From positions 1 to 64,000 of the forward strand of contig CADBWK010000004.1 of NCBI GenBank assembly GCA_902798385.1: a stretch of DNA of 64,000 nucleotides. Direction: 5' to 3'. Shown here piece by piece: positions 1 through 64,000 of this stretch (the first letter of the stretch is position 1; each line of letters begins with the position of its first letter). The DNA is from an uncultured Bacteroidales bacterium. GTDB taxonomy: Bacteria > Bacteroidota > Bacteroidia > Bacteroidales > Paludibacteraceae. The translations under genes were made by a program, and so were the position numbers. Under the pieces are notes generated by a model, which did not search any database, was not told where the DNA came from, and saw only the letters and a list, made by a program, of their open reading frames with translations.

Positions 1-223
1 CAAAACGCCTGTTCAGACGAGGTACGTGCGAGAAAACGGCTGCTTTGAAAAGTGTCTTTACTCCCCAAGGGGCATAGGACTTTACGCTCTTCAGTAGTTC
101 AGTGAAAGAAGGCGAACCAAGGGCCTTTGCAAATTCCTTGGGCGTATAGCGTTTTTCGGAGAGGATGGTTACCAAACTCTGTTTGACCAGTTCCCATTGC
201 TCGGTATTGCGCATAGCGGTCAT
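1..223 (-). CDS. Partial hypothetical protein (N-terminal 74 residues)
   Basis: An open frame runs off the left edge with no stop. It starts with ATG at 223 (a second in-frame ATG lies at 214) and reads MTAMRNTEQWELVKQSLVTI at its N-terminus, followed by a basic stretch ending near LNRRF. I do not recognise a family. The start sits about 27 bases downstream of a strong minus-strand promoter (250-280), which supports it being a real gene, and it diverges from the S9 peptidase gene. The residues seen are soluble and helix-rich in appearance, with no signal peptide. Confidence 0.6.
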   Translation of the reverse strand, partial: MTAMRNTEQWELVKQSLVTILSEKRYTPKEFAKALGSPSFTELLKSVKSYAPWGVKTLFKAAVFSHVPRLNRRF

Positions 224-249
224 TTTTCTATTTACATTTTTTGCGACTG

Positions 250-280
250 CAAAGGTACAACAAAAAATTGACATACGCAA
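250..280 (-). promoter_or_regulatory. Promoter of the partial left-edge gene
   Basis: On the minus strand the -33 box TTGCGTATGTCAA (280-268) is followed, 20 bp after its TTG, by the -7 box TACCTTTG (257-250). This fits the Bacteroidota sigma-70 pattern TTG-N20-TAnnTTTG. Confidence 0.75.
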
Positions 281-307
281 GAGATAATGTTTTTTTTGTC
301 CCAATAT

Positions 308-338
308 TTGCATATATCAAAAAAAAGCAGTACTTTTG
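308..338 (+). promoter_or_regulatory. Promoter of the S9 peptidase gene
   Basis: -33 box TTGCATATATCAA (308-320) and -7 box TACTTTTG (331-338), 20 bp from TTG to TA. The leader to the ATG at 360 is about 15 bases. It lies back to back with the minus-strand promoter at 250-280. Confidence 0.8.
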
Positions 339-359
339 CAATCGCAAAAGTTTTGAACA

Positions 360-2489
360 ATGAAAAAAATACAGATTTGGATTATGGCAGCAATGACTTT
401 GCTGGGAATGAGTTGCTCGAAAGAGCAGAAAGCCGATGAAGGTAAAGCGCCTATCACGAAGCCGGAGATCACGATCGAGGGCGGACGCCTGACGCCGGAA
501 GGCCTCTGGGCTATGGGACGTATCGGAGCGGTGAGTTCGGACATAGAGACCGGTTGGGTCGCTTATACGGTCAGTTACTACAGCGTAGCAGAGAACAGAT
601 CCACGACGTGGATCCGCGTATGCAATCCGTTTGGAGAGGTTACGGGTGACGGGATACAGGTTACGGATGAGTTTGTGGGGTATGACCCGGCATGGTTCGG
701 CGCGAGCGGTTGGCTCGCCTACATGCGCGCCGGACAGCTCTACCTGCGCCGCGACGGCGAGGAGATCAAGGTAGAAGGAGCAGACGATATCGACGGTTTC
801 CTCCTCTCCCCGATGCGCGACAAGATCATCCTGATCAAGCAGGTGAAGACCGTTCAGAAGACCGTGGACAAATACCCCGACCTGCCGCTGGCTACGGGAC
901 ATATGCACGAAGACCTGATGTACAAGCATTGGGACGAATGGACGGAAACCGCGCCGCAGCCTTTCGTATGCGATCTGGAGATCACTTATTACGGCGAAGG
1001 CGAGCGTATCCAAACCGCAAAGGTGGGCGAGGGCGTGAATATCCTCGAGGGCACGGCATATGAGTGTCCGATGAAGCCCTTCGGCGGCATCGAGCAATTG
1101 GCATGGAACCCGAACAATGAGGAGATCGCTTACACCTGCCGTAAGAAAACCGGTCTGGACTATGCCGTTTCGACCAACAGCGATATATACCTTTATGATA
1201 TCCACACGCGCACGTGCAAGAACATCACCGCGGACAACAAAGGGTATGACACCAACCCCGCTTATTCGCCGGACGGCAAGCGCATCGCTTGGTTGTCCAT
1301 GGAGCGGGACGGCTATGAGAGCGATCAGAACCGCCTGATGGTGATGAACTTCGCGACCGGCGAGAAGAGCTTCGTCAGTCATTATCTGGAGACGAACGTG
1401 GATGAGTTCGCCTGGTACAACGACTCGATCCTGCTCGGTACCGCTGTTATTCAGGGTACAATCCACCTCTGGGCGATGGGACTCGAAGGTTGGTGCGCGA
1501 AGATGACCGAAGGTCAGTTCGACGTGAGCCTCGGGGACGTATGCGATCATTATGCGTACCTGCTGAAGCACTCGATGCGCGAGGCGAATGAGATCTACGT
1601 GCTGGATATCGAGGCCGGTTTGGCGAAAATTGACGGTTATGTGGAGTTGAAACAACTGACGCACGAGAACGATAATATCTACAACCAGATCGAGCGCTCG
1701 ACCGTTGTAGAACGTTGGATGAAGACGAGCGACGGACAACATATGCTGACGTGGATCATCTATCCGCCGCATTTCGATCCGAGCAAGAAATATCCGACGA
1801 TCCTGTACTGCGAAGGCGGTCCGCAGAGTCCGGTGAGCCAGTTCTGGTCCTTCCGCTGGAACTTCATGATGATGAGTGCGGGCGATTATATCATCGTAGC
1901 GCCGAACCGCCGCGGTCTGCCGGGCTTCGGCAACGAATGGAACGAAGAGATCAGCGGCGACTATGGAGGACAATGTATGAAAGACTATTTCACCGCGATC
2001 GACGAAATGTGCAAGGAGCCGTATGTGGACAAAGATCATCTGGGTTGCGTAGGTGCATCTTTCGGCGGATTCAGCGTTTATTGGATAGCCGGTCATCATG
2101 AGGGACGGTTTAAGGCGTTCATTGCGCATGACGGTATCTTCAACCTCGAGATGCAGTACCTCGAGACCGAAGAGAAATGGTTCGCTAACTGGGACATGGG
2201 TGGTGCGTACTGGGACAAAGACAATAAGATCGCCCAACGTACCTTCGCTAACAGTCCGCATAAGTTCGTTGATAAATGGGACACGCCGATACTCTGTATC
2301 CACGGCGAGAAAGACTACCGCATCTTAGCGAATCAGGCCATGGCGGCGTTTGATGCGGCGAAGATGCGCGGTGTGCCGGCGGAGTTGCTCATCTTCCCCG
2401 ATGAGAATCACTGGGTGCTCAAACCGCAGAACGGAATTCTTTGGCAGCGCGAGTTCAGGGGATGGCTCGACAAATGGCTTAAGGAATGA
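360..2489 (+). CDS. S9 family prolyl oligopeptidase-type peptidase, lipoprotein
   Basis: A 709-residue serine peptidase, predicted to cleave short peptides outside the cytoplasm. The N-terminus is a lipoprotein signal with Cys20 in MSCSKEQ. Residues of about 40-440 form a beta-propeller-like region with repeats of the PD40 type (for example YSPDGKRIAW). Residues of about 450-709 are an alpha/beta hydrolase. The triad is visible: Ser567 in GASFGGF, Asp652 in HGEKDYR and His684 in ENHW. Length and order match the S9B/S9C dipeptidyl-peptidase-like proteins common in Bacteroidota. The stop codon lies inside an 8-bp tandem repeat shared with the gap to the thioesterase gene. A short in-frame word (638-657) is identical to one in aroF. 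Exact substrate preference cannot be read from sequence. Confidence 0.92.
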   Translation: MKKIQIWIMAAMTLLGMSCSKEQKADEGKAPITKPEITIEGGRLTPEGLWAMGRIGAVSSDIETGWVAYTVSYYSVAENRSTTWIRVCNPFGEVTGDGIQVTDEFVGYDPAWFGASGWLAYMRAGQLYLRRDGEEIKVEGADDIDGFLLSPMRDKIILIKQVKTVQKTVDKYPDLPLATGHMHEDLMYKHWDEWTETAPQPFVCDLEITYYGEGERIQTAKVGEGVNILEGTAYECPMKPFGGIEQLAWNPNNEEIAYTCRKKTGLDYAVSTNSDIYLYDIHTRTCKNITADNKGYDTNPAYSPDGKRIAWLSMERDGYESDQNRLMVMNFATGEKSFVSHYLETNVDEFAWYNDSILLGTAVIQGTIHLWAMGLEGWCAKMTEGQFDVSLGDVCDHYAYLLKHSMREANEIYVLDIEAGLAKIDGYVELKQLTHENDNIYNQIERSTVVERWMKTSDGQHMLTWIIYPPHFDPSKKYPTILYCEGGPQSPVSQFWSFRWNFMMMSAGDYIIVAPNRRGLPGFGNEWNEEISGDYGGQCMKDYFTAIDEMCKEPYVDKDHLGCVGASFGGFSVYWIAGHHEGRFKAFIAHDGIFNLEMQYLETEEKWFANWDMGGAYWDKDNKIAQRTFANSPHKFVDKWDTPILCIHGEKDYRILANQAMAAFDAAKMRGVPAELLIFPDENHWVLKPQNGILWQREFRGWLDKWLKE

Positions 2490-2522
2490 TGGAATGATGG
2501 AATGATGGAATGATGGAATGAT
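2483..2522 (+). repeat. 8-bp tandem repeat GGAATGAT x5
   Basis: Five perfect copies of GGAATGAT, followed by a degenerate sixth (AAAATGAA). The array contains the stop codon of the S9 peptidase (2487-2489) and fills nearly the whole gap to the thioesterase start. Confidence 0.95.
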
Positions 2523-2525
2523 AAA

Positions 2526-3239
2526 ATGAAGTATAATTACGAATACGAGATAAAATATCAGGAGGTGGACGGGAAGAAGAAACTCCGTCTGTTCAACCTG
2601 GAGAACTACCTGCTGGAGGTAGCCGGAACGGTGGCGGATGAGTTGGGTTTCGGTATCCAAGTGCTGCATCCGCGGGGTTTGACGTGGATCCTGACGCGGT
2701 TGAGCGTTGAGATGTACGAACTGCCGACGCACTGCGAGAAAGTGCGCTTTGAGACATGGATCGAATCGAACGTACATATGCTCAGTACGCGTGACTACCG
2801 GATATATAGCGGCGACAAGCTCATCGGACAATGCAAGAGCGTATGGGCGGTGCTGGATCTGGAGAAACGGGAGATCGTCAATGTGTTCGACGATCCGATC
2901 TTTGCGGACTGCGTGGATGGCGAAGTGATCGAGATGACACGCGTACGCATGACCACCATCCCCGAACCGACGGGCTGCGAGCCGCATAAGATCGTGTACT
3001 CGGACATCGACTACAACGGTCATTGTAACAGTTGCCGCTACCTGCAGGCCATGACCGATGCCTACCTGCCCGACTACTACGGCAAGAAGGTTCGGCTCGA
3101 TATCCATTACAGCAAAGAAGCCATGCTCGGCGAGACGCTGCAGACGAACTACCTCATCACCGAAGACGGGGTACAGTACCAACAGAAAAACGAAAGCGGC
3201 GAAACGAGTTGTTCCGCGAAAATAACGATTAACGATTAA
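2526..3239 (+). CDS. Acyl-ACP thioesterase
   Basis: A 237-residue protein of the acyl-ACP thioesterase family (PF01643), a double hot-dog fold that releases fatty acids from acyl carrier protein in the cytoplasm. The N-terminal hot-dog includes the region around RLFNLENYLLEVAG. The C-terminal half carries the conserved DIDYNGHCN segment, with the Asn and His expected near the active site. Length is typical of bacterial members. It follows the S9 peptidase by 36 bp of tandem repeat and is probably cotranscribed. Its stop codon falls in a second tandem repeat that runs up to the next gene. Confidence 0.88.
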   Translation: MKYNYEYEIKYQEVDGKKKLRLFNLENYLLEVAGTVADELGFGIQVLHPRGLTWILTRLSVEMYELPTHCEKVRFETWIESNVHMLSTRDYRIYSGDKLIGQCKSVWAVLDLEKREIVNVFDDPIFADCVDGEVIEMTRVRMTTIPEPTGCEPHKIVYSDIDYNGHCNSCRYLQAMTDAYLPDYYGKKVRLDIHYSKEAMLGETLQTNYLITEDGVQYQQKNESGETSCSAKITIND

Positions 3240-3251
3240 GGATTAACGATT
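3224..3251 (+). repeat. 7-bp tandem repeat AACGATT x4
   Basis: Units AACGATT, AACGATT, AAGGATT, AACGATT span the 3' end of the thioesterase gene (its last residues IND and the stop are repeat-coded) and end directly before the next ATG at 3252. Confidence 0.95.
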
Positions 3252-3740
3252 ATGGAGATGCAAGATGGTTCAACCCTATTAAAACGTCCGACGGAGTTGG
3301 AGGCGGATGTGGTTCGCTTTCAGAATCAGAAAGACCGCTGGATCGCGTTTGTGGGTTTGAAAGACGGTCGTCCGTATGAGATCTTCACGGGTCTGGCGGA
3401 TGACGAAATGGGAATCGCGCTGCCCAAGAGCGTGACGAAGGGCAAGATCATCAAGATCGTGCAAGCCGACGGAACCAAGCGCTATGACTTCCAGTTCGTC
3501 AACACGCGCGGGTTCAAGACGACGGTGGAGGGCTTGAGTTATAAGTTCGACCGCGAGTTCTGGAACTACGCCCGTCTGATCTCCGGCGTGCTGCGATACG
3601 GCATGCCGATCGACCAGGTGGTACATATGATCAGCGGTCTGCAAATGGACAACGACTCGATCAATAACTGGACGACCGGTGTAGCGCGCGTACTCAAGCG
3701 CTATGTTCCGGGAGCAGAGATCCTTCCCGAAGACGAATAA
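3252..3740 (+). CDS. Free-standing class II ribonucleotide reductase C-terminal domain-like protein
   Basis: 162 residues resembling the region near the C-terminus of adenosylcobalamin-dependent ribonucleotide reductases (NrdJ). Recognisable stretches are KRPTELEADVVRF, GLKDGRPYEIFTG, LPKSVTKGKIIK, KRYDFQF, NYARLISGVLRYGMP and a DSINNW-type segment. The catalytic barrel of the reductase is absent, and so is the Cys-rich tail that often ends NrdJ. By analogy with the split NrdJa/NrdJb of Pseudomonas aeruginosa it could be an NrdJb-like partner or a domain with its own role. The assignment rests on recalled family sequence, so similarity is fairly sure but function is open. It ends at a bidirectional terminator. 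Confidence 0.65.
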   Translation: MEMQDGSTLLKRPTELEADVVRFQNQKDRWIAFVGLKDGRPYEIFTGLADDEMGIALPKSVTKGKIIKIVQADGTKRYDFQFVNTRGFKTTVEGLSYKFDREFWNYARLISGVLRYGMPIDQVVHMISGLQMDNDSINNWTTGVARVLKRYVPGAEILPEDE

Positions 3741-3765
3741 AGCCGGCGTTTGCCGGCTTTATTTC
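3739..3765. terminator. Bidirectional intrinsic terminator
   Basis: Stem AGCCGGC (3741-3747), loop GTTT, GCCGGCT (3752-3758), flanked by A and T runs on both sides. It lies between the convergent NrdJ-like and RNase G genes and can serve both strands. Confidence 0.85.
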
Positions 3766-3769
3766 TTTC

Positions 3770-5296
3770 TCACTTTTCTGCAATAAACCGTGTCTCGAGC
3801 ATTCCGAGTGATTGGTTTTCCACCACTTTGATGCCGTACTTACGCCGCCATTTGCTGGCGAGGGAGTTCCACCATCCGCGCGTGACGTACGCGTAAATAT
3901 AAGGATGTAGGTGGAGCTGCAATCCCCGTCCGTGTTGGTCGTACTCGTGATGGATTTGCTCGATGATCGTGTCCGTGAAGAGGATAGAGGGTTGAATCTT
4001 ACCTTTACCTCCGCAGGTGGGACATACCTCTTCGACCTTCATCTCGACAGCAGGACGTACCCGCTGACGTGTGATCTGCATGAGACCGAACTTGCTGAGG
4101 GGCAGCACGTTGTGCTTGGCGCGGTCACGCTCCATGAGTTTGCGTACATAATCGTACAACTCCTGCTGATGCCCTTTGTCATCCATATCGATGAAATCGA
4201 CGATGATGATTCCGCCTATATCCCGTAGGCGCAATTGGTGAACGAGTTCATCGGCTGCCAGCATGTTGAACTGGAACGCGTTTTGCTCTTGGTCCTCGTA
4301 GATCTTCTTACTGCCGGAGTTGACATCTATGGAGAACAGTGCTTCGGTCTTGTCGATGATGAGGTATCCCCCATGCTTGAAACCGACCGTTCTGCCGAGT
4401 CCCGTCTTCATCTGGCGGGTGATGTCGAAATGATCAAAGATAGGCTGTGTACCTTTGTAGAGTTTGACTATCTTGGCGCTCTCGGGCGCGATGAGCTCGA
4501 GGTAATGGCGCACTTCGTCGTAGATAGCCTGGTCGTTGATCTGAATGGTGGTGAAGTCCGGACTGAGCACATCCCGGATGATACCGAGGGTACGTCCCAT
4601 TTCTTCGCTCACGAGGCTGACCGGTTCTTTCTGTTGGAGCGACTTGACAGTCTGATCCCAACGCTCGACGAGTAGTCGCAACTCATTGTCTAATTCCGCT
4701 ACGCGTTTGTCCTCCGCCACGGTGCGTACGATGATTCCGAAGCCCGCAGGCTTGATAGAAAGCATCAGCTGTTTGAGGCGTTGACGTTCTGCTTCGCGTT
4801 TAATCTTCTGGCTTACCATGACGCCGTCGGAGAAAGGCATGAGGACGATATTACGTCCTGCGATAGAGATCTCGGCGGTGAGGCGCGGACCTTTGGTGTT
4901 GATGGGCTCCTTGGAGACCTGCACCAGGATCGGATCGCCTACTTTGAGTACCTCCGCTATCTGTCCTTCTTTACCCACTTCGGGCTGACGCGGGGTCTTC
5001 GTGATGAGCGGCACACGTCTTCTGTCCGAAACGGCTTTGGTAACAAATGTCTGCAGTGTACGAAACTGAGAACCTAAATCCAAATAATGCAGAAAAGCTT
5101 CTTTCTCATGACCTACATCCACGAAAACCGCATTGAGCGCCGGCATGACTTTCTTGACCCTACCGTAGTAGATATTTCCTACGGAGAAATTATCCTGGTC
5201 GCGTTTCTCACGCGCCACCTCCTGTAAGCGGTCATCCTCCGTCAGCGCTATAGCGATCTCTTGCGGCTGCACGTCCACAATCAATTCGCTTTTCAT
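3770..5296 (-). CDS. rng: Ribonuclease G/E family endoribonuclease
   Basis: A 508-residue RNase E/G family protein that cuts single-stranded RNA (rRNA maturation, mRNA decay) in the cytoplasm. The N-terminus MKSELIVDVQPQEIAIALTE is family-typical. The S1 domain follows (VGNIYYGRVKKVMPALNAVF), then the DNase I-like catalytic part with FSIDVNSGS and IIIVDFIDMDD (metal-binding Asp residues), and the zinc-link CPTCGGKG. I chose the ATG at 5296 over the longer frame from 5356 because similarity begins there and the upstream bases form a terminator-like hairpin. It lies downstream of HU and the small basic ORF and is probably read partly through that hairpin. Confidence 0.93.
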   Translation of the reverse strand: MKSELIVDVQPQEIAIALTEDDRLQEVAREKRDQDNFSVGNIYYGRVKKVMPALNAVFVDVGHEKEAFLHYLDLGSQFRTLQTFVTKAVSDRRRVPLITKTPRQPEVGKEGQIAEVLKVGDPILVQVSKEPINTKGPRLTAEISIAGRNIVLMPFSDGVMVSQKIKREAERQRLKQLMLSIKPAGFGIIVRTVAEDKRVAELDNELRLLVERWDQTVKSLQQKEPVSLVSEEMGRTLGIIRDVLSPDFTTIQINDQAIYDEVRHYLELIAPESAKIVKLYKGTQPIFDHFDITRQMKTGLGRTVGFKHGGYLIIDKTEALFSIDVNSGSKKIYEDQEQNAFQFNMLAADELVHQLRLRDIGGIIIVDFIDMDDKGHQQELYDYVRKLMERDRAKHNVLPLSKFGLMQITRQRVRPAVEMKVEEVCPTCGGKGKIQPSILFTDTIIEQIHHEYDQHGRGLQLHLHPYIYAYVTRGWWNSLASKWRRKYGIKVVENQSLGMLETRFIAEK

Positions 5297-5312
5297 ACTG
5301 TGTTGAGTTTTG

Positions 5313-5373
5313 TAATAAAAAATAAGCCTTGTGGCAACTTGCCTACACTTAGACAAGTTAACGCCACAAAGCT
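5313..5373 (-). terminator. Terminator/attenuator hairpin before rng
   Basis: On the minus strand AGCTTTGTGGC (5373-5363) pairs with GCCACAAGGCT (5335-5325; one G-U pair), with an inner 6-bp stem AACTTG/CAAGTT and a 12-base loop, followed by TATTTTTTATT. It has the form of an intrinsic terminator and sits 17 bases from the rng start codon. Confidence 0.7.
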
Positions 5374-5389
5374 AAAATCCAACCGTCAA

Positions 5390-5479
5390 TTACTTATGCT
5401 TATGACGATTCTTACGCAGGCGTTTTTTGCGCTTGTGCGTGGACATCTTGTGTCTCTTATGCTTCTTTCCGTTTGGCAT
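5390..5479 (-). CDS. Tiny highly basic conserved protein (ribosome-associated type)
   Basis: A 29-residue protein, starting MPNGKKHKRHKMSTHK and ending with RKNRHKHK. More than half of the residues are Lys, Arg or His. Small proteins of this form (MPNGKK...THKRKKRLRKNRHK) are familiar from Bacteroidota, near ribonuclease G, and look like ribosome or rRNA-binding peptides. That role is inference. It lies between HU and rng on the same strand, 53 bp after HU and upstream of the rng attenuator hairpin. Confidence 0.85.
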   Translation of the reverse strand: MPNGKKHKRHKMSTHKRKKRLRKNRHKHK

Positions 5480-5532
5480 AATTGTGTAATAATTAATTTG
5501 TTATTGAATGTTATTTTGCTTCTGTTTGGATC

Positions 5533-5823
5533 TTATTTCTTGATCTTCACGTCGTGTACGGCCTCTCTAAACTCTGCTCCAGGTTTGAATACCGGTACAC
5601 AATGCGCAGGTACATAAACCGAGGTACGCTTGGTAATATTACGTGCAATCTTCTCTTTGCGGGCACGAAGGGTGAACGAACCAAATTGGCGCAAGTACAC
5701 TTCCTTGCCTTTGCCTAAGTTCGCCTTGATACCAGCCATGAGAGCCTCAGTGATCACACTTACCGTCGCCTTGTCATATCCCGTTGTAATCGCTACCTCG
5801 CTTATCAATTCAGCTTTCGTCAT
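5533..5823 (-). CDS. HU/IHF family DNA-binding protein
   Basis: A 96-residue histone-like protein. It has the HU pattern: helical N-terminus MTKAELISEVAITTGYDKATV, the beta-arm entry GKGKEVYLRQFGSFTLR and the arm and end KPGAEFREAV. It binds and bends DNA as a dimer. The motif RQFGSF instead of the common NFG variant and the KIKK tail are within family variation. First gene of the HU - basic peptide - rng cluster. Confidence 0.93.
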   Translation of the reverse strand: MTKAELISEVAITTGYDKATVSVITEALMAGIKANLGKGKEVYLRQFGSFTLRARKEKIARNITKRTSVYVPAHCVPVFKPGAEFREAVHDVKIKK

Positions 5824-5870
5824 AATACTAATTTTGTTTTAATCGTTTTCTCAAAATCGGAAAAATCGCG

Positions 5871-5900
5871 CAAAGTTACTATAAAATAATGAAATACGAA
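5871..5900 (-). promoter_or_regulatory. Candidate promoter of the HU cluster
   Basis: Minus-strand -7 box TAACTTTG (5878-5871). The expected -33 position has TTCG rather than TTG, and the 13-bp box of other promoters is absent, so only the -7 half is convincing. Confidence 0.5.
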
Positions 5901-5918
5901 AATTTTTCGTCAAAAAAA

Positions 5919-5949
5919 TTGCAAATTTGTGTTTTTTTTTGTAATTTTG
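5919..5949 (+). promoter_or_regulatory. Promoter of mutY
   Basis: -33 TTG (5919-5921) and -7 TAATTTTG (5942-5949), 20 bp apart. The mutY ATG at 5958 is only nine bases after the -7 box, so the transcript would be nearly leaderless. Confidence 0.75.
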
Positions 5950-5957
5950 CACCGAAA

Positions 5958-6998
5958 ATGAACAATTTATACCGTCAATTATATAATTGGTACGCTCAAA
6001 ACCATCGTGTTTTGCCTTGGCGAGAAACCGACGATCCGTACGCTATCTGGTTGAGTGAGATCATCCTGCAGCAGACCCGTGTGGCGCAGGGGATGGAGTA
6101 CTACATGCGATTCCTGAACCGTTGGCCGACCGTAGAGGCGCTGGCCGCAGCGGATGAGGCGGAGGTGCTGCGCGAATGGCAGGGACTCGGATACTATTCC
6201 CGGGCACGCAATCTGCATAAGGCAGCGAAGCAGATAGTCGAAACGGGTTACGGGTTACCGGTTACAGGGGACGGGGGACATTTGTTTCCTCGGACCTTTG
6301 ACGAACTCCGGGCTTTGCCCGGTGTGGGCGATTATACCGCCGGGGCGATCGCCTCTTTTGCGTATAACCTGCCCTACCCTGCCGTGGACGGCAATGTGTA
6401 CCGCGTGGTGGCACGCCTATTGGATATCGACGAGGCGTTCGACACGAGTGCCGGTAAGAAGCTTTTTCACCGGAAGATCGAGGAACTCTTAGACCGCGAC
6501 AACCCGCGTCTGTTCAACTCCGCCATCATGGAGTTCGGTGCACTCCAATGCGCGCCGGTCTTAGGCGATGCGTGTGCGAATTGTCCGCTGCAATCGATGT
6601 GTTTGGGGTACGCGCACGGTACGGCAGAGGTGTTACCCGTCCGCAAACCGAGACCCAAAGTGCGCGACCGATGGTTGACCTACACCATCTACACCGACGG
6701 TCTTTACACGCTCATCCGGCGGCGGGAGAATCCGAAAGATATATGGTATCATCTGTATGAGTTTCCGTGCGAGGAGAGTAATGGCGAATGGTCAAAGGCG
6801 AATGGCGAAAGGGCGATCGAGTTCACGCACGTGCTGTCCCATCAGAAGATCCATGCACGGTTCCTTGTACATAAGGTACAAAAAATGCCGGACATCGCCG
6901 GCACTATCTGTATTCGTTGGGAAGACCTCAATGATTATGCACTTTCCCGATTAACGCTGCGAGCGCTTGATACACTTCGCTTAACTCCTCAGAACTGA
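5958..6998 (+). CDS. mutY: A/G-specific adenine glycosylase
   Basis: A 346-residue base-excision repair enzyme that removes A opposite 8-oxoG. The catalytic Glu34 is in WLSEIILQQT. The helix-hairpin-helix reads LPGVGDYTAGAI and the catalytic Asp144 is in PAVDGNVYR. The [4Fe-4S] ligands follow as C-X7-C-X2-C-X5-C, one residue longer in the first gap than in E. coli. A C-terminal NUDIX-like domain follows. I chose the ATG at 5958 because an earlier ATG (5889) would lie upstream of the promoter. Two repeat-coded inserts are visible: around residues 97-109 (GGGTTAC units) and around 275-285 (AATGGCG words). The stop codon also lies in a repeat. The gene overlaps its convergent neighbour by 71 bp. 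Confidence 0.93.
   Translation: MNNLYRQLYNWYAQNHRVLPWRETDDPYAIWLSEIILQQTRVAQGMEYYMRFLNRWPTVEALAAADEAEVLREWQGLGYYSRARNLHKAAKQIVETGYGLPVTGDGGHLFPRTFDELRALPGVGDYTAGAIASFAYNLPYPAVDGNVYRVVARLLDIDEAFDTSAGKKLFHRKIEELLDRDNPRLFNSAIMEFGALQCAPVLGDACANCPLQSMCLGYAHGTAEVLPVRKPRPKVRDRWLTYTIYTDGLYTLIRRRENPKDIWYHLYEFPCEESNGEWSKANGERAIEFTHVLSHQKIHARFLVHKVQKMPDIAGTICIRWEDLNDYALSRLTLRALDTLRLTPQN
6245..6277 (+). repeat. GGGTTAC repeat, in frame in mutY
   Basis: GGGTTAC, GGGTTAC, CGGTTAC, then a G-rich end. It codes an extra YGLPVTGDGG-type segment in the loop before the helix-hairpin-helix. Confidence 0.9.
6780..6812 (+). repeat. AATGGCGAATGG word, in frame in mutY
   Basis: AATGGCGAATGG, an AAGG spacer and again GCGAATGGCGAA; codes a polar NGEWSKANGER-like linker. 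Confidence 0.8.
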
Positions 6999-7689
6999 AT
7001 TCTGATTTCTGAATCCTGAATTCTCTCAAGATCTCCAGATGATGGCGGATGACCGCTTGGTCTCCGCGTTGTGCCGGTCCGGTCTGTGCCTCGGCGGGTT
7101 TCATCGCGTGCACTTTGGCGGCGGTGTTGTCGATCAGCGGCAACAAAGCCTCGAAGGGAATGGATGTGTCTTTGAGCACCTCCGATGCGATGCGGTACAT
7201 CAGGTTGGTGTAGTTATTGGCGAAGATACCGGCTATATGCAGCCGCTCGCGATCGTGCTGGTTCGCCTCGTAGATATGACTCGTGAGGGTCTGCGCGAGG
7301 CTGTAGATAGCGGCGATGTCGTCGATGTTACGACCCTCGATGAAACACGGGATGCTACTCCAGTCGTCGATGAGTTGGGTGCGACTGAACGACTGGAAGA
7401 AATACAGGATACCGGCATGGGGTTTGTCTGCACCAAAGACCTCGATAGGCATCGAACCCGAGGTATGCAGATGCAGCGCTTTGGGTGCGTTCACCTTCGA
7501 GACCACCTCTGCGAGGGCATTGTCCGCGATCGCATAGATATAGACATCTGCCTTCGGCAGATTGGTCATTGGTGATTGGTCATTGGTGAGCGGTCGTGCA
7601 TGGACGAGTTCTGCCCGGATACCTTTGAGTTCCAATCCGTGATGGAGGTTTGTACCGACACTGCCGGCGCCTAAGATAGCTATTTTCAT
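6928..7689 (-). CDS. Rossmann-fold NAD(P)-binding protein with DUF2520-type C-terminus
   Basis: 253 residues. The N-terminus MKIAILGAGSVGTNLHHGL is a dinucleotide-binding fold of the F420-oxidoreductase/ketopantoate-reductase type. The second half (for example REKLHIAGIFANNYTNLMY-like, here RERLHIAGIFANNYTN) matches the DUF2520 family common in Bacteroidota. The substrate is unknown. A repeat of ATTGGTC/ATTGGTG units codes the insert LTNDQSPMTNLPKA after the second strand, and a GAATTCAG repeat codes part of the C-terminus. It follows the M20 peptidase by 12 bp and overlaps mutY at its 3' end. Confidence 0.85.
   Translation of the reverse strand: MKIAILGAGSVGTNLHHGLELKGIRAELVHARPLTNDQSPMTNLPKADVYIYAIADNALAEVVSKVNAPKALHLHTSGSMPIEVFGADKPHAGILYFFQSFSRTQLIDDWSSIPCFIEGRNIDDIAAIYSLAQTLTSHIYEANQHDRERLHIAGIFANNYTNLMYRIASEVLKDTSIPFEALLPLIDNTAAKVHAMKPAEAQTGPAQRGDQAVIRHHLEILREFRIQKSEFSSEELSEVYQALAALIGKVHNH
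6995..7023 (+). repeat. CTGAATTCTGATTTCTG repeat at the mutY/DUF2520 overlap
   Basis: Alternating CTGAATTC and CTGATTT/CTGAATC words. It contains the mutY stop codon (6996-6998) and, on the other strand, codes EFRIQKSEFS in the DUF2520 protein. Confidence 0.85.
7561..7588 (+). repeat. ATTGGTC/ATTGGTG 7-bp repeat, in frame in the DUF2520 gene
   Basis: Four 7-bp units (ATTGGTC, ATTGGTG, ATTGGTC, ATTGGTG) inside the Rossmann domain, coding NDQSPMTN on the minus strand. The same peptide NDQSPM recurs in ArgS. Confidence 0.95.
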
Positions 7690-7691
7690 AA

Positions 7692-7722
7692 CGGCGAATG
7701 GCTAATGGTTAATGGCGAATGC
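7692..7722 (+). repeat. GGCGAATGG/CTAATGG repeat between M20 and DUF2520 genes
   Basis: The words CGGCGAATGG, CTAATGG, TTAATGG and CGAATGC code the last residues (AFAINH and stop) of the M20 peptidase and fill the gap before the DUF2520 start. Confidence 0.85.
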
Positions 7723-9093
7723 TTTATAAAACTCTGCTACCGCGATGATACCTTTCTCCCATACCTCGAGGTCCATGGACTCGTTGGGCGAGTGGATGGC
7801 GTTCTGCTCGAGACCGAAGCCCATGAGGATGGTCTTGCAACCCAGGATCTGCTCGAAAGCCGCGATGATAGGTATCGAACCGCCACGACGAGCCGCCAAG
7901 GGTCGTTTGCCAAAGGCGATCTCAAAACCTTTCTCGGCTGCCTTGTACGCAGGTATATCGATCGGACAGACATAACCTTGACCGCCGTGCATAGGAGTGA
8001 CGTTTATACGAACTCCGTTCGGTTTAATGGCGTGTAGATAGTTTATAAACGCCTGCGAGATCTTCTCGTGATCTTGGTTGGCTACGAGACGGCAGGACAC
8101 CTTAGCGAAGGCCTTGGAAGGCAGCACAGTCTTGGAGCCTTCCCCGGTATAACCACCCCATATACCGCACACATCAAAGGACGGACGGCAGGAGTTGCGC
8201 TCAAGCGTCGAGTACCCTTCTTCTCCGAAGACATCATCGACACCGATGGACGTGTTGTATTTTTCCTGCGAGAAAGGTATCTGCGCGATCATATCGCGTT
8301 CAGCTTGCGGGATAGGCAGCACGTCATCATAGAAACCCGGGATGGTGATACGCCCATGTTCATCCACAATCTTGGAGATCATCTCGCAGAGCGCATTAAC
8401 CGGGTTCTTGACCGCTCCACCAAAGTGTCCGGAATGGAGATCACGATTCGGACCGTCCACTTCGATCTGCCAATAAGCGAGTCCGCGAAGGCCGGTGGTG
8501 ATAGACGGTGTATCCTTTCCGATCATGGAGGTATCGGACACGAGGATGATGTCCGATTTGAGAAGTTCTTTATGATCCTCGAGGAAAGCCTCGAGGCTTG
8601 GCGAACCGATCTCTTCCTCGCCCTCGAAGATGAACTTGACGTTGCAACGCATCAGGCCTTCATGCACCAGATACTCAAAAGCCTTCGCCTGAATCATCGC
8701 CTGTCCTTTGTCGTCATCGGCACCGCGGGCATAGAGACGTCCGTCACGAATGGAGGGTTCCCATGGATCGGACTGCCAGAGTTCTAACGGCTCTACCGGC
8801 ATCACGTCGTAGTGAGCATAGACCAAGACGGTGGGAATCCCTTTGAGCGAAGCGTCCTGTAGCGAAGCGTCCTGTACCCTATACTCTCCATAGACAAACG
8901 GATTGCCCTTAGAGGGCAGGACTTCGGCGCGTTGGCAACCGGCGGCGAGCAGCAGTTCTTTCCACCGCTCCGCACAGCGGAGCATGTCCGCTTTATGCTC
9001 GGTTTGACAACTCACACTCGGGATACGGATGAGGCTCGACCACTCGTCCATGAACCGCGCTCTATGCGCATTTATGTAATCTTGAATAGACAT
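7702..9093 (-). CDS. M20 family metallo-dipeptidase
   Basis: A 463-residue zinc peptidase of the M20 (CNDP/PepV-like) family, acting on dipeptides in the cytoplasm. Metal and catalytic motifs are in order: HYDVMPVEP (His and Asp), ARGADDDKGQ, the catalytic pair in FEGEEEIGS and the lid domain starting near LHSGHFGG. The closing metal-binding region has QNAIHSPNE. Length is normal. A perfect 15-bp tandem duplication (8846-8875) adds LQDAS in front of the first metal motif. The C-terminal six residues are repeat-coded. First gene of a two-gene unit with the DUF2520 protein. Confidence 0.92.
   Translation of the reverse strand: MSIQDYINAHRARFMDEWSSLIRIPSVSCQTEHKADMLRCAERWKELLLAAGCQRAEVLPSKGNPFVYGEYRVQDASLQDASLKGIPTVLVYAHYDVMPVEPLELWQSDPWEPSIRDGRLYARGADDDKGQAMIQAKAFEYLVHEGLMRCNVKFIFEGEEEIGSPSLEAFLEDHKELLKSDIILVSDTSMIGKDTPSITTGLRGLAYWQIEVDGPNRDLHSGHFGGAVKNPVNALCEMISKIVDEHGRITIPGFYDDVLPIPQAERDMIAQIPFSQEKYNTSIGVDDVFGEEGYSTLERNSCRPSFDVCGIWGGYTGEGSKTVLPSKAFAKVSCRLVANQDHEKISQAFINYLHAIKPNGVRINVTPMHGGQGYVCPIDIPAYKAAEKGFEIAFGKRPLAARRGGSIPIIAAFEQILGCKTILMGFGLEQNAIHSPNESMDLEVWEKGIIAVAEFYKAFAINH
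8846..8875 (+). repeat. 15-bp perfect tandem duplication in the M20 gene
   Basis: AGCGAAGCGTCCTGT occurs twice, head to tail, coding the repeated peptide LQDAS. Confidence 0.95.
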
Positions 9094-9110
9094 AATTCAA
9101 AAAATTTTTG

Positions 9111-9158
9111 CAAAGTTACACTTTTTTTTGCACATGTCAAAATTTTTTTGTACTTTTG
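9111..9158. promoter_or_regulatory. Overlapping divergent promoters of M20 peptidase and lptD
   Basis: One box, TTGCACATGTCAA (9128-9140), serves as -33 on both strands. On plus, TACTTTTG (9151-9158) follows after 20 bp. On minus, TAACTTTG (9118-9111) follows after 19 bp. The two polymerases would compete for the same 13 bp. Confidence 0.8.
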
Positions 9159-9209
9159 CGCCCGATTTTATTTTGCGGTATTGTGCGTATACGCGTACGG
9201 GGACATATT

Positions 9210-12035
9210 ATGATGGTGATTTTCCTACTCTGCTCGATGGCAGTGTGGGCGGAGGACAGTATCCCCGGAGGGGTATTCAGCACGATGCGTGAACGGCCGG
9301 ATACGTTATGGGGTATGGGGCAGGATTCCGCACGGGTCGACAGCGTGCAGCCGAAGAAGCAGAGTGCGTTGGCCGCGCCGGTTCATTACCAGTCGAAGGA
9401 CTCGATGGTGATGATGGCGAACGGCACGGCGTATCTGCACGGTAGCGGTGAGTTGAAATACGAGAAGATGGAGTTGGAGTCGGAGTACATCCGCATGAAC
9501 TTAGACTCGAACCAAATTTACGCGCGGGGCGTGTATGACTCGATCAACTCCGAATGGAAGGGCAAGCCGGTGTTCAAGGACGGGAAGGATAGTTATCAGA
9601 CGAATGAGATCACGTATAACATCCGCACGCAGAAGGGATATATCCGGCATGTCGTGACCCAGCAGGGCGAAGGCTATATCATCGCGGACAAGACGAAGAA
9701 AGTAGAGGGCGATGAGATGATGATTGCCGGCGGTCAGTACACGACCTGCGATCATCACGATCATCCGCACTTCTACCTGAAGATGACCAAAGCGAAGGTG
9801 AAGCCGGGTGATTATATCGCGACCGGACCGGCGTATATGGTAGTAGGCGACGTACCGCTGCCGTTAGCTATCCCGTTCGGTTTCTTCCCGTTCAACAGCA
9901 AGTACTCAAGCGGAATCATCATGCCGCAGTTCGGCGACGACTACACGCGCGGTCTGTATCTGAGTAATTTCGGATATTACTTCGCGATATGCGACTACAT
10001 GGATCTGGAAGTGACGGGCGATATCTATTCCCGCGGAACATGGGCGGTGCGCGCGAAGACGCGGTATGTTTGGCGGTACCATTTCAGCGGCAACCTGAGC
10101 ATCAACTACCGCAACGACGTGACGAGCGAGAAGGGCCTGCCGGACTACTCGGCGCGGAGGAACTTCAGCGTCCAATGGACGCACAGTCAGGACTCGAAAT
10201 CCAATCCGTACAGCACGTTCTCGGCGAGCGTGAACTTCGCGACGAGCGGATACAACCGGAGTAACATCAACAGCTACTACAACTCGAACCTATATTCGGA
10301 GAACACGAAGAGCAGTACGATCAACTACACGCAGCGTTTCCCGGACAGTCCGTGGAGCCTGAGCATGACAGCGAGCCTGACGCAACGCACGAGCGACTCG
10401 ACGATCTCGCTGACGGCTCCGCAGCTGACGGTGAACATGAGTACGATATACCCGTTCAAGCTCTGGCGCCAGGCTACGCTCAAGCGCAAAGGATTGGTGG
10501 GCGGCAAGGAGAAATGGTACGAGAAGATCAGCATGAGTTATTCGCTGAACGGCAAGATCTCGACGAGTAACATGAAGGAGAGTTATTTCCCGCACTCGAA
10601 TTTCCTGCGCGACTGGCAGACGGGTCTGAGTCACAGTTTGCCGATCAGGGCTTCGTTCATGCTCTTCAAATACCTGTCTATCTCGCCGAGTATCAGTCTG
10701 CGCGACCGTATGTATTTCACCCGCGTGGATCAACGCTGGGACGACGAGACGCAGGCTTTGGCACGGGACACCACGAACGGGTTCTACAACGTGTTTGACT
10801 TCGATGTGGGCTTCAGTATGAGCACGAAGATATACGGATTCTACACGCCGCTCAAGCGTCTTTTCCCGAACGGCAAGGTAGAGAAATTCCGTCACGTGAT
10901 CACGCCTTCTCTGGGCTTCACCTACCATCCGGATTTCGAGAAGAGCTTCTGGGGGTATTACGGCAGTTATGAGCAGCCGGTATATGACGGTACGGACTCG
11001 ATCACGGGGCGCAAGACGCAGAAAGTAGATGCCGCGGGCAATCCGGTTTATCAGCATCAGGTGTACTCGCGTTTCCCGAACGGTATGTACGGCAACGCCT
11101 CGCGCGGCATGGCAGCGTCGATCAATTTTGCGCTGGAGCAGAACTTGGAAATGAAGATCGTGAACAGCAAAGACACGACGGGCAAGAACCCCTACAAAGT
11201 AGTGAGCATCATCGATAAGTTCGCCGTTTCGGGTGCGTATAACTTCGCCGTGGACTCGATGAACTTCAGCAAGTTCAATGTAGAGTTGCGTCTGAAGTTC
11301 CCTTACCTGAACAACTACACGCTGACGCTGAACACGCACCTCGATCCGTACATGTATGAGTTGAACGCGCTTGGTACCCCGGTACGCACGAACAAGCAGT
11401 ACTGGCACAACGGCCGGTTCCCGCATTGGGACGGTCTACGATGGAACTTCAGTTATACGATCTCCAACCAGACTATCAAGAAATGGAAGGATAAGATAGA
11501 AGGAAGGAAGAGTAATGATGGAAATGGTGGAAATGATGGAAATGATGGGAATGATGGGAATGATGTGAACATGGACTCGATCGAGAAAGACGGCGAAGGC
11601 ATGGATCGGAACGCCAAGCAGAACAACAAGAAAGAGGAAGAGGTGGACGACGGTTATGTGAAGACCGAGTTCCCGTGGAGCGTGTCGATCAACTACTCCT
11701 TAGCGTACCAAGAGACGAGCACGTTCGACTACGAGCGCATGTACCCGAAGATGAAGCTGACGCACTCGCTGTCGCTGTACGGCAACCTCGGTCTGGGTCA
11801 GGGATGGAAGATCAGCGCGAACATGACGTATAACTTCGACTACAAGAGAGTGACGGCCTGCACGTTCAACGTGAGTCGTGACCTGCACTGCTGGAACATG
11901 AGCGCGAGCATCAACCCGATCGGGCCGTTCAAGAGCTTCACGTTCCATATCGGAGTGAACGCGTCGATCTTGTCTGACCTCAAGTACGACAAGAGCAGTA
12001 ACTCGAGTACGGATTCGAGGACGGATTGGTGGTAA
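9210..12035 (+). CDS. lptD: LPS-assembly outer membrane protein LptD (Bacteroidota OstA-like)
   Basis: 941 residues. It inserts lipopolysaccharide into the outer leaflet of the outer membrane. A short signal sequence (MMVIFLLCSMAVWAED) precedes an OstA-like beta-jellyroll around residues 55-220 (MANGTAYLHGSGELKYEKME). A long beta-barrel of alternating aromatic strands follows and ends in WW. I chose the ATG at 9210 because the earlier ATG (9108) lies upstream of the promoter; an ATG at 9213 is equally possible. Near residue 770 a 9-bp repeat codes Asn-Asp-Gly units in what should be an outer loop. Downstream is the FKBP isomerase after a repeat-filled gap. Confidence 0.88.
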   Translation: MMVIFLLCSMAVWAEDSIPGGVFSTMRERPDTLWGMGQDSARVDSVQPKKQSALAAPVHYQSKDSMVMMANGTAYLHGSGELKYEKMELESEYIRMNLDSNQIYARGVYDSINSEWKGKPVFKDGKDSYQTNEITYNIRTQKGYIRHVVTQQGEGYIIADKTKKVEGDEMMIAGGQYTTCDHHDHPHFYLKMTKAKVKPGDYIATGPAYMVVGDVPLPLAIPFGFFPFNSKYSSGIIMPQFGDDYTRGLYLSNFGYYFAICDYMDLEVTGDIYSRGTWAVRAKTRYVWRYHFSGNLSINYRNDVTSEKGLPDYSARRNFSVQWTHSQDSKSNPYSTFSASVNFATSGYNRSNINSYYNSNLYSENTKSSTINYTQRFPDSPWSLSMTASLTQRTSDSTISLTAPQLTVNMSTIYPFKLWRQATLKRKGLVGGKEKWYEKISMSYSLNGKISTSNMKESYFPHSNFLRDWQTGLSHSLPIRASFMLFKYLSISPSISLRDRMYFTRVDQRWDDETQALARDTTNGFYNVFDFDVGFSMSTKIYGFYTPLKRLFPNGKVEKFRHVITPSLGFTYHPDFEKSFWGYYGSYEQPVYDGTDSITGRKTQKVDAAGNPVYQHQVYSRFPNGMYGNASRGMAASINFALEQNLEMKIVNSKDTTGKNPYKVVSIIDKFAVSGAYNFAVDSMNFSKFNVELRLKFPYLNNYTLTLNTHLDPYMYELNALGTPVRTNKQYWHNGRFPHWDGLRWNFSYTISNQTIKKWKDKIEGRKSNDGNGGNDGNDGNDGNDVNMDSIEKDGEGMDRNAKQNNKKEEEVDDGYVKTEFPWSVSINYSLAYQETSTFDYERMYPKMKLTHSLSLYGNLGLGQGWKISANMTYNFDYKRVTACTFNVSRDLHCWNMSASINPIGPFKSFTFHIGVNASILSDLKYDKSSNSSTDSRTDWW
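11513..11566 (+). repeat. GGAAATGAT 9-bp repeat, in frame in lptD
   Basis: About six GGAAATGAT-like units code (N-D/G-G) tripeptides in an otherwise normal LptD. The same unit codes the tail of the Bat-operon membrane protein (44745-44780). Confidence 0.95.
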
Positions 12036-12076
12036 TGAAAGTTGAAAGTTTAAAGTTGAAAGTTTAAAGTTTAGAG
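12036..12076 (+). repeat. GAAAGTT/TTTAAAGTT repeat in the lptD-FKBP gap
   Basis: The words GAAAGTT and TAAAGTT alternate through almost the whole 43-bp gap. Confidence 0.9.
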
Positions 12077-12078
12077 AA

Positions 12079-12657
12079 ATGATAGAGAAATTAAAAGTAG
12101 TAAGCGCCACGTATGAGTTGTATATCAACGGCGAAGGCGGGAAAGAGGAGTTAATGGAAAAAGCGACGGAGGAGGCTCCGTTGACGTGGTGTCAGGGCGA
12201 AGGGATGATGCTCCCGGCGTTCGAGGCGCAGATGGAAGGCAAAGAGGTCGGGGATCATTTCGACTTCGTGCTGGCAGCGGCAGACGCCTACGGCGAGTAC
12301 ATCCAAGAGGGTCTGATGGATCTGCCGAAGAAGATGTTCTTCAACGGCGACGGTGAGTTCGACGAGGAGCGCGTGTATGTAGGTGCGATCGTGCCGATGA
12401 ACACCGTGGACGGACAGATCGTGAAGGCACAGGTGTGCGAGGTGACGGACGACCAAGTGACGATCGATCTGAACCATCCCTATGCCGGAGAGGACCTGCA
12501 TTTCAAAGGCGTGATCTTGAGCATCCGCGATGTGACGGAAGGCGAGCTCAAAGCAATACGGAACCCGCATCACTGCGGCAAATGTCACGGTCAATGCAAC
12601 GACTGTGAGAAAGGAGACTGTAATGGCGAACATTGTGGCAATTGTGGGGAGGCCTAA
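12079..12657 (+). CDS. SlyD-like FKBP-type peptidyl-prolyl isomerase with Cys-rich tail
   Basis: 192 residues. The FKBP fold with an inserted chaperone flap is recognisable from [26 protein letters not shown] and the later [20 protein letters not shown]. The enzyme helps proline isomerisation and folding of client proteins in the cytoplasm. The last 30 residues are rich in Cys and His ([11 protein letters not shown], then HCGNCG), as in the metal-binding tails of SlyD, so nickel or another soft metal is a likely ligand. The tail-coding DNA overlaps the start of der by 35 bp in another frame, so the two genes are translationally linked. Confidence 0.88.
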
Positions 12658-13939
12658 TGTAGGCAAATCCACGCTATTTAACCGCTTGACGGGTACCCGT
12701 CGGGCGATTGTGATGAATACGGCGGGCACGACGCGTGACCGTCAGTACGGTAAGGCCGAATGGTGCGGTCGGGAGTTCTCGGTGATCGACACCGGAGGAT
12801 GGGTTGTGAACAGCGATGACACCTTCGAGAGCGAGATCAACCGTCAAGTGGACCTTGCTATCCGCGAGGCAGATGTGGTGATGCTTGTGGTGGATGTGAA
12901 CGAAGGTGTGACGCAGTTCGATATGGAGGTGGCTCACCTGCTGCGTCAGGCGAAGAAACCCACCATCCTGTGCGTGAACAAAGTGGATACGTTCGAGAAC
13001 CAATACGGAGCGGCGGAGTTCTACAAGCTCGGCTTAGGCGAACCGTTCATCCTGTCCGCGGAGAACGGACTCGGTACGGGCGATCTGCTGGACGAGGTAG
13101 TGAGTCGTTTCCGCAAGGAAGACGACAGCGACGAGGAACTCGAAGAGTTGCCGCGTTTTGCGATCGTAGGTCGTCCGAATGCCGGCAAGTCCTCTATCCT
13201 GAACGCGTTCATCGGCGAAGAGCGCACCATCGTGACGGACATCCCGGGTACGACCCGCGACTCGATCTACACACGCTATAACAAGTTCGGCAAGGACTTC
13301 TACCTTGTCGATACGGCGGGTATCCGTAAGAAAGCGAAAGTGACGGAAGATCAGGAGTACTACTCGGTTGTACGGAGTATTCGTGCGATCGAGAACTCGG
13401 ACGTCTGCATCCTGATGATCGACGCGACGCGCGGCATCGAGGCGCAGGATCTGAACATCTACTCGCTCATCCAAAAGAACAAGAAAGGCCTCGTGGTCTG
13501 CATCAATAAATGGGATCTGATCGAGAGCAAAACCAATCAGGATATCAAGGCGTACGAAGCGGCTATCCGGGAGCGCATCGCGCCCTTTACGGACTTCCCC
13601 ATCATCTTCACGAGTGCGCTCACCAAACAGCGTATCTTCAAGGTGGTGGAGACGGCGATTCACGTGTACGAGAACAAGAACAAGAAAGTGCCGACCGCAC
13701 AGCTGAACGAGAAGTTCCTGCCGCTCATCGAGAACTACCCGCCCCCTGCATGGAAGGGCAAGTACATCAAGATCAAGTACTGTACGCAGCTGCCGAACAC
13801 GCAGATACCGACGTTCGTGTTCTTCGCGAACCTGCCGCAGTACGTGAAAGAGCCGTATCGGCGGTTCTTGGAGAACAAGTTGCGCGAATGGTGGGACTTT
13901 ACGGGAACGCCGGTACAATTATTTATTAGAGCTAAATAA
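12623..13939 (+). CDS. der: Ribosome biogenesis GTPase Der (EngA)
   Basis: 438 residues with two tandem GTPase domains and a C-terminal KH-like domain; it acts in 50S subunit assembly. The first P-loop is GRPNVGKS (near residue 8) with DTGGW as G3; the second is GRPNAGKS (near residue 183) with [12 protein letters not shown] and NKWD are the G4 motifs. I chose the ATG at 12623 ([11 protein letters not shown]) over the alternative at 12605 because family members start there. It overlaps the FKBP gene by 35 bp. Confidence 0.95.
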
Positions 13940-13979
13940 CACCTCGTTTTAAGAAAAAGTGTCCGATTTGCATTTTTAT

Positions 13980-14010
13980 TTGCATATATGCAAAAAAAAT
14001 CGTATCTTTG
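13980..14010 (+). promoter_or_regulatory. Promoter of the FAH-like/porU unit
   Basis: -33 box TTGCATATATGCAA (13980-13993, one base longer than the usual form) and -7 box TATCTTTG (14003-14010), 20 bp apart; 20 bases to the ATG at 14031. Confidence 0.8.
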
Positions 14011-14030
14011 CCGCGCTTTTTATGGTGTGA

Positions 14031-14594
14031 ATGAAAATAATCGGCTTCATATATCGTGACGGTAGCCCGGAGATGGTGCTCAAAGGCGACAGTTGTCTGC
14101 TGAACGGTCGTAAGCCGATGTTCATACCGGATTGGACGAATGAGTTGGGTGTGACGGATTGTATGATCCTGCGTGTGAGCCGTTTGGGCAAAGAGATAGC
14201 GCCTAAGTTCGCGAGTCGATACTACGATGCGGTGGCACCAGGAGCGGACTTTATCGCGCTGGATATCGCGCGTGAGGCGCAGGCCAACGGACGCCCGTGG
14301 ACCAAAGCGATCGATTTCGACTACTCGCTGGCCGTTGGGGAATGGATGGAGATTGGAGATTGGAAATTGGAGATTGGAGATTGGAAATTGGAGATTGGAG
14401 ATTGGAAATTGGAGATTGGAGATTGGTTAATGACACCCGATGAGGCGGTTGCAGAGGCGAGCAAGGTGATGACGATACGGCAGGGAGACCTCATTTATAT
14501 CCAAGCCAAGCAAGCGCCGAAGGTTGTGCACAAAGAAGAAGTAATATGCAAGCAGATAGGCGGCGAAGAGAAGTTATATTGTAAGATCAAATGA
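14031..14594 (+). CDS. Degenerate fumarylacetoacetate hydrolase (FAH)-like protein with repeat insert
   Basis: 187 residues resembling the small FAH-fold proteins of Bacteroidota. Conserved pieces are [35 protein letters not shown] and GDLIYI. The acidic E-x-E pair that holds the metal in active FAH enzymes is replaced by V-T-D (in LGVTDCMIL), although the Asp in the ADFIALD segment remains. The part normally leading to the active site after residue 103 is replaced by a four-fold heptapeptide repeat (unit EIGDWKL). It has therefore probably lost catalysis or become a pseudoenzyme. ATGA overlap couples it to porU, so its frame may be kept for translation of porU. Confidence 0.6.
14349..14426 (+). 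repeat. 21-bp repeat coding EIGDWKL heptapeptides
   Basis: Three full 21-bp units (GAGATTGGAGATTGGAAATT + G) and one 15-bp partial unit, itself built of GATTGGA words. In frame inside the FAH-like gene. Confidence 0.95.
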
Positions 14595-17500
14595 AGCGAA
14601 TACTGATCATAGTGTTATGGATGGCGTTGTGCCTGCCGATGATGGCGGGTATCCACAACTATGCCGATAACTCGGTCTTGGCCAACGGCTCATGGGTGAA
14701 GATACGCGTGAGTGAGTCGGGTGTGTGCCGGATGCTGTTCAGCGAACTGCAGAACGCCGGTATCAGCAACCCCTCCGCCGTGCGTGTGTTCGGTTATGGC
14801 GGTGCACAGAAGGATCAGGATTTCAAGAACAGCAACATCGACGATCTGCCGCAAGTGCCGGTATATGTCGGTTCGGACTATGTGCTGTTCTACGTGCAGG
14901 GTCCGATCAGCTGGACCTACAACGCGAACAGCGGACGTTTCGTCCACACGCGCAACACCTATTCCAATTACGGATATTATTTCCTGACGGACAACGTCGG
15001 CAGTCCTTTGGCACCGACCGAGGCTGCTGCTATAACGGGTACGCCGACCGACGTGACGAGCTATCCGCATTATCAGGTACATGACTTCGATTCGATCAAC
15101 CTCATCGACCGCGGCGGTGTGTCCGGCGGCGGAAAGACGTTCTACGGCGAGCAGTTCACTGTTTCGCAGACCCGCACTTTCTCGTTCGCCACGCCGAATG
15201 CCAAGACCGATGAGAGCAGTAAGGTCTATATCGATCTGGCGGCGTTTGCGCCGGCTGTCTCCACTTTCACAGCGACCCTGAACGGCAGTAATACAGGCAA
15301 GACATCGATCTCCGCACCCAAGGACAATGATTTCTACACGATGGGTGTAGCGGGAACGATCAGTCTGCTCGGTACGTCGGCTGCCTCGAGACAACAGATA
15401 CAGCTACAGTTCCAGAACAGCTCCGCCGGCGCGTTAGGTTGGCTCAATTATATCGAGGTCACCACGCCAAGTGCGCTGAGTATGAGCGGCAGTTATATGC
15501 CCGTTCGTACGCTCGTGAACCGCAATAACACCACGCCCGTACGCTTCCGTCTGGCGAACGCCAACGCGAGCATGCAGGTATGGGATATCACGCGCTTGGA
15601 CGCTATCACCCGCATGCCGGCAACGTATGCGAGCGGTGAGCTGACATGGGTGGGTACGCAGGCGGACGGCGTGCATGAGTACGTGGCGGTCAACCCGCAG
15701 GGCTCGTCCTGGGTCAGCGCGGAGATCGTAGGCTCTATCAGCAATCAGAACCTTCACCGGCTCAATAACATCGACTATGTCATCGTATGCCCCGAGGGCT
15801 ACGAGGCTGTCGCGCGCGATCTGGCCAAGGCGCACCAAGACAAGGAAGGTATCACCTGGACGGTCGTAACAAGCCAGCAGGTCTATAACGAGTTCTCCTC
15901 CGGTACACCGGACGCGACCGCGATCCGTTGGCTGATGAAGATGCTCTACGACCGTGCGAACAACGGCATCGGTCAGGCACCGAAATGGTTGATGCTCATG
16001 GGTCACGGTTCGTTTGACAACCGCAAGCTGCTGCGTACCTCCGGTTCGAGTCTGATGCCGACCTACCAAGCCGCTAACTCCCTCAACGAGGTGAAAGCCT
16101 ACGCGAGTGATGATTATTTCGGTTGGCTGGATGACAACGAAGGCTCGGATGATATCAAAGCGAAGATGGATATCGGCGTGGGACGTCTGCCGGTAGAGAG
16201 CGTGGAAGAAGCACGCACCACGGTGGACAAACTCATCACGTATATCCGCAACGAGCAGACCGGCAAATGGAAGAACCAACTGGCGTATCTGGCGGACGAC
16301 GGCGAGAACGGTATGCATACGAAAACGGCCGAGGAGAGCGCCGAACGCGTACGGGTACAGAACCCGGATTTCATCGTGCATAAGATCTTCCTGGACGCTT
16401 ACCCGCAAGAGGTGAACGCCAGCGGCGAGAGTTATCCGCTGGCCAAGAACCGACTGACGAACCTGCTCAAGAGCGGTGTGCTGTTCTTCGACTACTCGGG
16501 TCACGGCGGTTTCAACGCCATCACCAACGAGTCGATGCTCAACCTGAAGGATATCGAGTCGATGACGAACAAGAACCAGGCTTTCTGGCTGTTCGTGACA
16601 TGTAACTTCGCGCAATGCGATGCCGGCAAACGTTGTGCTGCCGAGTCGGCGGTGCTCAACCCGCGCGGCGGTGCGATCGGTATCGTGTCTGCAACGCGCA
16701 CCGTGTATGCGCAGCAGAACACCGAACTCAACCGCGCTATCAGTCAGGCGCTGTTTGCGCACGAGACCACTTTCCGCTACGAGGCTACGCTCGGCGGAGC
16801 ACTCGCCGCAGGAAAGAACGCACTGAATAACGACGACAACAAACTGGCCTATGTCCTGTTGGGCGATCCCGCTCTAAGGCTCAATTATCCGACGGACTAC
16901 TGGGTTCAGACCAATACCCGGATCGATACCCTCAACGCCCTCAGCGTACAGCACGTGACAGGACAGATCATTGACGAGGACAGCCTGCTCGTGAGCGATT
17001 TCAACGGTATGGTGGATATCACGATCTACGACAAGATGCAATCCATCCCGACCCGCGACAACGACCAGGTAGGCGGAGATCCGGAAGTGGTAGCCTACAA
17101 CGATTACCCGGGAACGATCTTCTCCGGCTCGACGGCGGTAAAGGACGGTGCGTTCGAGTACACGTTCATGGTGCCCAAGGACATCCGCTATAACTACGGC
17201 AACGGACGCATCGTGTATTATGCGCACGACACGGCTTATAACGACGAGGCGGTAGGCCATTTCGAGGCGTTCACTATCGGCGGTACGGGTTCGATCGTGA
17301 CAGTAGATACGGTCGGTCCGACGATGGTGATCTACCTCAACAACGCAGCCTTCCGCGACGGCGACAAGACCTACGCTACGCCGCGTTTCTTCGCGGAACT
17401 AGAGGACGAGCACGGCATCAACACCGCCGGCGCGGGTATAGGACATGACCTGACGCTCGTGGTGGATAATGACCCGAAGCAGATATACACGCTCAATGAG

Positions 17501-17947
17501 TACTTCCTTGCCGCGAACGACAGTTATCAGCGCGGGCAGGTGAGCTATCTGATGAACGAACTGCCGGACGGTCCGCACAGTCTGACCTTCCGCGCTTGGG
17601 ACTTGCTGAACAACAGCACCACGCAGAGCCTCAACTTCATCGTCGAATCGGGACTCGATCCGTCGATATACTCCGTGATTACCTACCCCAACCCCGTTCC
17701 GCAGAACGGCGTGATCCGGATGATCGTCAACTATGACCAACCCGATGAGCTGCTGAGCACCGAATTGTACCTGTACACGCTCAACGGGCAGATGGTTTAT
17801 CAACGCACGCAAGACAATCCCGATATGGTGACAATCAACTTAGCTGAGTTAGGTCTCCAACCGGGCGTATATATGTACACCGTAAGAATCAAATCCGAGA
17901 GTAGCAAATACAGCACCAAATCGGGTAAAATAATTGTAATTCATTAG
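14591..17947 (+). CDS. porU: Type IX secretion C-terminal-signal peptidase PorU
   Basis: A 1,118-residue gingipain-fold (C25) cysteine peptidase, the sortase-like enzyme that removes CTD signals from T9SS cargo at the cell surface. A signal peptide comes first. The caspase-like domain has His638 in YSGHGGF and Cys671 in FVTCNFAQCD, 33 residues apart, the same spacing as the His/Cys pair in gingipains. The C-terminus (YPNPVPQNGVIRMIV onwards to SGKIIV) is a T9SS type-A-like CTD, as in other PorU proteins. It starts in an ATGA overlap with the FAH-like gene and precedes porV. Confidence 0.93.
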   Translation: MKRILIIVLWMALCLPMMAGIHNYADNSVLANGSWVKIRVSESGVCRMLFSELQNAGISNPSAVRVFGYGGAQKDQDFKNSNIDDLPQVPVYVGSDYVLFYVQGPISWTYNANSGRFVHTRNTYSNYGYYFLTDNVGSPLAPTEAAAITGTPTDVTSYPHYQVHDFDSINLIDRGGVSGGGKTFYGEQFTVSQTRTFSFATPNAKTDESSKVYIDLAAFAPAVSTFTATLNGSNTGKTSISAPKDNDFYTMGVAGTISLLGTSAASRQQIQLQFQNSSAGALGWLNYIEVTTPSALSMSGSYMPVRTLVNRNNTTPVRFRLANANASMQVWDITRLDAITRMPATYASGELTWVGTQADGVHEYVAVNPQGSSWVSAEIVGSISNQNLHRLNNIDYVIVCPEGYEAVARDLAKAHQDKEGITWTVVTSQQVYNEFSSGTPDATAIRWLMKMLYDRANNGIGQAPKWLMLMGHGSFDNRKLLRTSGSSLMPTYQAANSLNEVKAYASDDYFGWLDDNEGSDDIKAKMDIGVGRLPVESVEEARTTVDKLITYIRNEQTGKWKNQLAYLADDGENGMHTKTAEESAERVRVQNPDFIVHKIFLDAYPQEVNASGESYPLAKNRLTNLLKSGVLFFDYSGHGGFNAITNESMLNLKDIESMTNKNQAFWLFVTCNFAQCDAGKRCAAESAVLNPRGGAIGIVSATRTVYAQQNTELNRAISQALFAHETTFRYEATLGGALAAGKNALNNDDNKLAYVLLGDPALRLNYPTDYWVQTNTRIDTLNALSVQHVTGQIIDEDSLLVSDFNGMVDITIYDKMQSIPTRDNDQVGGDPEVVAYNDYPGTIFSGSTAVKDGAFEYTFMVPKDIRYNYGNGRIVYYAHDTAYNDEAVGHFEAFTIGGTGSIVTVDTVGPTMVIYLNNAAFRDGDKTYATPRFFAELEDEHGINTAGAGIGHDLTLVVDNDPKQIYTLNEYFLAANDSYQRGQVSYLMNELPDGPHSLTFRAWDLLNNSTTQSLNFIVESGLDPSIYSVITYPNPVPQNGVIRMIVNYDQPDELLSTELYLYTLNGQMVYQRTQDNPDMVTINLAELGLQPGVYMYTVRIKSESSKYSTKSGKIIVIH

Positions 17948-17966
17948 TAGCCTATGAAGCATATCG

Positions 17967-17997
17967 CTGGTAAAGTTTAAGGTTTAAAGTTTAGAAT
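17967..17997 (+). repeat. GTTTAAAG-type repeat in the porU-porV gap
   Basis: Words TAAAGTTTAAGGTTTAAAGT. The rest of this 75-bp gap is A-rich; I see no promoter in it. Confidence 0.8.
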
Positions 17998-18022
17998 CTA
18001 ACAAAACAACACAATAAATCAA

Positions 18023-19219
18023 ATGAAAAAAATTCTTTTATCTCTCGCAGCTCTCGTGCTCGCTGTATCCATGAGTGCGCAAGCTGAAAGAACACCGAAT
18101 CCTGTGATCACGGCGATGCCGTCTCTGTCTATCGCTCCTGATGCGCGTGCAGCAGGTCTGGGTGATGTCGGTGTTGCTACAGAAGCAGATTTTAACTCGC
18201 AGTACTGGAACCCCGCCAAGTATGCGTACATGTACACCAACGGTGGTATCACCGCTAACTACACGCCGTGGTTGCGTAAGTTGGTGGGCGACATCGACCT
18301 GGCGTACCTCGCCGGTTTCTATAACTTCGGTGACCTGGCCGGTGGTATCGGTGCGAGCTTCACGTATTTCTCGATGGGTGATGTAGCGTTGACCGACCGT
18401 GACGGAACCAAACTGCAGGATGTTCGCCCGAACGAATGGGCCCTCGACCTCAGTTATTTCCGTAAACTGCACGAGTATGTATCGATGTCTGTAGCCGTTC
18501 GTTTCCTTTATTCGGACCTGAACAACGGTGTGAACAAAGAGACGGATATGCACCCGGCATGGACGATGGCAGCCGACATCGGTCTGTACTATCGTCAACC
18601 GTTTGAGTTGCCGATGGGAACGAGCCACCTGGCTTTGGGTTTCACGCTCAAGAACCTCGGTGGTAAGATGACCTATGCCGATGACGGTAGCAGTAACTTC
18701 ATCCCTGCCAGCATGAATATCGGTGCCAGCTACGAGTTGCCGTGCGACAAGTACAACTTCCTGACCTTCACCTTGGAGGCAAACAAGATGTTGGTTCCGA
18801 CGCGTTACTCGAACAAGACCCCGGGCTTCGATCCGAACGATGAGACCACGTGGAAAATGCAGGAGAAGGACTATGCTGACCTGAACCCTGCCAAGGGATG
18901 GTTCCAGTCTTTCGCTGATGCTCCGCTGGGTAGCAAAGAGGAGTTTGAGGAAGTACGTTGGGGTGCGGGTATCGAGTACTCGTACAACAAGCAGTTCTTC
19001 GCTCGCGTAGGTTACAGCTACGAGAACTACTACAAAGGTAACCGCAACGTCGTTACTTTCGGTGCCGGTTTCCACCTGTCGATCGTCACCCTCGATGTAT
19101 CGTACTGCGTAGGTCTGGCTTCGTCCAACCCGCTCGATCAGACCATGCGTTTCTCGCTGGGCTTCGACCTCTACGGCATCAAGGATCTGGTTAACAACCG
19201 CAAGAACAAATCCAAGTGA
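18023..19219 (+). CDS. porV: Type IX secretion outer-membrane protein PorV (LptO)
   Basis: A 398-residue FadL-like outer-membrane barrel, the shuttle that collects T9SS cargo from the translocon and passes it to the PorU attachment complex. A clear signal peptide (MKKILLSLAALVLAVSMSAQA) is followed by the family hallmark SIAPDARAAGLGDVGVATEAD with NPAKYA. Many strands end in aromatic residues. Codon use is smoother and more restricted than in neighbours (GGT, CGT and AAC dominate), which suggests high expression. It lies directly after porU. The stop TGA shares bases with the GTG start of ispF. Confidence 0.93.
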   Translation: MKKILLSLAALVLAVSMSAQAERTPNPVITAMPSLSIAPDARAAGLGDVGVATEADFNSQYWNPAKYAYMYTNGGITANYTPWLRKLVGDIDLAYLAGFYNFGDLAGGIGASFTYFSMGDVALTDRDGTKLQDVRPNEWALDLSYFRKLHEYVSMSVAVRFLYSDLNNGVNKETDMHPAWTMAADIGLYYRQPFELPMGTSHLALGFTLKNLGGKMTYADDGSSNFIPASMNIGASYELPCDKYNFLTFTLEANKMLVPTRYSNKTPGFDPNDETTWKMQEKDYADLNPAKGWFQSFADAPLGSKEEFEEVRWGAGIEYSYNKQFFARVGYSYENYYKGNRNVVTFGAGFHLSIVTLDVSYCVGLASSNPLDQTMRFSLGFDLYGIKDLVNNRKNKSK

Positions 19220-19686
19220 GAATAGGCTTTGGATATGATGTACATCAATTTTCCCCTGACCGCAAACTGTGGTTAGGGGGAATTGAGGTGCCGTACGAGC
19301 AGGGACTGCTGGGTCATTCGGATGCCGATGTGGTCATCCATGCGCTGTGCGACGCGCTCTTAGGCGCCGCCGCCATGCGCGATATCGGCTATCATTTCCC
19401 GGACACCAAAGGCAATGAGTTCGAGGGTATCGACTCGAAGATCCTGTTGCGCCGCGTGATGGAGATGATCCGCGAAGCAGGATACGAACTCGGTAACTGC
19501 GACATCACGATCTGCGCACAAGCGCCTAAACTCAACCCCTTCATCGACGCCATGCAGGCTTGTCTGGCTGAGGTGATGGGTGTAGCAACCAACCAAGTGA
19601 GCCTCAAAGCCACCACCACCGAGCACCTCGGTTTTGTGGGGCGTCAAGAAGGCATCGCTGCCTACGCGGTAGCATTGATACAATGA
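19216..19686 (+). CDS. ispF: 2-C-methyl-D-erythritol 2,4-cyclodiphosphate synthase
   Basis: A 156-residue enzyme of the MEP isoprenoid pathway, forming MEcPP with release of CMP, active as a trimer in the cytoplasm. Motifs: GYDVHQF (metal-binding Asp and His), LLGHSDADVVIHALCDALLGA (metal His) and the closing LKATTTEHLGFVGRQEGIAAYAV. The start is GTG, inside a GTGA overlap with the porV stop, which implies translational coupling. Full length for the family. Confidence 0.96.
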   Translation: MRIGFGYDVHQFSPDRKLWLGGIEVPYEQGLLGHSDADVVIHALCDALLGAAAMRDIGYHFPDTKGNEFEGIDSKILLRRVMEMIREAGYELGNCDITICAQAPKLNPFIDAMQACLAEVMGVATNQVSLKATTTEHLGFVGRQEGIAAYAVALIQ

Positions 19687-20003
19687 GTCTGTTTCTGGCT
19701 ATTAGTCTTTCCCTACTTACCGAACTGTTTCAGTTAGGCGGTACTCCGCACGTGATCGAACGGGCGGAGAACTACGAGCGTATCGCCCTCACGGACAGCA
19801 CGACGATGGAGGTGTATAAAGGCGACTCGATATTCGTCGTCATGACCGTCTGTGCGCCGCAGTGCTCCTCGTGCGCGCGCATATATAATAAGGAGTGGAA
19901 ACTGATTGCTACGCCTCAGCCGCCCTTCTCTTCCGTCTTCCCGCTCGCTACGATCGAGAACGGACACATCATCTGGAAAGACAACGACACCTGGGAATAC
20001 TGA
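19683..20003 (+). CDS. Small secreted or membrane-anchored protein, DUF3256-like
   Basis: 106 residues with a short hydrophobic N-terminus (MSLFLAISLSLLTELF). The middle reads FVVMTVCAPQCSSCARIYNKEW, a Cys-rich segment I associate with the Bacteroidota family DUF3256, though this copy is shorter than what I recall. The function is unknown. It starts in an ATGA overlap with ispF and its stop overlaps the aroK start (TGATG), so it is part of the same tightly coupled cluster. Confidence 0.7.
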   Translation: MSLFLAISLSLLTELFQLGGTPHVIERAENYERIALTDSTTMEVYKGDSIFVVMTVCAPQCSSCARIYNKEWKLIATPQPPFSSVFPLATIENGHIIWKDNDTWEY

Positions 20004-20539
20004 TGGAACTGCCGATTTATTTAGTGGGATACATGGGTGCCGGCAAGACCACCGCCGGACGCTTGCTGGCGGACAAACTCGGCTGGCATTTTGTTGATCT
20101 GGACGATGCGTTCGAGCAGATCCACGGCCTCAGCACGGCGGATTATATCCGTCGGTACGGCATCGAGGAGTTCCGCAAGAAAGAGAAATACGTGGTCGAA
20201 GATCTGGCAGACCAAGTGCCGTTTGAGAAGGTGATCTACGCTACCGGCGGCGGCTACCCGTGTTGGGAGGATAACATGGACTGTCTGCGCGAGTTAGGCA
20301 CGAGTATCTATATCCGCTGGAAACCCGAGCACTTGGCCAAACGGCTCAGCCTGACCGACCTGAGCGAGCGACCGGTCTTACAAGGTCGCACAGAAAAGGA
20401 GCTACTTGCGTTCATAGCTCCTCAATTAGCTGCGCGTGAACCTTTCTACGCACGCGCCAATCATATTCTCGATGTAGAAGTCTGCGACGAGCAATCCGAT
20501 GAGTGGATTGCCGAGCAGTTATTTCGCTTGATACGCTAA
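20003..20539 (+). CDS. aroK: Shikimate kinase
   Basis: A 178-residue P-loop kinase that phosphorylates shikimate in aromatic amino-acid synthesis. P-loop GYMGAGKTTAGRLL, the DDAFEQ substrate-Asp segment, RYGIEEFRKKE and the TGGGYPC loop are all present. I chose the ATG at 20003 because it overlaps the previous stop and the family begins there. The 3' end overlaps convergent sufE by 21 bp. The downstream pathway enzyme chorismate mutase is encoded 7 kb away. Confidence 0.95.
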   Translation: MELPIYLVGYMGAGKTTAGRLLADKLGWHFVDLDDAFEQIHGLSTADYIRRYGIEEFRKKEKYVVEDLADQVPFEKVIYATGGGYPCWEDNMDCLRELGTSIYIRWKPEHLAKRLSLTDLSERPVLQGRTEKELLAFIAPQLAAREPFYARANHILDVEVCDEQSDEWIAEQLFRLIR

Positions 20540-20947
20540 GGCGTACAGTTTCATCTGTTTGAGCATGGCAACGACGCCGTTGCTGCGTGTCGGACTCAGG
20601 TGTTCCTGCAGTCCTATTCGCTCGATGAAATAGAGATCGGCTTTGATGATCTCTGCCGGCGTATGCTCGCTCAGTACGGAGATCAGCAGCGCTACGATTC
20701 CCCTCACCAGCAGCGCATCGGAGTCGCCCTTGAAGCAGAGCTTACCGTCCTGCATCTTTGCCGTGAACCACACCTTCGACTGACAGCCGTCGATGAGGTT
20801 CGAGTCCGTCTTGTCTGCTTCCGGCAGCGGTTTCTTCTTCAACTCATTCGCATATTCCACGAGGAGTTGGTAGCGCCCCATCCAATCGTCGAAGGCTTCA
20901 AACTCCTCGATGATCTCGTCTTGTATCTCGTTAATGGATTTCGCCAT
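20519..20947 (-). CDS. sufE: SufE family Fe-S assembly sulfur acceptor
   Basis: 142 residues. SufE takes sulfur from the cysteine desulfurase SufS on an active Cys, here in NLIDGCQSKVW, and passes it to the SufBCD scaffold. The fold-typical opening ([29 protein letters not shown]) is clear. ATG at 20947 is preferred to a TTG at 20953. It overlaps the ftsE stop by 17 bp and aroK by 21 bp. No other suf gene is in the window. Confidence 0.92.
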   Translation of the reverse strand: MAKSINEIQDEIIEEFEAFDDWMGRYQLLVEYANELKKKPLPEADKTDSNLIDGCQSKVWFTAKMQDGKLCFKGDSDALLVRGIVALLISVLSEHTPAEIIKADLYFIERIGLQEHLSPTRSNGVVAMLKQMKLYALAYQAK

Positions 20948-21587
20948 TCTCAAACAGCAGTTTACGTCCGGGGTATAGTTCCGGCCAGTTCAAGTTATGC
21001 GTGGACATGAGAACCGTGATCCCCGCTTGTGAGATCGCATAGAGCAGGTCCATGATCTCCCGTCCGGTCTCGGCATCGAGGTTACCCGTCGGTTCGTCTG
21101 CGAGGATCATCTCCGGCGAGTTGAGTAGCGCACGCGCGATCACCACACGTTGTTGCTCACCTCCGGACAGCTCGTAGGGTTTCTTATACGCTTTCGTATC
21201 CATGCCTACCTGCTCCAGTACTTCCCGCACATGGTCGTGCATCAGTTTCTTGTCTTTCCATCCCGTCGCGCGGAGGACGAAGAGCAAGTTCTCCTCCACC
21301 GAGCGGTCGGTCAGCAGTTTGTAGTCCTGGAAGATGATGCCCAAGCGGCGACGCAGGTACGGCAGTTTACGGCGACGGATCTTCGTCATGTCGTACTCCA
21401 GCACGCGCGCCTCGCCCGAAGCGATAGGCAGCGCACCGTAGATCGTCTTCATCAGACTCGATTTGCCGCTACCTACCTTACCCAGCAGGTAGATCATCTC
21501 GCCGCTCTCCACCGTCAGGTTGACGTCATGCAGCACGATCTGATCCGCCTGATGAATCGCTACGTTCGTATATTCGATTAATCCCAT
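20931..21587 (-). CDS. ftsE: FtsE-like cell-division ABC transporter ATPase
   Basis: A 218-residue ABC ATPase. Walker A is [10 protein letters not shown], the signature is LSGGEQQR, Walker B is [12 protein letters not shown] and a late His lies in STHNLNW. The sequence reads as FtsE, which with FtsX controls peptidoglycan hydrolases at the septum. No ftsX is adjacent, as often in Bacteroidota. The start codon (21587-21585) is part of a GGGTTAC-type repeat, so the repeat forms both leader and start. Confidence 0.88.
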
Positions 21588-21606
21588 AACCCGTAACCTG
21601 TAACCC
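21586..21606 (-). repeat. GGGTTAC/AGGTTAC/GGGTTAT repeat carrying the ftsE start
   Basis: Three 7-bp units on the minus strand; the ATG of ftsE spans the end of the last unit. Confidence 0.95.
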
Positions 21607-21607
21607 C

Positions 21608-22846
21608 TTATTCCTCATCCATCTTCTTTTCGATCTCCGCCAGCTGTGCTTTGAGATCGTCGATCTTCTTCTGCATCGACTCCACGAGCTTGTTCGCTGT
21701 CTTGGACTTAGCCGTGAAGAAGAGGATGTTGTTCTCTGCGGTCTTCACCTCTTGTTTGAGTCGCTCGTGCATACGGCGTAGGCTGTCGCCGCCCTTTGCC
21801 ACGAAGGCCTTGCGTTGCTCTTCGCGTTCTTTGGCACGCTCCTCACGGGCTTTCTGACGCTCGAGGTACTCCTTATGACGTTGCTCACGCTCTTTGCGGC
21901 GCTCGCGCAACTCGATAAAGAACTCTTTCTTCGTTGCGAAGAAACGGTCGCACTCGGCGCGGTAGGTCTCGTAAATAGACTGGTTGTGCTTCTTCGGTGC
22001 AAAACCGATCTTGCGCCATGCCGTCTGCAGTTCCTGTACCTTCGCCGTTGCCTCCTCCCATTTCTTGAGGTCCCAAGGTTCCCCGTTGATGATCGGCTCG
22101 TTGATGGCTTTCATCTGCTCGATGATGGCCTGTTTCGCCTCGAGGTTAGCTTGCTCTTTGGCATGCAGGTTATCGAAATACGCCTGATGTTTCTTATTGA
22201 TGATCGTGGACGCGGTCTTGAAGCGGTTCCAGAGATCTTCACGCAACTCACGGGCAATCGGACCGATCTCGGCCCACTCGTCATGCAGCTGTTGCAGCGC
22301 ACGGCTGGCCTCCACGATGTTATCGTTGTTCTGCAGTTTCTCTGCCGCCTCACACAGCAAGGTCTTGAGCTCGAGGTTCTTCTTGAAATCCAAGTCGCGC
22401 AACTCGATGTTGATCTTCACCAGGTCGTAGAACTGCTCCTGGTACTGCTGATACGCCTTACGGAGTGCCTGGGTCTCGGTAGCCGGTACAGCACCAATCT
22501 TCTTCCACTCCGCCTGCAGTTCGCGCATACGCTGGAGATTAGCCATCACGCCGTCGGCATCGCCGGCCTCTACCATTTTCTGCATTTCGTCCAAGATCGC
22601 TTTCTTGCGCGCCAGGTTCTCTTTCTCCACTTTGGCTTGAGCCGCCGTTTCCTCCGCACGCTGGGCTTTGTAGATACCCAACAATTCCTTGAATTGCTCT
22701 TCCTGTGCACTCGCTTCTTCCGTCACCTCTTCGGTAATGGTATAGAACTGCGTCTTCAGACGATCTACTTGCTCTTTGATGTCTGCGACGTTCTGCTCAA
22801 GCAGGGCCTTGAGTTCGTCGATAATCTCTTGTCTTGTGTTTGCCAT
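21608..22846 (-). CDS. DUF349 coiled-coil protein
   Basis: 412 residues, almost wholly helical and charged, with several tandem DUF349 units (for example LQTAWRKIGFAPKKHNQSIYETYRAECDRFF and earlier WAEIGPIARELREDLWNRFK). The C-terminal third is a Lys/Glu/Arg-rich coiled coil. Members of this family are widespread in Bacteroidota and have no firmly known role; some are discussed in relation to ribosomes or chromosomes. It lies between argS and ftsE on the same strand, with small gaps, so it is probably cotranscribed. Confidence 0.85.
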   Translation of the reverse strand: MANTRQEIIDELKALLEQNVADIKEQVDRLKTQFYTITEEVTEEASAQEEQFKELLGIYKAQRAEETAAQAKVEKENLARKKAILDEMQKMVEAGDADGVMANLQRMRELQAEWKKIGAVPATETQALRKAYQQYQEQFYDLVKINIELRDLDFKKNLELKTLLCEAAEKLQNNDNIVEASRALQQLHDEWAEIGPIARELREDLWNRFKTASTIINKKHQAYFDNLHAKEQANLEAKQAIIEQMKAINEPIINGEPWDLKKWEEATAKVQELQTAWRKIGFAPKKHNQSIYETYRAECDRFFATKKEFFIELRERRKEREQRHKEYLERQKAREERAKEREEQRKAFVAKGGDSLRRMHERLKQEVKTAENNILFFTAKSKTANKLVESMQKKIDDLKAQLAEIEKKMDEE

Positions 22847-22848
22847 AT

Positions 22849-22880
22849 AAAATCAAATATCAAAAATCTCAAATCAAAAA
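22849..22880 (-). repeat. AAATCAAA/AAATCTC repeat in the argS-DUF349 gap
   Basis: Words such as AAATCAAATATCAAAAATC fill the 36-bp gap; same style as the TTTAAAG gaps elsewhere. Confidence 0.75.
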
Positions 22881-22882
22881 TC

Positions 22883-24679
22883 TTACATCCGTTCGGGCAT
22901 TTCGATGCCGAGCAGACTCATTGCGCTGGTAAGCACCTTCGCTACGTTCTTCGCCAGCAACAGTCGGAGCGCTTTCTTCTGCGCATCCGGTTCGTTGAGG
23001 ATACTCAGGTCGTGATAGAACGAGTTGAAGTCGCATGCCAGATCGTACGCGTAGTTACAGATAACCGCAGGCGAGAAGTTATCGCCGGCATTACGTACGA
23101 CCGCCGGGTACTCCGTCAGGCGCTGGATCAACTCCAACTCCTTCGGGTGTAGTGTGCCTTCGGCACGTTTATCGGCTTCGCCGTTTATTGCGCTTTCAGC
23201 GCGTGTAGCCTTCCGCAGCACGCTCTGTATACGCGCATAGGTGTATTGGATGAACGGACCGGTGTTGCCGTTGAAGTCGATGGACTCCGCGGGGTTGAAG
23301 AGCATGTTCTTGCGCGGATCGACCTTCAGGATGAAGTACTTGAGTGCACCGAGACCGACCATACGTGCGACTTCGTCGCATTGGACATTGGACATTGGAG
23401 ATTGGTCATTTTTCTGGAGATAAATCTCCTTGGCGTCCTCGATCATCTTGTCCATCAGATCGTCGGCATCGACTACCGTTCCTTCGCGGCTCTTCATCTT
23501 GCCGTTCGGCAGCTCTACCATGCCGTAACTGAAATGCACGAGTTCCTTACCAAAGGGGAAGCCCAGACGGTCAAGCAGGATAGAGAGCACTTTGAAGTGG
23601 TACTCCTGTTCGTTGCCTACTACATACACCATCTTGTCGATCGGATAGTCCTGGAAGCGGAGCTTCGCCGTACCGATATCCTGGGTCATATAGACGGATG
23701 TGCCGTCCGAACGAAGGAGCAGTTTCTCGTCGAGTCCGTCCTTGGTGAGGTCCGCCCAAACCGAACCGTCTTCGCGGCGGTAGAAAGCACCGCTCGCTAA
23801 ACCTTTCTCCACTTCCGACTTACCCTCCAGATAGGTATTGGACTCGTAGTAGATCTTATCGAAGGACACGCCCATACGTTGGTAGGTCTCGTCAAAACCC
23901 GCATAAACCCAACTATTCATCTTCGCCCAGAGGCTACGCACCTCGGGGTCATTCGCTTCCCATTTGCGGAGCATTTCTTGCGCCTCGAGCATCAACGGAG
24001 CCTCGCGCTTGGCGCTCTCTTCGTCCATGCCTTTCGCCATCAGTTCGGCGATCTGTGCTTTGTACTCTTTGTCAAAACGCACGTAGTAATCGCCGATCAG
24101 GTGGTCACCTTTCTTTCCGCTCGACTCGGGCGTCTCGCCCTTACCGAACTTGAGCCATGCGAGCATCGACTTGCATATATGGATGCCGCGGTCATTGACG
24201 ATATTGGTCTTCACCACCTTCCATCCGTTCGCCTCTTGGATCTGCGCGATCGAGTAACCAAGCAGGTTATTGCGCACGTGACCGAGGTGCAGCGGTTTGT
24301 TCGTGTTCGGAGAACTGTACTCCACCATCATAAGTTGATGGCGGTCGGGTTGCTGACCGTAGTTCGCATCCGCATCGATCGCCTCGAGTTGTTTTACCCA
24401 GAAAGCATCGTCGATAACGAGGTTCAGGAAACCCTGTACCGCGTTGTACTTCGCGATTAACCCTTCACCATTCACCAATAACCAATTACCAATTTCCTCC
24501 GCTACTTGTGCAGGCGCTTTGCGGGCCAACTTCACGAAGGGGAACACCACCAGCGTGATATTGCCCTCGAACTCCGGACGGGTCTTCTGCAATTGGATCT
24601 GGCTGTCGTCGGCATCCACGTTATACAACGCCTTGACAGCCGCTTTTGCTAATTGTGATATATGTTGTTCTAACTTCAT
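22883..24679 (-). CDS. argS: Arginyl-tRNA synthetase
   Basis: A 598-residue class I synthetase. The N-terminal Add-1 domain is followed by the HIGH-type motif HLGH (in NKPLHLGHVRNNLL). The KMSKS-type loop is GKMKSREGT and the DALR anticodon-binding domain closes the protein (AIMSLLGIEMPERM end). Two repeat-coded stretches stand out: residues near 62-75 (GNWLLVNGEGL) and near 424-434 (NDQSPMSNV); both replace variable loops. Operon-like with the GT2 gene upstream and the DUF349 gene downstream. Confidence 0.95.
   Translation of the reverse strand: MKLEQHISQLAKAAVKALYNVDADDSQIQLQKTRPEFEGNITLVVFPFVKLARKAPAQVAEEIGNWLLVNGEGLIAKYNAVQGFLNLVIDDAFWVKQLEAIDADANYGQQPDRHQLMMVEYSSPNTNKPLHLGHVRNNLLGYSIAQIQEANGWKVVKTNIVNDRGIHICKSMLAWLKFGKGETPESSGKKGDHLIGDYYVRFDKEYKAQIAELMAKGMDEESAKREAPLMLEAQEMLRKWEANDPEVRSLWAKMNSWVYAGFDETYQRMGVSFDKIYYESNTYLEGKSEVEKGLASGAFYRREDGSVWADLTKDGLDEKLLLRSDGTSVYMTQDIGTAKLRFQDYPIDKMVYVVGNEQEYHFKVLSILLDRLGFPFGKELVHFSYGMVELPNGKMKSREGTVVDADDLMDKMIEDAKEIYLQKNDQSPMSNVQCDEVARMVGLGALKYFILKVDPRKNMLFNPAESIDFNGNTGPFIQYTYARIQSVLRKATRAESAINGEADKRAEGTLHPKELELIQRLTEYPAVVRNAGDNFSPAVICNYAYDLACDFNSFYHDLSILNEPDAQKKALRLLLAKNVAKVLTSAMSLLGIEMPERM
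23380..23409 (-). repeat. ATTGGAC/ATTGGAG/ATTGGTC repeat, in frame in argS
   Basis: Four 7-bp ATTGGNN units code NDQSPMSNVQ, nearly the peptide found in the DUF2520 protein (NDQSPMTN). Confidence 0.95.
24461..24495 (-). repeat. AATTGGT/GAATGGT repeat, in frame in argS Add-1 domain
   Basis: On the minus strand AATTGGT, AATTGGT, TATTGGT, GAATGGT and GAAGGG follow one another and code GNWLLVNGEG. Confidence 0.9.
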
Positions 24680-24696
24680 ACACTTTACACCTTACA

Positions 24697-25431
24697 CTAT
24701 AGTTTAGGATATTTTCTAACCCAGGAGGACATCTTAAGACGGATCACACCGAGCAGCGCCTCGCTGAAGATACCGCCGCTCATCTTACTCGTACCGAGCA
24801 CGCGGTTGACGAACACAATCGGCACCTCGATGATCTTCGCCCCGCATTTGGCAGCAGTGAACTTCATCTCGATCTGGAAAGCATAGCCCTTGAAACGGAT
24901 CTTGTCCAACTCGATCGTCTCCAGCAAGTGACGTTTGTAGCAGACGAAGCCGGCAGTCGTGTCATGGATCGTCACGCCGAGCACGGTGCGCACGTACTTC
25001 GATGCGAAATAACTCATCAGCACGCGTCCCATAGGCCAGTTCACCACGTTCACGCCCGTCACATAGCGGCTTCCGATCGCGAGATCTGCACCGCAGTTAG
25101 CACAAGCATCATAGAGCTTGAGCAGGTCCTGCGGGTTATGCGAGAAGTCCGCGTCCATTTCAAAGATATAATCGGCCTTATGCTCGATCGCCCATTTGAA
25201 ACCGCAGATATACGCCGTGCCCAGACCGAGTTTTCCGGAGCGCTCCACGAGGTGCAGACGGTCTTTGTACTTGCCCGCCATGAGTTCCTTCACGATAGCA
25301 GCCGTACCGTCCGGCGAACCGTCGTCGATAATCAGCACATGGAACTCCAAAGGCAACTCCATCACCGCCGTGATGATCGCCTCGATGTTCTCTTTCTCAT
25401 TATAAGTTGGAATAATTACCAGTCTTTCCAT
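24697..25431 (-). CDS. Polyprenol-phosphate mannosyltransferase-like GT2 glycosyltransferase
   Basis: 244 residues starting MERLVIIPTYNEKENI, with the GT-A fold motifs IIDDGSPDGT and FEMDADFSHNP (DXD region) and GSRYVTG. The family transfers mannose or glucose from the nucleotide sugar to a polyprenyl phosphate on the inner membrane face. There is no multi-spanning C-terminal domain, so it is the soluble DPM1-like form. A start nine bases earlier (25440) is possible. It lies between the YycJ-like gene and argS. Confidence 0.9.
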   Translation of the reverse strand: MERLVIIPTYNEKENIEAIITAVMELPLEFHVLIIDDGSPDGTAAIVKELMAGKYKDRLHLVERSGKLGLGTAYICGFKWAIEHKADYIFEMDADFSHNPQDLLKLYDACANCGADLAIGSRYVTGVNVVNWPMGRVLMSYFASKYVRTVLGVTIHDTTAGFVCYKRHLLETIELDKIRFKGYAFQIEMKFTAAKCGAKIIEVPIVFVNRVLGTSKMSGGIFSEALLGVIRLKMSSWVRKYPKL

Positions 25432-25459
25432 ATCTATCATTCACTAATTCGCTAATTCT

Positions 25460-26290
25460 TTACTCCTCGATCATCCGATCGTTGAGTTCATACACCGGAC
25501 TCGGCGTCGTACGATCCAGCGCTTTGAGGAAGATATCCTGCCCGGGCAGAATCTCTATCTCCTCCAGATACGACCGAACGGTGTCGTACGCCACCTCCGG
25601 ATCGTTGTTCTCCAGCGACAGGTGACATAACCATACATTACGCAGATCCGGATGCCAGTTGCGCTCGAGGATCTCGCCGCATACATCGTTGCTCTGATGA
25701 CCGCGGGGCGATAAGATACGCTCCTTGAGGTAAGTCGGGTACGGACCGTTAAGCAACATGTGCTCGTCGTGGTTCGCCTCGATCACCAGGTGATTCGCCG
25801 TGCGGATATACGCCTCCATTTCTTCGTTCACCGAACCGCAGTCCGTCATCAGCACAAAGCGCTGACCGAGATAGTCGATGCAATACCCCAAGCAGTCAGT
25901 CGAGTCGTGCTCGATGTGGAAGGTGTTGATCCGCATACCGAACAACTCCCACTCTACCCCCCGCTCGAAGTAACGGCGACTCGAACGCAGTTTCTCGCGT
26001 ACGCCGTAGTTACGGTCAATTCCCTCGTGGATCTCCGCCGTCGTGTAGATCGGTAGCTTCACGCGCTCACCCAAGGTCCCGACCGCACGGATATGGTCCG
26101 CGTGGTCGTGTGTTATCAAAACACCCATGATATTCTGGAAGTCCAGCCCCATTTCACGAAGGTATTTCTGGATCTGACGGGCAGAGATACCCGCGTCAAT
26201 GAGTATGCCCCGTTGACGCGTGCCCAGATAGTAGCAGTTACCGCTACTTCCGCTCGCAAAACATCGAAATATAAGCCCGTTTTCTTCCAT
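25460..26290 (-). CDS. Metallo-beta-lactamase fold hydrolase, YycJ/WalJ-like
   Basis: 276 residues. The zinc motif THDHADHI and further ligands (VIEANHDEHML, then GHQSND) match the YycJ/WalJ group of MBL proteins, often described as nucleases linked to DNA metabolism. The opening RCFASGSSGNCYYLG is typical. It is the first gene of the long minus-strand cluster that runs to sufE. Confidence 0.9.
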   Translation of the reverse strand: MEENGLIFRCFASGSSGNCYYLGTRQRGILIDAGISARQIQKYLREMGLDFQNIMGVLITHDHADHIRAVGTLGERVKLPIYTTAEIHEGIDRNYGVREKLRSSRRYFERGVEWELFGMRINTFHIEHDSTDCLGYCIDYLGQRFVLMTDCGSVNEEMEAYIRTANHLVIEANHDEHMLLNGPYPTYLKERILSPRGHQSNDVCGEILERNWHPDLRNVWLCHLSLENNDPEVAYDTVRSYLEEIEILPGQDIFLKALDRTTPSPVYELNDRMIEE

Positions 26291-26306
26291 AATAACAATT
26301 CAGCCC

Positions 26307-26337
26307 GCAAAATTACAAAAAAAAATTGACATACACA
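26307..26337 (-). promoter_or_regulatory. Promoter of the YycJ-like/argS cluster
   Basis: Minus-strand -33 box TTGTGTATGTCAA (26337-26325) and -7 box TAATTTTG (26314-26307), 20 bp apart; about 16 bases to the start codon. Confidence 0.8.
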
Positions 26338-26406
26338 AGAGTGTATGGCACTTTTCGCGATTTTTTGTCTTTTTCTCCCCCTCCGCGGATGGTAATCGCA
26401 AAAATC

Positions 26407-26437
26407 TTGCATATTTCAAAAATTTGTAGTAATTTTG
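26407..26437 (+). promoter_or_regulatory. Promoter of the lipoprotein/aroF/DUF5686 unit
   Basis: -33 box TTGCATATTTCAA (26407-26419) and -7 box TAATTTTG (26430-26437), 20 bp apart. Divergent partner of the promoter at 26307-26337. Confidence 0.8.
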
Positions 26438-26471
26438 CAGCGCAAAATTGTTTGGAAACCAAATGAAGCAT

Positions 26472-26921
26472 ATGAAAAAATACGTATTTATCAGTTTAAT
26501 GGCACTGGTAACGATGATGTTCACCGGGTGTCAGAAGAATGAGCCGTGTCAATTCAACAAGAAGACAATTGACCTGCTCGTGAGCACGAATGATTGGAAA
26601 TTCGATGACGTAGCGCATCAGTTCTATGTTCACTACACGCTGAACGAGATCACATCGAACCTCTACACCTACGGTTCGTTCACACTCTATCGCGAAATGG
26701 TGGATGATTTCAACAAACCGTATCTGGTAGCACTGCCGATGAGTCTGTACTTACAGGATCCGGGCAGCGGAGATTTCTACACGCAGCATATCGACTACCG
26801 TGTGGGTGTAGGGTATGTAGAGATCCAGTTAACGAACTCCGACTGGGCCTATGACACGGACGAACAGGGAAGTTTTGTCAGCCCGGAGAGTATGGTTTTC
26901 CGGATGCAGATCGTTTACTAG
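26472..26921 (+). CDS. Hypothetical lipoprotein
   Basis: 149 residues with a lipoprotein signal ending in MFTGC. The mature part is about 130 residues, mainly beta-strand by eye (FYVHYTLNEITSNLYTYGSFTLYREM). I do not recognise a family. ATG codons at 26448, 26463 and 26472 are possible; I chose 26472 because the signal peptide reads best there. It precedes aroF in the same orientation and frame, 15 bp apart. Confidence 0.78.
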   Translation: MKKYVFISLMALVTMMFTGCQKNEPCQFNKKTIDLLVSTNDWKFDDVAHQFYVHYTLNEITSNLYTYGSFTLYREMVDDFNKPYLVALPMSLYLQDPGSGDFYTQHIDYRVGVGYVEIQLTNSDWAYDTDEQGSFVSPESMVFRMQIVY

Positions 26922-26936
26922 GATTCAGTTATCGGT

Positions 26937-28001
26937 ATTCAGACTTTTATATTAGGTCCGTGTAGTGCGGAAACGCGCGAACAGGTGATGGAGACCGCTA
27001 AAGCGATCTCCGATTTGAGATTGGAGATTGGAGATTGGAGGTTTATTTTTCGCGCGGGCGTATGGAAACCGCGCACGAGTCCGCACACGTTCCAAGGTGT
27101 CGGAGCGCCGGCCTTGGAATGGCTGAAGGAGGTGAAGGATACCTTTGGCATGGAAATTGCGACAGAGGTAGCAAGCCCCGAGCACGTAGAGGCAGCACTG
27201 AGAGCCGGCGTGGACTATCTGTGGATAGGAGCACGCAGCTCCGCAAATCCGATTGTTGTCCAATCGATTTGCTCCGCTATTGAAGATTGGAGATGGAAGA
27301 TTGGAGATTTGAAGGGAGTGATGATAAAGAACCCGGTGAATCAGGATGCGGACTTGTGGTTGGGGAATATCGAGCGGATAGAGAGAGCGGTAAAGGGGTT
27401 ACAGGTTACGGGTGACGGGATACCGGTGATGGCGGTTCATCGAGGGTGCGGTCATAAGCCGTGCTGGGGGATGGCGCATAAGGTGCGTTTGGCACGACCG
27501 GACATCCCGATGCTCTTGGATCCGAGCCATATGAGCGGCGATGCGGCGAAAGTGCCGGAGTTGATGGGTAAGATAGCGGAGTTAGGGCTCGACGGCGCGA
27601 TGATCGAAGTGCATGCGAATCCGGAGCAAGCGCTGTCTGACAAAGCCCAACAAATAAAGCCAGAGTGTCTCCCGGAGATAATACCCTTCGGAGGGGATGG
27701 ACACGACTCCGAGAGGGTACTATCTCCTCAAGGAAAGGAAAGTACTGAGTTAAATTGGCTCCGAGCAGAGATAGATGAGTTGGATGAGCAGTTATGGGAC
27801 ACGATCGCAGCGCGTATGGACGTGAGCAAGCGGATAGGAGAATGGAAAAAGGCACATGGGGTGGCTCCGCTGCAGCCGGAAAGGGTAAAGGTTATAGGCG
27901 AAAGATTAAAGGTTACAGGAGAAAGATTACATCTTTCTGAGGATTTTATACAGAAGATGTGGGACATCATACATGAAGAAAGTTTAAAACAGCAAAAGTG
28001 A
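26937..28001 (+). CDS. aroF: Bifunctional DAHP synthase (type I)/chorismate mutase
   Basis: About 354 residues. The first enzyme of the shikimate pathway (PEP + erythrose 4-phosphate) is fused to AroQ-type chorismate mutase. The barrel shows GPCSAE, FRAGVWKPRTSP, WIGARSSANP, MIKNPVN, VHRGCG, LLDPSHMSG and MIEVH. The mutase starts near LRAEIDELDEQLWDTIAARM. No ATG, GTG or TTG lies between the upstream in-frame TAG (26919) and GPCSAE. The first GTG (26985) would delete this motif, so the start is probably the ATT at 26937 (IQTFILGPC). Four repeat-coded stretches are in frame. An interdomain linker carries a 13-bp inverted repeat (27674-27686/27715-27727). Confidence 0.88.
   Translation: MQTFILGPCSAETREQVMETAKAISDLRLEIGDWRFIFRAGVWKPRTSPHTFQGVGAPALEWLKEVKDTFGMEIATEVASPEHVEAALRAGVDYLWIGARSSANPIVVQSICSAIEDWRWKIGDLKGVMIKNPVNQDADLWLGNIERIERAVKGLQVTGDGIPVMAVHRGCGHKPCWGMAHKVRLARPDIPMLLDPSHMSGDAAKVPELMGKIAELGLDGAMIEVHANPEQALSDKAQQIKPECLPEIIPFGGDGHDSERVLSPQGKESTELNWLRAEIDELDEQLWDTIAARMDVSKRIGEWKKAHGVAPLQPERVKVIGERLKVTGERLHLSEDFIQKMWDIIHEESLKQQK
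27012..27043 (+). repeat. GATTGGA repeat, in frame in aroF
   Basis: Words GATTTGA, GATTGGA, GATTGGA, GATTGGA code [10 protein letters not shown], the same LEIGDW peptide as in the FAH-like protein. Confidence 0.92.
27282..27314 (+). repeat. Second GATTGGA repeat, in frame in aroF
   Basis: GAAGATTGGAGATGGAAGAT and GGAGATTTGAAG code EDWRWKIGDLKG next to a catalytic-lysine strand. Confidence 0.85.
27395..27423 (+). repeat. GGGTTAC-family repeat, in frame in aroF
   Basis: GGGGTTACAGGTTACGGGTG-type words. Bases 27404-27423 are identical to 638-657 in the S9 peptidase gene (GGTTACGGGTGACGGGATAC), in the same reading frame (VTGDGI). Confidence 0.95.
27880..27929 (+). repeat. AAAGATTAAAGGTTA repeat, in frame in the chorismate mutase domain
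   Basis: Codes RVKVIGERLKVTGERLH between mutase helices. Confidence 0.85.
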
Positions 28002-30853
28002 AATATTTAAGGTACATATTGTTATTCTTGTGCTTCGCCGGGATGGTGACGGCACAGGAAGTGACGTCTATATCGGGAACGGTGGTGGACGGCGATACGG
28101 GTGAGACGCTGCCGTTCGTGCAGATCTACTTCCTCAAGTCCACGACCAACAAAGGTATGATCGCTTCGGAGGTAGGTACAACCTCGGATATAGACGGTAA
28201 TTTTACGATCAGTAACAGTTCGGGGTATAACACCTTGAACTTCCAAATGATCGGTTATAAGACGGAAATGTTGACGCTGCGTAAGGGTCAGAACCGTAAG
28301 AACGTGAAGGTGAAGATGACGCCGGACGTGTACGGATTGCAGGATATCGTGGTGACGCCGAAGAACCGCAAGCGGGAGTACAAGCGTAAGGGTAATCCGG
28401 CGGTGGAGTTAATCAAGAACGTGATTGCGCGCAAGGACTCGTTCTGCGTGACGGCGAAACCGCAGTACACGGCGCAGACCTACAGTCGTATGTCGTTCGC
28501 CCTGGATAACCTGAAGATGAACTTCAACAAGGGATTCTGGAAGAACTTTGCCTTCGTGCAGAAATACATGGACACGACGGGTGTATATCCGAACGTGACG
28601 GTGAGTATCCGCGAGCATATCGGCGAGGAGTACTACCAGCGTAAGCCGCACCGCGAGAAGAAAGAGCTGAAGAAGAAACGTGTGTTCGGTGTGGAGGATA
28701 TCATCGCCTCGCAGTCGTTCCAAGAGAACGTGAACGCGATCTTCAAGGATGTGGACATCACGGAGAACAGTATGAATCTGCTGTTCAACCGCTTCGTCTC
28801 GCCGCTGAGTTCGACGATCGCCGTGACCTTCTACCAGTACTACATCATGGACACGATCATGGTGGACGGATACCCGTGTATCGACTTGGCGTTCGTGCCG
28901 GTTAACTCGGAGAGTTACGGCTTCACGGGACACCTCTATATCGTGAACGACAGCACGTATCGCTTGAAGAAATACGCGATTAACATCCCGCCGGATATCA
29001 ACCTCAATTTCGTGAGCAACTACTCCGTGGAGGCGAGTTACCGTCAGTTAGAGGACGGCACATGGGCGCCGGATCGGACGAGCACGTATGCGAAGTTCTA
29101 TATCTTCAACAACAAACGCGGTCTGTTAGCCCGTCAGACGAAGATCTACACGGGTTGGGACTGCGAGACGCCGATCCCGAAGGAGGTCTTCTCGGGTTTT
29201 GCGGACGATGAGAGTCTGCAGACGAATGACTCGACGGCGGTGCGGTTGGTGGGTTCCGAATGGGATGCGCTGCGTCCGGAACCGCTGACGAAGTACGAGA
29301 GTTCGGTGGTGGACCTGGTGAATGAGTTCACGAGCACGCCTAAGTTCAACAGTCTGGCGCTGTTTGTCAACGCCGTGACGACGGAGTATATCCCGACCAA
29401 GCCGGCGAAGGTGATGGACGAGAGTAAGTTCGATATCGGACCGATCTATAACCTCGTGAGTTGGAACATGCTGGAGGGTGTACGCTTCCGTTTCGGCGGT
29501 ACGAGTACGGCGAATCTACACCCGCAGATCTTCTTCCGCGGCTATGCGGCGTTCGGCACGAAAGACCTGCGTCCCAAATACAGCGCGACGCTCGTTTATA
29601 CGTTCGACAAGCATAAGTACCACCCCTACGACGGTCTGCGTCATCATATCCAGATAACGGGTCAGTACGACGTGGAGGAACCGGGTATGCGCACGGATGT
29701 CATCAGCCGAGATCATATCCTGATGTCCATCCCGACGAGTACCCCGACCTACGGCTTCAACCAGTATGTCTTCCATGCGAAGTTGGAGTATATGAAAGAA
29801 TGGAAGAACAAGTTCTCCATCAAGGCGGGTTTTGATTTCTCGAACAACGAAGCGGCTGGTGCGTTACGGTACAACAAGATGAACTGGACGCCTAATTACA
29901 CGGCGACGGACACGACCTGGAGTATGTCGATGAGTACGATCCCATCCTACCGCAACTACGAGGGTTATATCGAGTTCCGTTATTCGCCGGGCAGCCGTAT
30001 TCAGATCGACCGTATCGGTCAGCCGAGTGCTTTCGCGTTGGAGAAGGATGCGCCGACGGTGCAAGTAACGCACTATGTAGGATACCTGGACGACCGTCAT
30101 TACGGCGGTGAGGGCTTCATCTACAACCGTACGGAGGTACTGTTCGACAAGCGTTTCTGGTTCTCCGCTTTCGGTCACCTCGATCTGCGCGTACAGACGG
30201 GTATGTTATGGCAGAAAGCGCCGTTCACGAAGCTCTATATCCCGCAGTCGAGTACGAGTATCTTGCTCGCGCAGCGCGCGTTCAACCTCATGAAACCGAT
30301 GGAGTTCCTCATGGACGAGTACGTAGCGCTCTACACGACGTATTTCTTCAAGGGCTGGATATTGAACCGCATCCCGGGTATCAACAAGTTGAAACTGCGC
30401 GGTATTGTCTCTTTCTCGGGTATCTACGGCGGTTTGACGAAGAAGAACAACCCGTATCTGGAGACAGGATCGGGCTTGTATGAGTTCCCGCACACGCCTT
30501 GGGACAAGAACGCAGACGGCACGGATAACATGCAAGCCGCGTTCGATAACGACGGCTATATCAAAGATAATTTCCGTACGTCCTCGCCGATCGGTAAGTT
30601 GCCGTACATGGAGATCACGGCGGGCTTGGAGAACATCTTCAAGTTCATCCGTATCGACTATATCCGTCGTATCACGTATAACGACTATGAGTTGCCGTAT
30701 ATGATCCAGAAGATGGTTCCCGATCCTGCTCATCCGACGCAGTATATACCGGCGGTGGATGACAAGGGTGATCCGGTGATGATTCCGGGTCGTCGTAAGC
30801 TCGGAGGCTGGGGTCGTAACGGCGTTAAGTTAACAGTTAGAATTGCTTTGTAA
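27998..30853 (+). CDS. DUF5686 outer-membrane protein with carboxypeptidase-like regulatory domain
   Basis: 951 residues. A signal peptide (LRYILLFLCFAGMVTAQ) leads into a CarboxypepD_reg-like beta-sandwich (ISGTVVDGDTGETLPFVQIY, then the DGNFTI turn), residues of about 25-110. A long DUF5686 region ends as an outer-membrane barrel (strand pattern of alternating aromatics, ending KLTVRIAL). Family members are large OMPs of unknown role in Bacteroidota. The start is GTG in a GTGA overlap with the aroF stop, so it is translationally coupled to a shikimate enzyme, an odd partner. Confidence 0.87.
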   Translation: MKYLRYILLFLCFAGMVTAQEVTSISGTVVDGDTGETLPFVQIYFLKSTTNKGMIASEVGTTSDIDGNFTISNSSGYNTLNFQMIGYKTEMLTLRKGQNRKNVKVKMTPDVYGLQDIVVTPKNRKREYKRKGNPAVELIKNVIARKDSFCVTAKPQYTAQTYSRMSFALDNLKMNFNKGFWKNFAFVQKYMDTTGVYPNVTVSIREHIGEEYYQRKPHREKKELKKKRVFGVEDIIASQSFQENVNAIFKDVDITENSMNLLFNRFVSPLSSTIAVTFYQYYIMDTIMVDGYPCIDLAFVPVNSESYGFTGHLYIVNDSTYRLKKYAINIPPDINLNFVSNYSVEASYRQLEDGTWAPDRTSTYAKFYIFNNKRGLLARQTKIYTGWDCETPIPKEVFSGFADDESLQTNDSTAVRLVGSEWDALRPEPLTKYESSVVDLVNEFTSTPKFNSLALFVNAVTTEYIPTKPAKVMDESKFDIGPIYNLVSWNMLEGVRFRFGGTSTANLHPQIFFRGYAAFGTKDLRPKYSATLVYTFDKHKYHPYDGLRHHIQITGQYDVEEPGMRTDVISRDHILMSIPTSTPTYGFNQYVFHAKLEYMKEWKNKFSIKAGFDFSNNEAAGALRYNKMNWTPNYTATDTTWSMSMSTIPSYRNYEGYIEFRYSPGSRIQIDRIGQPSAFALEKDAPTVQVTHYVGYLDDRHYGGEGFIYNRTEVLFDKRFWFSAFGHLDLRVQTGMLWQKAPFTKLYIPQSSTSILLAQRAFNLMKPMEFLMDEYVALYTTYFFKGWILNRIPGINKLKLRGIVSFSGIYGGLTKKNNPYLETGSGLYEFPHTPWDKNADGTDNMQAAFDNDGYIKDNFRTSSPIGKLPYMEITAGLENIFKFIRIDYIRRITYNDYELPYMIQKMVPDPAHPTQYIPAVDDKGDPVMIPGRRKLGGWGRNGVKLTVRIAL

Positions 30854-30855
30854 CC

Positions 30856-31647
30856 ATGAGAAGACTACTAGCTATAAGCGGTTTGGCAGCTATGACACTG
30901 GTTGCCGCTGCGCAGACCAAAGACACGAAGATCCAGCAAGCGCTGGACAACGCGAAAGAGAAACTGGTTGATTTTGATACGGAGCATAAACTCGACTCGA
31001 TCGATCAGGAGAAACTACCCCGTTTGGTATCGGGTGGTCTCTTGGCGGGCGCCAACATGAGTAACTTCATCATCACGCGCAATCATACGCCCATGAGTTC
31101 GCATATGCGTATAGGCGGTGAGTTAGGCGGATTCTTGGATTTCACGCTCACCAAGCATTTCGTGATCGAACCACAAGTGCTATTCTTTGCGCATCAGAAC
31201 CACTTCAAGGAGGCGGACGGTATGCGTAATGACCTATGGTCGTTCGGTATGGAGATACCGATTTATTTCTTAGGCCGTTTCGGTAGTTTAGATAAAGGTT
31301 ATATCAACTTCGGCGGCGGTATCTTCACGCACTTCACGTTTGCCTCGAATATCGCGAACAAGTTCAAGAACGTGGATGACGAAGTACCCACCCCCACCCC
31401 GACGCCCACAACCACGCCGGAGGTAACGTACGACTACAGCCGTTTGTACAGTCTGCACGATAACCATTTCGGCGTCTGCGTGATGGTAGGATACGAGTTC
31501 TGGTTCGGAATGCAGATCAACGCCTCGTATAAAGTAAGCCTTTCCGATATCGCCGGATTCTACAGCGAGATGAAAGGACAAGAGGTAGCCAACGCACTCA
31601 TCTATCCACAGTCAGTCAGCCTGACGCTCGGATACAGGTGGAGGTAA
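30856..31647 (+). CDS. Outer-membrane beta-barrel protein (PorT-like family)
   Basis: 263 residues. A signal peptide (LLAISGLAAMTLVAAAQ) is followed by about 50 charged residues, then a small barrel from LLAGANMSNFI to the terminal SVSLTLGYRWR. It resembles the OMP_b-brl_2/PorT-like family. A Pro-Thr stretch (EVPTPTPTPTTTPE, near residues 176-190) forms an extended loop. It begins three bases after the DUF5686 stop and is the last gene of this unit. Confidence 0.82.
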   Translation: MRRLLAISGLAAMTLVAAAQTKDTKIQQALDNAKEKLVDFDTEHKLDSIDQEKLPRLVSGGLLAGANMSNFIITRNHTPMSSHMRIGGELGGFLDFTLTKHFVIEPQVLFFAHQNHFKEADGMRNDLWSFGMEIPIYFLGRFGSLDKGYINFGGGIFTHFTFASNIANKFKNVDDEVPTPTPTPTTTPEVTYDYSRLYSLHDNHFGVCVMVGYEFWFGMQINASYKVSLSDIAGFYSEMKGQEVANALIYPQSVSLTLGYRWR

Positions 31648-31680
31648 AAGTTTAAAGTTTAAAGTTTAAAGTTAAGAGTT
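31648..31680 (+). repeat. GTTTAAA repeat after the OMP gene
   Basis: AAGTTTA units repeated four times before the terminator. Confidence 0.95.
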
Positions 31681-31724
31681 TAAAAAACTCCCGTGCCGGT
31701 GAGCACGGGAGTTTTCTTTTTTTA
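31680..31724. terminator. Strong bidirectional terminator
   Basis: Stem ACTCCCGTGC (31687-31696), loop CGGTGA, GCACGGGAGT (31703-31712), with T-rich tail on plus and on minus. It separates the OMP gene from the convergent giant gene, whose stop codon lies in its T tail. Confidence 0.95.
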
Positions 31725-34700
31725 TGGTAAGGTAATCAACTTACCGGATTTGAGTTTCTTCGCCTTGTTGCCGGCCAGACGTTGCATGAGCGTCTTGTCG
31801 CCGTAGATGAAGGTGTAGAAGTAGATCTTACCCGGGATGATGTTGATCACGAGACCGGAACGCGAGTTGATGATGTCGGTGAGTACCTCCTTGTTGTCGA
31901 GGTCGTTCACGATGATGGCATCATTCGGATCAGCGTTCGGTATCTGCTTGTAGAACAGAAGGTGTCCTTGCTCATCGAAGAGGGCGAAGTAAACGTCCTT
32001 ACGGATGGTACCTACGAAGAGTTCGCTGTTGCTCAGACACTTCGCTACGACATCATTAGCGGTCGGTTCTTGTGCGACATTGATGTCGGAGTTCTTGAAG
32101 TAAACGAAGTAACGTCTCTCGGCCAGATCCTGTGCGGTACAGATAATGATACAGGTGTCACCGGCTGCAGCGGCCTTGACAGAAACCTCTGCGTTGATCG
32201 AGCGAGCCAAGCCTTCTACCACCGGTGTTGCGGTCGAGCCGGCAGGCAGCAGGTAGGTATAGAACGTGATCTCCGGATCGAAGCCACGCAAGGTATCTAC
32301 CGTGACACTACCGTCCTCAGCGGCTACGTTGAGCAGGATCGCCTGGAGGAAGTTATCGCCGTCGAGTGCAATCGACTGAACGATGGTGTAGGTCGTCTGC
32401 GATACGCCGTCCTGTGCGGTCACGACGATGGAGATAGCTCCGTCTTCGTCCACCGATACGGTGTAGTTCGCCGCGATATCGTTGAGCATAACCTCTACAT
32501 CTTCTGCCTTATAGAAGGCCGTCGAATCCGAACCGTACGGGTGTTTGTACTCATAATCGATCTTATTCGGATCGAAGCCGGGCAGCTCTTCACCGTGGAT
32601 CTTGATGTCCTTAGCCTTCGTATCGTTATTACGCGTGAACTCGAAGATCAGGTTGTACTCAGCTCCGTACTCATCGTTCTCTGCGATGACGTGGAGCGTT
32701 ACCATGGTCTGCTTATCATTCAACTTCGTCTCTTCCTTCCAAACGGACTGCATCGGGTCGCCGAGGATATAGTCAACGCGCGGCAGGATGTCTCGGTTGA
32801 GCGAGTCATACGGCATGACGATCGTGTAGTCGAACTGATCGGGGTTGAAGTCGAACAGGTCATGCGAGATCGGTTTTTCTTCGACCGTGTCGGTGAGCGT
32901 GATACGATCCAGCTTGATCAGCGTAGAGAGCATACGCTCGAAGGCGATCGTGTAGGTCTTGGTGTACTCTCTGTTCTCCGCCCATACGAAATAACGAATC
33001 GTATCTACGCCGGCGAGCGAGTCTTGTACGTACCGCTGACCCTCTACGTTGAGCACCGGAATGAGGTTCGGGATCTCAGCATTCTTCTCGATCTCGATCT
33101 TGTAGTTCTCACGCTCGCTGTCGAAGTTAGGTATCGCACCGCCGTTGTTGTACTTGATGGTACGCAAGGTAGCATCGATAGAGAGCTCGACAGGATAGTG
33201 GACGGTGTAGTTACGCGTTCTGCCGGTAGCGGCGGTGACGGTAACGATATGCTTGTAGCCCAGGGTCTTACCGCTCAGGGAGTCAAGCGCCGTGATGGTA
33301 TCGACGGTCTGGTAGCTGTCTCCCGGTGTCCATAGGAGCGTCGGCATGCCACCAGCCAGGGCCTCGGCCTCTGCCGGTTTGAGTGTGCAGTACAACTCCG
33401 TTACCTCCGGACTGAAGCCGTCCACGGTGTAGAAGTCCTGACCGTTCTTGCTTACCTGCAGCAGCTGGAGGGCCGTGTTGTTCGAGCGCAGCTTGCGGTA
33501 GGAAACCGTATAGGTGCGGCTACTACCGTCTTGCGCTGTTACGACGGTCTGATGCTGCCATGTGAGGTTGATCGTATCGAGGGCGATCGTCATCGTGTCG
33601 ATACGCGGCCACAGGTTGTCGCCCGGATAGCGGTCGTCACCGTAACTGATCTCCGGGTACTCTTCGCCGATAGGCAGGTCACGATGGAAGTACGTTCCCT
33701 TCGGATCCCAGTTATTCACCGGCGCAGTGATACCGTTACGGGTATCGTTGATTACCTCGAGGGTGTTGACGGTGTCCTTACGGAAGATAAAGGATACGTT
33801 GTATTCCGCTGTCGGGTATGCCGTATCTTGGGCATGAACCGTGATGGTGATCAGTTTATCTGCCTCGGAGCGGCTGACATGAACGAAGTTAGGATCGTTC
33901 TGGATGGCCTCATCCTCGGTGGTGTAACCGATCTCCTCTATCTGCGGCAGGGCAGCGCCGTCCGCCAGTTTGTCATAGATATACGAGTGTTTGTCCGGAT
34001 CGAACGACTGGATGGTATCGCCATCGATGGAGATACTCGTCAAGCGGTTCAATTGCGGCAGGGTACGATCGATATAAACCTTGTACTCGTTCTTCGTGAC
34101 ACCGTCCACCGCAGTCACATCGAGGTGAACGCAGTAAACCTGATCGGTGCTCTCGATAGTGGTCTCCACCTTTTGACCGTCCATCTTGAGCATACCGATG
34201 ACGCTCGGGATCTTATCGATAGGCGCTTTCACGTGGTACTGATTATTTCCCGGATCGAAGGCCTTGAGCTGCGGGTTAGACAGTTCGGCAGTCTCCTTAT
34301 AGGAGATGAAGTTCATATGGTTGAGCAGGATGTCCGCCAGCTGCGCATCGTTGGACTGGTTAAGGACGTAGATCTCGACGAGGTAGTCCGCCTGTGTACC
34401 ATCCTCTGCGGTGACGCGCAGGGTGTAGTTATACTCCTTACCGGCGGTGATCGGATCGATGATAGTCTCTACGCTCTTGAAGAAGCGATCCTCGCAGGTG
34501 TAGTCGATCTCGATGAGGTCTTTCTCCACGGTGGTCGAGTAGAAGTGACGTCCCGGCTCGAAGTTCGGGTCAACCAGCTTACCGTTGACGGTGATACCGG
34601 TCAGTTCGGTACAACTACTCAGTTCTTCTTGGATCTTGATGGAGTACTCCTTACTGCCGACACCGTTCTCCGGTGTTACGGTGAGTACGGTCGAGTCGCC

Positions 34701-37700
34701 GTTCAGTTCACCCGGTTGAACCTCTACTTTCTGTCCGTTATTCTGCGTCACGTAGGTGATGTTCGGCATCTTAACGTGTGCTTTCTTCGGTCCCTTACCG
34801 ATCGGGAGAGTGATGACGTAGTCGTTGATGCTCGGATCGAAGCCGTCGATCATCACGCTGTCGAGGAGGATACCTGCGAGCGTGGAGTCAGGGCTCATCG
34901 TGCGAATCATGCGAACGGTGTACTTACGCGCTGCACCGCCATTCTCCGGCGTTACGCTGATCTCGTACTCTACACCACCCTCGGTCTCGGTCATCTTGGT
35001 GCTGATGGTCTGAACATCCTCACCGGCAACGGCCTCGATGATTTGCGTTGTATCTGCGGGCACTGGATACGGTACCTCGTTGTTGGTCGGCTCGAAGCCC
35101 TCCAACGGAACACCTGCCACGAGGATATTCTTCAGCAGATTGTTAGCCGAAGGATCGGTCGGGTATCTACGTACGTAACTGTTCGCGTTACCGACTACTT
35201 GCCATACCATGCTATCCGGTGTCTGGATGAAGATCACCTTATCCGCCGCGTAGCATTGCTCGAACAGTACAGGCGATTCCGGTTTAGCAGCTTGCTCGAA
35301 GTACTTCGTACCACCTAAGTTCTGCCACGGGGTCTCGTCTTGTACGAACTGCTTGATCTGATGATTCGTGGTCACTTCCGGTCTATGGAGCGTGATGGTG
35401 TAGGTCTTGGTGGTCTTACCATCCTCTGCCGTTACCTTCACGGTCGCGCCGTCGGCTGTATGGTTGATATCGATCGTCTGGTTGAGCGGGTTGTTCTCGC
35501 TGGTGCCGGACTTGGAAACCTCGATTGTCGGCATCACCTCACCGTTGATGGTGTAGTTGAGCGTAGCCGGGTTGAAGGTCTGTGTGAACGGAATAATATT
35601 GTCGTTCTTGTCTTTGGCAACGATGTTCTCCGGTGTAGCCACGTTGCTACGCTCCTCGCGGAAGACGTAGATCGTCGTGTCGGATGCATTGAGTTCGTTG
35701 GTCACGATGACGGTCACGTGATTACCCTCTTTGTTGACTACAAAACGCTGATGGATGTTATCCGGAGTAATTGTGAACTCCGGGAACTTCATCGTAGCGT
35801 AAGGCAGTTTGACATAGGTCGTGTCGCCCGAAACGGTCGAAGTTAACGAACCGAAATCAGCCGTGTAATCCAAAGATGCTTTCGGATCACGGTGGAGAAC
35901 AACGTAATAGTGGGTACTATCGATCGAGTTCTCACCGTAGTTGATGACACGTGCGGTCAGGTTACCGTCGATCCACTCGCCATTATTCAGCCACTCGATG
36001 ACTTGTGTCTGGTCATGCACCGCTTTGGAGAACTTAAGTGCAGGTTTGCCGATAATGACTTCATTAGCGCCCAAGGTATAATTGAAGGTACGCCCATCAG
36101 CGGCAGGCGTGATCGCATCACTACCATTCACGAATGCTTCGGTCAACTCGGAGTTATAAACCATGCGCATGTTACGGATCTGAAGGTCGCAGCTTTTAGC
36201 TGTAGAGCCGCCATAGATATTATAGCTATTTCCGCTAACTTCACTTGCGCAAAGCATAATGTTCAGTTTACCTACCGTTCCGTTATAAGACAGATTCGTA
36301 ACGGAATTTTGCCATTGTCCCAAGTTCGCATAGGAGCCGGAGATGTCTTTACTTACCAATGCAGTACCTGCCGCGTTACCAAGGGATACCCAAGCATTCC
36401 AAGTATTAATTCCATTAACCGTCATGATCGGCTGGTATTCAAATGCGAATTGCTCCGGAGTATTACGGTATTGCACGGCGTTGGTTAGGTTCTTTTCAAA
36501 TGATACCTTTGTATTTCCATTCAAGCGCACGCCATCCGGCAGGCTCAGGCCACCTAAGGTTAATGTACCCGGCATTGAGCTGTTGAGTGCACCACCACGG
36601 AGGGTCGAAAGCGTCAATTCCTTATCTCCTACTACTGTCACTTCATGACCTGTGTAATAGGTAAAGTGTGACACAGCAGCATTATAATCAATATATGCCA
36701 CCAAATCCGCAGGAACCTTCCATCCTTGTGGTTTATAACCGGTGGGATCTACTTCATTCTTCTTTTTCGCTTCGGACCCGAATATACCACCTCCTAAGCT
36801 TACTTCATACCAATATGCCCTTTCTGTCTGTACGCGCTCATAAGTAAACGGCCATTCGTCTCCGGCATAGAACCAGCAGACGGAGTATTTCTCGCCGTTG
36901 TTTACGGTGAAGGTTACCTGTTTGGTCTTCTGGAAGTTGGAATCAAACGAAGCCTGTACGTTGTTGCCGTTATAATCAACAGCCTCAAAATTACCTGCGT
37001 TCGGTTCATCCGTAACGTTGATCATGTAGTTATATACGTCCGGACGGAAGTTCGGTACCTCGACGCCGTTGTATTTAAGGCTCTGCAGTTTACCTTCGGT
37101 CTCGAACTCCGGCATACGCGGGGTGATGGTGTAAGTCACGTCGTTCACACCGGTACGGTTAGCGACTACCGTGATCTTCGCACCACGACGGATACCGCCC
37201 TTGAAGAAGACGAGCGATTGTTCCTTGTAGTTCTTCGTCACACCAATGATCTCGAAGGAAGTAGCACCGAACGGCAGGTCAACAATGTTGTCACCCTTCA
37301 CCGGCTCAAGGCTATCCTCTACCGGATCGCCGTTCGCTTTCGTATAACGATAAGCGATGCTGAGCAGTTTGTTCTCCTTCGGTTCGGGTTCTGCGATCGT
37401 ATAGCGGATCGAATACGTACGCGTGTCGCCGTTCTCGGCTGTCACGATGATCTTCGTCACGCCGGTGATCGGTGCTTCGATGAACTCGATCAGCTGCGTC
37501 TCATCAGCCTTCTCGAAGGTAACGCTATATGGCGTGAGCGTGTTCTCGAAGTTATACTCCGTCACATTCACATCCTGATCGGTACCGTCAATTGTGAGGG
37601 TTTTGAGTTGGGTGTTACTCTTGCGTACTACCGGGAAGTCGATCGTGTACGTCGTCGAATGCAGAGGATTACCATCCTGCGCCTGTACGAGAATAGTCGT

Positions 37701-40700
37701 TACCTCGTTCGGCTTACCAAAGGTGGTCGTGATAGTCTGGTTGTCCAATTGTCCTACCGGATACACATTCGGAACTACGGTATCCGCCGTCGTCAACTCG
37801 ATGCTGTAGTGGAGCGTATCCGGATGGAAGATCAGACGGTAATCCGATAACGGTTTTCCGTCAATGTAGATCGCCTTGAGTTTGGAGACAGCGCTCTTCA
37901 CGCGCGTGTACTCTATTATATATTCTTTTTGAGTCGTGCCGTTCTCTGCTACGACGAGGACATGTTGTTCGTGATCGTTCGGCGCGTAGATCAGCACTTT
38001 CTGGTTCTTGTCCGATTTCGCTTTCGCGATGACTTGCGGCATTTCTTCGCCTTCGCCCAAATTGAACTTTCCGAAATAGGTGTTACCCGAAGAGAAGTGC
38101 GTGATGAGGTCTGTTCCGTCCTTCATGACGTGCAGGTCTTCAAGCTCCGCGTCATTGAATTTCGCGTGGTTATACTGAACGGTATAATCAAAAGCATCGC
38201 CGTTAGCAGCCTTGACCGTGATACCCCATTTACCCTCTGCGAGTTGGCCGAAGAAGACAACCTGTGCGTTCTCTGCTACCTTATAGCTGAGTTCCGGATA
38301 AGGCAGGCCGGCAGCCAGATCGTAGGTATAATTCGACTGCGAAGCACTGAAACCATCAATGAGTTGACCGTCGGCGTAGATACCCAGGAGCGCGTTGTTC
38401 GACGAAGTGGTACGGTTGAAGACGATGTCATAGACACCTTCGTTCTCGCCATCCGTCACGCGGACATAAGCTACTACAGAGTCTGCCGTGTTCTTCCAGT
38501 AGATCTTCGCGTTCGCATCTTCCGGCAGATAGGTGATCTTCGGCAGTTGGTCATCGCCGGTGTAGTTCACCTCGTAGTGTGCCTGTGAGCTCTTGAAGCC
38601 CGGAACGAGGATGCCATTATAATAGATTTTATCCAGTTGAACGGTCGCTACGATCGCTTTCGTGAACTCGATGGTGTATTGGGTTTCCTCCAAACCATCC
38701 TCGGAGATCACTTTAATAATCGCCGTACCGTCCGCGTACGGAGCAGCTACCGCTACTTTCTGTCCGGCAGCGGTAACAGGGAAGATCTGCGGGCAGGTAT
38801 TGGCCTTCAGTTCCAGTATATAATCGAGCGAGTCGCCGCGGAAGTGGATATTCTCCGAATACTTCATCGAGATCGTGTCCAAATCCGGATACTTGAGCTT
38901 GATATCTTGCAGCTGCGTGTTGTTGGAAGCCGGGAACTTAAAGCGAATGGAGTACACACGTTTGGTCTTCTTGTCTCCTGCGGTGACGGTCAGATACTTC
39001 GTGTTCTTCTTCGTCGTAGTGTCCACGGTCTGTACCGCGTCGCCCAGATCCCAAGTGACAGCGGGAACGGACATGCCTTGCTCTACCGTATAAACATAGT
39101 CACGTACGTCGGAGTTGAAGCCCGCGAGCGGCTCGTTATTAAGGTAGATCATCGTCAGCGAAGCGTTCTTGGAAACCGCCAGCGAGAAGTGAATCGTGTA
39201 CGTACGGCTGGCACCGTTGAGCGGCGTTACCACTACTTTGTAGTTGCCGTTCAGGTCAGCCGGCGGCGTCGGGGTAGCCGTCTGGTACTGCTCGTTACGC
39301 AAGGTAGCCGTGATAGCAGGCAGTTCGGTCGTTCCCATAGGCAGTTTAACCCAATACTCCTTGACATCAGCGTCGAAGGACACCGCATCGCCGTCTCGGT
39401 TGAGCAGCGAGAAGCCCTCTACCGTCAGGTTAGCCAAACGGTTGTCCGTATAGGTCTGCGAATAGAATGTGAAGTTATAGGTCTTCGAGTCGCCGTTACC
39501 CGCCATGACCGTGATACTGGTCGTCTGAGCCGTACCGATGATACGGGTAGACTTGGCGTAAGTCTGGAAGTCATCGCCGAGGATCGGCTCTACCGTCGGG
39601 TAGTCCTCACCGATACCGAGGGTGTCCGTATAATTGGTCACCGCCGCATCAAAGCCCGCCATCGGTTGATCGTTGATGAGCACGCCGTTTAAGTTCGTGT
39701 TCTCGGATTTCTTTGCAGAGAAGACGAGTTTGTAGATTGTCTGATCCATATTGTTGCCCGCCATGACACTCACGCTCACCGTACCGTTACCGTTGGCAAA
39801 ACGCGTGGAGTCGATGGTGATAGTCTGGTACTCATCACCCGGCTGGTAGAGGATCTGCGGCAGGTAACGCGAACCCATTTCGAGGTTAACGTAATAGGTC
39901 GTCAACTCGGGATCGAACGCGATCGCTGTAGCGTCACCCTCTTGAGAGGGGTTGACACTCTGGATCTGATCGCCGATCAGCTGCAGCGAAGCGAGGTACG
40001 AATAGGTCGATGCCTCGATCTTGAAGTTCAGTTTATAGACCTTATCGGTCGTAGCACCCGGTGCGCTGACGGTAATCTGCGCTTGAGCCTGCGCACCACC
40101 GGCTTGGATCTGATCCAGCGTAGGTACGGTCATTGTGATCGTCTGCTCTCCGGCTGCGTACGCCGAGACAGGCTCTACCGTCGGAGCTTGAGCGGTATTG
40201 GTCGGCAACGACACTTTATACACGGCCTGCGAAGGCGAGAAGCCCGGAATGGACTTGCCGTTCACCTTGATATCTTTCAGCGTCACGTCCTTGAGGAGAC
40301 CCACCGAGAAATTAAGCGTGTAGGTCTTTTTCGTCGTTCCGTCGGCTGCGGTCACAACAATAGTCGCCTTACCGCCAACGGTATTAGGTTGCGTGATCGT
40401 AACGGTCTGCGCCTCTTCTTGTTTCACATACGTCACCACCGGCACTTGCGTTGTACCGTACGGCAGCTCTACGTCGTACGTATATTTGCCCGGCACGAAG
40501 CCCGATACAACCGTCGTATCCGTTCCCAGAGCGTACGAGATATTCGACAGGTTGGCGTTCTTACTCTTTGCACGCTGGAACTGAATCTTGTAGTTCATCG
40601 TGCTTGAGCCATCCTCCGCCGAAACGGTGATGATCGTCGGTTTGTTCTCCAAGTCACCCTTGATGATACGGATCTCACTACCGGAGAGGGTACGTCCGTT

Positions 40701-41666
40701 GAAAGCCACGGTCTTACCCCTGGCGTTGGTCAACGAACCCGCACCACGTTTCGCTTCGATCGTCGGGATCTCTGTAGCAGTCTCACCTAAGGCATAGTAC
40801 TGCACTGCCTCGGAGTTCGGGTCAAAGCCCTTCCACTCCTTATCGTTGATGAACAGCTGCTGGATCTTCGACGAATAGATGAGCTCTACATCATCGACAT
40901 ACAGCGAGTTACCGGCGTACAGACCGCTGTTGGCGCGGTAGTTAGGATAGTTGGAAGCCGAGAAGATAATGTTCATCTTCTGCGGCACCTCGTTGTTGAA
41001 GTAATAGATCGGCACGCGGATGTTCGTCCAGTTGCCGTAGGTCTTCTTCTCACGCCACATACCCTCACAGATCTGCGTGGCTACCGTCGCCGTACCGCAC
41101 TCGTTACCATCCAACTCCTGGCGGATATCCGACTCCTCGTCGGTCACGGAATGGTCGGTACAGGATCCGTTCTTCGCTTTGTACTTATTACCCTGCGCGG
41201 TGCCCTTCCAAGCGTAGTAGAGGAGATAGAAGTCCTCCTTGCTGGTGTTGTTACCGGTACGCTTGATCCACACGGACATCGAGTCCGGACGATACGCCCA
41301 CGCGACACCTCCGTAGTCACCGGCAGAAGCGCTGCTGACCTGCGTCAAGCTCGGCACGTATACCCAAGGCGTACCTAACGAGAAATAACCCGGCGAAGTC
41401 TCCGTGATACCTGCTGCACCGACGTCCTGGTCTTGCACCATCATACAATAGCCGCCGTTATGGCCGGCTTCCTGGTGCGCAAAGTTAAACTTAAAACTGA
41501 ATTGCGTCACGTTCGATGCATTCCAACCCTTCGGCTGGATGTTGCCATCAAACTGAGCAGCTGACCAATCTTCGAAGTTTGCATTGGTCAACTGTTGTGC
41601 AAAAATAGCCGTCGGGAGCAAAATCATCGCTCCGCAGACTAATACACGTTGAAAAAATTTACTCAT
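31722..41666 (-). CDS. Giant secreted protein with about 30 cadherin-like beta-sandwich repeats and two PCMD-like domains
   Basis: 3,314 residues. After the signal peptide (LLPTAIFAQ) comes a PCMD-like (putative carbohydrate metabolism) domain, residues of about 25-270 (NFEDWSAAQFDGNIQPKGW, DSMSVWIKRTG). About 30 repeats of 80-100 residues follow, resembling the PF12733 cadherin-like sandwich: L-x-x-I-x-x-x-G, a GF-x-P-x-x-x-x-Y segment and an end such as VTAEDGTTKTYTI. A second PCMD-like domain interrupts the array at about 1585-1835 (YWYEVSLGGGIFG, NAWVSLGNAAGTAL). The last 80 residues look like a T9SS sorting domain (ending KSGKLITLP). Predicted to be exported by type IX secretion and anchored at the surface, perhaps as an adhesin or glycan-binding stalk; this role is inference. 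Confidence 0.85.
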   Translation of the reverse strand: MSKFFQRVLVCGAMILLPTAIFAQQLTNANFEDWSAAQFDGNIQPKGWNASNVTQFSFKFNFAHQEAGHNGGYCMMVQDQDVGAAGITETSPGYFSLGTPWVYVPSLTQVSSASAGDYGGVAWAYRPDSMSVWIKRTGNNTSKEDFYLLYYAWKGTAQGNKYKAKNGSCTDHSVTDEESDIRQELDGNECGTATVATQICEGMWREKKTYGNWTNIRVPIYYFNNEVPQKMNIIFSASNYPNYRANSGLYAGNSLYVDDVELIYSSKIQQLFINDKEWKGFDPNSEAVQYYALGETATEIPTIEAKRGAGSLTNARGKTVAFNGRTLSGSEIRIIKGDLENKPTIITVSAEDGSSTMNYKIQFQRAKSKNANLSNISYALGTDTTVVSGFVPGKYTYDVELPYGTTQVPVVTYVKQEEAQTVTITQPNTVGGKATIVVTAADGTTKKTYTLNFSVGLLKDVTLKDIKVNGKSIPGFSPSQAVYKVSLPTNTAQAPTVEPVSAYAAGEQTITMTVPTLDQIQAGGAQAQAQITVSAPGATTDKVYKLNFKIEASTYSYLASLQLIGDQIQSVNPSQEGDATAIAFDPELTTYYVNLEMGSRYLPQILYQPGDEYQTITIDSTRFANGNGTVSVSVMAGNNMDQTIYKLVFSAKKSENTNLNGVLINDQPMAGFDAAVTNYTDTLGIGEDYPTVEPILGDDFQTYAKSTRIIGTAQTTSITVMAGNGDSKTYNFTFYSQTYTDNRLANLTVEGFSLLNRDGDAVSFDADVKEYWVKLPMGTTELPAITATLRNEQYQTATPTPPADLNGNYKVVVTPLNGASRTYTIHFSLAVSKNASLTMIYLNNEPLAGFNSDVRDYVYTVEQGMSVPAVTWDLGDAVQTVDTTTKKNTKYLTVTAGDKKTKRVYSIRFKFPASNNTQLQDIKLKYPDLDTISMKYSENIHFRGDSLDYILELKANTCPQIFPVTAAGQKVAVAAPYADGTAIIKVISEDGLEETQYTIEFTKAIVATVQLDKIYYNGILVPGFKSSQAHYEVNYTGDDQLPKITYLPEDANAKIYWKNTADSVVAYVRVTDGENEGVYDIVFNRTTSSNNALLGIYADGQLIDGFSASQSNYTYDLAAGLPYPELSYKVAENAQVVFFGQLAEGKWGITVKAANGDAFDYTVQYNHAKFNDAELEDLHVMKDGTDLITHFSSGNTYFGKFNLGEGEEMPQVIAKAKSDKNQKVLIYAPNDHEQHVLVVAENGTTQKEYIIEYTRVKSAVSKLKAIYIDGKPLSDYRLIFHPDTLHYSIELTTADTVVPNVYPVGQLDNQTITTTFGKPNEVTTILVQAQDGNPLHSTTYTIDFPVVRKSNTQLKTLTIDGTDQDVNVTEYNFENTLTPYSVTFEKADETQLIEFIEAPITGVTKIIVTAENGDTRTYSIRYTIAEPEPKENKLLSIAYRYTKANGDPVEDSLEPVKGDNIVDLPFGATSFEIIGVTKNYKEQSLVFFKGGIRRGAKITVVANRTGVNDVTYTITPRMPEFETEGKLQSLKYNGVEVPNFRPDVYNYMINVTDEPNAGNFEAVDYNGNNVQASFDSNFQKTKQVTFTVNNGEKYSVCWFYAGDEWPFTYERVQTERAYWYEVSLGGGIFGSEAKKKNEVDPTGYKPQGWKVPADLVAYIDYNAAVSHFTYYTGHEVTVVGDKELTLSTLRGGALNSSMPGTLTLGGLSLPDGVRLNGNTKVSFEKNLTNAVQYRNTPEQFAFEYQPIMTVNGINTWNAWVSLGNAAGTALVSKDISGSYANLGQWQNSVTNLSYNGTVGKLNIMLCASEVSGNSYNIYGGSTAKSCDLQIRNMRMVYNSELTEAFVNGSDAITPAADGRTFNYTLGANEVIIGKPALKFSKAVHDQTQVIEWLNNGEWIDGNLTARVINYGENSIDSTHYYVVLHRDPKASLDYTADFGSLTSTVSGDTTYVKLPYATMKFPEFTITPDNIHQRFVVNKEGNHVTVIVTNELNASDTTIYVFREERSNVATPENIVAKDKNDNIIPFTQTFNPATLNYTINGEVMPTIEVSKSGTSENNPLNQTIDINHTADGATVKVTAEDGKTTKTYTITLHRPEVTTNHQIKQFVQDETPWQNLGGTKYFEQAAKPESPVLFEQCYAADKVIFIQTPDSMVWQVVGNANSYVRRYPTDPSANNLLKNILVAGVPLEGFEPTNNEVPYPVPADTTQIIEAVAGEDVQTISTKMTETEGGVEYEISVTPENGGAARKYTVRMIRTMSPDSTLAGILLDSVMIDGFDPSINDYVITLPIGKGPKKAHVKMPNITYVTQNNGQKVEVQPGELNGDSTVLTVTPENGVGSKEYSIKIQEELSSCTELTGITVNGKLVDPNFEPGRHFYSTTVEKDLIEIDYTCEDRFFKSVETIIDPITAGKEYNYTLRVTAEDGTQADYLVEIYVLNQSNDAQLADILLNHMNFISYKETAELSNPQLKAFDPGNNQYHVKAPIDKIPSVIGMLKMDGQKVETTIESTDQVYCVHLDVTAVDGVTKNEYKVYIDRTLPQLNRLTSISIDGDTIQSFDPDKHSYIYDKLADGAALPQIEEIGYTTEDEAIQNDPNFVHVSRSEADKLITITVHAQDTAYPTAEYNVSFIFRKDTVNTLEVINDTRNGITAPVNNWDPKGTYFHRDLPIGEEYPEISYGDDRYPGDNLWPRIDTMTIALDTINLTWQHQTVVTAQDGSSRTYTVSYRKLRSNNTALQLLQVSKNGQDFYTVDGFSPEVTELYCTLKPAEAEALAGGMPTLLWTPGDSYQTVDTITALDSLSGKTLGYKHIVTVTAATGRTRNYTVHYPVELSIDATLRTIKYNNGGAIPNFDSERENYKIEIEKNAEIPNLIPVLNVEGQRYVQDSLAGVDTIRYFVWAENREYTKTYTIAFERMLSTLIKLDRITLTDTVEEKPISHDLFDFNPDQFDYTIVMPYDSLNRDILPRVDYILGDPMQSVWKEETKLNDKQTMVTLHVIAENDEYGAEYNLIFEFTRNNDTKAKDIKIHGEELPGFDPNKIDYEYKHPYGSDSTAFYKAEDVEVMLNDIAANYTVSVDEDGAISIVVTAQDGVSQTTYTIVQSIALDGDNFLQAILLNVAAEDGSVTVDTLRGFDPEITFYTYLLPAGSTATPVVEGLARSINAEVSVKAAAAGDTCIIICTAQDLAERRYFVYFKNSDINVAQEPTANDVVAKCLSNSELFVGTIRKDVYFALFDEQGHLLFYKQIPNADPNDAIIVNDLDNKEVLTDIINSRSGLVINIIPGKIYFYTFIYGDKTLMQRLAGNKAKKLKSGKLITLP

Positions 41667-41730
41667 ATTAATATTTTTATTAAATATATTACGATTTTAG
41701 GGTTCAAAACAGCCCATTTTTTATCGAGTG

Positions 41731-41761
41731 CAAAATTACTGCTATTTTGTCAAGTACACAA
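41731..41761 (-). promoter_or_regulatory. Promoter of the giant protein gene
   Basis: Minus-strand -33 TTG (41761-41759) and -7 TAATTTTG (41738-41731), 20 bp apart. The 13-bp box is not matched here (TTGTGTACTTGACAA is related but longer). The leader is about 60 bases and AT-rich. Confidence 0.65.
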
Positions 41762-41910
41762 TATCGTTTGTTACGAAAAAGTATACGATTATTAAGCCAC
41801 ACTCAAAAGAGTGTTGCTAAATAGACTTTGCAAAATGCACAAATTTTAAGATTTGAAAGAAGAAAAAAAATTTATTCGATATCTGCAAGAGTTAAAGAAA
41901 ATTTTATAGT

Positions 41911-41928
41911 TTGGCACACTTTTTGCAT
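41911..41928 (+). promoter_or_regulatory. Sigma-54-type promoter of the moxR-bat operon
   Basis: TTGGCACACTTTTTGCAT: the -24 element TTGGCAC and the -12 element TTGCAT, with exactly 10 bp between the GG and GC doublets. This matches the sigma-54 consensus at every key base. The predicted start of transcription is near 41938 and the moxR ATG is at 41963. A weak TAATTTG (41931-41937) nearby would be at poor spacing for the sigma-70 form. Confidence 0.65.
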
Positions 41929-41962
41929 GTTAATTTGCGGAAAATTATAATTACATTATACT

Positions 41963-42958
41963 ATGCAAAATCCTGTTGATATCAGAGAACTGCAAGAGCG
42001 CGTGGAGCGCGAGAGTTCGTTTGTAGATGCCCTTACGTTGGGCATGAATCAAGTGATTGTTGGTCAGAAGCACCTTGTAGAGAGTTTGCTTATTGGTCTG
42101 TTGAGCGACGGGCACATATTGTTGGAAGGCGTGCCGGGTTTGGCAAAAACCCTCGCTATCAAGACCTTAAGCGATCTCATCAAGGCTAACTTCAGCCGTA
42201 TTCAGTTTACGCCGGACTTGTTGCCGGCCGATGTGATCGGTACGCAAATTTATTCTCAGAAGAGCGAAGAATTTAAGATCAAACGCGGTCCTATCTTCGC
42301 TAATTTCGTGTTGGCTGATGAGATCAACCGTGCGCCGGCAAAGGTGCAATCCGCATTGCTCGAGGCCATGCAGGAACGTCAAGTGACGATCGGCGATGCA
42401 ACGTTTAAGTTGGATGATCCGTTCTTGGTACTGGCTACCCAGAACCCGATTGAGCAAGAAGGTACCTACCCGCTGCCCGAGGCACAGACCGACCGTTTCA
42501 TGCTGAAGGTTGTGATCGGTTATCCGAAGAAAGAAGAGGAGCAGGCGATCATTCGTCAGAACATCGCAAGTGAGAAGAAGACCGTGCTGCCGATCTTGAG
42601 TACCGCGGATATCATCAAGGCACGTAAGATCGTAGAGGAGGTGTACCTGGACGAGAAGATCGAGAAGTACATCGTCGATATCGTTTTTGCAACGCGTAAC
42701 CCGGAAGAGTACGGGCTGAAAGACCTCAAGCAGATGATCGCTTTCGGCGGTAGTCCGCGTGCTTCGATCAACCTCGCCAAGGCTGCTCGTGCGTACGCGT
42801 TCATTCATAGGAGAGGCTACGTGACGCCGGAAGATGTACGTGCGGTATGTTACGACGTACTGCGTCACCGTATCGGTTTGACGTACGAGGCAGAGGCAAA
42901 TAATATTACGACCGAAGATATTATCACAGAAGTACTGAACGCAGTTCAGGTGCCTTAA
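41963..42958 (+). CDS. moxR: MoxR-type AAA+ ATPase
   Basis: 331 residues. Walker A is in EGVPGLAKTLAIK (near residue 55). Walker B and the arginine-rich region follow (FVLADEINRAPAKVQSALLEAMQE). The AAA lid ends with GYVTPEDVRAVCYDVLRHRI. MoxR proteins act as chaperones for VWA-domain proteins, which fits the DUF58 and BatA/BatB genes just downstream. First gene of a seven-gene unit. Confidence 0.95.
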   Translation: MQNPVDIRELQERVERESSFVDALTLGMNQVIVGQKHLVESLLIGLLSDGHILLEGVPGLAKTLAIKTLSDLIKANFSRIQFTPDLLPADVIGTQIYSQKSEEFKIKRGPIFANFVLADEINRAPAKVQSALLEAMQERQVTIGDATFKLDDPFLVLATQNPIEQEGTYPLPEAQTDRFMLKVVIGYPKKEEEQAIIRQNIASEKKTVLPILSTADIIKARKIVEEVYLDEKIEKYIVDIVFATRNPEEYGLKDLKQMIAFGGSPRASINLAKAARAYAFIHRRGYVTPEDVRAVCYDVLRHRIGLTYEAEANNITTEDIITEVLNAVQVP

Positions 42959-42959
42959 A

Positions 42960-42992
42960 GGAAACTAGGAGACTAGGAAACTAGGAGACTAG
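42960..42992 (+). repeat. GAAACTAG/GAGACTAG repeat between moxR and DUF58
   Basis: GGAAACTAGGAGACTA is repeated twice (8-bp words alternating). Fills the gap. Confidence 0.95.
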
Positions 42993-42996
42993 AATT

Positions 42997-43884
42997 ATGA
43001 CAAGTGAAGAGTTATTACAACGGGTAAGGAAGATCGAGATAAAGACCCATGGGTTGAGTCGAAACATCTTCGCAGGCGAGTACCACAGCCAATTCAAGGG
43101 TCGTGGTATGGCGTTCAGTGAGGTGCGGGAGTACCAACCGGGCGATGATGTTCGGTCGATAGACTGGAATGTGACGGCGCGAATGAACCGGCCGTACATC
43201 AAGGTCTATGAAGAGGAGCGTGAGTTGACGGTGATGTTGCTCATCGATGTCAGCGGAAGTAGGAATTTTGGTACAGTGAGTCAGATGAAACGTGACACGA
43301 TGGCCGAAGTAGCCGCAACACTCGCTTTCTCCACGATCGAGAACAACGACAAAGTGGGTGTGATCTTCTTTAGCGACCAAGTGGAGAAATTCATCCCGCC
43401 GAAGAAAGGTAAATCGCACGTGCTGCATATCATCCGAGAGTTGTTGAGCTTTGAGCCAGAACACACGGGGACCAACATCAACGCGGCGCTGCAGTACCTG
43501 ACCAACGCGCAGAAACGTCGTTGTGCGGCGTTCCTGATAAGCGATATGATGGATCCGGCTTTCAGCGCAACGCCCGAAAAGAAAGGGGAAGTAGCGCCGG
43601 TGGTGATCGCCGCACGCAAGCACGACCTGAACGCGATTCAGATCTACGACCGTCGTGACGCCGAGATGCCGAACGTAGGACTAATCAAACTGCGCGATCC
43701 GGAGACGGGTAAGCGTGTGTGGGCCGACACCGGTATTGCAAGCGTTCGCGAGGCGTACAACAAGGCTTGGCGCGACCAACAAACCGCCCTGGAGACCGTT
43801 TATACGAAGACGGGAATGCACAATATTTCCCTGCGTACGGACGAAGATTACGTGAAAGCTTTAATGAGACTGTTTAAGCAATGA
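42997..43884 (+). CDS. DUF58 protein with VWA-like fold (MoxR partner)
   Basis: 295 residues. The DUF58 hallmark GRGMAFSEVREYQPGDDVRSIDWNVTARM is followed by a VWA-like region with the MIDAS-type DVSGS (LLIDVSGSRNFG). In Bacteroidota this gene is fixed between moxR and the bat genes, and the protein is a probable MoxR client. The stop overlaps the next start (ATGA). Confidence 0.95.
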   Translation: MTSEELLQRVRKIEIKTHGLSRNIFAGEYHSQFKGRGMAFSEVREYQPGDDVRSIDWNVTARMNRPYIKVYEEERELTVMLLIDVSGSRNFGTVSQMKRDTMAEVAATLAFSTIENNDKVGVIFFSDQVEKFIPPKKGKSHVLHIIRELLSFEPEHTGTNINAALQYLTNAQKRRCAAFLISDMMDPAFSATPEKKGEVAPVVIAARKHDLNAIQIYDRRDAEMPNVGLIKLRDPETGKRVWADTGIASVREAYNKAWRDQQTALETVYTKTGMHNISLRTDEDYVKALMRLFKQ

Positions 43885-44798
43885 TGAGTTTATTTTTAGC
43901 GATAGTAGTGAGCGCATCGATCGACTCGACGATGCTGATGCTGGGCGACCAGACCGCCATGCACCTCGAAGTGACGCACGACGCGTCCGAACAGGTGGTA
44001 TGGCCGGCGTTGGGCGAACAACTGCAAGACGGTATCGAGATCGTCGATCGCTCGGCGGTGGACACCACTACCCTGCCCGACGGGCGTGTGCAGTTGAAGC
44101 AGGACTTGATGCTGACGTCGTTTAAAGACAGCTTGTTCGCCATCGAACCGCTGTACGTGACGAGCGGCGAGGACACGTTCTGGACAGAACCGCTGGCGCT
44201 CAATGTGATTCAGCCGTTTGAGGTGGACAGCGCGAATGCCATCACCGATATCAAAGATATCGAGAAAGCCCCCATATGGTGGTGGGGCATCATCCGTTGG
44301 ATCCTCTTGGCGCTGGCTCTGGTCGGTGCAGGTGTAGGGGCTTACTACCTGTGGCGGTGGTACGAGAAGAACCGCAAGCCGGAAGAGGAAGAGATCAATC
44401 CGGAACTGTTGCGTCCTGCCGATGAGGTGGCCCTCGAGAAACTCGATGAGATCAAGGCGCAGAAGATCTGGAAAGACGGAAAAGTGAAGGAATATCAGAC
44501 GGATCTGACGGATGTTGTGCGCGAGTATATCGGTCGCCGTTTCGAGGTGCATAGCACAGAGAAGACGAGTGACGAGACGCTTCGTGAGATGAAACCGCTC
44601 ATCGAGAAAGACTTGTACGGACGGCTGAGTAAGATGCTGCAACTCGCTGATTTGGTGAAGTTTGCGAAATGGCACACCACGCCTGACGAGAACGAGAGCG
44701 CGTTGACCACGGCCTATGACTTTGTCAATGAGACGAAGATCGTCAATGATGCAAATGATGAAAATGATGGAAATGATGTTAAGGAGGAAGAAGTATGA
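43881..44798 (+). CDS. Bat-operon single-pass membrane protein
   Basis: 305 residues. A short hydrophobic N-terminus precedes a beta-rich domain (about 20-125), one strong membrane segment (IIRWILLALALVGAGVGAYYLW, near residue 140) and a charged cytoplasmic helical domain (NPELLRPADEVALEKLDEI onwards). It occupies the usual position of the unnamed protein between DUF58 and BatA. The tail VNDANDENDGND is coded by a 9-bp repeat of the kind found in lptD. Coupled by ATGA to genes on both sides. Confidence 0.85.
   Translation: MMSLFLAIVVSASIDSTMLMLGDQTAMHLEVTHDASEQVVWPALGEQLQDGIEIVDRSAVDTTTLPDGRVQLKQDLMLTSFKDSLFAIEPLYVTSGEDTFWTEPLALNVIQPFEVDSANAITDIKDIEKAPIWWWGIIRWILLALALVGAGVGAYYLWRWYEKNRKPEEEEINPELLRPADEVALEKLDEIKAQKIWKDGKVKEYQTDLTDVVREYIGRRFEVHSTEKTSDETLREMKPLIEKDLYGRLSKMLQLADLVKFAKWHTTPDENESALTTAYDFVNETKIVNDANDENDGNDVKEEEV
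44745..44780 (+). repeat. AATGATGNA 9-bp repeat coding an Asn-Asp-rich tail
   Basis: Four 9-bp units at the end of the membrane protein gene; same word family as 11513-11566 in lptD. Confidence 0.92.
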
Positions 44799-45781
44799 CA
44801 TTTGCTAATCCGGGATATTTGTTTTTATTGCTGCTGCTGATACCTATTATCGGCTGGTATGCGTACGAGTTGTGGAAGAGTGACGCGAGTGTGCAGATCT
44901 CGGACACTACGACCTTGGCGGCTCAGCCGAAGAGTTGGCGTATCTGGTTACTGCACGTGCCTTTTGCGCTGCGCGTAGCGGTGGTGACCTTGTTGAGTCT
45001 CGCCTTGGCACGCCCGCAGTTAACCAATCGTTGGTCATCGGAGAGCACCGAAGGTATCGACATCATGATGGCGCTCGATATATCGGGTACGATGCTGGCA
45101 GAAGACCTCAAACCCAACCGTCTGGAGGCGGCTAAGCAGGTAGCGTCGGACTTCGTGATAGCCCGTCCGAACGACCAGATAGGTCTTGTCGTTTTTGCGG
45201 GTGAGAGTTTCACGCAATGTCCGCTGACCACCGACCACGCGGTACTTGTTAACCTCTTCAAATCCGTCGAATACGGCATGATTGAGGACGGTACGGCGAT
45301 CGGTCTGGGTTTGGCGAATGCAGTCAACCGAATGAAAGACAGCGAGACGAAGAGTAAGGTGGTGATCCTGCTCACCGATGGTTCCAACAACCGCGGTGAC
45401 ATCGACCCGCAGACGGCAGCCGAGATCGCCAAGACCTTTGGGATACGCGTTTATACGGTAGGAGTCGGCAGTTACGGTCAGACCCGCGTGCCGGTGAACA
45501 CCCCTATGGGACGCCAGTACGTGACGATGGACTCGGAGTTCGACGAGGGCACATTACGCGGCATCGCCGAAGTGACCGGAGGTCAGTATTTCCGGGCAAC
45601 CGATAACGGCAGTCTGAAACGGATCTACGAGCAGATTGACCAATTGGAGAAGACCAAGTTACGTGTTCGCGAGTACTCCAAACACACGGAGAACTTCGCT
45701 CCGTTCCTGGTTGCCGCCCTACTCTGCTTGTTGTTGGAAGTGATTATTCGATATTTTGTAATTAGAACTATAGCGAATTGA
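44795..45781 (+). CDS. batA: BatA, VWA-domain membrane protein
   Basis: 328 residues. Two N-terminal hydrophobic segments (YLFLLLLLIPIIGWYAYEL and the region before the VWA domain) are followed by a VWA domain with a MIDAS-like DISGT (ALDISGTMLAEDLKPNRLEAAK), where the last Ser of the usual DxSxS is Thr. A C-terminal membrane helix (APFLVAALLCLLLEVIIRYFVI) closes the protein. Bat proteins were named for aerotolerance in Bacteroides fragilis, but their molecular role is unsettled. Confidence 0.93.
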   Translation: MTFANPGYLFLLLLLIPIIGWYAYELWKSDASVQISDTTTLAAQPKSWRIWLLHVPFALRVAVVTLLSLALARPQLTNRWSSESTEGIDIMMALDISGTMLAEDLKPNRLEAAKQVASDFVIARPNDQIGLVVFAGESFTQCPLTTDHAVLVNLFKSVEYGMIEDGTAIGLGLANAVNRMKDSETKSKVVILLTDGSNNRGDIDPQTAAEIAKTFGIRVYTVGVGSYGQTRVPVNTPMGRQYVTMDSEFDEGTLRGIAEVTGGQYFRATDNGSLKRIYEQIDQLEKTKLRVREYSKHTENFAPFLVAALLCLLLEVIIRYFVIRTIAN

Positions 45782-45782
45782 T

Positions 45783-47501
45783 ATGTTTCGTTTTGCAAAT
45801 ATAGAACTATTGTGGCTGCTGGCGACGATTCCGGTTTTTGTAGCAGCCTATTGGGCATATACCCGCCATAAACGCCGTCAGTTGGAGGCGTTCGGTGACG
45901 CGGAGTTGATGGAACAATTGATGCCGAATGCAAGTCGTGTTCGTCCGACCGTTAAGTTCAGTATCGTGATGGTAGCCTTGGCGTTGCTCATCATCGCTGC
46001 TGCCCGGCCGCAGTTCGGGCAGAGTGAGCGCACGGAGAAACGGCAAGGTATTGAGGCGATCGTGGCGCTGGATATATCGAACTCGATGTTGGCAGAAGAT
46101 GTCGCACCGAACCGTTTGGACCGCGCAAAACAGATGTTGAGCAAGTTGATGGACAACATGATCAACGATAAAGTGGGTCTGGTGGTTTTTGCCGGCGACG
46201 CGTTCGTACAACTGCCTATCACCTGTGACTACGTTTCGGCGAAGATGTTCCTTAACTCGATCAAGCCGGAGTTGATCAAGACACAAGGTACGGCGATCGG
46301 TCAGGCCTTGAGTACGAGTATCCGTTGCTTTGGAGAACAGAGTGAGGCAAGTCGGGCGATTATCCTGATCACCGATGGTGAGAACCACGAAGACGATGCG
46401 GTGGCTGTTGCCAAGCGTGCCAAAGAAATGGGCATTCAAGTGCTGGTAGTAGGTATCGGTAAACCCGAAGGTTCGCCGATCCCGATGCCGGGCACGAATA
46501 ACTTCCGCAAGGACCGCGAAGGCAATGTGGTGGTCAGCCGTCTGAACGAAGACATGTGCCGCGAGATTGCGCAAGCCGGCGGAGGTATCTACGTGCGTTG
46601 CGACAACACGAATACAGCCACCAAAGCCATCCAGAAAGAGTTGGATAAGTTGGCTACGCAAGAGATTGAGACGCAGGTGTTTACGGACTATAACGAGCAG
46701 TTCCAGAGCTTTGCGCTGATCGCGTTATTGCTGCTCGTCATTGATTTCTTTATCTTCAACCGTAAGAACAAATCGATCACCAAGATGGATATTTTCGGAG
46801 AACACCGCGTGCTGACGATCGCCCTGCTGTTGGTGAGCGTGAATACGTTCGCGCAGAAAGAAGCCGGTGATGTGCGGCGCGGTAACAAAGACTACCGTCA
46901 GCAGAACTACACCGAGGCCGAAGTGGACTATCGCCGCGCGCTGGAGACGAACAAGAACAGCTACGAGGCGCATTATAACTTAGGTGACGCGCTGTTCAAG
47001 CAGGACAAGTACGCGGACGCGCAGGCGGAGTTCGAGACGGCAGCGAAGATGCTGGACAAGAAGAAAGACAAAGAGCGTTACGCCAAGTCAATGCATAATA
47101 TCGGCAACTGCAATTACGCGCAACAGCAGTACGACAAAGCCGTTCAGGCGTATATGGAGTCCTTGCGCGCGAATCCGAAAGATAATGACACGCGTTATAA
47201 CCTGGTGAAGGCCATGGAGATGCTGCAGCAGCAACAGCAACAGCAACAGCAGCAACAGAACCAAGACCAGAAGCAGGATCAGGATCAGCAGCAACAGCAA
47301 GAACAACAACAGCAACAAGAGCAACAACAAGATCAGCAGCAGGAACAACAGCAGCAAGAGCAGCAACAGCAGAACGAAGACCAGATGGACAAAGAGACGG
47401 CAGAGCAGATCTTGCAGGCTTTGGAGCAGGACGAACAGGACACGCAGGAGAAACTGCAGCGGCAACAAGGTAAGAAACGTCGTGTAGAAAAAGAATGGTA
47501 G
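45783..47501 (+). CDS. batB: BatB-BatC fusion: VWA protein fused to TPR protein
   Basis: 572 residues in one frame. Residues 1-330 are BatB: two membrane segments, a VWA domain with MIDAS DISNS and a final membrane helix (FALIALLLLVIDFFIF). Residues of about 335-572 are BatC: a signal-like segment (MDIFGEHRVLTIALLLVSVNTFAQ), TPR units (YRQQNYTEAEVDYRRALETN, YEAHYNLGDALFKQ and YDKAVQAYMESLRANP) and a Gln-rich stretch (about 481-536). BatB and BatC are usually separate; here no stop separates them. An internal ATG (46785) could still give free BatC. Confidence 0.88.
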   Translation: MFRFANIELLWLLATIPVFVAAYWAYTRHKRRQLEAFGDAELMEQLMPNASRVRPTVKFSIVMVALALLIIAAARPQFGQSERTEKRQGIEAIVALDISNSMLAEDVAPNRLDRAKQMLSKLMDNMINDKVGLVVFAGDAFVQLPITCDYVSAKMFLNSIKPELIKTQGTAIGQALSTSIRCFGEQSEASRAIILITDGENHEDDAVAVAKRAKEMGIQVLVVGIGKPEGSPIPMPGTNNFRKDREGNVVVSRLNEDMCREIAQAGGGIYVRCDNTNTATKAIQKELDKLATQEIETQVFTDYNEQFQSFALIALLLLVIDFFIFNRKNKSITKMDIFGEHRVLTIALLLVSVNTFAQKEAGDVRRGNKDYRQQNYTEAEVDYRRALETNKNSYEAHYNLGDALFKQDKYADAQAEFETAAKMLDKKKDKERYAKSMHNIGNCNYAQQQYDKAVQAYMESLRANPKDNDTRYNLVKAMEMLQQQQQQQQQQQNQDQKQDQDQQQQQEQQQQQEQQQDQQQEQQQQEQQQQNEDQMDKETAEQILQALEQDEQDTQEKLQRQQGKKRRVEKEW

Positions 47502-47502
47502 T

Positions 47503-49350
47503 ATGAAAAGACAATTATCGATATTTATTCTCCTTATCGGCATCGCGTTAGGCGCGTTTGCCGATGAGGTCGTTTTTAGAGCGCAAGCGCCGAAACAGGT
47601 TGTGGTCGGACGTCCGTTCCAGATCACGTACACGGTCAATCAACGCAGTCGCGATCTGCGTGCACCGGAGTTCACGGACTTTGATGTACTGAGCGGACCG
47701 TACACGAGCACGAGTAGCAGCACGTCGTTTGTGAACGGCAAGCGTACGTCGTCGTTCGAGCAGACCTACACCTACATGCTCATGGCGCAGCGTGCGGGCA
47801 CGTTCACGATCAATCCGGCGACGGTGAAGGTGGACGGCGAGAACGTGCAGTCCAACGGTGTACGGATCGAGGTATTGCCGGAAGATCAGCCGCAACAGCA
47901 GAGCAGTCAGGCCAGTCAATCGAGTCAGACCAGACAATCGAGTTCTTCCGGTCAGTCCGGTCAGGCTTCCTCGGAGAATATCTTCGTGCGCACGATTGCC
48001 AGCAAAACGAAGGTGCACGAGCAAGAAGCGCTGATGATCACGTACAAGCTCTATTTCGCGAACGTGGATGTGGCGCAGTTGACCAACAACACCAAGTTAC
48101 CGGAGTTCACGGGCTTCTTGAAGCAAGATCTGGAGCAAGGTGAGATCCAGACGGAGTTGGAGCATTACAACGGTCGTAACTACCAAACGGCAGTGCTCTA
48201 CCGCACGATTCTGTATCCGCAACACTCGGGTGATATAGCGATTGATCCGGCTAAGTTCGAGGCTGTGCTGCGCGTGCAGACCCAACAGCGGGCACGATCG
48301 ATCTTCGATGATTTCTTCGGCAGTTATACGAACGTAACGAAGATGCTCACCGCCCCGGGTGTGACCATTCATGTAAGTGGGCTTCCAAGCGGTAAACCGG
48401 CTGGTTTCAGCGGAGGTGTCGGTAAGTTCACCTTGACGCCGAGTATCAGCCAGACAGAGTTGCAAGCCAATGAGGCAGTAACGATTAAGTTAGATATCTC
48501 GGGTTCGGGAAATATGAAACTCATCAAGACGCCGGCTATCGATTGGCCGGAAGGTTTTGAGCCCTACGATCCGAAGGTGACCAATAACTTCAAGACCACC
48601 ACTTCGGGTGTGAGCGGCACGAAGTCGATTGAGTACCTCGCTATCCCGCGCAGCGCCGGTGAATACACCATTCCTGCGGTGAAGTTCAGTTATTTCGACA
48701 TCGACGAGAAAGCCTATAAGACGCTGAGCACGCCCGAATATACCATTCGCGTGAAACGCGGTGCGGGTACTAACTCCGACAAAGGCGAAGAGGCGGTCGT
48801 GGTGAACTACACGCAGAAAGAGGACATCAAGCAACTCGGTACGGATATCCGCTATATCGATACAAAGGGAGTCGATAGTCGAAAGTCAAAAGTCGAAAGC
48901 ATTAATACAGACCTGATTTGGCTGTGGTATGTAGTACCTCTGTTATTGGCAATTATTCTTCTTATTATTCTGCGCAAGCAGATTAAGGAAGCATCCGACC
49001 TGACGCGCATGAAATACAAACGTGCGAACAAGGTAGCACAGAAGCGTCTGAAAGCAGCTGCAGCGGCACTGAAAGCCAATGACAAAGAAGCCTTCTACGC
49101 GGCTATCGAGAGCGCTGCATGGACGTATCTGAGTGACCGTCTGAGTATTCCGACAGCGGAGCTAAATAAGGATAACATCGCCTCGATTTTGGCACAGAAA
49201 GGTGTGAGTGAAGCCCTTATCAAGGACGTTAAGGATGTACTGAGTACGGCGGAGTTTGCGCGCTACGCGCCGACGACCGATCACGGAATGGACGACCTGT
49301 ATACAGCAACCACGAATTTGATTAATAACCTCGAAGATCAGAAGATATGA
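47503..49350 (+). CDS. batD: BatD, protein with immunoglobulin-like domains
   Basis: 615 residues. A signal peptide (LLIGIALGAFA) precedes several BatD beta-sandwich domains (VVGRPFQITYTVNQRSRDLRAP, later FSGGVGKFTLTP and DISGSGNMKLIKTPAIDWP). A Ser/Gln-rich linker lies at about 128-160. A membrane helix (LWYVVPLLLAIILLIIL, near 475) and a cytoplasmic helical tail end the protein. A repeat (48869-48899) codes VDSRKSKVES just before the membrane helix. Coupled by ATGA to batE. Confidence 0.93.
   Translation: MKRQLSIFILLIGIALGAFADEVVFRAQAPKQVVVGRPFQITYTVNQRSRDLRAPEFTDFDVLSGPYTSTSSSTSFVNGKRTSSFEQTYTYMLMAQRAGTFTINPATVKVDGENVQSNGVRIEVLPEDQPQQQSSQASQSSQTRQSSSSGQSGQASSENIFVRTIASKTKVHEQEALMITYKLYFANVDVAQLTNNTKLPEFTGFLKQDLEQGEIQTELEHYNGRNYQTAVLYRTILYPQHSGDIAIDPAKFEAVLRVQTQQRARSIFDDFFGSYTNVTKMLTAPGVTIHVSGLPSGKPAGFSGGVGKFTLTPSISQTELQANEAVTIKLDISGSGNMKLIKTPAIDWPEGFEPYDPKVTNNFKTTTSGVSGTKSIEYLAIPRSAGEYTIPAVKFSYFDIDEKAYKTLSTPEYTIRVKRGAGTNSDKGEEAVVVNYTQKEDIKQLGTDIRYIDTKGVDSRKSKVESINTDLIWLWYVVPLLLAIILLIILRKQIKEASDLTRMKYKRANKVAQKRLKAAAAALKANDKEAFYAAIESAAWTYLSDRLSIPTAELNKDNIASILAQKGVSEALIKDVKDVLSTAEFARYAPTTDHGMDDLYTATTNLINNLEDQKI
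48869..48899 (+). repeat. AGTCGAAAGTCAAAAGTCG repeat, in frame in batD
   Basis: The words GTCGATA, GTCGAAA, GTCAAAA and GTCGAAAG code VDSRKSKVES. Confidence 0.9.
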
Positions 49351-50084
49351 AACGGTTTATAATTTGTAATTTATTATTGGTCATTTGTCATTTGACCTTT
49401 GCGCAGAGCGAGTTTGATGTAGCGAACGCCGCATATGCCGACGGGCGCTATGAAGAGGCTGCAGCGGGCTATGAGGCGTTGCTGGCAGAAGGACCGAACG
49501 CTACGCTGTATTATAATTTAGGTAACGCGCGCTTTAAGCAGGGCGAGTTGGCGCAGGCCATCTTGAACTACGAGCGGGCACTGCGTCTGGAGCCGAATCA
49601 CAAGGACGCGCAGTATAACTTGGCGTTTGCGCAAAGTAAGATCACGGATAATATCGTAGAGCAGGATTTCTTCCTTTCTACATGGGCAAGGACGGTGCGT
49701 AACAGTCTGCGCGAACAAACGTGGTTGGTGCTCTCTATCAGCCTGTTTATGCTGGGCTTGATCGGTATCCTACTCTTCTTGTTAGGACGCGAGCCTTGGC
49801 TGCGTAAGACGGCTTTTCATGTGGCATGGTTAGCCCTACTCTTCTCGCTGATCGCGGGTCTTAATGCGGCATCGCTGCATCAAAGAGACACCCTGCGCAA
49901 TGAAGCTATCATCACACAGGGTGTCGTTAATGCGAAGTCTTCGCCTGACCGTTCAGGTACGGACCTCTTCACCGTTCACGAGGGCACCAAAGTGACCATC
50001 CGCGAGACTATTGGCGAGTGGTCGAACGTTCGCGTTGGCCAGAACGAGGGCTGGATTCGGTCTTCGTGCCTTGAGAGGATCTAG
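49347..50084 (+). CDS. batE: BatE, TPR and SH3-domain protein
   Basis: 245 residues. The signal peptide (FIICNLLLVICHLTFA) is itself coded by repeat words (AATTTGTAAT, TGGTCATTTGTCATTTG; 49358-49397). TPR units follow (VANAAYADGRYEEAAAGYEALL and YYNLGNARFKQGELAQAILNYERAL), then two membrane segments (about 130-180) and a C-terminal SH3b-like domain (VNAKSSPDRSGTDLFTVHEGTKV). It ends the moxR-bat unit and overlaps the convergent lipoprotein gene by 77 bp. Confidence 0.92.
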   Translation: MKRFIICNLLLVICHLTFAQSEFDVANAAYADGRYEEAAAGYEALLAEGPNATLYYNLGNARFKQGELAQAILNYERALRLEPNHKDAQYNLAFAQSKITDNIVEQDFFLSTWARTVRNSLREQTWLVLSISLFMLGLIGILLFLLGREPWLRKTAFHVAWLALLFSLIAGLNAASLHQRDTLRNEAIITQGVVNAKSSPDRSGTDLFTVHEGTKVTIRETIGEWSNVRVGQNEGWIRSSCLERI

Positions 50085-51291
50085 AAGAGCCGGAATTCTG
50101 CGAAGCGGAAGTGCTCGTAGAGCGCGTTGAGGTGCTCGTGGATCTAGTCGATCCGGACGAACTCTCACGTTTAACAGTAGTTGTACGACCTGTTTCATCG
50201 GTAGTTTTTACCGTGGTACGGGTCGTACCGCTTTTATTTACGCGGGTATTGACCGAGGTACTCGGCTGACGCGTAGAGCTCGTTGCAGGCTTCGTCGTAG
50301 TTGTGGATCTGGTCGAGCCGGATTGACTAGTAGAACTAGATGCAGTAGACTGACTAGTTGTAGTCGTGGATCGAGTCGAACCAGATTGGCTGGCCGTCGT
50401 AGTGGTTGCTCTGGTCGAACTCTTCTCTACCTCCGTACGCAGTTGACCGGCATTACGTACGCTGACACCTGACTGCGAAGCAGCACTTGTCACGCGACGC
50501 TCAAACGATTTATCCGGATACGCTACCTGGTAGTCATTGCGGCTGTTGGATTTGGTTATCTCCGTGTAACCGCTGTAATGCGGTTGTTGCGGATAGTCGC
50601 AGTGATGGCAGTAATGATGGTTCGTCATGTAGGTATTGACGTACGCCTGATAGTGATTCAGATAGATCGGCTTCGGCTGCGTGTAGTACGAAGGGAAGGA
50701 ACCGTAGTAGTACGGGGACGACCAGCACGCGTAGTTCGAGCGACCATAGACATCCCACATCGGCGGACGCTTGACGAAGACCGGACGAACGATGTAGTTG
50801 TAGCCGTACAGATAACGATCACCGATGACCTCAACATAGAGAACATCCGGACGGTGCTCCGCGATAAGCGTAGCTACGTCTTGGAACATACCCGGCGCCA
50901 GGCACGCCTGAATCAGCAGGGCATGATACGAACCACGGTAGGTCTCAATCACGCGCAGGTAATCGATCCAACCGTCGTGGTTGAGATCGAGGTTGTTGAT
51001 CATGTACCGGCTCGAGTTGATGATCTGCTCGAACTCCTTAACCGAACGACTCTCGGCGAAAGCCGCAGCCACCGCATTGAGGTCGAGATAAAAACACGGA
51101 TCGGTGTTGTAGTTCGTTACCGTGAACGTAGAGACGGTCGTTACCTTCGGCGACGGTGTCGTCACTTGGGTCGTATAGACGGTCTGTACCGGCGCCACCG
51201 GCTTAGCGGTCGGCACTTCGGTATAGATGCGTGCTACCCAACAACTGGTCATGCTTAAGCCCACAAGGGCTAATAATGCTATTTTTTTCAT
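50008..51291 (-). CDS. Lipoprotein with EF-hand-like loop and Ser/Thr/Arg-rich tail
   Basis: 427 residues. Lipoprotein signal with Cys in SMTSCW. The middle (about 70-165) carries a calcium-binding-like loop, LDLNHDGWIDYLRV, and a hydrophobic alpha/beta stretch (YVEVIGDRYLYGYNYIVRP). The C-terminal 170 residues are low-complexity Ser/Thr/Arg (units such as SQSGSTRSTTTT). No family is recognised for the whole; a dockerin-like or EF-hand domain is only suggested by the loop. It starts 4 bp after infB and is probably cotranscribed with it. Confidence 0.75.
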   Translation of the reverse strand: MKKIALLALVGLSMTSCWVARIYTEVPTAKPVAPVQTVYTTQVTTPSPKVTTVSTFTVTNYNTDPCFYLDLNAVAAAFAESRSVKEFEQIINSSRYMINNLDLNHDGWIDYLRVIETYRGSYHALLIQACLAPGMFQDVATLIAEHRPDVLYVEVIGDRYLYGYNYIVRPVFVKRPPMWDVYGRSNYACWSSPYYYGSFPSYYTQPKPIYLNHYQAYVNTYMTNHHYCHHCDYPQQPHYSGYTEITKSNSRNDYQVAYPDKSFERRVTSAASQSGVSVRNAGQLRTEVEKSSTRATTTTASQSGSTRSTTTTSQSTASSSTSQSGSTRSTTTTKPATSSTRQPSTSVNTRVNKSGTTRTTVKTTDETGRTTTVKRESSSGSTRSTSTSTRSTSTSASQNSGSSRSSQGTKTESSPRSGQRERSTTRQ

Positions 51292-51295
51292 ATGA

Positions 51296-53893
51296 TTACA
51301 GTGTTTTAGCTACTTCGATTTCTTCGAATGCCTCGAGGACATCGCCCTCTTTGAGGTCGTCATATGCCTTGAGACTCAAACCGCACTCGGTGTTCACACC
51401 GGCCTCCTTGATATCGTCCTTGACGTGCTTGAGGGATGCGAGTTCAGCGGTCTTGATCACGATACCGTCACGAATGACGCGTACCTTGTTACCGCGTTTG
51501 ATCTTACCCTCACGCACAATACAACCGGCGATCGTACCGACTTTCGAGATATGGAAGGTCTGGAGTACTTCGAGCGTTGCCGTTACTTCTTCCTTCACCT
51601 CCGGCGCCAACATACCTTCCATGGCCGCCTTGACCTCGTTGATAGCATCGTAGATGATGGAGTAGATACGGATATCCACTTCTTCGGTCTCCGCCATGCG
51701 GCGTGCTGTACCGGTAGGACGTACATTGAAGCCGACGATGATCGCATCCGAAGCCGCAGCCAGCATCACATCGCTGTCGGAGATAGCACCGACGGCGCCG
51801 TGGATGACATTGACCTGGATATTCTCCGTTGAGAGCTTGATGAGCGAGTCCTTGATAGCCTCCACAGATCCGTCCACGTCGGCCTTAACGATGATGTTCA
51901 GTTCCTTGAAGTCACCGATAGCCAGACGACGACCGATCTCTTCGAGACCCACATGTTTCTTCGTGCGGATGGACTGCTCACGTTGCAGCTGTTCCCGTTT
52001 GTTCGCAATCTCACGTGCCTCTTGCTCGGTCGGCAGTACATTGAACTCGTCACCGGCCTGCGGTGCACCGTTCAGACCGAGGATCGAACACGGCTCGCCC
52101 GGATGAACCTCGGTGATACGCTGACCACGCTCATTGAACATCGCTTTGATACGTCCGTGGAACGTTCCTGCCAGCACGATATCGCCCATGTGAAGCGTTC
52201 CGTCTTGCACGAGCAGCGTAGCTACATAACCACGACCCTTGTCGAGCGAAGACTCGATGACCGAACCTTTCGCACGGCGTTTGGGGTTGGCCTTGAGATC
52301 CAACATCTCGGCTTCCAGGAGCACTTTCTCCAAGAGCTCATAGACACCAGTTCCTTTCTTCGCGGAGATCTCCTGACACTGGTATTTACCACCCCAATCC
52401 TCTACGAGGATGTTCATATTGGATAACTGCTCACGAATCTTATCGGGGTTAGCGCCCGGCTTATCCACTTTGTTGATGGCGAATACCATCGGTACACCGG
52501 CCGCCTGGGCGTGGTTGATAGCCTCGATCGTCTGCGGCATGACCGCATCGTCAGCAGCGATGATGATGATCGCTATATCTGTCACTTTCGCACCACGAGC
52601 ACGCATAGCGGTGAAGGCCGCGTGACCCGGGGTATCCAAGAAAGTGATATGCTGTCCGTTCTTGAGTTTGACGTTGTACGCACCGATGTGCTGCGTGATA
52701 CCACCTGCCTCACCGGCAATCACGTTCGCATTGCGGATGTGGTCCAAGAGCGATGTCTTACCGTGATCGACGTGACCCATGACGGTGATGATCGGGCAGC
52801 GCGGCTCGATGTCCTCGTCGTTGATCACCTCATCGGCGTTGATCTCATCGGCCACGTGCGCAGATACATATTCGGTCGAGAAACCAAACTCTTCGGCCAC
52901 GAGATTGATGGTCTCGGCATCGAGACGCTGGTTGATGGACACGAACAGTCCAAGCGACATACAGGTTCCGATGATCTTGTTCACCGGCACATTCATCATG
53001 ACAGCCAGGTCATTCGCGGTCACGAACTCGGTCAGTTTGAGCACTTTGGATTGCTCCTGTGCCTCCATGATCTCGAGTTCGTGCTTCTCGCGTTCCTGCT
53101 CACGACGCTCGCGTTTGTACTTGGAGGTATTCGATTTGTTCTGCTTCTGTTGGAGGCGGCTGAGCGTCTCTTTCAGTGCTTTATCTACCTCTTCCTGCGT
53201 TGCCTCGCGGGGTTTGGAACTCTTGTTCTTCTTGCTGACCTGATTGCGTTTGTCGTTCGGATCAACCTTGGCTGCATTGGACTTGATACGTTCGCGTTTA
53301 CGCTTCTCTGCAGCCGCTTGTTGCTGTGCCTGCTGAGCCGCCTGACGCTCTTCGCGTTCTTTGCGTTTCTGCTCTTTGGTCTTCTTCGCCGGGCGAGTCG
53401 AAGTGTCAATAGAATCGAGGTCGATCTTGCCGATGACCTTGGGGCCTTTGACGGGCTCTTCTTGGACAGGAGCAGCTTTCGGAGCGGGTTTGGGTTCTTC
53501 GCTCTTAGCGGTTTCTGCAGCTTTCTTGGCAGCTGCCTCTGCAGCTGCCTTAGCCTCTTCCGCAGCCTTACGCTCAGCCTCACGTTTGGCAGCCTCAGCA
53601 GCTGCTTTCTTAGCTGCCTCTTCCTCTGCCGCACGACGAGCCGCCTCTTCGGCCGCAGCCTTTGCTGCCTTCTCCGCTTCGTCGCGTGCCGCACGTTCTG
53701 CAGCCTGACGGTCTGCTTCTATCTTAGTTGCCAAGTCTTTGCTGAACTCTTTGGCTAAGCGCAGATACAGATCATCATCGATACGTACGTTAGGGTCCGA
53801 CTCGATTGTAATACCGTTCTTCTCGCACCAAGCGGTGAGAGTTGCCATACCGATATTCAGTTCTTTACATGCTTTAATTAACTTTATTGCCAT
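51296..53893 (-). CDS. infB: Translation initiation factor IF-2
   Basis: 865 residues. An N-terminal helical IF2_N domain ([20 protein letters not shown]) is followed by a long Ala/Lys/Glu-rich linker (about 55-270). The G domain carries [15 protein letters not shown] (near 370), DTPGH and NKVDK. Domains II-IV reach the end. IF-2 brings initiator tRNA to the ribosome. I chose the ATG at 53893; the ATG at 53899 adds two residues. The linker length is within the family range. It lies downstream of rimP and nusA, the usual order. Confidence 0.96.
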
Positions 53894-53944
53894 ACGCATG
53901 CGGCGTTGTTTAGAAAACGCTTTCTCGGTGTCGAGCGTTCTCGA

Positions 53945-53961
53945 CCTCGCGCCGCGCGAGG
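53945..53961 (-). other. GC-rich hairpin in the nusA-infB gap
   Basis: CCTCGCGCCGCGCGAGG forms a 7-bp perfect stem with a 3-base loop, 52 bases before the infB start. A short run of T is not adjacent in the right place, so it is not a clear terminator; a processing or control structure is possible. Confidence 0.6.
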
Positions 53962-53974
53962 GTTTTATGGTTAA

Positions 53975-55234
53975 TTATTCGTTTTCAAATTCCGCAGCGA
54001 GGATACGGAGTACCTCATCAACGGTCTCCTCCTCGAGGTCGGTGCGACGAAGCAGGTCTTCTTTGCTCGTACCCAGCACCTCTTTGGCGGTGTCCAGACC
54101 GATTGCCTTGAAGGCGTCGATCACCCACTGATCGATCTCGTCGTTGAACTCATCCAAATAGATATCGTCCAAGTCATCCTCGTCAATCTCGCGGTATACA
54201 TCGATCTCATAGCCGGTGAGCATGGAAGCCAACTTCACGTTGTATCCGCCCTTACCGATAGCGAGGCTCACCTCGTCCGGTTGCAGATAGACCTTTGCCT
54301 TCTTGTTCTCATCGTCGATCTCCATCGAGCTGATCTTAGCCGGAGCCAGCGCACGCTGGATATAGAGGTTGATGTTCGAGGTGTAGTTGATGACGTCGAT
54401 GTTCTCATTGCGCAACTCGCGAACGATGCCGTGGATACGGGCACCCTTCACGCCGACACAAGCACCTACCGGATCAATACGGTCGTCGAAGGTCTCAACA
54501 GCTACTTTTGCACGCTCACCCGGGATACGGGCAATGTTCTTGATGGCGATCAGGCCTTCCTTTACCTCCGGAACCTCCTGCTCGAACAGGCGCTGCAAGA
54601 ACAGCGGAGCGGTACGACTCAGGATGATCTTCGGGTTCATGTTTTTGTTATCCACCTGAACCACTACGGCACGAACCATCTCACCTTTGCGGTAGAAGTC
54701 CGTCGGGATCTGGTTCTGCTTCGGCAGGTAGAGCTCGTTGCCCTCTTCGTCGAGCAGCAGCATCTCTTTCTTCCATACCTGGTAGAGCTCACCGGTCACT
54801 ACCTGACCGATCATCTCTTTGTATTTCTGGTAGAGCACCTCTTTCTGGAGCTCGAGGATCTTCGATGCCAGCGTTTGACGAAGGTTGAGGATCATGCGGC
54901 GACCGAAAGAAGCCAACTCTACTTTATCCGTTACCTCTTCGCCTACCTCTGCCTCATCGTCCAGTTTCAAAGCGTCGCTGAGGGCGATCTGGGTATCGGG
55001 ATTAGCGACATCGTCATCCTCCATCACGAGGCGGTTGCGGTAGATCTCGAGGTCACCCTTGTCCGGGTTGACAATCACCGTGTAGTCTGCCGAAGGACCG
55101 TACATCTTAGCGATCACGCTCTTGAACGACTCCTCCAGCACGGTGATCAGCGTCTGTTTGTCGATACGTTTGAAGTCTTTAAACTCCGAAAAAATGTCAA
55201 TCAGATTGATTGCGTCTTGGTTTTTTGTTGCCAT
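53975..55234 (-). CDS. nusA: Transcription termination/antitermination factor NusA
   Basis: 419 residues. The N-terminal RNAP-binding domain (INLIDIFSEFKDFKRIDKQT) is followed by S1 (MIGQVVTGELYQVWKKEML), KH1 (VGACVGVKGARIHGIVREL) and KH2 (LAIGKGGYNVKLASMLTGYEIDVY) and a short helical end (about 375-419). It has no long AR repeats, as is usual outside Proteobacteria. Coupled to rimP by a 7-bp gap. Confidence 0.95.
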   Translation of the reverse strand: MATKNQDAINLIDIFSEFKDFKRIDKQTLITVLEESFKSVIAKMYGPSADYTVIVNPDKGDLEIYRNRLVMEDDDVANPDTQIALSDALKLDDEAEVGEEVTDKVELASFGRRMILNLRQTLASKILELQKEVLYQKYKEMIGQVVTGELYQVWKKEMLLLDEEGNELYLPKQNQIPTDFYRKGEMVRAVVVQVDNKNMNPKIILSRTAPLFLQRLFEQEVPEVKEGLIAIKNIARIPGERAKVAVETFDDRIDPVGACVGVKGARIHGIVRELRNENIDVINYTSNINLYIQRALAPAKISSMEIDDENKKAKVYLQPDEVSLAIGKGGYNVKLASMLTGYEIDVYREIDEDDLDDIYLDEFNDEIDQWVIDAFKAIGLDTAKEVLGTSKEDLLRRTDLEEETVDEVLRILAAEFENE

Positions 55235-55241
55235 TTGTATT

Positions 55242-55703
55242 TTAGAATTTTAAATCATATTTCACATATTTCGGCTCGTCATAACGCCAGGTATGCGTGA
55301 CGATCCGGGTCTGCTTGCGCTTCTTGCCTTCTACCTCCACTTTCTCCTCCACATCTACCGAGAACGTCTCTTCATCGACCGACACGAGTTGTCCGCGCAG
55401 TTTCTTGCCCTCGATAAGGATCTCGACATCGTGCCCGAGGTTTTTCTCATACTGCATCTTCGTCTTGAACGGATCGGTGAGGCTGACAGATCCCACCTCG
55501 AGCGAGTAATCCGGATCAACCGCGTCGAGTTTCTCCACAAGGAAATGATTCAGTTCCGCACAGAAATCTACATCCACGCCGGCAAGGCGATCCACCTCCA
55601 CGAGGATGTCATTTCCCGCTGAGACATTCAGCGTGATCAGTTCATACTCGGTACCGTTCAGGTACTCTTCAATCCAGTTTTGCAGTTGCTTTTTGTCTAT
55701 CAT
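55242..55703 (-). CDS. rimP: Ribosome maturation factor RimP
   Basis: 153 residues, needed for 30S subunit maturation. The RimP pattern includes DFCAELNHFLVEKLDAVDPDYSLEVGSVSLTDPF and the C-terminal SH3-like part GHDVEILIEGKKLRGQLVSVDEETF. I chose the ATG at 55703 (MIDKKQLQNW) over 55724 as the family starts there. First gene of rimP-nusA-infB-lipoprotein. Confidence 0.92.
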   Translation of the reverse strand: MIDKKQLQNWIEEYLNGTEYELITLNVSAGNDILVEVDRLAGVDVDFCAELNHFLVEKLDAVDPDYSLEVGSVSLTDPFKTKMQYEKNLGHDVEILIEGKKLRGQLVSVDEETFSVDVEEKVEVEGKKRKQTRIVTHTWRYDEPKYVKYDLKF

Positions 55704-55765
55704 ATAGCGCACATTTTTACACAAGCGAGGGAACCTTTTCGGGTCCCCTCGTTCATTTCACGCTG

Positions 55766-55796
55766 CAAAAGTACTACAAAAATTGCATATATGCAA
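55766..55796 (-). promoter_or_regulatory. Promoter of rimP-nusA-infB
   Basis: Minus-strand -33 box TTGCATATATGCAA (55796-55783) and -7 box TACTTTTG (55773-55766), 20 bp apart. About 60 bases to the rimP start. Confidence 0.8.
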
Positions 55797-55805
55797 ATTT
55801 TCGGG

Positions 55806-56375
55806 CTATTTTTTTAACTTTTTCAGCATTTTTACCATAAATACCACCTCACAAACCAGCACGATGACACTGAATAAGGCATACAAAGCCATTAATGTGT
55901 GACCCTTCGGAATCATCTGCCAAGCCGAGAACGTGCCCGCAAAAGCCATTTCGAAAACAGCTATCACGATTGCCCAGCCAAACATTCTCTTGTCGGAGAA
56001 ATAGAGCGCGAGCAAGATGAACGCTGCACCCTTCAAAAGAGCGCCCAGACAGGTGTGCGAGATCATGATAGGCGTGGATATGAGCATCGTGGATTGGATC
56101 TTCCCGATCAACAGCAGCACTTGCCAAAGCAGACCGATAGCACCGTCTATAGCTAATAACGCTCCTCCCCATTTCGCGAGTTTGGAAGAGCCTTCTTTGG
56201 TTAAAAGCAGACCGATCATCAGCAGGCAGAGCGGTACGGCGGAATAGACAAAAATGCTAAAATACTGAAAAAACAAAGTCTTGGGAATCCAAGTTGCCAA
56301 ACCGGAGTACAGCACGTACCCTCCAAGACATGCCAGCATGGCAATGATCCATGCACGAAGTGCTTTTGTTTTCAT
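55806..56375 (-). CDS. Six-helix integral membrane protein, unknown function
   Basis: 189 residues with about six hydrophobic segments (for example AWIIAMLACLGGYVLYSGL, SIFVYSAVPLCLLMIGLLL and LFSVIVLVCEVVFMVKML) and a Lys-rich C-terminus. I recognise no family. I chose the ATG at 56375 because it lies downstream of the promoter at 56399-56429; the longer frame from 56429 does not. Single-gene unit just upstream of the rimP promoter. Confidence 0.8.
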   Translation of the reverse strand: MKTKALRAWIIAMLACLGGYVLYSGLATWIPKTLFFQYFSIFVYSAVPLCLLMIGLLLTKEGSSKLAKWGGALLAIDGAIGLLWQVLLLIGKIQSTMLISTPIMISHTCLGALLKGAAFILLALYFSDKRMFGWAIVIAVFEMAFAGTFSAWQMIPKGHTLMALYALFSVIVLVCEVVFMVKMLKKLKK

Positions 56376-56398
56376 GGTGCGTATTATATTTTCGGCTG

Positions 56399-56429
56399 CA
56401 AAGGTACTGCTTTTTTTTGACATACGCAA
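56399..56429 (-). promoter_or_regulatory. Promoter of the six-helix membrane protein
   Basis: Minus-strand -33 box TTGCGTATGTCAA (56429-56417) and -7 box TACCTTTG (56406-56399), 20 bp apart. Confidence 0.8.
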
Positions 56430-56560
56430 GAAAAAGGCCTAAAAGATATCTAAGGACGATATTATTCTTGAAATAAAAAAGAGGGGCATAAAAAGTATAT
56501 TATATATTTATATATAATATAGTATTGTTCATAAATTTGGGGCTTTTGTTGAGTCGACCT

Positions 56561-56626
56561 TGGCTTCACGTTGGCTTTGACTGTCGCTTCACCGTCGCTT
56601 GACCGTCGTTTGACCGTCGTTCAAAG
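56561..56626 (-). repeat. 11-bp imperfect tandem array (about 6 units)
   Basis: Units such as GTCGCTTCACC, GTCGCTTGACC, GTCGTTTGACC and GTCGTTCAAAG follow each other at 11 bp, close to one helical turn. The array lies just downstream of the minus-strand promoter-like pair at 56643-56671. Confidence 0.88.
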
Positions 56627-56642
56627 TACCTAATTCTGAGTG

Positions 56643-56671
56643 CAAAGGTACAAAAAAATCGACATATGCAA
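56643..56671 (-). promoter_or_regulatory. Promoter-like pair upstream of the 11-bp array (no gene attached)
   Basis: Minus-strand -33 box TTGCATATGTCGA (56671-56659) and -7 box TACCTTTG (56650-56643); spacing 18 bp instead of 20. No ORF follows for more than 200 bp, so a non-coding transcript or a relic are both possible. Confidence 0.55.
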
Positions 56672-56761
56672 ATATATGCCGACTTTTTGTACGAGTTTTT
56701 TATATTTTCCTATCTCACCTTTTGCCCTGTGAGGGTGTAAGTGCGGGTGGCATCAACAGTC

Positions 56762-58261
56762 TCACCAACCAATACCGATTGTAAGGCCGACACCATGTTG
56801 CAAATATTGATTAAGAGAATCGTAATTTGCCGCTGCTTTATTGGGTGTCATATTCAGTTTATCTTTCGTCCACAACCAATTCATGTCGTAATGCAGACCA
56901 AGAATCAAATCGCAGCGATCAAACGGAATGCGCCAATCCAAGCCGACACGGGTATCGGTAATGATTGCAAAACCGCCATTAATATTACCTGTTTTCATGG
57001 GACCTGCACCGGCACTTTGGGTGATACGCGGAGCAAGGATATGTTTGCCTACCGCTATAGGGATTTGTCCTCCAACATACAGTCCAAACATAGCTCCGGC
57101 GCGCGTCTCATACCCCAATTTGGCACCAGTACCCGGGTCTTCGGTCATAGGCTGCGCAATGAGGGCAGTAACCTGGACACCGGTGGCGATATATCCCAGC
57201 CACTCAAAGCCGAATTGAGCCCCTACCTGCTGATTCATTCCGAGGTAGTTATCGTAGACCAAGCGTACGTGTCTTCTGTGATCAAGATCTTTGATAATAT
57301 GCGAAGCCTTGTTGTCATAGTGTTTCGCTTTTTTGCTGTCTGATTGTATCAGACTGTCCCGCACAGCCAACACACGAATGGCTTGATCAAAGGGTAAACG
57401 CCACTCCATAGCTTTGATGCTCTTTTGCGTAGAGTCCGGTAAGTGGCGGAAGACGTACAACCACTCTTCTCCTGAAGTGGTACGTAATGCCTCAAACGCA
57501 TTATCCGTGTCCACAGAAAGCGTTGATAGCGAGTTCATGAACGCTTCCACGTCTTCTTTCCCGATCGCTAATCCTACTCCCTCACGGTAAAAGGCTTTCC
57601 AAGTATTGATGCCCAATATACCGTATTTGCCTTCTGCGTTTTTATAGAGTAGCGGGCCACCGCTGCTTCCCGGATCGATAGAGGCCGTGTGTTGGATTAT
57701 TCGTGTAGCCTGTTCTCTGTTGTCGATGTCTACGCGGGCATTCGAAATAGAGCCACGTGTTAACTGCCATGACGGTTTACCGGCCAGTTCGGGGAAACCC
57801 GCTGCTACAATTGCCAGATCATCATCTATATTGCCCGTATATAGCGGCAAAGCGATCATCTCTGATTCGGCAGGTAACTCTATGGCTGCCAAATCGGCAG
57901 ATGAACCGATATGACTCACGCGACAATGCGGATAACGAACTGTTTTATCGTGCAGTTGGAATATAAGGGTCGCCTGTTTGGCATATCCGACCACATGCAG
58001 GTTGGTGAGCACATATTTGTTTCCTTCGTGCATTACAACAACGCCGGATCCGTAGGTACCTTCATTCTTATAGGCTCCCAGCGCACGTGACGCGCTCTGC
58101 ATTCCAGCGCGCGCCATGTAGAGCGAATAATCGCTCATCAAAGCTTTGTTTGCCTCAGAGAACTCCGGCTCTACGATACACACGCTGTATCGAAGTCCTT
58201 GTGCCGATATTGCCTGTGCCATGCAGAACCACAGCACAGATAACAATACTATACGTTTCAT
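56762..58261 (-). CDS. Trypsin-like serine protease fused to an outer-membrane-barrel-like domain
   Basis: 499 residues. A signal peptide (LLSVLWFCMAQAISAQG) leads into a chymotrypsin-fold domain, about residues 65-245. The catalytic triad is His89 (VLTNLHVVG), Asp123 (SSADLAAIEL) and Ser200 (DPGSSGGPLL). A helical linker follows (about 250-320). From about 325 to the terminal Trp the sequence changes to short amphipathic strands rich in Gly and aromatics (VGAQFGFEWLGYIATGVQV, MFGLYVGGQIPIAVG and DLILGLHYDMNWLW), ending GVGLTIGIGW, as in outer-membrane barrels. I know of no named family with this order. I chose the ATG at 58261 because the signal peptide begins there. Last of a three-gene unit. 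Confidence 0.85.
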   Translation of the reverse strand: MKRIVLLSVLWFCMAQAISAQGLRYSVCIVEPEFSEANKALMSDYSLYMARAGMQSASRALGAYKNEGTYGSGVVVMHEGNKYVLTNLHVVGYAKQATLIFQLHDKTVRYPHCRVSHIGSSADLAAIELPAESEMIALPLYTGNIDDDLAIVAAGFPELAGKPSWQLTRGSISNARVDIDNREQATRIIQHTASIDPGSSGGPLLYKNAEGKYGILGINTWKAFYREGVGLAIGKEDVEAFMNSLSTLSVDTDNAFEALRTTSGEEWLYVFRHLPDSTQKSIKAMEWRLPFDQAIRVLAVRDSLIQSDSKKAKHYDNKASHIIKDLDHRRHVRLVYDNYLGMNQQVGAQFGFEWLGYIATGVQVTALIAQPMTEDPGTGAKLGYETRAGAMFGLYVGGQIPIAVGKHILAPRITQSAGAGPMKTGNINGGFAIITDTRVGLDWRIPFDRCDLILGLHYDMNWLWTKDKLNMTPNKAAANYDSLNQYLQHGVGLTIGIGW

Positions 58262-58274
58262 AAAATGTAAACTA

Positions 58275-59009
58275 TTATTCGTCATCACCAACTACGCCAT
58301 TGGAAACAGAATCTATTTGAGCTTCCGGAATAGATAAAACCGATTCGTCTGCCGGCTTACCACCTGCCATCTCGTCCATGATATATTTAATATCATCTGC
58401 TTTTAGTTTGCCTGACTTGACACCGTTGTATATCTGCTCGTTGTCCTTAAAGAACTCTGCGGCTTTCTTTTTAGGAATGAATACGCCGTTAATCATGATT
58501 AGTTGTGCTTCGTTCCATTCCGGGCGCTTGAGATAAAAGAGCGTCGGAGTGTCCGGACCATTTCCGCCAACAAACTTGACAAAATTCAAATCGCCTGTCT
58601 TTTTGTCCATTTGATAGTTCTGCTCGCACTGGAAGAGCACACCCCATGCAGTCGCATAAATCGGATTTCCCCACTGGTGATCATTTTGCATATAACTCTT
58701 TTTCGCATGTACATAATATAGTACATGCTCTTTATCCGGAAAATTCTTGTGCCAGATCTTAATGCCCACAATATCAATTGCTTCGATATCGGTGTGACCT
58801 TTGTCCTCTGCGTTCTTTTTGACACCTATTTTGCTTTTGCCCACACGAGGCAATTCGATCTCGTCGAACGCCTCATAATGCCCATCAGTAAAGTACACTT
58901 CACCCGGATAATAATGAGGAGTCAACAAATTCATCTGAGTAATGAACTGCGCCTGGCCTGCCACGCAGACAAACAAAATGCACAAAGCTAAAAGAATTCT
59001 CTTTCTCAT
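58275..59009 (-). CDS. Secreted protein of unknown function
   Basis: 244 residues with a clear signal peptide (LLALCILFVCVAGQAQ). The mature part is soluble, beta-rich near the start (HYYPGEVYFTDGHYEAFDEIELPRVG) and acidic at its end (SVSNGVVGDDE). I recognise no family. It lies 13 bp upstream of the protease-barrel gene and 25 bp downstream of a lipoprotein gene on the same strand, so the three are probably one transcript. Confidence 0.82.
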   Translation of the reverse strand: MRKRILLALCILFVCVAGQAQFITQMNLLTPHYYPGEVYFTDGHYEAFDEIELPRVGKSKIGVKKNAEDKGHTDIEAIDIVGIKIWHKNFPDKEHVLYYVHAKKSYMQNDHQWGNPIYATAWGVLFQCEQNYQMDKKTGDLNFVKFVGGNGPDTPTLFYLKRPEWNEAQLIMINGVFIPKKKAAEFFKDNEQIYNGVKSGKLKADDIKYIMDEMAGGKPADESVLSIPEAQIDSVSNGVVGDDE

Positions 59010-59034
59010 AACAAATAATAGTAATTAAATATCC

Positions 59035-59910
59035 TTATTTCAAATTCCACGTTTTTCTGTCTTTCAGAATAAACTCATCCTTCTTGGCATCGTAGTAATA
59101 AAGCGATTGGAAAATCGGATTTTCTGCGTCGCAAGACAGGAGAGCTGCTTTCAATTGCGCATAGTTGCTATAGGTGTCCACTACTTCATCAACGTAGGTG
59201 TAGGTAGAGTCACGACCGAGACGGAAGGTCCACGTACAACTCTTTTTGATTTTGAAAGGACCATCAGGTGTTCCGGTAAAATAATTATCCATCGTATGAC
59301 CTATGAGGTTTTTCTCTTCATCCGTCAAATATTCTACGTTTTTATCGTAGTATGGATTAAAGCAAATGATTCTGCCTCCGACGTAACTGTTATCTTTTAC
59401 ATATTCACCAAATGTAACATCGTTGTATTGATAAGAAAGTCCATTGTCCATATACATGATACTCATTAATGGAGAAGATGAGTGTCCTCCTTGCGCAACA
59501 TAACGGCAAGTGACAGAAAAACCTCCTAATCCCTTAGCGCCACCGTACGTATCAGAATAGCCGTCCGGATTGATGCCCTCTACCTTCATCTCGAATGAAG
59601 CCGTCGGTTTAACGGTTCTTTTTATTTCCTGTTCAGTCTCTTCTTTGTCTGTAGATGCTTGACAGTCAGATTCGGATTTGTCTAATTTCTTAACCTGCAC
59701 AGATAGTTTGTCTTTGGAGTAACCCATTGCTGCATAACGATTTTCCAGTGCCGTAGCTTGCGCGTCAGCTCCGTTCTCATCTGCATAGATGTACATGACC
59801 TCGGATTGTCCGTTAGCAGTCAAAGTGATCTCATAACATGCTTTTTGATTGTTCTTGCATGAAGCAAGCAACAGTACCAAAAGGCAAGGAATAATAAATA
59901 ACTTCTTCAT
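59035..59910 (-). CDS. Hypothetical lipoprotein
   Basis: 291 residues. Lipoprotein signal ending LLLASC, then a Lys/Asn-rich start (KNNQKACYEITLTANGQ). Residues 25-75 form a small alpha/beta unit (MYIYADENGADAQATALENRYAAMG), followed by a charged linker and a larger domain from about 110 (ASFEMKVEGINPDGYSDTYGG). I recognise no family. It leads the unit with the secreted protein and the protease-barrel protein. No clear promoter is visible upstream. Confidence 0.82.
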   Translation of the reverse strand: MKKLFIIPCLLVLLLASCKNNQKACYEITLTANGQSEVMYIYADENGADAQATALENRYAAMGYSKDKLSVQVKKLDKSESDCQASTDKEETEQEIKRTVKPTASFEMKVEGINPDGYSDTYGGAKGLGGFSVTCRYVAQGGHSSSPLMSIMYMDNGLSYQYNDVTFGEYVKDNSYVGGRIICFNPYYDKNVEYLTDEEKNLIGHTMDNYFTGTPDGPFKIKKSCTWTFRLGRDSTYTYVDEVVDTYSNYAQLKAALLSCDAENPIFQSLYYYDAKKDEFILKDRKTWNLK

Positions 59911-60228
59911 TTTTTTTGTTAGTTTTTGTGCCTACTCTTCATAGGATTTTCGGCTATCTCCATTATGATTTATTGTGTTATTTGCACTAAAAAAGTGAGC
60001 TAACTGCTATTGGTTCATTCGGGCTACCACACCCTTTACCTCCAATGAATGCAGAAAGCTCACGTATACACATGAGCGTTTCGCATTATTTTGGGAAGGT
60101 AATTTCAATTTGTGGTAGTTTGAATGAATCCTCAAATAAAGCAAACGCTTTTTAGTATCAATATGTCCTTCCTGTTTAACGTCGGGAAGCGACGGCCGGT
60201 TTTTACGCTGGCGGTGGCAGCGGTATTG
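59911..60228. other. Gap with a structured element downstream of the toxin-antitoxin pair
   Basis: 318 bp. It holds the hairpin/terminator at 59985-60063, an open minus frame of about 73 codons without a start (in frame with the toxin, after its stop; it includes KKRLLYLRIHSNYHKLKLPS) and a plus frame of 24 codons (60163-60237, MSFLFNVGKRRPVFTLAV...). I cannot say which, if any, is expressed. Confidence 0.6.
59985..60063 (-). terminator. Large structured terminator-like element
   Basis: On the minus strand GTGAGCT (60063-60057) pairs with AGCTCAC (60001-59995), GCAG with CTGC, and CCAAT-type with ATTGG inside. The 28-base apical region has a further GGG/CCC stem, and TTTTTT follows the outer stem. 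It could end the toxin-antitoxin transcript or be the 3' end of a structured RNA. Confidence 0.6.
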
Positions 60229-60546
60229 TTATTTTAATTTACTTGCTTGGGCTTTGGGCTCACGGCGGGTGTCCCAAAGTGCAACAATCTCAATCGTTTC
60301 AGTTTCTGTATTGATATAATATACTATCTTATTGAGACGATTTATGACCAAACAGCGATATTCAACAGACGTTTCCTCCAAGAGAGGTTCTACTTTCCCC
60401 AGACAAGGGTTGTCAGACAGATTTATTAGCAACGACCGAATCTCGTCAAGCAACTTCTGCTTGGCTTTCACACCGAATTCTTTACGGACATAAGTCGTTG
60501 TATCCTTCAGGGATTCCGCAGCCTGTTTAGACCATGAGATATTCAT
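60229..60546 (-). CDS. ParE/RelE superfamily toxin
   Basis: A 105-residue protein of the type II toxin fold: ISWSKQAAESLKDTTTYVRKEFG (two helices), LLINLSDNPCLGKVEPLL, the strand EYRCLVINRLNKIVYYI and the closing IEIVALWDTRREP. Whether it attacks gyrase (ParE type) or ribosome-bound mRNA (RelE type) cannot be read; ALWDTRR points to the ParE-like group. It follows the antitoxin gene by 3 bp. Confidence 0.85.
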   Translation of the reverse strand: MNISWSKQAAESLKDTTTYVRKEFGVKAKQKLLDEIRSLLINLSDNPCLGKVEPLLEETSVEYRCLVINRLNKIVYYINTETETIEIVALWDTRREPKAQASKLK

Positions 60547-60549
60547 ACT

Positions 60550-60783
60550 CTAAGCCCTCTCGCACATTTCCAGCACTTGCTCAGATGTATAACTCTGTCC
60601 CTTCGCAATTTGCTTGCGACCATTTTCCGCCATAGTCACCAACTCAGCAACAGTGTACGGTTCAGCCTGTTCTTCGGCCTCAACCTGCTCGATAAGGTGC
60701 TCTGCCAGCCAACGTTTGTTAGCAGTTGAAAGGTTGTACCCAGCAATTGTATCCCAAAGATCTTGTAACGCAATTGTACTCAT
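60550..60783 (-). CDS. Type II antitoxin
   Basis: 77 residues. Small, acidic and helical: MSTIALQDLWDTIAGYNLS, then WLAEHLIEQVEAEEQAEPYTVAEL and a tail QSYTSEQVLEMCERA that should wrap the toxin. No clear N-terminal DNA-binding fold is recognisable. I chose the ATG at 60783 because it lies downstream of its promoter; the long frame from 60840 does not. Confidence 0.82.
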   Translation of the reverse strand: MSTIALQDLWDTIAGYNLSTANKRWLAEHLIEQVEAEEQAEPYTVAELVTMAENGRKQIAKGQSYTSEQVLEMCERA

Positions 60784-60809
60784 AATTGTGTTGTTTACAT
60801 TTTGCGGTG

Positions 60810-60840
60810 CAAAATTACACAAAATATTTGATATACGCAA
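60810..60840 (-). promoter_or_regulatory. Promoter of the toxin-antitoxin pair
   Basis: Minus-strand -33 box TTGCGTATATCAA (60840-60828) and -7 box TAATTTTG (60817-60810), 20 bp apart. Confidence 0.8.
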
Positions 60841-60889
60841 GAGGGAGGGGATTTTTCTACGAAAAAAAAGCGAAAAAACGCGCGGGCGC

Positions 60890-60920
60890 TTGCGTATGTC
60901 AAAAAAAAAGTGTACCTTTG
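60890..60920 (+). promoter_or_regulatory. Promoter of mfd
   Basis: -33 box TTGCGTATGTCAA (60890-60902) and -7 box TACCTTTG (60913-60920), 20 bp apart. About 25 bases to the GTG start at 60951. Confidence 0.8.
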
Positions 60921-60950
60921 TGCCCGATTTTAGTTTGCGTTAATGCGCGC

Positions 60951-63900
60951 GTGGGTATAGAGGACTTAAAAATACTATTCGGGGAACATCCGGAACTGGC
61001 AGCAGTTCGGAAGGAACTGGCGCATAAGAACGCACACGTATTATTGAGCGGTTTGCACGCTTCTGCACGCGCGCTGGCGCTGGCACACATGAAGATGCCG
61101 CTCTTTGTGATCTTTGACAATGCAGAAGCAGCACAATATCTGTACAGTGATCTGAAGGCGCTGGGCGCTGATGCCGGATTCTTTCCGGCGGCACAGAAAC
61201 GCCGGGCGGTCGATGAAGCCGCGCAGATACAACGGACGGAATGCCTGACTACCCTGCCCCGTATCATCGTCACCTACCCCGAGGCACTCGCAGAGCCGGT
61301 TCCGGCGAAAGAGGACTTGGCCAAACAAAGTGTGACGCTGAAGGTGGGCGAAGAAGTACGTATCTCCGATTTGAGCGAGATGCTCGCTGACTTAGGCTTC
61401 GAGCGCGTGGACTTTGTGTTCCAACCCGGGCAGTATGCCGTGCGTGGGTCGATCGTGGATATATACAGTTACAGCCACGACAACCCCTACCGTTTTGATT
61501 TCTTCGGCGACGAGATCGATTCGATTCGCGAGTTTGACATCGAAGATCAGCTAAGTAAGGCGAAAGTAGAGAAGGCAGAGATCGTAGGAGCTAAGAGCCA
61601 AGAGTCCGAAGTCAAGAGTTATATCCCGGACTATCTGGCGGAGGATACAGTGTGGGTGAGCAATGATTGGAGCGTAGCGCGATTTAAGTTAGAGGGGTTA
61701 CAGGTTACGGGTTACGAGTTACAGGAGCGAAAGACCATCGAGATAGCGGACAAGAGTACGTTTGCAGAGCACGTGAAAGTGACCTTCGAGACGATGCCTC
61801 AGCCGATCTTCCATAAGCAGTTCGATATCCTGACGGACGATCTCAAGAAGCATATCGACGAAGGGTACAAGGTCTATATCTTGGCAGAGCAGCAAAAGCA
61901 GCTCGATCGTCTGAAAGCGATCTTTGAGAGTATTCAGCATTCAGATGTCAGTATTCAGTTCATCGGCATCAACGCGACGCTGCACGAAGGATTTGTGGAT
62001 CGGGGGTTGAAGATTTGCTGTTATACCGACCACCAGATCTTCGAGCGCTACCACCGCGTGACGATGGCAAGCGAGAACGCACGACGTGGCAAAGCGATCA
62101 TCACGTTAAGGGAGATCAACCAGTTGCAGATCGGCGACTACGTGGTGCATAGCGATCACGGAATTGCGAAGTTCGGCGGATTGGTAACAACGCCGGTGAA
62201 CGGCAAACCGCAAGAGATGATCAAACTCAACTACCGCGACGGCGCGAACGTGTTTGTGAGTATCCATAACCTGCACCGCATCAGCAAGTACAAAGGTCGT
62301 GAGGGTTCAGAGCCTACGATCGCACGACTCGGAAGCGGTGCGTGGGAACGACTCAAGGAGCGCACGAAGGATAAGGTTAAGGATATCGCCCGCGATTTGA
62401 TACGTCTCTACGCGACGCGCAAACAGCAGAAAGGTTTTGCGTACTCGCCCGACGGATATATGCAGCACGAGTTGGAGGCATCGTTCTTGTACGAGGACAC
62501 ACCCGATCAGGCAAAGGCCACCGCAGAGGTTAAACGCGATTTGGAGAGTCCGATGCCGATGGATCGCCTTGTGTGCGGTGACGTAGGTTTTGGTAAGACC
62601 GAAGTAGCGATGCGCGCGGCGTTTAAGGTTGCGACAGACGGCAAACAAGTAGCCGTACTCGTGCCGACGACCGTCTTGGCGTTGCAGCACTACAACACCT
62701 TCACGGAGCGAATGAAGAACCTACCGGTACGGATCGAGTACCTCAGCCGACTCAAGTCCGCAAAAGAGATCAAAGAGATCTTGGCAGACCTGGAAGCAGG
62801 GAAGATCGATATCCTCATCGGTACGCACAAACTGATCGGCAAGAGTGTCAAATGGCACGATCTGGGTTTGCTCATCATCGACGAAGAACAGAAGTTCGGT
62901 GTGGCAGCCAAAGAGAAGCTGAAGAGCCTGCGCGCGAACGTCGATGTACTGACACTGACAGCAACCCCGATTCCGAGAACGCTTCAGTTCTCGCTCTTGG
63001 GTGCACGCGACTTGAGTATCATGACCACCCCGCCGCCGAACAGGTATCCCGTTCAGACGGAGTTAATCACGGTGGACGACGAAGACATCATCAAAGAGGC
63101 GATCGAGCTCGAGATGGCGCGTAACGGACAGGTGTTCATCGTCAACAACCGCATTGAGATGCTGCCGCGTATCGAGCATAAGATACAGAAATTATGTCCC
63201 GAAGCACGTATCATCACAGCGCACGGACAGTTGCCGGCAGGAGAGATGGAAGAACGATTGGAAGCGTTTATCAACTACGATTTCGATATCTTGATATCCA
63301 CGACTATCATCGAGTCGGGCGTCGATATACCGAACGTGAATACGATCCTCATCTTCAGTGCAAACAAATACGGCCTCGCGGACTTACATCAACTGCGCGG
63401 GCGTGTAGGGCGCTCGAACCGCAAGGCATATTGCTACCTGATTGCACCGGAGAAAGAACTGTTGACCGAAGATGCAAGGCGGCGTCTGGAAGCCTTGAGT
63501 ACGTTTGCTGAACTTGGCGCAGGATTCAACCTCGCGATGCAAGATCTGGATATCCGCGGCGCAGGAAACATGTTAGGCTCCGAGCAGTCAGGCTTTATTG
63601 CCGACTTGGGCTACGAGACCTATCAGCGGATATTGAACGAGGCGGTGGAGGAACTGAAGGAGGAAGAAGGGTTAACGAGTGAAGGAATGAACGAGTTAAC
63701 GAATGAAGGAGGCAAGCACCTCTGGTGTCAGGATGCGCAGTTGGAGACGGATATCGCGGTTTGTTTCCCGACGGATTATATCGAGAACATATCGGAGCGT
63801 ATCACCCTCTACCGCGAGTTGGACGGCATCCGCAGCGAGGAACAGTTATTGGACTTCCGTAAGAAGCTGATCGACCGTTTCGGTGTACTGCCCGAACCGG

Positions 63901-64000
63901 CGGAAGAACTGCTCGAAGTGGTACGTTTGCGTTGGCTCTGTTGCCGTTTGGGGGTAGAGAAGATATTACTCAAGGGCGAACGAATGACGCTGTACCTCAT
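60951..64000 (+). CDS. mfd: Transcription-repair coupling factor Mfd (3' end outside the window)
   Basis: 1,016 codons are seen and the frame is open to the right edge. Mfd removes stalled RNA polymerase and recruits UvrA. In order: a UvrB-like N-terminal part (LGFERVDFVFQPGQYAVRGSIVDIY), the RNA-polymerase-interacting domain (QIGDYVVHSDHGIAKFGG), the helicase with Walker A GDVGFGKT and DEEQ box, and the second motor domain with the translocase region (LRGRVGRSNRKAYCYL). No ATG lies in frame near the start; GTG at 60951 gives GIEDLKILFGEHPELAA, as the family begins, and is my choice. Four repeat-coded stretches are in frame. Confidence 0.94.
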   Translation, partial: MGIEDLKILFGEHPELAAVRKELAHKNAHVLLSGLHASARALALAHMKMPLFVIFDNAEAAQYLYSDLKALGADAGFFPAAQKRRAVDEAAQIQRTECLTTLPRIIVTYPEALAEPVPAKEDLAKQSVTLKVGEEVRISDLSEMLADLGFERVDFVFQPGQYAVRGSIVDIYSYSHDNPYRFDFFGDEIDSIREFDIEDQLSKAKVEKAEIVGAKSQESEVKSYIPDYLAEDTVWVSNDWSVARFKLEGLQVTGYELQERKTIEIADKSTFAEHVKVTFETMPQPIFHKQFDILTDDLKKHIDEGYKVYILAEQQKQLDRLKAIFESIQHSDVSIQFIGINATLHEGFVDRGLKICCYTDHQIFERYHRVTMASENARRGKAIITLREINQLQIGDYVVHSDHGIAKFGGLVTTPVNGKPQEMIKLNYRDGANVFVSIHNLHRISKYKGREGSEPTIARLGSGAWERLKERTKDKVKDIARDLIRLYATRKQQKGFAYSPDGYMQHELEASFLYEDTPDQAKATAEVKRDLESPMPMDRLVCGDVGFGKTEVAMRAAFKVATDGKQVAVLVPTTVLALQHYNTFTERMKNLPVRIEYLSRLKSAKEIKEILADLEAGKIDILIGTHKLIGKSVKWHDLGLLIIDEEQKFGVAAKEKLKSLRANVDVLTLTATPIPRTLQFSLLGARDLSIMTTPPPNRYPVQTELITVDDEDIIKEAIELEMARNGQVFIVNNRIEMLPRIEHKIQKLCPEARIITAHGQLPAGEMEERLEAFINYDFDILISTTIIESGVDIPNVNTILIFSANKYGLADLHQLRGRVGRSNRKAYCYLIAPEKELLTEDARRRLEALSTFAELGAGFNLAMQDLDIRGAGNMLGSEQSGFIADLGYETYQRILNEAVEELKEEEGLTSEGMNELTNEGGKHLWCQDAQLETDIAVCFPTDYIENISERITLYRELDGIRSEEQLLDFRKKLIDRFGVLPEPAEELLEVVRLRWLCCRLGVEKILLKGERMTLYL
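61590..61620 (+). repeat. AAGAGCC/AAGAGTC repeat, in frame in mfd
   Basis: The words CTAAGAGCCAAGAGTCCGAA and GTCAAGAGTT code AKSQESEVKS, similar in style to the batD repeat. Confidence 0.75.
61695..61722 (+). repeat. GGGTTAC repeat x4, in frame in mfd
   Basis: GGGTTAC, AGGTTAC, GGGTTAC, GAGTTAC code LQVTGYELQ. Confidence 0.95.
61932..61960 (+). repeat. ATTCAG repeat, in frame in mfd
   Basis: TATTCAGCATTCAGATGTCA followed by GTATTCAG, coding IQHSDVSIQF. Confidence 0.9.
63669..63711 (+). repeat. GTTAACGA/GAATGAAGG repeat, in frame in mfd
   Basis: GTTAACGAGTGAAGGAATGA and GAGTTAACGAATGAAGG, coding LTSEGMNELTNEGG in a loop of the C-terminal part. Confidence 0.9.

Follow-up and report, generated by a model that had tools for sequence, protein, structure and literature searches.

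Short tandemly repeated (STRR) sequences of filamentous cyanobacteria are 7-base units in tandem, the function of which is given as not known in the available part of the source (PMC2670836). The title of Vioque 1997, cited in PMC4748335, places such a sequence inside an RNA gene, and Calothrix carries three consensus heptamer words per genome according to the accessible text of PMC4692102, which also describes dispersed heptamer arrays of variable copy number in Xanthomonas and Nostoc (GGGAATC and GGGGA(C/T)T), with one G-rich word type per organism that is under-represented on the coding strand within frames. Repeats of TAACTGA and of other heptamers occur in Beggiatoaceae, Cyanobacteria and five Bacteroidetes (MacGregor 2015, PMC4679880), with two heptamer sets in Paludibacter; in the portion of that paper available, the one word followed is mostly intergenic and, within frames, mostly at the protein periphery, distribution is patchy, indels between strains are mostly of 7-base steps, and mobility is suspected with no mechanism evident. 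Heptamer arrays in Bacteroidetes, Paludibacter included, were hence already known, and together with those of cyanobacteria they form the kind nearest to the arrays described here. The BrickBuilt MITE of Porphyromonas gingivalis combines a 23-base unit with a leader and a tail with inverted ends, and is always intergenic according to the available text of PMC4596501.

The window analysed here, a stretch of 64,000 nucleotides, belongs to a Bacteroidales genome, the relatives of which are classified mostly as Bacteroidales or Paludibacteraceae; the host group is described as gut bacteria. Its arrays resemble STRR sequences in that 7-base tandem units are dispersed through one genome (71 period-7 arrays in 464 kb versus 1 and 3 in Markov-shuffled DNA). 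They depart from the pattern of few consensus words per genome, with 54 distinct units in 87 period-7 arrays (score of at least 30, single-base variants counted apart), as well as in their Bacteroidales host and in lying inside open frames in nearly half of cases; swaps of words at fixed sites between close species, compared for this genus alone, form a further contrast. The likeness to STRR sequences drawn by the first-pass annotation is fair as regards the 7-base unit, the dispersal and the unknown function, and is a likeness rather than an established membership of the STRR family. With the TAACTGA repeats the arrays share the heptamer unit, the patchy distribution and the suspected mobility, and the tandem TAACTGA pair TAACTGATAACTGA is absent from the window (at up to one mismatch) and from 330 loci (exact matching). 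With BrickBuilt they share the character of a dispersed tandem repeat in a Bacteroidales, but terminal inverted repeats with target duplication, the mark of a MITE or transposon, were absent at the 8 arrays examined. The palindromic elements of Rickettsia, which are longer, are likewise in-frame insertions in ordinary genes, unlike the present arrays in not being short tandem words. Beyond what the first-pass annotation had noticed, dozens of words coexist, words at fixed sites are swapped between close species, and strings are common to different sites; a search of the open-licence PubMed Central literature listed no account of words being swapped site by site in coding genes.

Tandem words in the window and its genome

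The own-genome sample of 464 kb comprised the window and 20 stretches of 20 kb each; completeness of this genome is 74%. Arrays were identified with Tandem Repeats Finder (TRF), which returned 74 rows within the window, and a score of at least 34 together with stated period sets was required for array comparisons, string-sharing and frame-location counts (periods 7, 8, 14, 15, 16, 21 and 22 in the set of 125 arrays). Arrays of this score numbered 207 in the sample versus 35 and 36 in two Markov runs, and 8 exact period-7 runs with at least 10 matches were observed in the window versus 0.0 expected from 10 order-3 Markov sequences. Markov DNA of 1.5 Mb contained 35 period-7 arrays, so that about 10 of the 87 counted above could be due to chance. 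Within 311 open frames of at least 150 aa, 44 period-7 arrays were found versus 0-2 in five codon shuffles and 1-4 in five synonymous shuffles, and codon use therefore does not explain the word counts. The tandem words reported by the first-pass annotation are thus real: each of them sits in an array, by reading of the TRF list, and the genome-wide count (464 kb) places tandem words, mainly of 7 bases, far above chance. Many words occur only once among the 87 period-7 arrays, and some arrays may hence be of local birth.

Frames were chosen greedily, which overstates coding (95% of bases). By this measure the 125 arrays divide into 56 contained in a frame, 37 that cross a frame end, 21 in intergenic DNA and 11 no more than 60 bases from an end. 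Array density per base is higher outside frames (21 arrays in 5% of bases), as it is for the Xanthomonas and Nostoc repeats, in spite of the 56 arrays contained in frames. Three peptides named by the first-pass annotation recur in greedy frames, with 5 matches in 3 frames for LEIGDW, 5 in 5 for VTGDG and 2 in 2 for NDQSPM, versus 0.003, 0.165 and 0.001 expected by composition. Housekeeping genes carrying arrays keep their frames open, and orthologue alignments identify the majority of the tested coding stretches as insertions or replacements, located in loops or at gene ends. Start and stop codons inside arrays, likewise claimed earlier, were located for the S9 peptidase stop (2489), the mutY stop (6998) and the ftsE-like start (21587). 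As for gene identities, mfd and argS pass the cut-offs of TIGR00580 and TIGR00456, the best match of mutY falls just below (TIGR01084, 282.3 versus 286.5) and that of the ftsE-like gene clearly below (TIGR02673, FtsE, 229.8 versus 264.85). The aroF-like gene has Pfam domains for both DAHP synthase and chorismate mutase, with all NCBIfam matches below cut-off, and for the "batE" gene Pfam gives TPR and SH3 domains and NCBIfam no match; the names batE and aroF come from the first-pass annotation. The arrays are listed below, with the state of the same site in up to four relatives (G003, G006, G015 and G030).

2483..2529, plus strand: GGAATGAT x5, spanning the stop codon of the S9 peptidase gene and the gap that precedes the acyl-ACP thioesterase gene; other words in four relatives
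3223..3256, plus strand: TAACGAT array over the thioesterase stop and the next start; G003 none, G030 same, G015 other, G006 near-same
6243..6265, plus strand: GGGTTAC array encoding the MutY loop TGYGLPVTGDG; none in G003, G030 and G006, an ACAATGT array in G015
6783..6812, plus strand: GGCGAATGG array within MutY; G003 and G006 carry other words, G030 and G015 no array
6995..7024, plus strand: CTGAATT array covering the mutY stop together with a portion of the overlapping DUF2520 gene close to that gene's end; G003 has the same array, the three others have none
7560..7589, minus strand: ATTGGTC/ATTGGTG array in the DUF2520 gene (NDQSPM peptide)
7689..7721, minus strand: AATGGCG array over the DUF2520 start and the M20 peptidase end; none in G003, G030 and G015
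8846..8876, minus strand: AGCGAAGCGTCCTGT x2, a word-plus-mini-hairpin array within the M20 peptidase gene; G003 has the same
11514..11565, plus strand: array of the 9-base word AATGATGGA in lptD, C-terminal part; shorter in G003
12038..12073, plus strand: AAAGTTG/AAAGTTT array in the gap 3' of lptD; G030 has the same, G003 and G015 have no array
14347..14426, plus strand: GGAGATT array with a 21-base higher period, LEIGDWK repeats in the FAH-like gene; shorter AGGTGAT (G003) and AGGTGAA (G030) arrays
21583..21606, minus strand: GGGTTAC array containing the ftsE-like start codon; same in G003, the only relative read
22849..22882, minus strand: AAAATCA array in the gap that separates argS from the DUF349 gene
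23379..23410, minus strand: CATTGGA array, ArgS loop after residue 423
24456..24494, minus strand: CACCAAT-type array, ArgS stretch near residue 72
27012..27040, plus strand: GATTGGA array early in the DAHP synthase/chorismate mutase (aroF-like) gene
27279..27314, plus strand: GATTGAAG/GATTGGA array in the aroF-like gene
27396..27427, plus strand: GGGTTAC array in the aroF-like gene, an insertion in 1 of the 18 alignment rows viewed (of 30); its first 24 bases are found again, on the opposite strand, at L243:18787
27879..27929, plus strand: 21-base repeats of related words in the aroF-like gene; the alignment column is not gapped, which indicates replacement, not insertion
31647..31684, plus strand: AAAGTTT array at the end of the OMP gene; a long ATTTATG/ATTTCAG array in G006
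42959..42992, plus strand: AGGAAACTAGGAGACT x2 in the gap that separates moxR from the DUF58 gene; L247 has 21 bases of it on the opposite strand
48870..48899, plus strand: AGTCGAA array in batD
49356..49394, plus strand: array at the N-terminal end of the TPR/SH3 ("batE") gene
61696..61725, plus strand: GGTTAC array within mfd; G003 has the same, G030 has CTACAGGACG and G015 the CCTAGGAGT type
63674..63711, plus strand: AACGAGTG array within mfd; G003, G030 and G015 carry other words, and G006 has a hairpin-like stretch not scored as an array

Array turnover at fixed sites

The genomes compared are species representatives, one per species, and many are draft bins. For 25 window arrays, drawn from regions with relatives' DNA and none between 32 and 61 kb, 33 of the 69 readable positions in the four relatives are occupied by an array (31 of 100 cells being unreadable), versus 4 of 190 control positions (50 of 240 unreadable), which come from G003 and G015 only, where 18 of 41 array sites are occupied. 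The words differ in 23 of the 33, a shared 10-mer defining identity so that drifted words count as different (e.g. 3223 in G006). At some sites REP-like or mini-hairpin repeats stand in place of heptamers. Across 81 ArgS loci, arrays are present at four loops in 25, 20, 10 and 41 loci, versus 0 of 81 both after letter shuffling and in every one of ten control segments 30 columns long, and the loop occupied in 41 loci shows 33 distinct units. On a quick gene tree, one ArgS loop has undergone at least 32 changes of word family, in word classes defined by ourselves with each unmatched word forming its own class.

Species pairs that are 91-99% identical already differ in arrays. In nine close pairs, three of which share locus L056, an array difference is seen in 51 of 94 divergent blocks (blocks of up to 150 columns, away from alignment ends); among the 45 "one side only" blocks, some reflect a change in copy number with the words unchanged. 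The mean of flank identity minus pair identity, excluding flank columns inside divergent blocks, was +0.005 and -0.001 for two array classes. Arrays of sister species sometimes differ by whole units (L033/L035; L013/L015, with two indels, one of 14 bases). The presence of different words at one site in close species suggests that array strings are copied around the genome and replaced quickly.

The GGTTACNGGTTAC pattern ranges from 0 to 80 copies across 41 genomes of the genus and is present in 34 of 117 other genomes of the order, as a single copy in 23 of these; the reversed pattern, used as control, gave 10 matches in the own genome versus 34. A sample of sister genus G078 (80 kb) contained 5 arrays of these periods, none of period 7. 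Confinement of arrays to the genus was rejected, since period-7 arrays were found in other families (5 in G119, 67 kb; 7 in G125, 51 kb; 8 in G136, 114 kb; 2 in G089, 18 kb), these being counts without shuffle control in AT-richer genomes picked on earlier hints.

Strings shared between sites and the origin of arrays

At least 18 exact bases are common to an array and another place more than 300 bases away in the own 464 kb for 43 of the 125 arrays, both members of a pair being counted; among these strings 24 are mixed-word, 20 matches lie on the opposite strand, and none extends more than 8 bases past the array. When the bases are counted within the array, the number is 42 in the own genome versus 14 in the same quantity of DNA from relatives, which stems entirely from a single gene neighbourhood, and 4 with permuted words (n=125). 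AT-rich words inflate sharing, the permuted control still giving its 4 of 125 at 18 bases. In 484 arrays from 78 relatives' loci, 66 within-genome pairs have a common 12-mer versus 23 on average and at most 40 over 500 label shuffles, and word use is more alike within than between genomes. One array at L310 joins the GGTTAC and ATTGGTC families (by reading). Mixed-word strings of 18-28 bases thus recur at other sites, many on the opposite strand and without common flanks, which favours copying between sites over purely local slippage.

We consider it probable that these STRR-like dispersed short tandem arrays spread and turn over through the copying of array pieces from site to site within a genome. 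A whole array or a portion of it would be copied into another site by host replication or repair, through strand switching or patch repair with another array as template; slippage or unequal exchange within the array would homogenise its units, letting words drift, and selection would retain changes that keep the frame open, in loops, chain ends or gaps. We infer the copying step, no target duplication or inverted ends having been found at 8 arrays and no universal mobile enzyme in searches for PF01797 and PF00078, and no donor-to-target event was caught among the species-representative genomes, many of them draft bins. Microhomology between the word and the site lacking an array was examined in 8 hand-picked tests at 7 sites; it was notable in two relatives at the aroF-like site (fractions of 0.073 and 0.013) and ordinary in the other 6 tests. 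On the simplest view, the arrays would be a load, mutational or selfish, that is tolerated where sites permit and that alters loops and start or stop codons as a by-product. Two further candidates were set aside. Word-plus-hairpin arrays had prompted the idea of a genome-wide excess of triloop mini-hairpins with particular loops; stem-6 triloops number 226 versus 133 in the own genome and 686 versus 422 in the genus, no loop is dominant, and no claim is made. Loss of mismatch repair was also considered: one-base indels make up 17 of 192 indels in 13 close pairs, unlike the picture expected from loss of small-loop repair, in pairs where the gap setting and coding selection also disfavour one-base indels.

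Other origins can be weighed against the same data. Each array might have slipped from its own flank, with similar words reflecting a biased process or common base composition. This would fit the many words found once, the whole-unit differences between sister species and the orthologous FAH arrays that are mostly GGTGATA (G003) or GGTGAAA (G030), as if homogenised in place, but the mixed-word strings at other sites and on the opposite strand, the unrelated words at one site in sister species and the array-free relatives, mostly without a seed of the word, make it unlikely as a general account. A transposase or reverse transcriptase moving arrays as miniature elements (MITE, REP or DGR-like) is more doubtful still. 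The REP-like and mini-hairpin repeats that replace heptamers point that way, as does the P. gingivalis MITE with minisatellite in the available text of PMC4596501. Against it, the 15-base flanks of 8 arrays have longest direct matches of 2-5 and inverted matches of 2-4 bases (raw lengths at TRF-given edges, with no chance model), and PF01797 (the Y1 transposase of REP/RAYT systems) and PF00078 exceed their cut-offs in 12 and 10 of the 41 genus genomes, neither being found in the own genome at its 74% completeness.

Exchange of gene pieces that happen to bear arrays, through recombination between species, could explain the words common to several species of the genus; flanks within 100 bases of changed arrays are, however, at average pair identity, so that an exchanged piece would be little longer than the array itself, and we regard this origin as very improbable. 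We give least credence to a regulatory or adaptive device, be it binding sites, contingency loci or loop diversification under positive selection. Arrays are indeed frequent at frame ends and in loops, and heptamers 5' of starts have been proposed as regulatory sites in Beggiatoaceae (available text of PMC4679880), but there are dozens of words, nearly half of the arrays lie in frames, and words differ at one site, all of which speaks against a function that depends on sequence.

Consequences for the genus

For the spread of bacterial heptamer arrays, no mechanism is evident in the accessible part of PMC4679880. In this genus, arrays are gained, lost and swapped at the same sites across dozens of sequenced species of graded divergence, which makes the manner of spread directly testable. 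The repeat process rewrites loops of essential enzymes as well as start and stop codons, and array inserts can mislead gene calls, trees and structure alignments. More tentatively, the genus might possess active array-writing, a templated mechanism that copies word strings from one array into permissive sites genome-wide. If so, words would expand in bursts, one would supplant another at fixed sites more quickly than the neighbouring DNA changes, and the arrays would be a form of mobile DNA needing no element, ends or transposase of its own.

Array abundance and placement in host proteins

The window belongs to contig 4 of a 1.92-Mb draft genome that is 74% complete. Among the best 80 of 562 ArgS homologues in named genomes (74-92% identity), contig titles give Bacteroidales, Bacteroidia, Paludibacteraceae or Candidatus Colicola, and the source, when a title gives one, is mostly ruminant, horse or pig gut. 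The majority of gene names in the first-pass annotation are backed by Pfam and NCBIfam, with mfd and argS exceeding the NCBIfam cut-off. Other features observed in the window were:

14591-17947 and 18023-19219: C25 peptidase (porU-like) and PorV family genes
26985-28001: gene for a putative DAHP synthase/chorismate mutase (aroF-like), carrying four arrays; NCBIfam synthase models match only below cut-off, in one or two pieces
31722-41666, minus strand: 3314-aa open frame with a single Cadherin-like domain match
59929-59963, minus strand: Rfam DUF805b RNA (RF02914), 38.8 bits, immediately upstream of the gene at 59035-59910

The C25 peptidase and PorV family genes make a type IX secretion system likely in this organism.

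Seven is the commonest array period; periods 8, 9, 11, 12, 14-16, 18, 21, 22 and 24 likewise exceed chance. Across 1.51 Mb (the window and 80 loci), 287 period-7 arrays were found at a Tandem Repeats Finder score of 30 and 141 at a score of 40, versus 35 and 1 in Markov DNA. Codon use, against which the first-pass annotation had proposed to weigh its word counts, proved insufficient: 311 open frames, roughly called, hold 44 period-7 arrays, versus 0-2 and 1-4 in two types of codon shuffle (five runs each).

Host proteins were aligned for mutY, mfd, the aroF-like gene and the FAH-like gene, using 30 same-genus loci each, the window's own included. The earlier suggestion that the stretches are insertions holds for most of them, which occupy gapped columns, and does not extend to the 27879 stretch of the aroF-like gene, which lies outside such columns. 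At the VKGLQVTGDG stretch of the aroF-like gene the window protein is nine residues longer than the 17 other rows displayed (18 of 30), and the LEIGDW run of the FAH-like gene is present in the window only, among 30 rows. On alignment, most of the arrays in these host genes are insertions or replacements. Gaps in ArgS fall chiefly in four places, with minor gaps elsewhere. In a predicted ArgS model (mean pLDDT 74; low in core parts and at residues 497-506), variable residues 70-73, 110-113, 424-430 and 498-505 lie at the termini of secondary-structure elements or between them, and the gaps at 67 and 419, occupied in one to three sequences, lie within helices.

Turnover of arrays at fixed sites

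Arrays turn over at fixed sites. Across 81 loci, one ArgS loop carries arrays in 41, which between them use 33 different units; counts at the three remaining loops are 25, 20 and 10, and ten control segments of ArgS have none. A gene tree computed without the array-loop columns requires at least 20 presence changes and at least 32 family changes at the first loop. When 25 window arrays were compared with four relatives, 69 of the 100 cells were readable, of which 36 were array-free, 10 had the same words and 23 other words; in the two relatives used as control, 18 of 41 array sites were occupied, versus 4 of 190 readable cells at 120 random positions, all counts across species assuming an independence that species do not truly have. 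The mfd site at 63674 holds four different arrays in the window and in relatives G003, G030 and G015, and a hairpin-like stretch in G006.

Thirteen close pairs show few indels, many of them long (136 of 192 span 5-80 bases). In nine pairs, 91-99% identical, 94 strongly divergent blocks comprised 45 in which just one partner has an array (some of these reflect copy number), 6 with different arrays in both partners and 43 with none. Average divergence in the flanks of array-differing blocks is not above that of the pair. One pair of loci (L046/L048, ~93% identical) supplied 16 of the 51 array-differing blocks within some 12.5 kb.

Hairpin-type repeats were also observed. REP-like hairpins typified by CCCCTCCCTT...GGGGAGG share their permissive sites with heptamer arrays (L048, L046, L030, and G006 at window 63674). 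In a second array class, a word (CAAACAA, CTACAGGAC, TTTAACG) alternates with mini-hairpins (L033:~11850-12050, L035:~9090-9170, L259:6503-6800, window 8846-8876), whose stems vary and whose loops, by inspection, are often GCA, GAA or AGA, e.g. GGACGCAGTCC and GCGAAGC, the latter an unusually stable DNA mini-hairpin.

Distribution across Bacteroidales

For chosen periods, the genus has 0.22-0.39 arrays per kb, a sampled sister genus 0.067 per kb (60 kb) and 17 stretches from other families 0.089 per kb (24 arrays versus 11 in Markov DNA). Since such arrays are also present in four further families, in stretches picked on hints, they are patchy within Bacteroidales and not limited to the window's genus, consistent with PMC4679880. 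Long heptamer arrays of GTTGCAG/GTTACAG, AATTAGG and CAGTCCT were observed in G125, from another family of the order (L327:8102-8171; L328:9505-9591 and 3717-3777).

Strings common to separate sites and the proposed source of arrays

Mixed strings are common to separate sites. At least 18 bases are common to another site of the same genome in 42 of 125 arrays, versus 14 against an equal amount of relatives' DNA and 4 with permuted words, and the inter-site matches end within 8 bases of array edges. For example, the aroF-like gene contains GGGTTACAGGTTACGGGTGACGGG, which recurs on the opposite strand at L243:18787, in a different contig. Two mate pairs among the mixed strings listed lie close together (0.6 kb and 1.9 kb; L248, L242), the remaining mates being on different contigs or farther apart. 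Among 25 GGTTAC sites read in this genome, AGGGGTTACAGGTTACGGG stands at the start of 7, and a single array combines two word families. Pairs of relatives' arrays have a common 12-mer in 66 of 1742 cases within genomes versus 1402 of 115055 between genomes (~threefold), and GGTTACNGGTTAC, which is missing from 21 of 41 genomes, reaches as many as 80 copies in a genome. Repeat misassembly is possible in draft bins, yet the arrays are short, lie inside intact frames and come from bins of several projects.

Because mixed strings recur between sites, we infer that one array may act as template for another. Entry into an empty site is unaccounted for by microhomology, target duplication or a universal enzyme: word microhomology at array-free sites was absent in six of eight tests, neither target duplications nor inverted ends were seen at eight arrays examined, and Y1 transposases and reverse transcriptases were each detected in a subset of the genomes of the genus. 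These results favour host replication or repair as the putative source of array copying, and selection favouring open frames and tolerant loops would determine which arrays persist.
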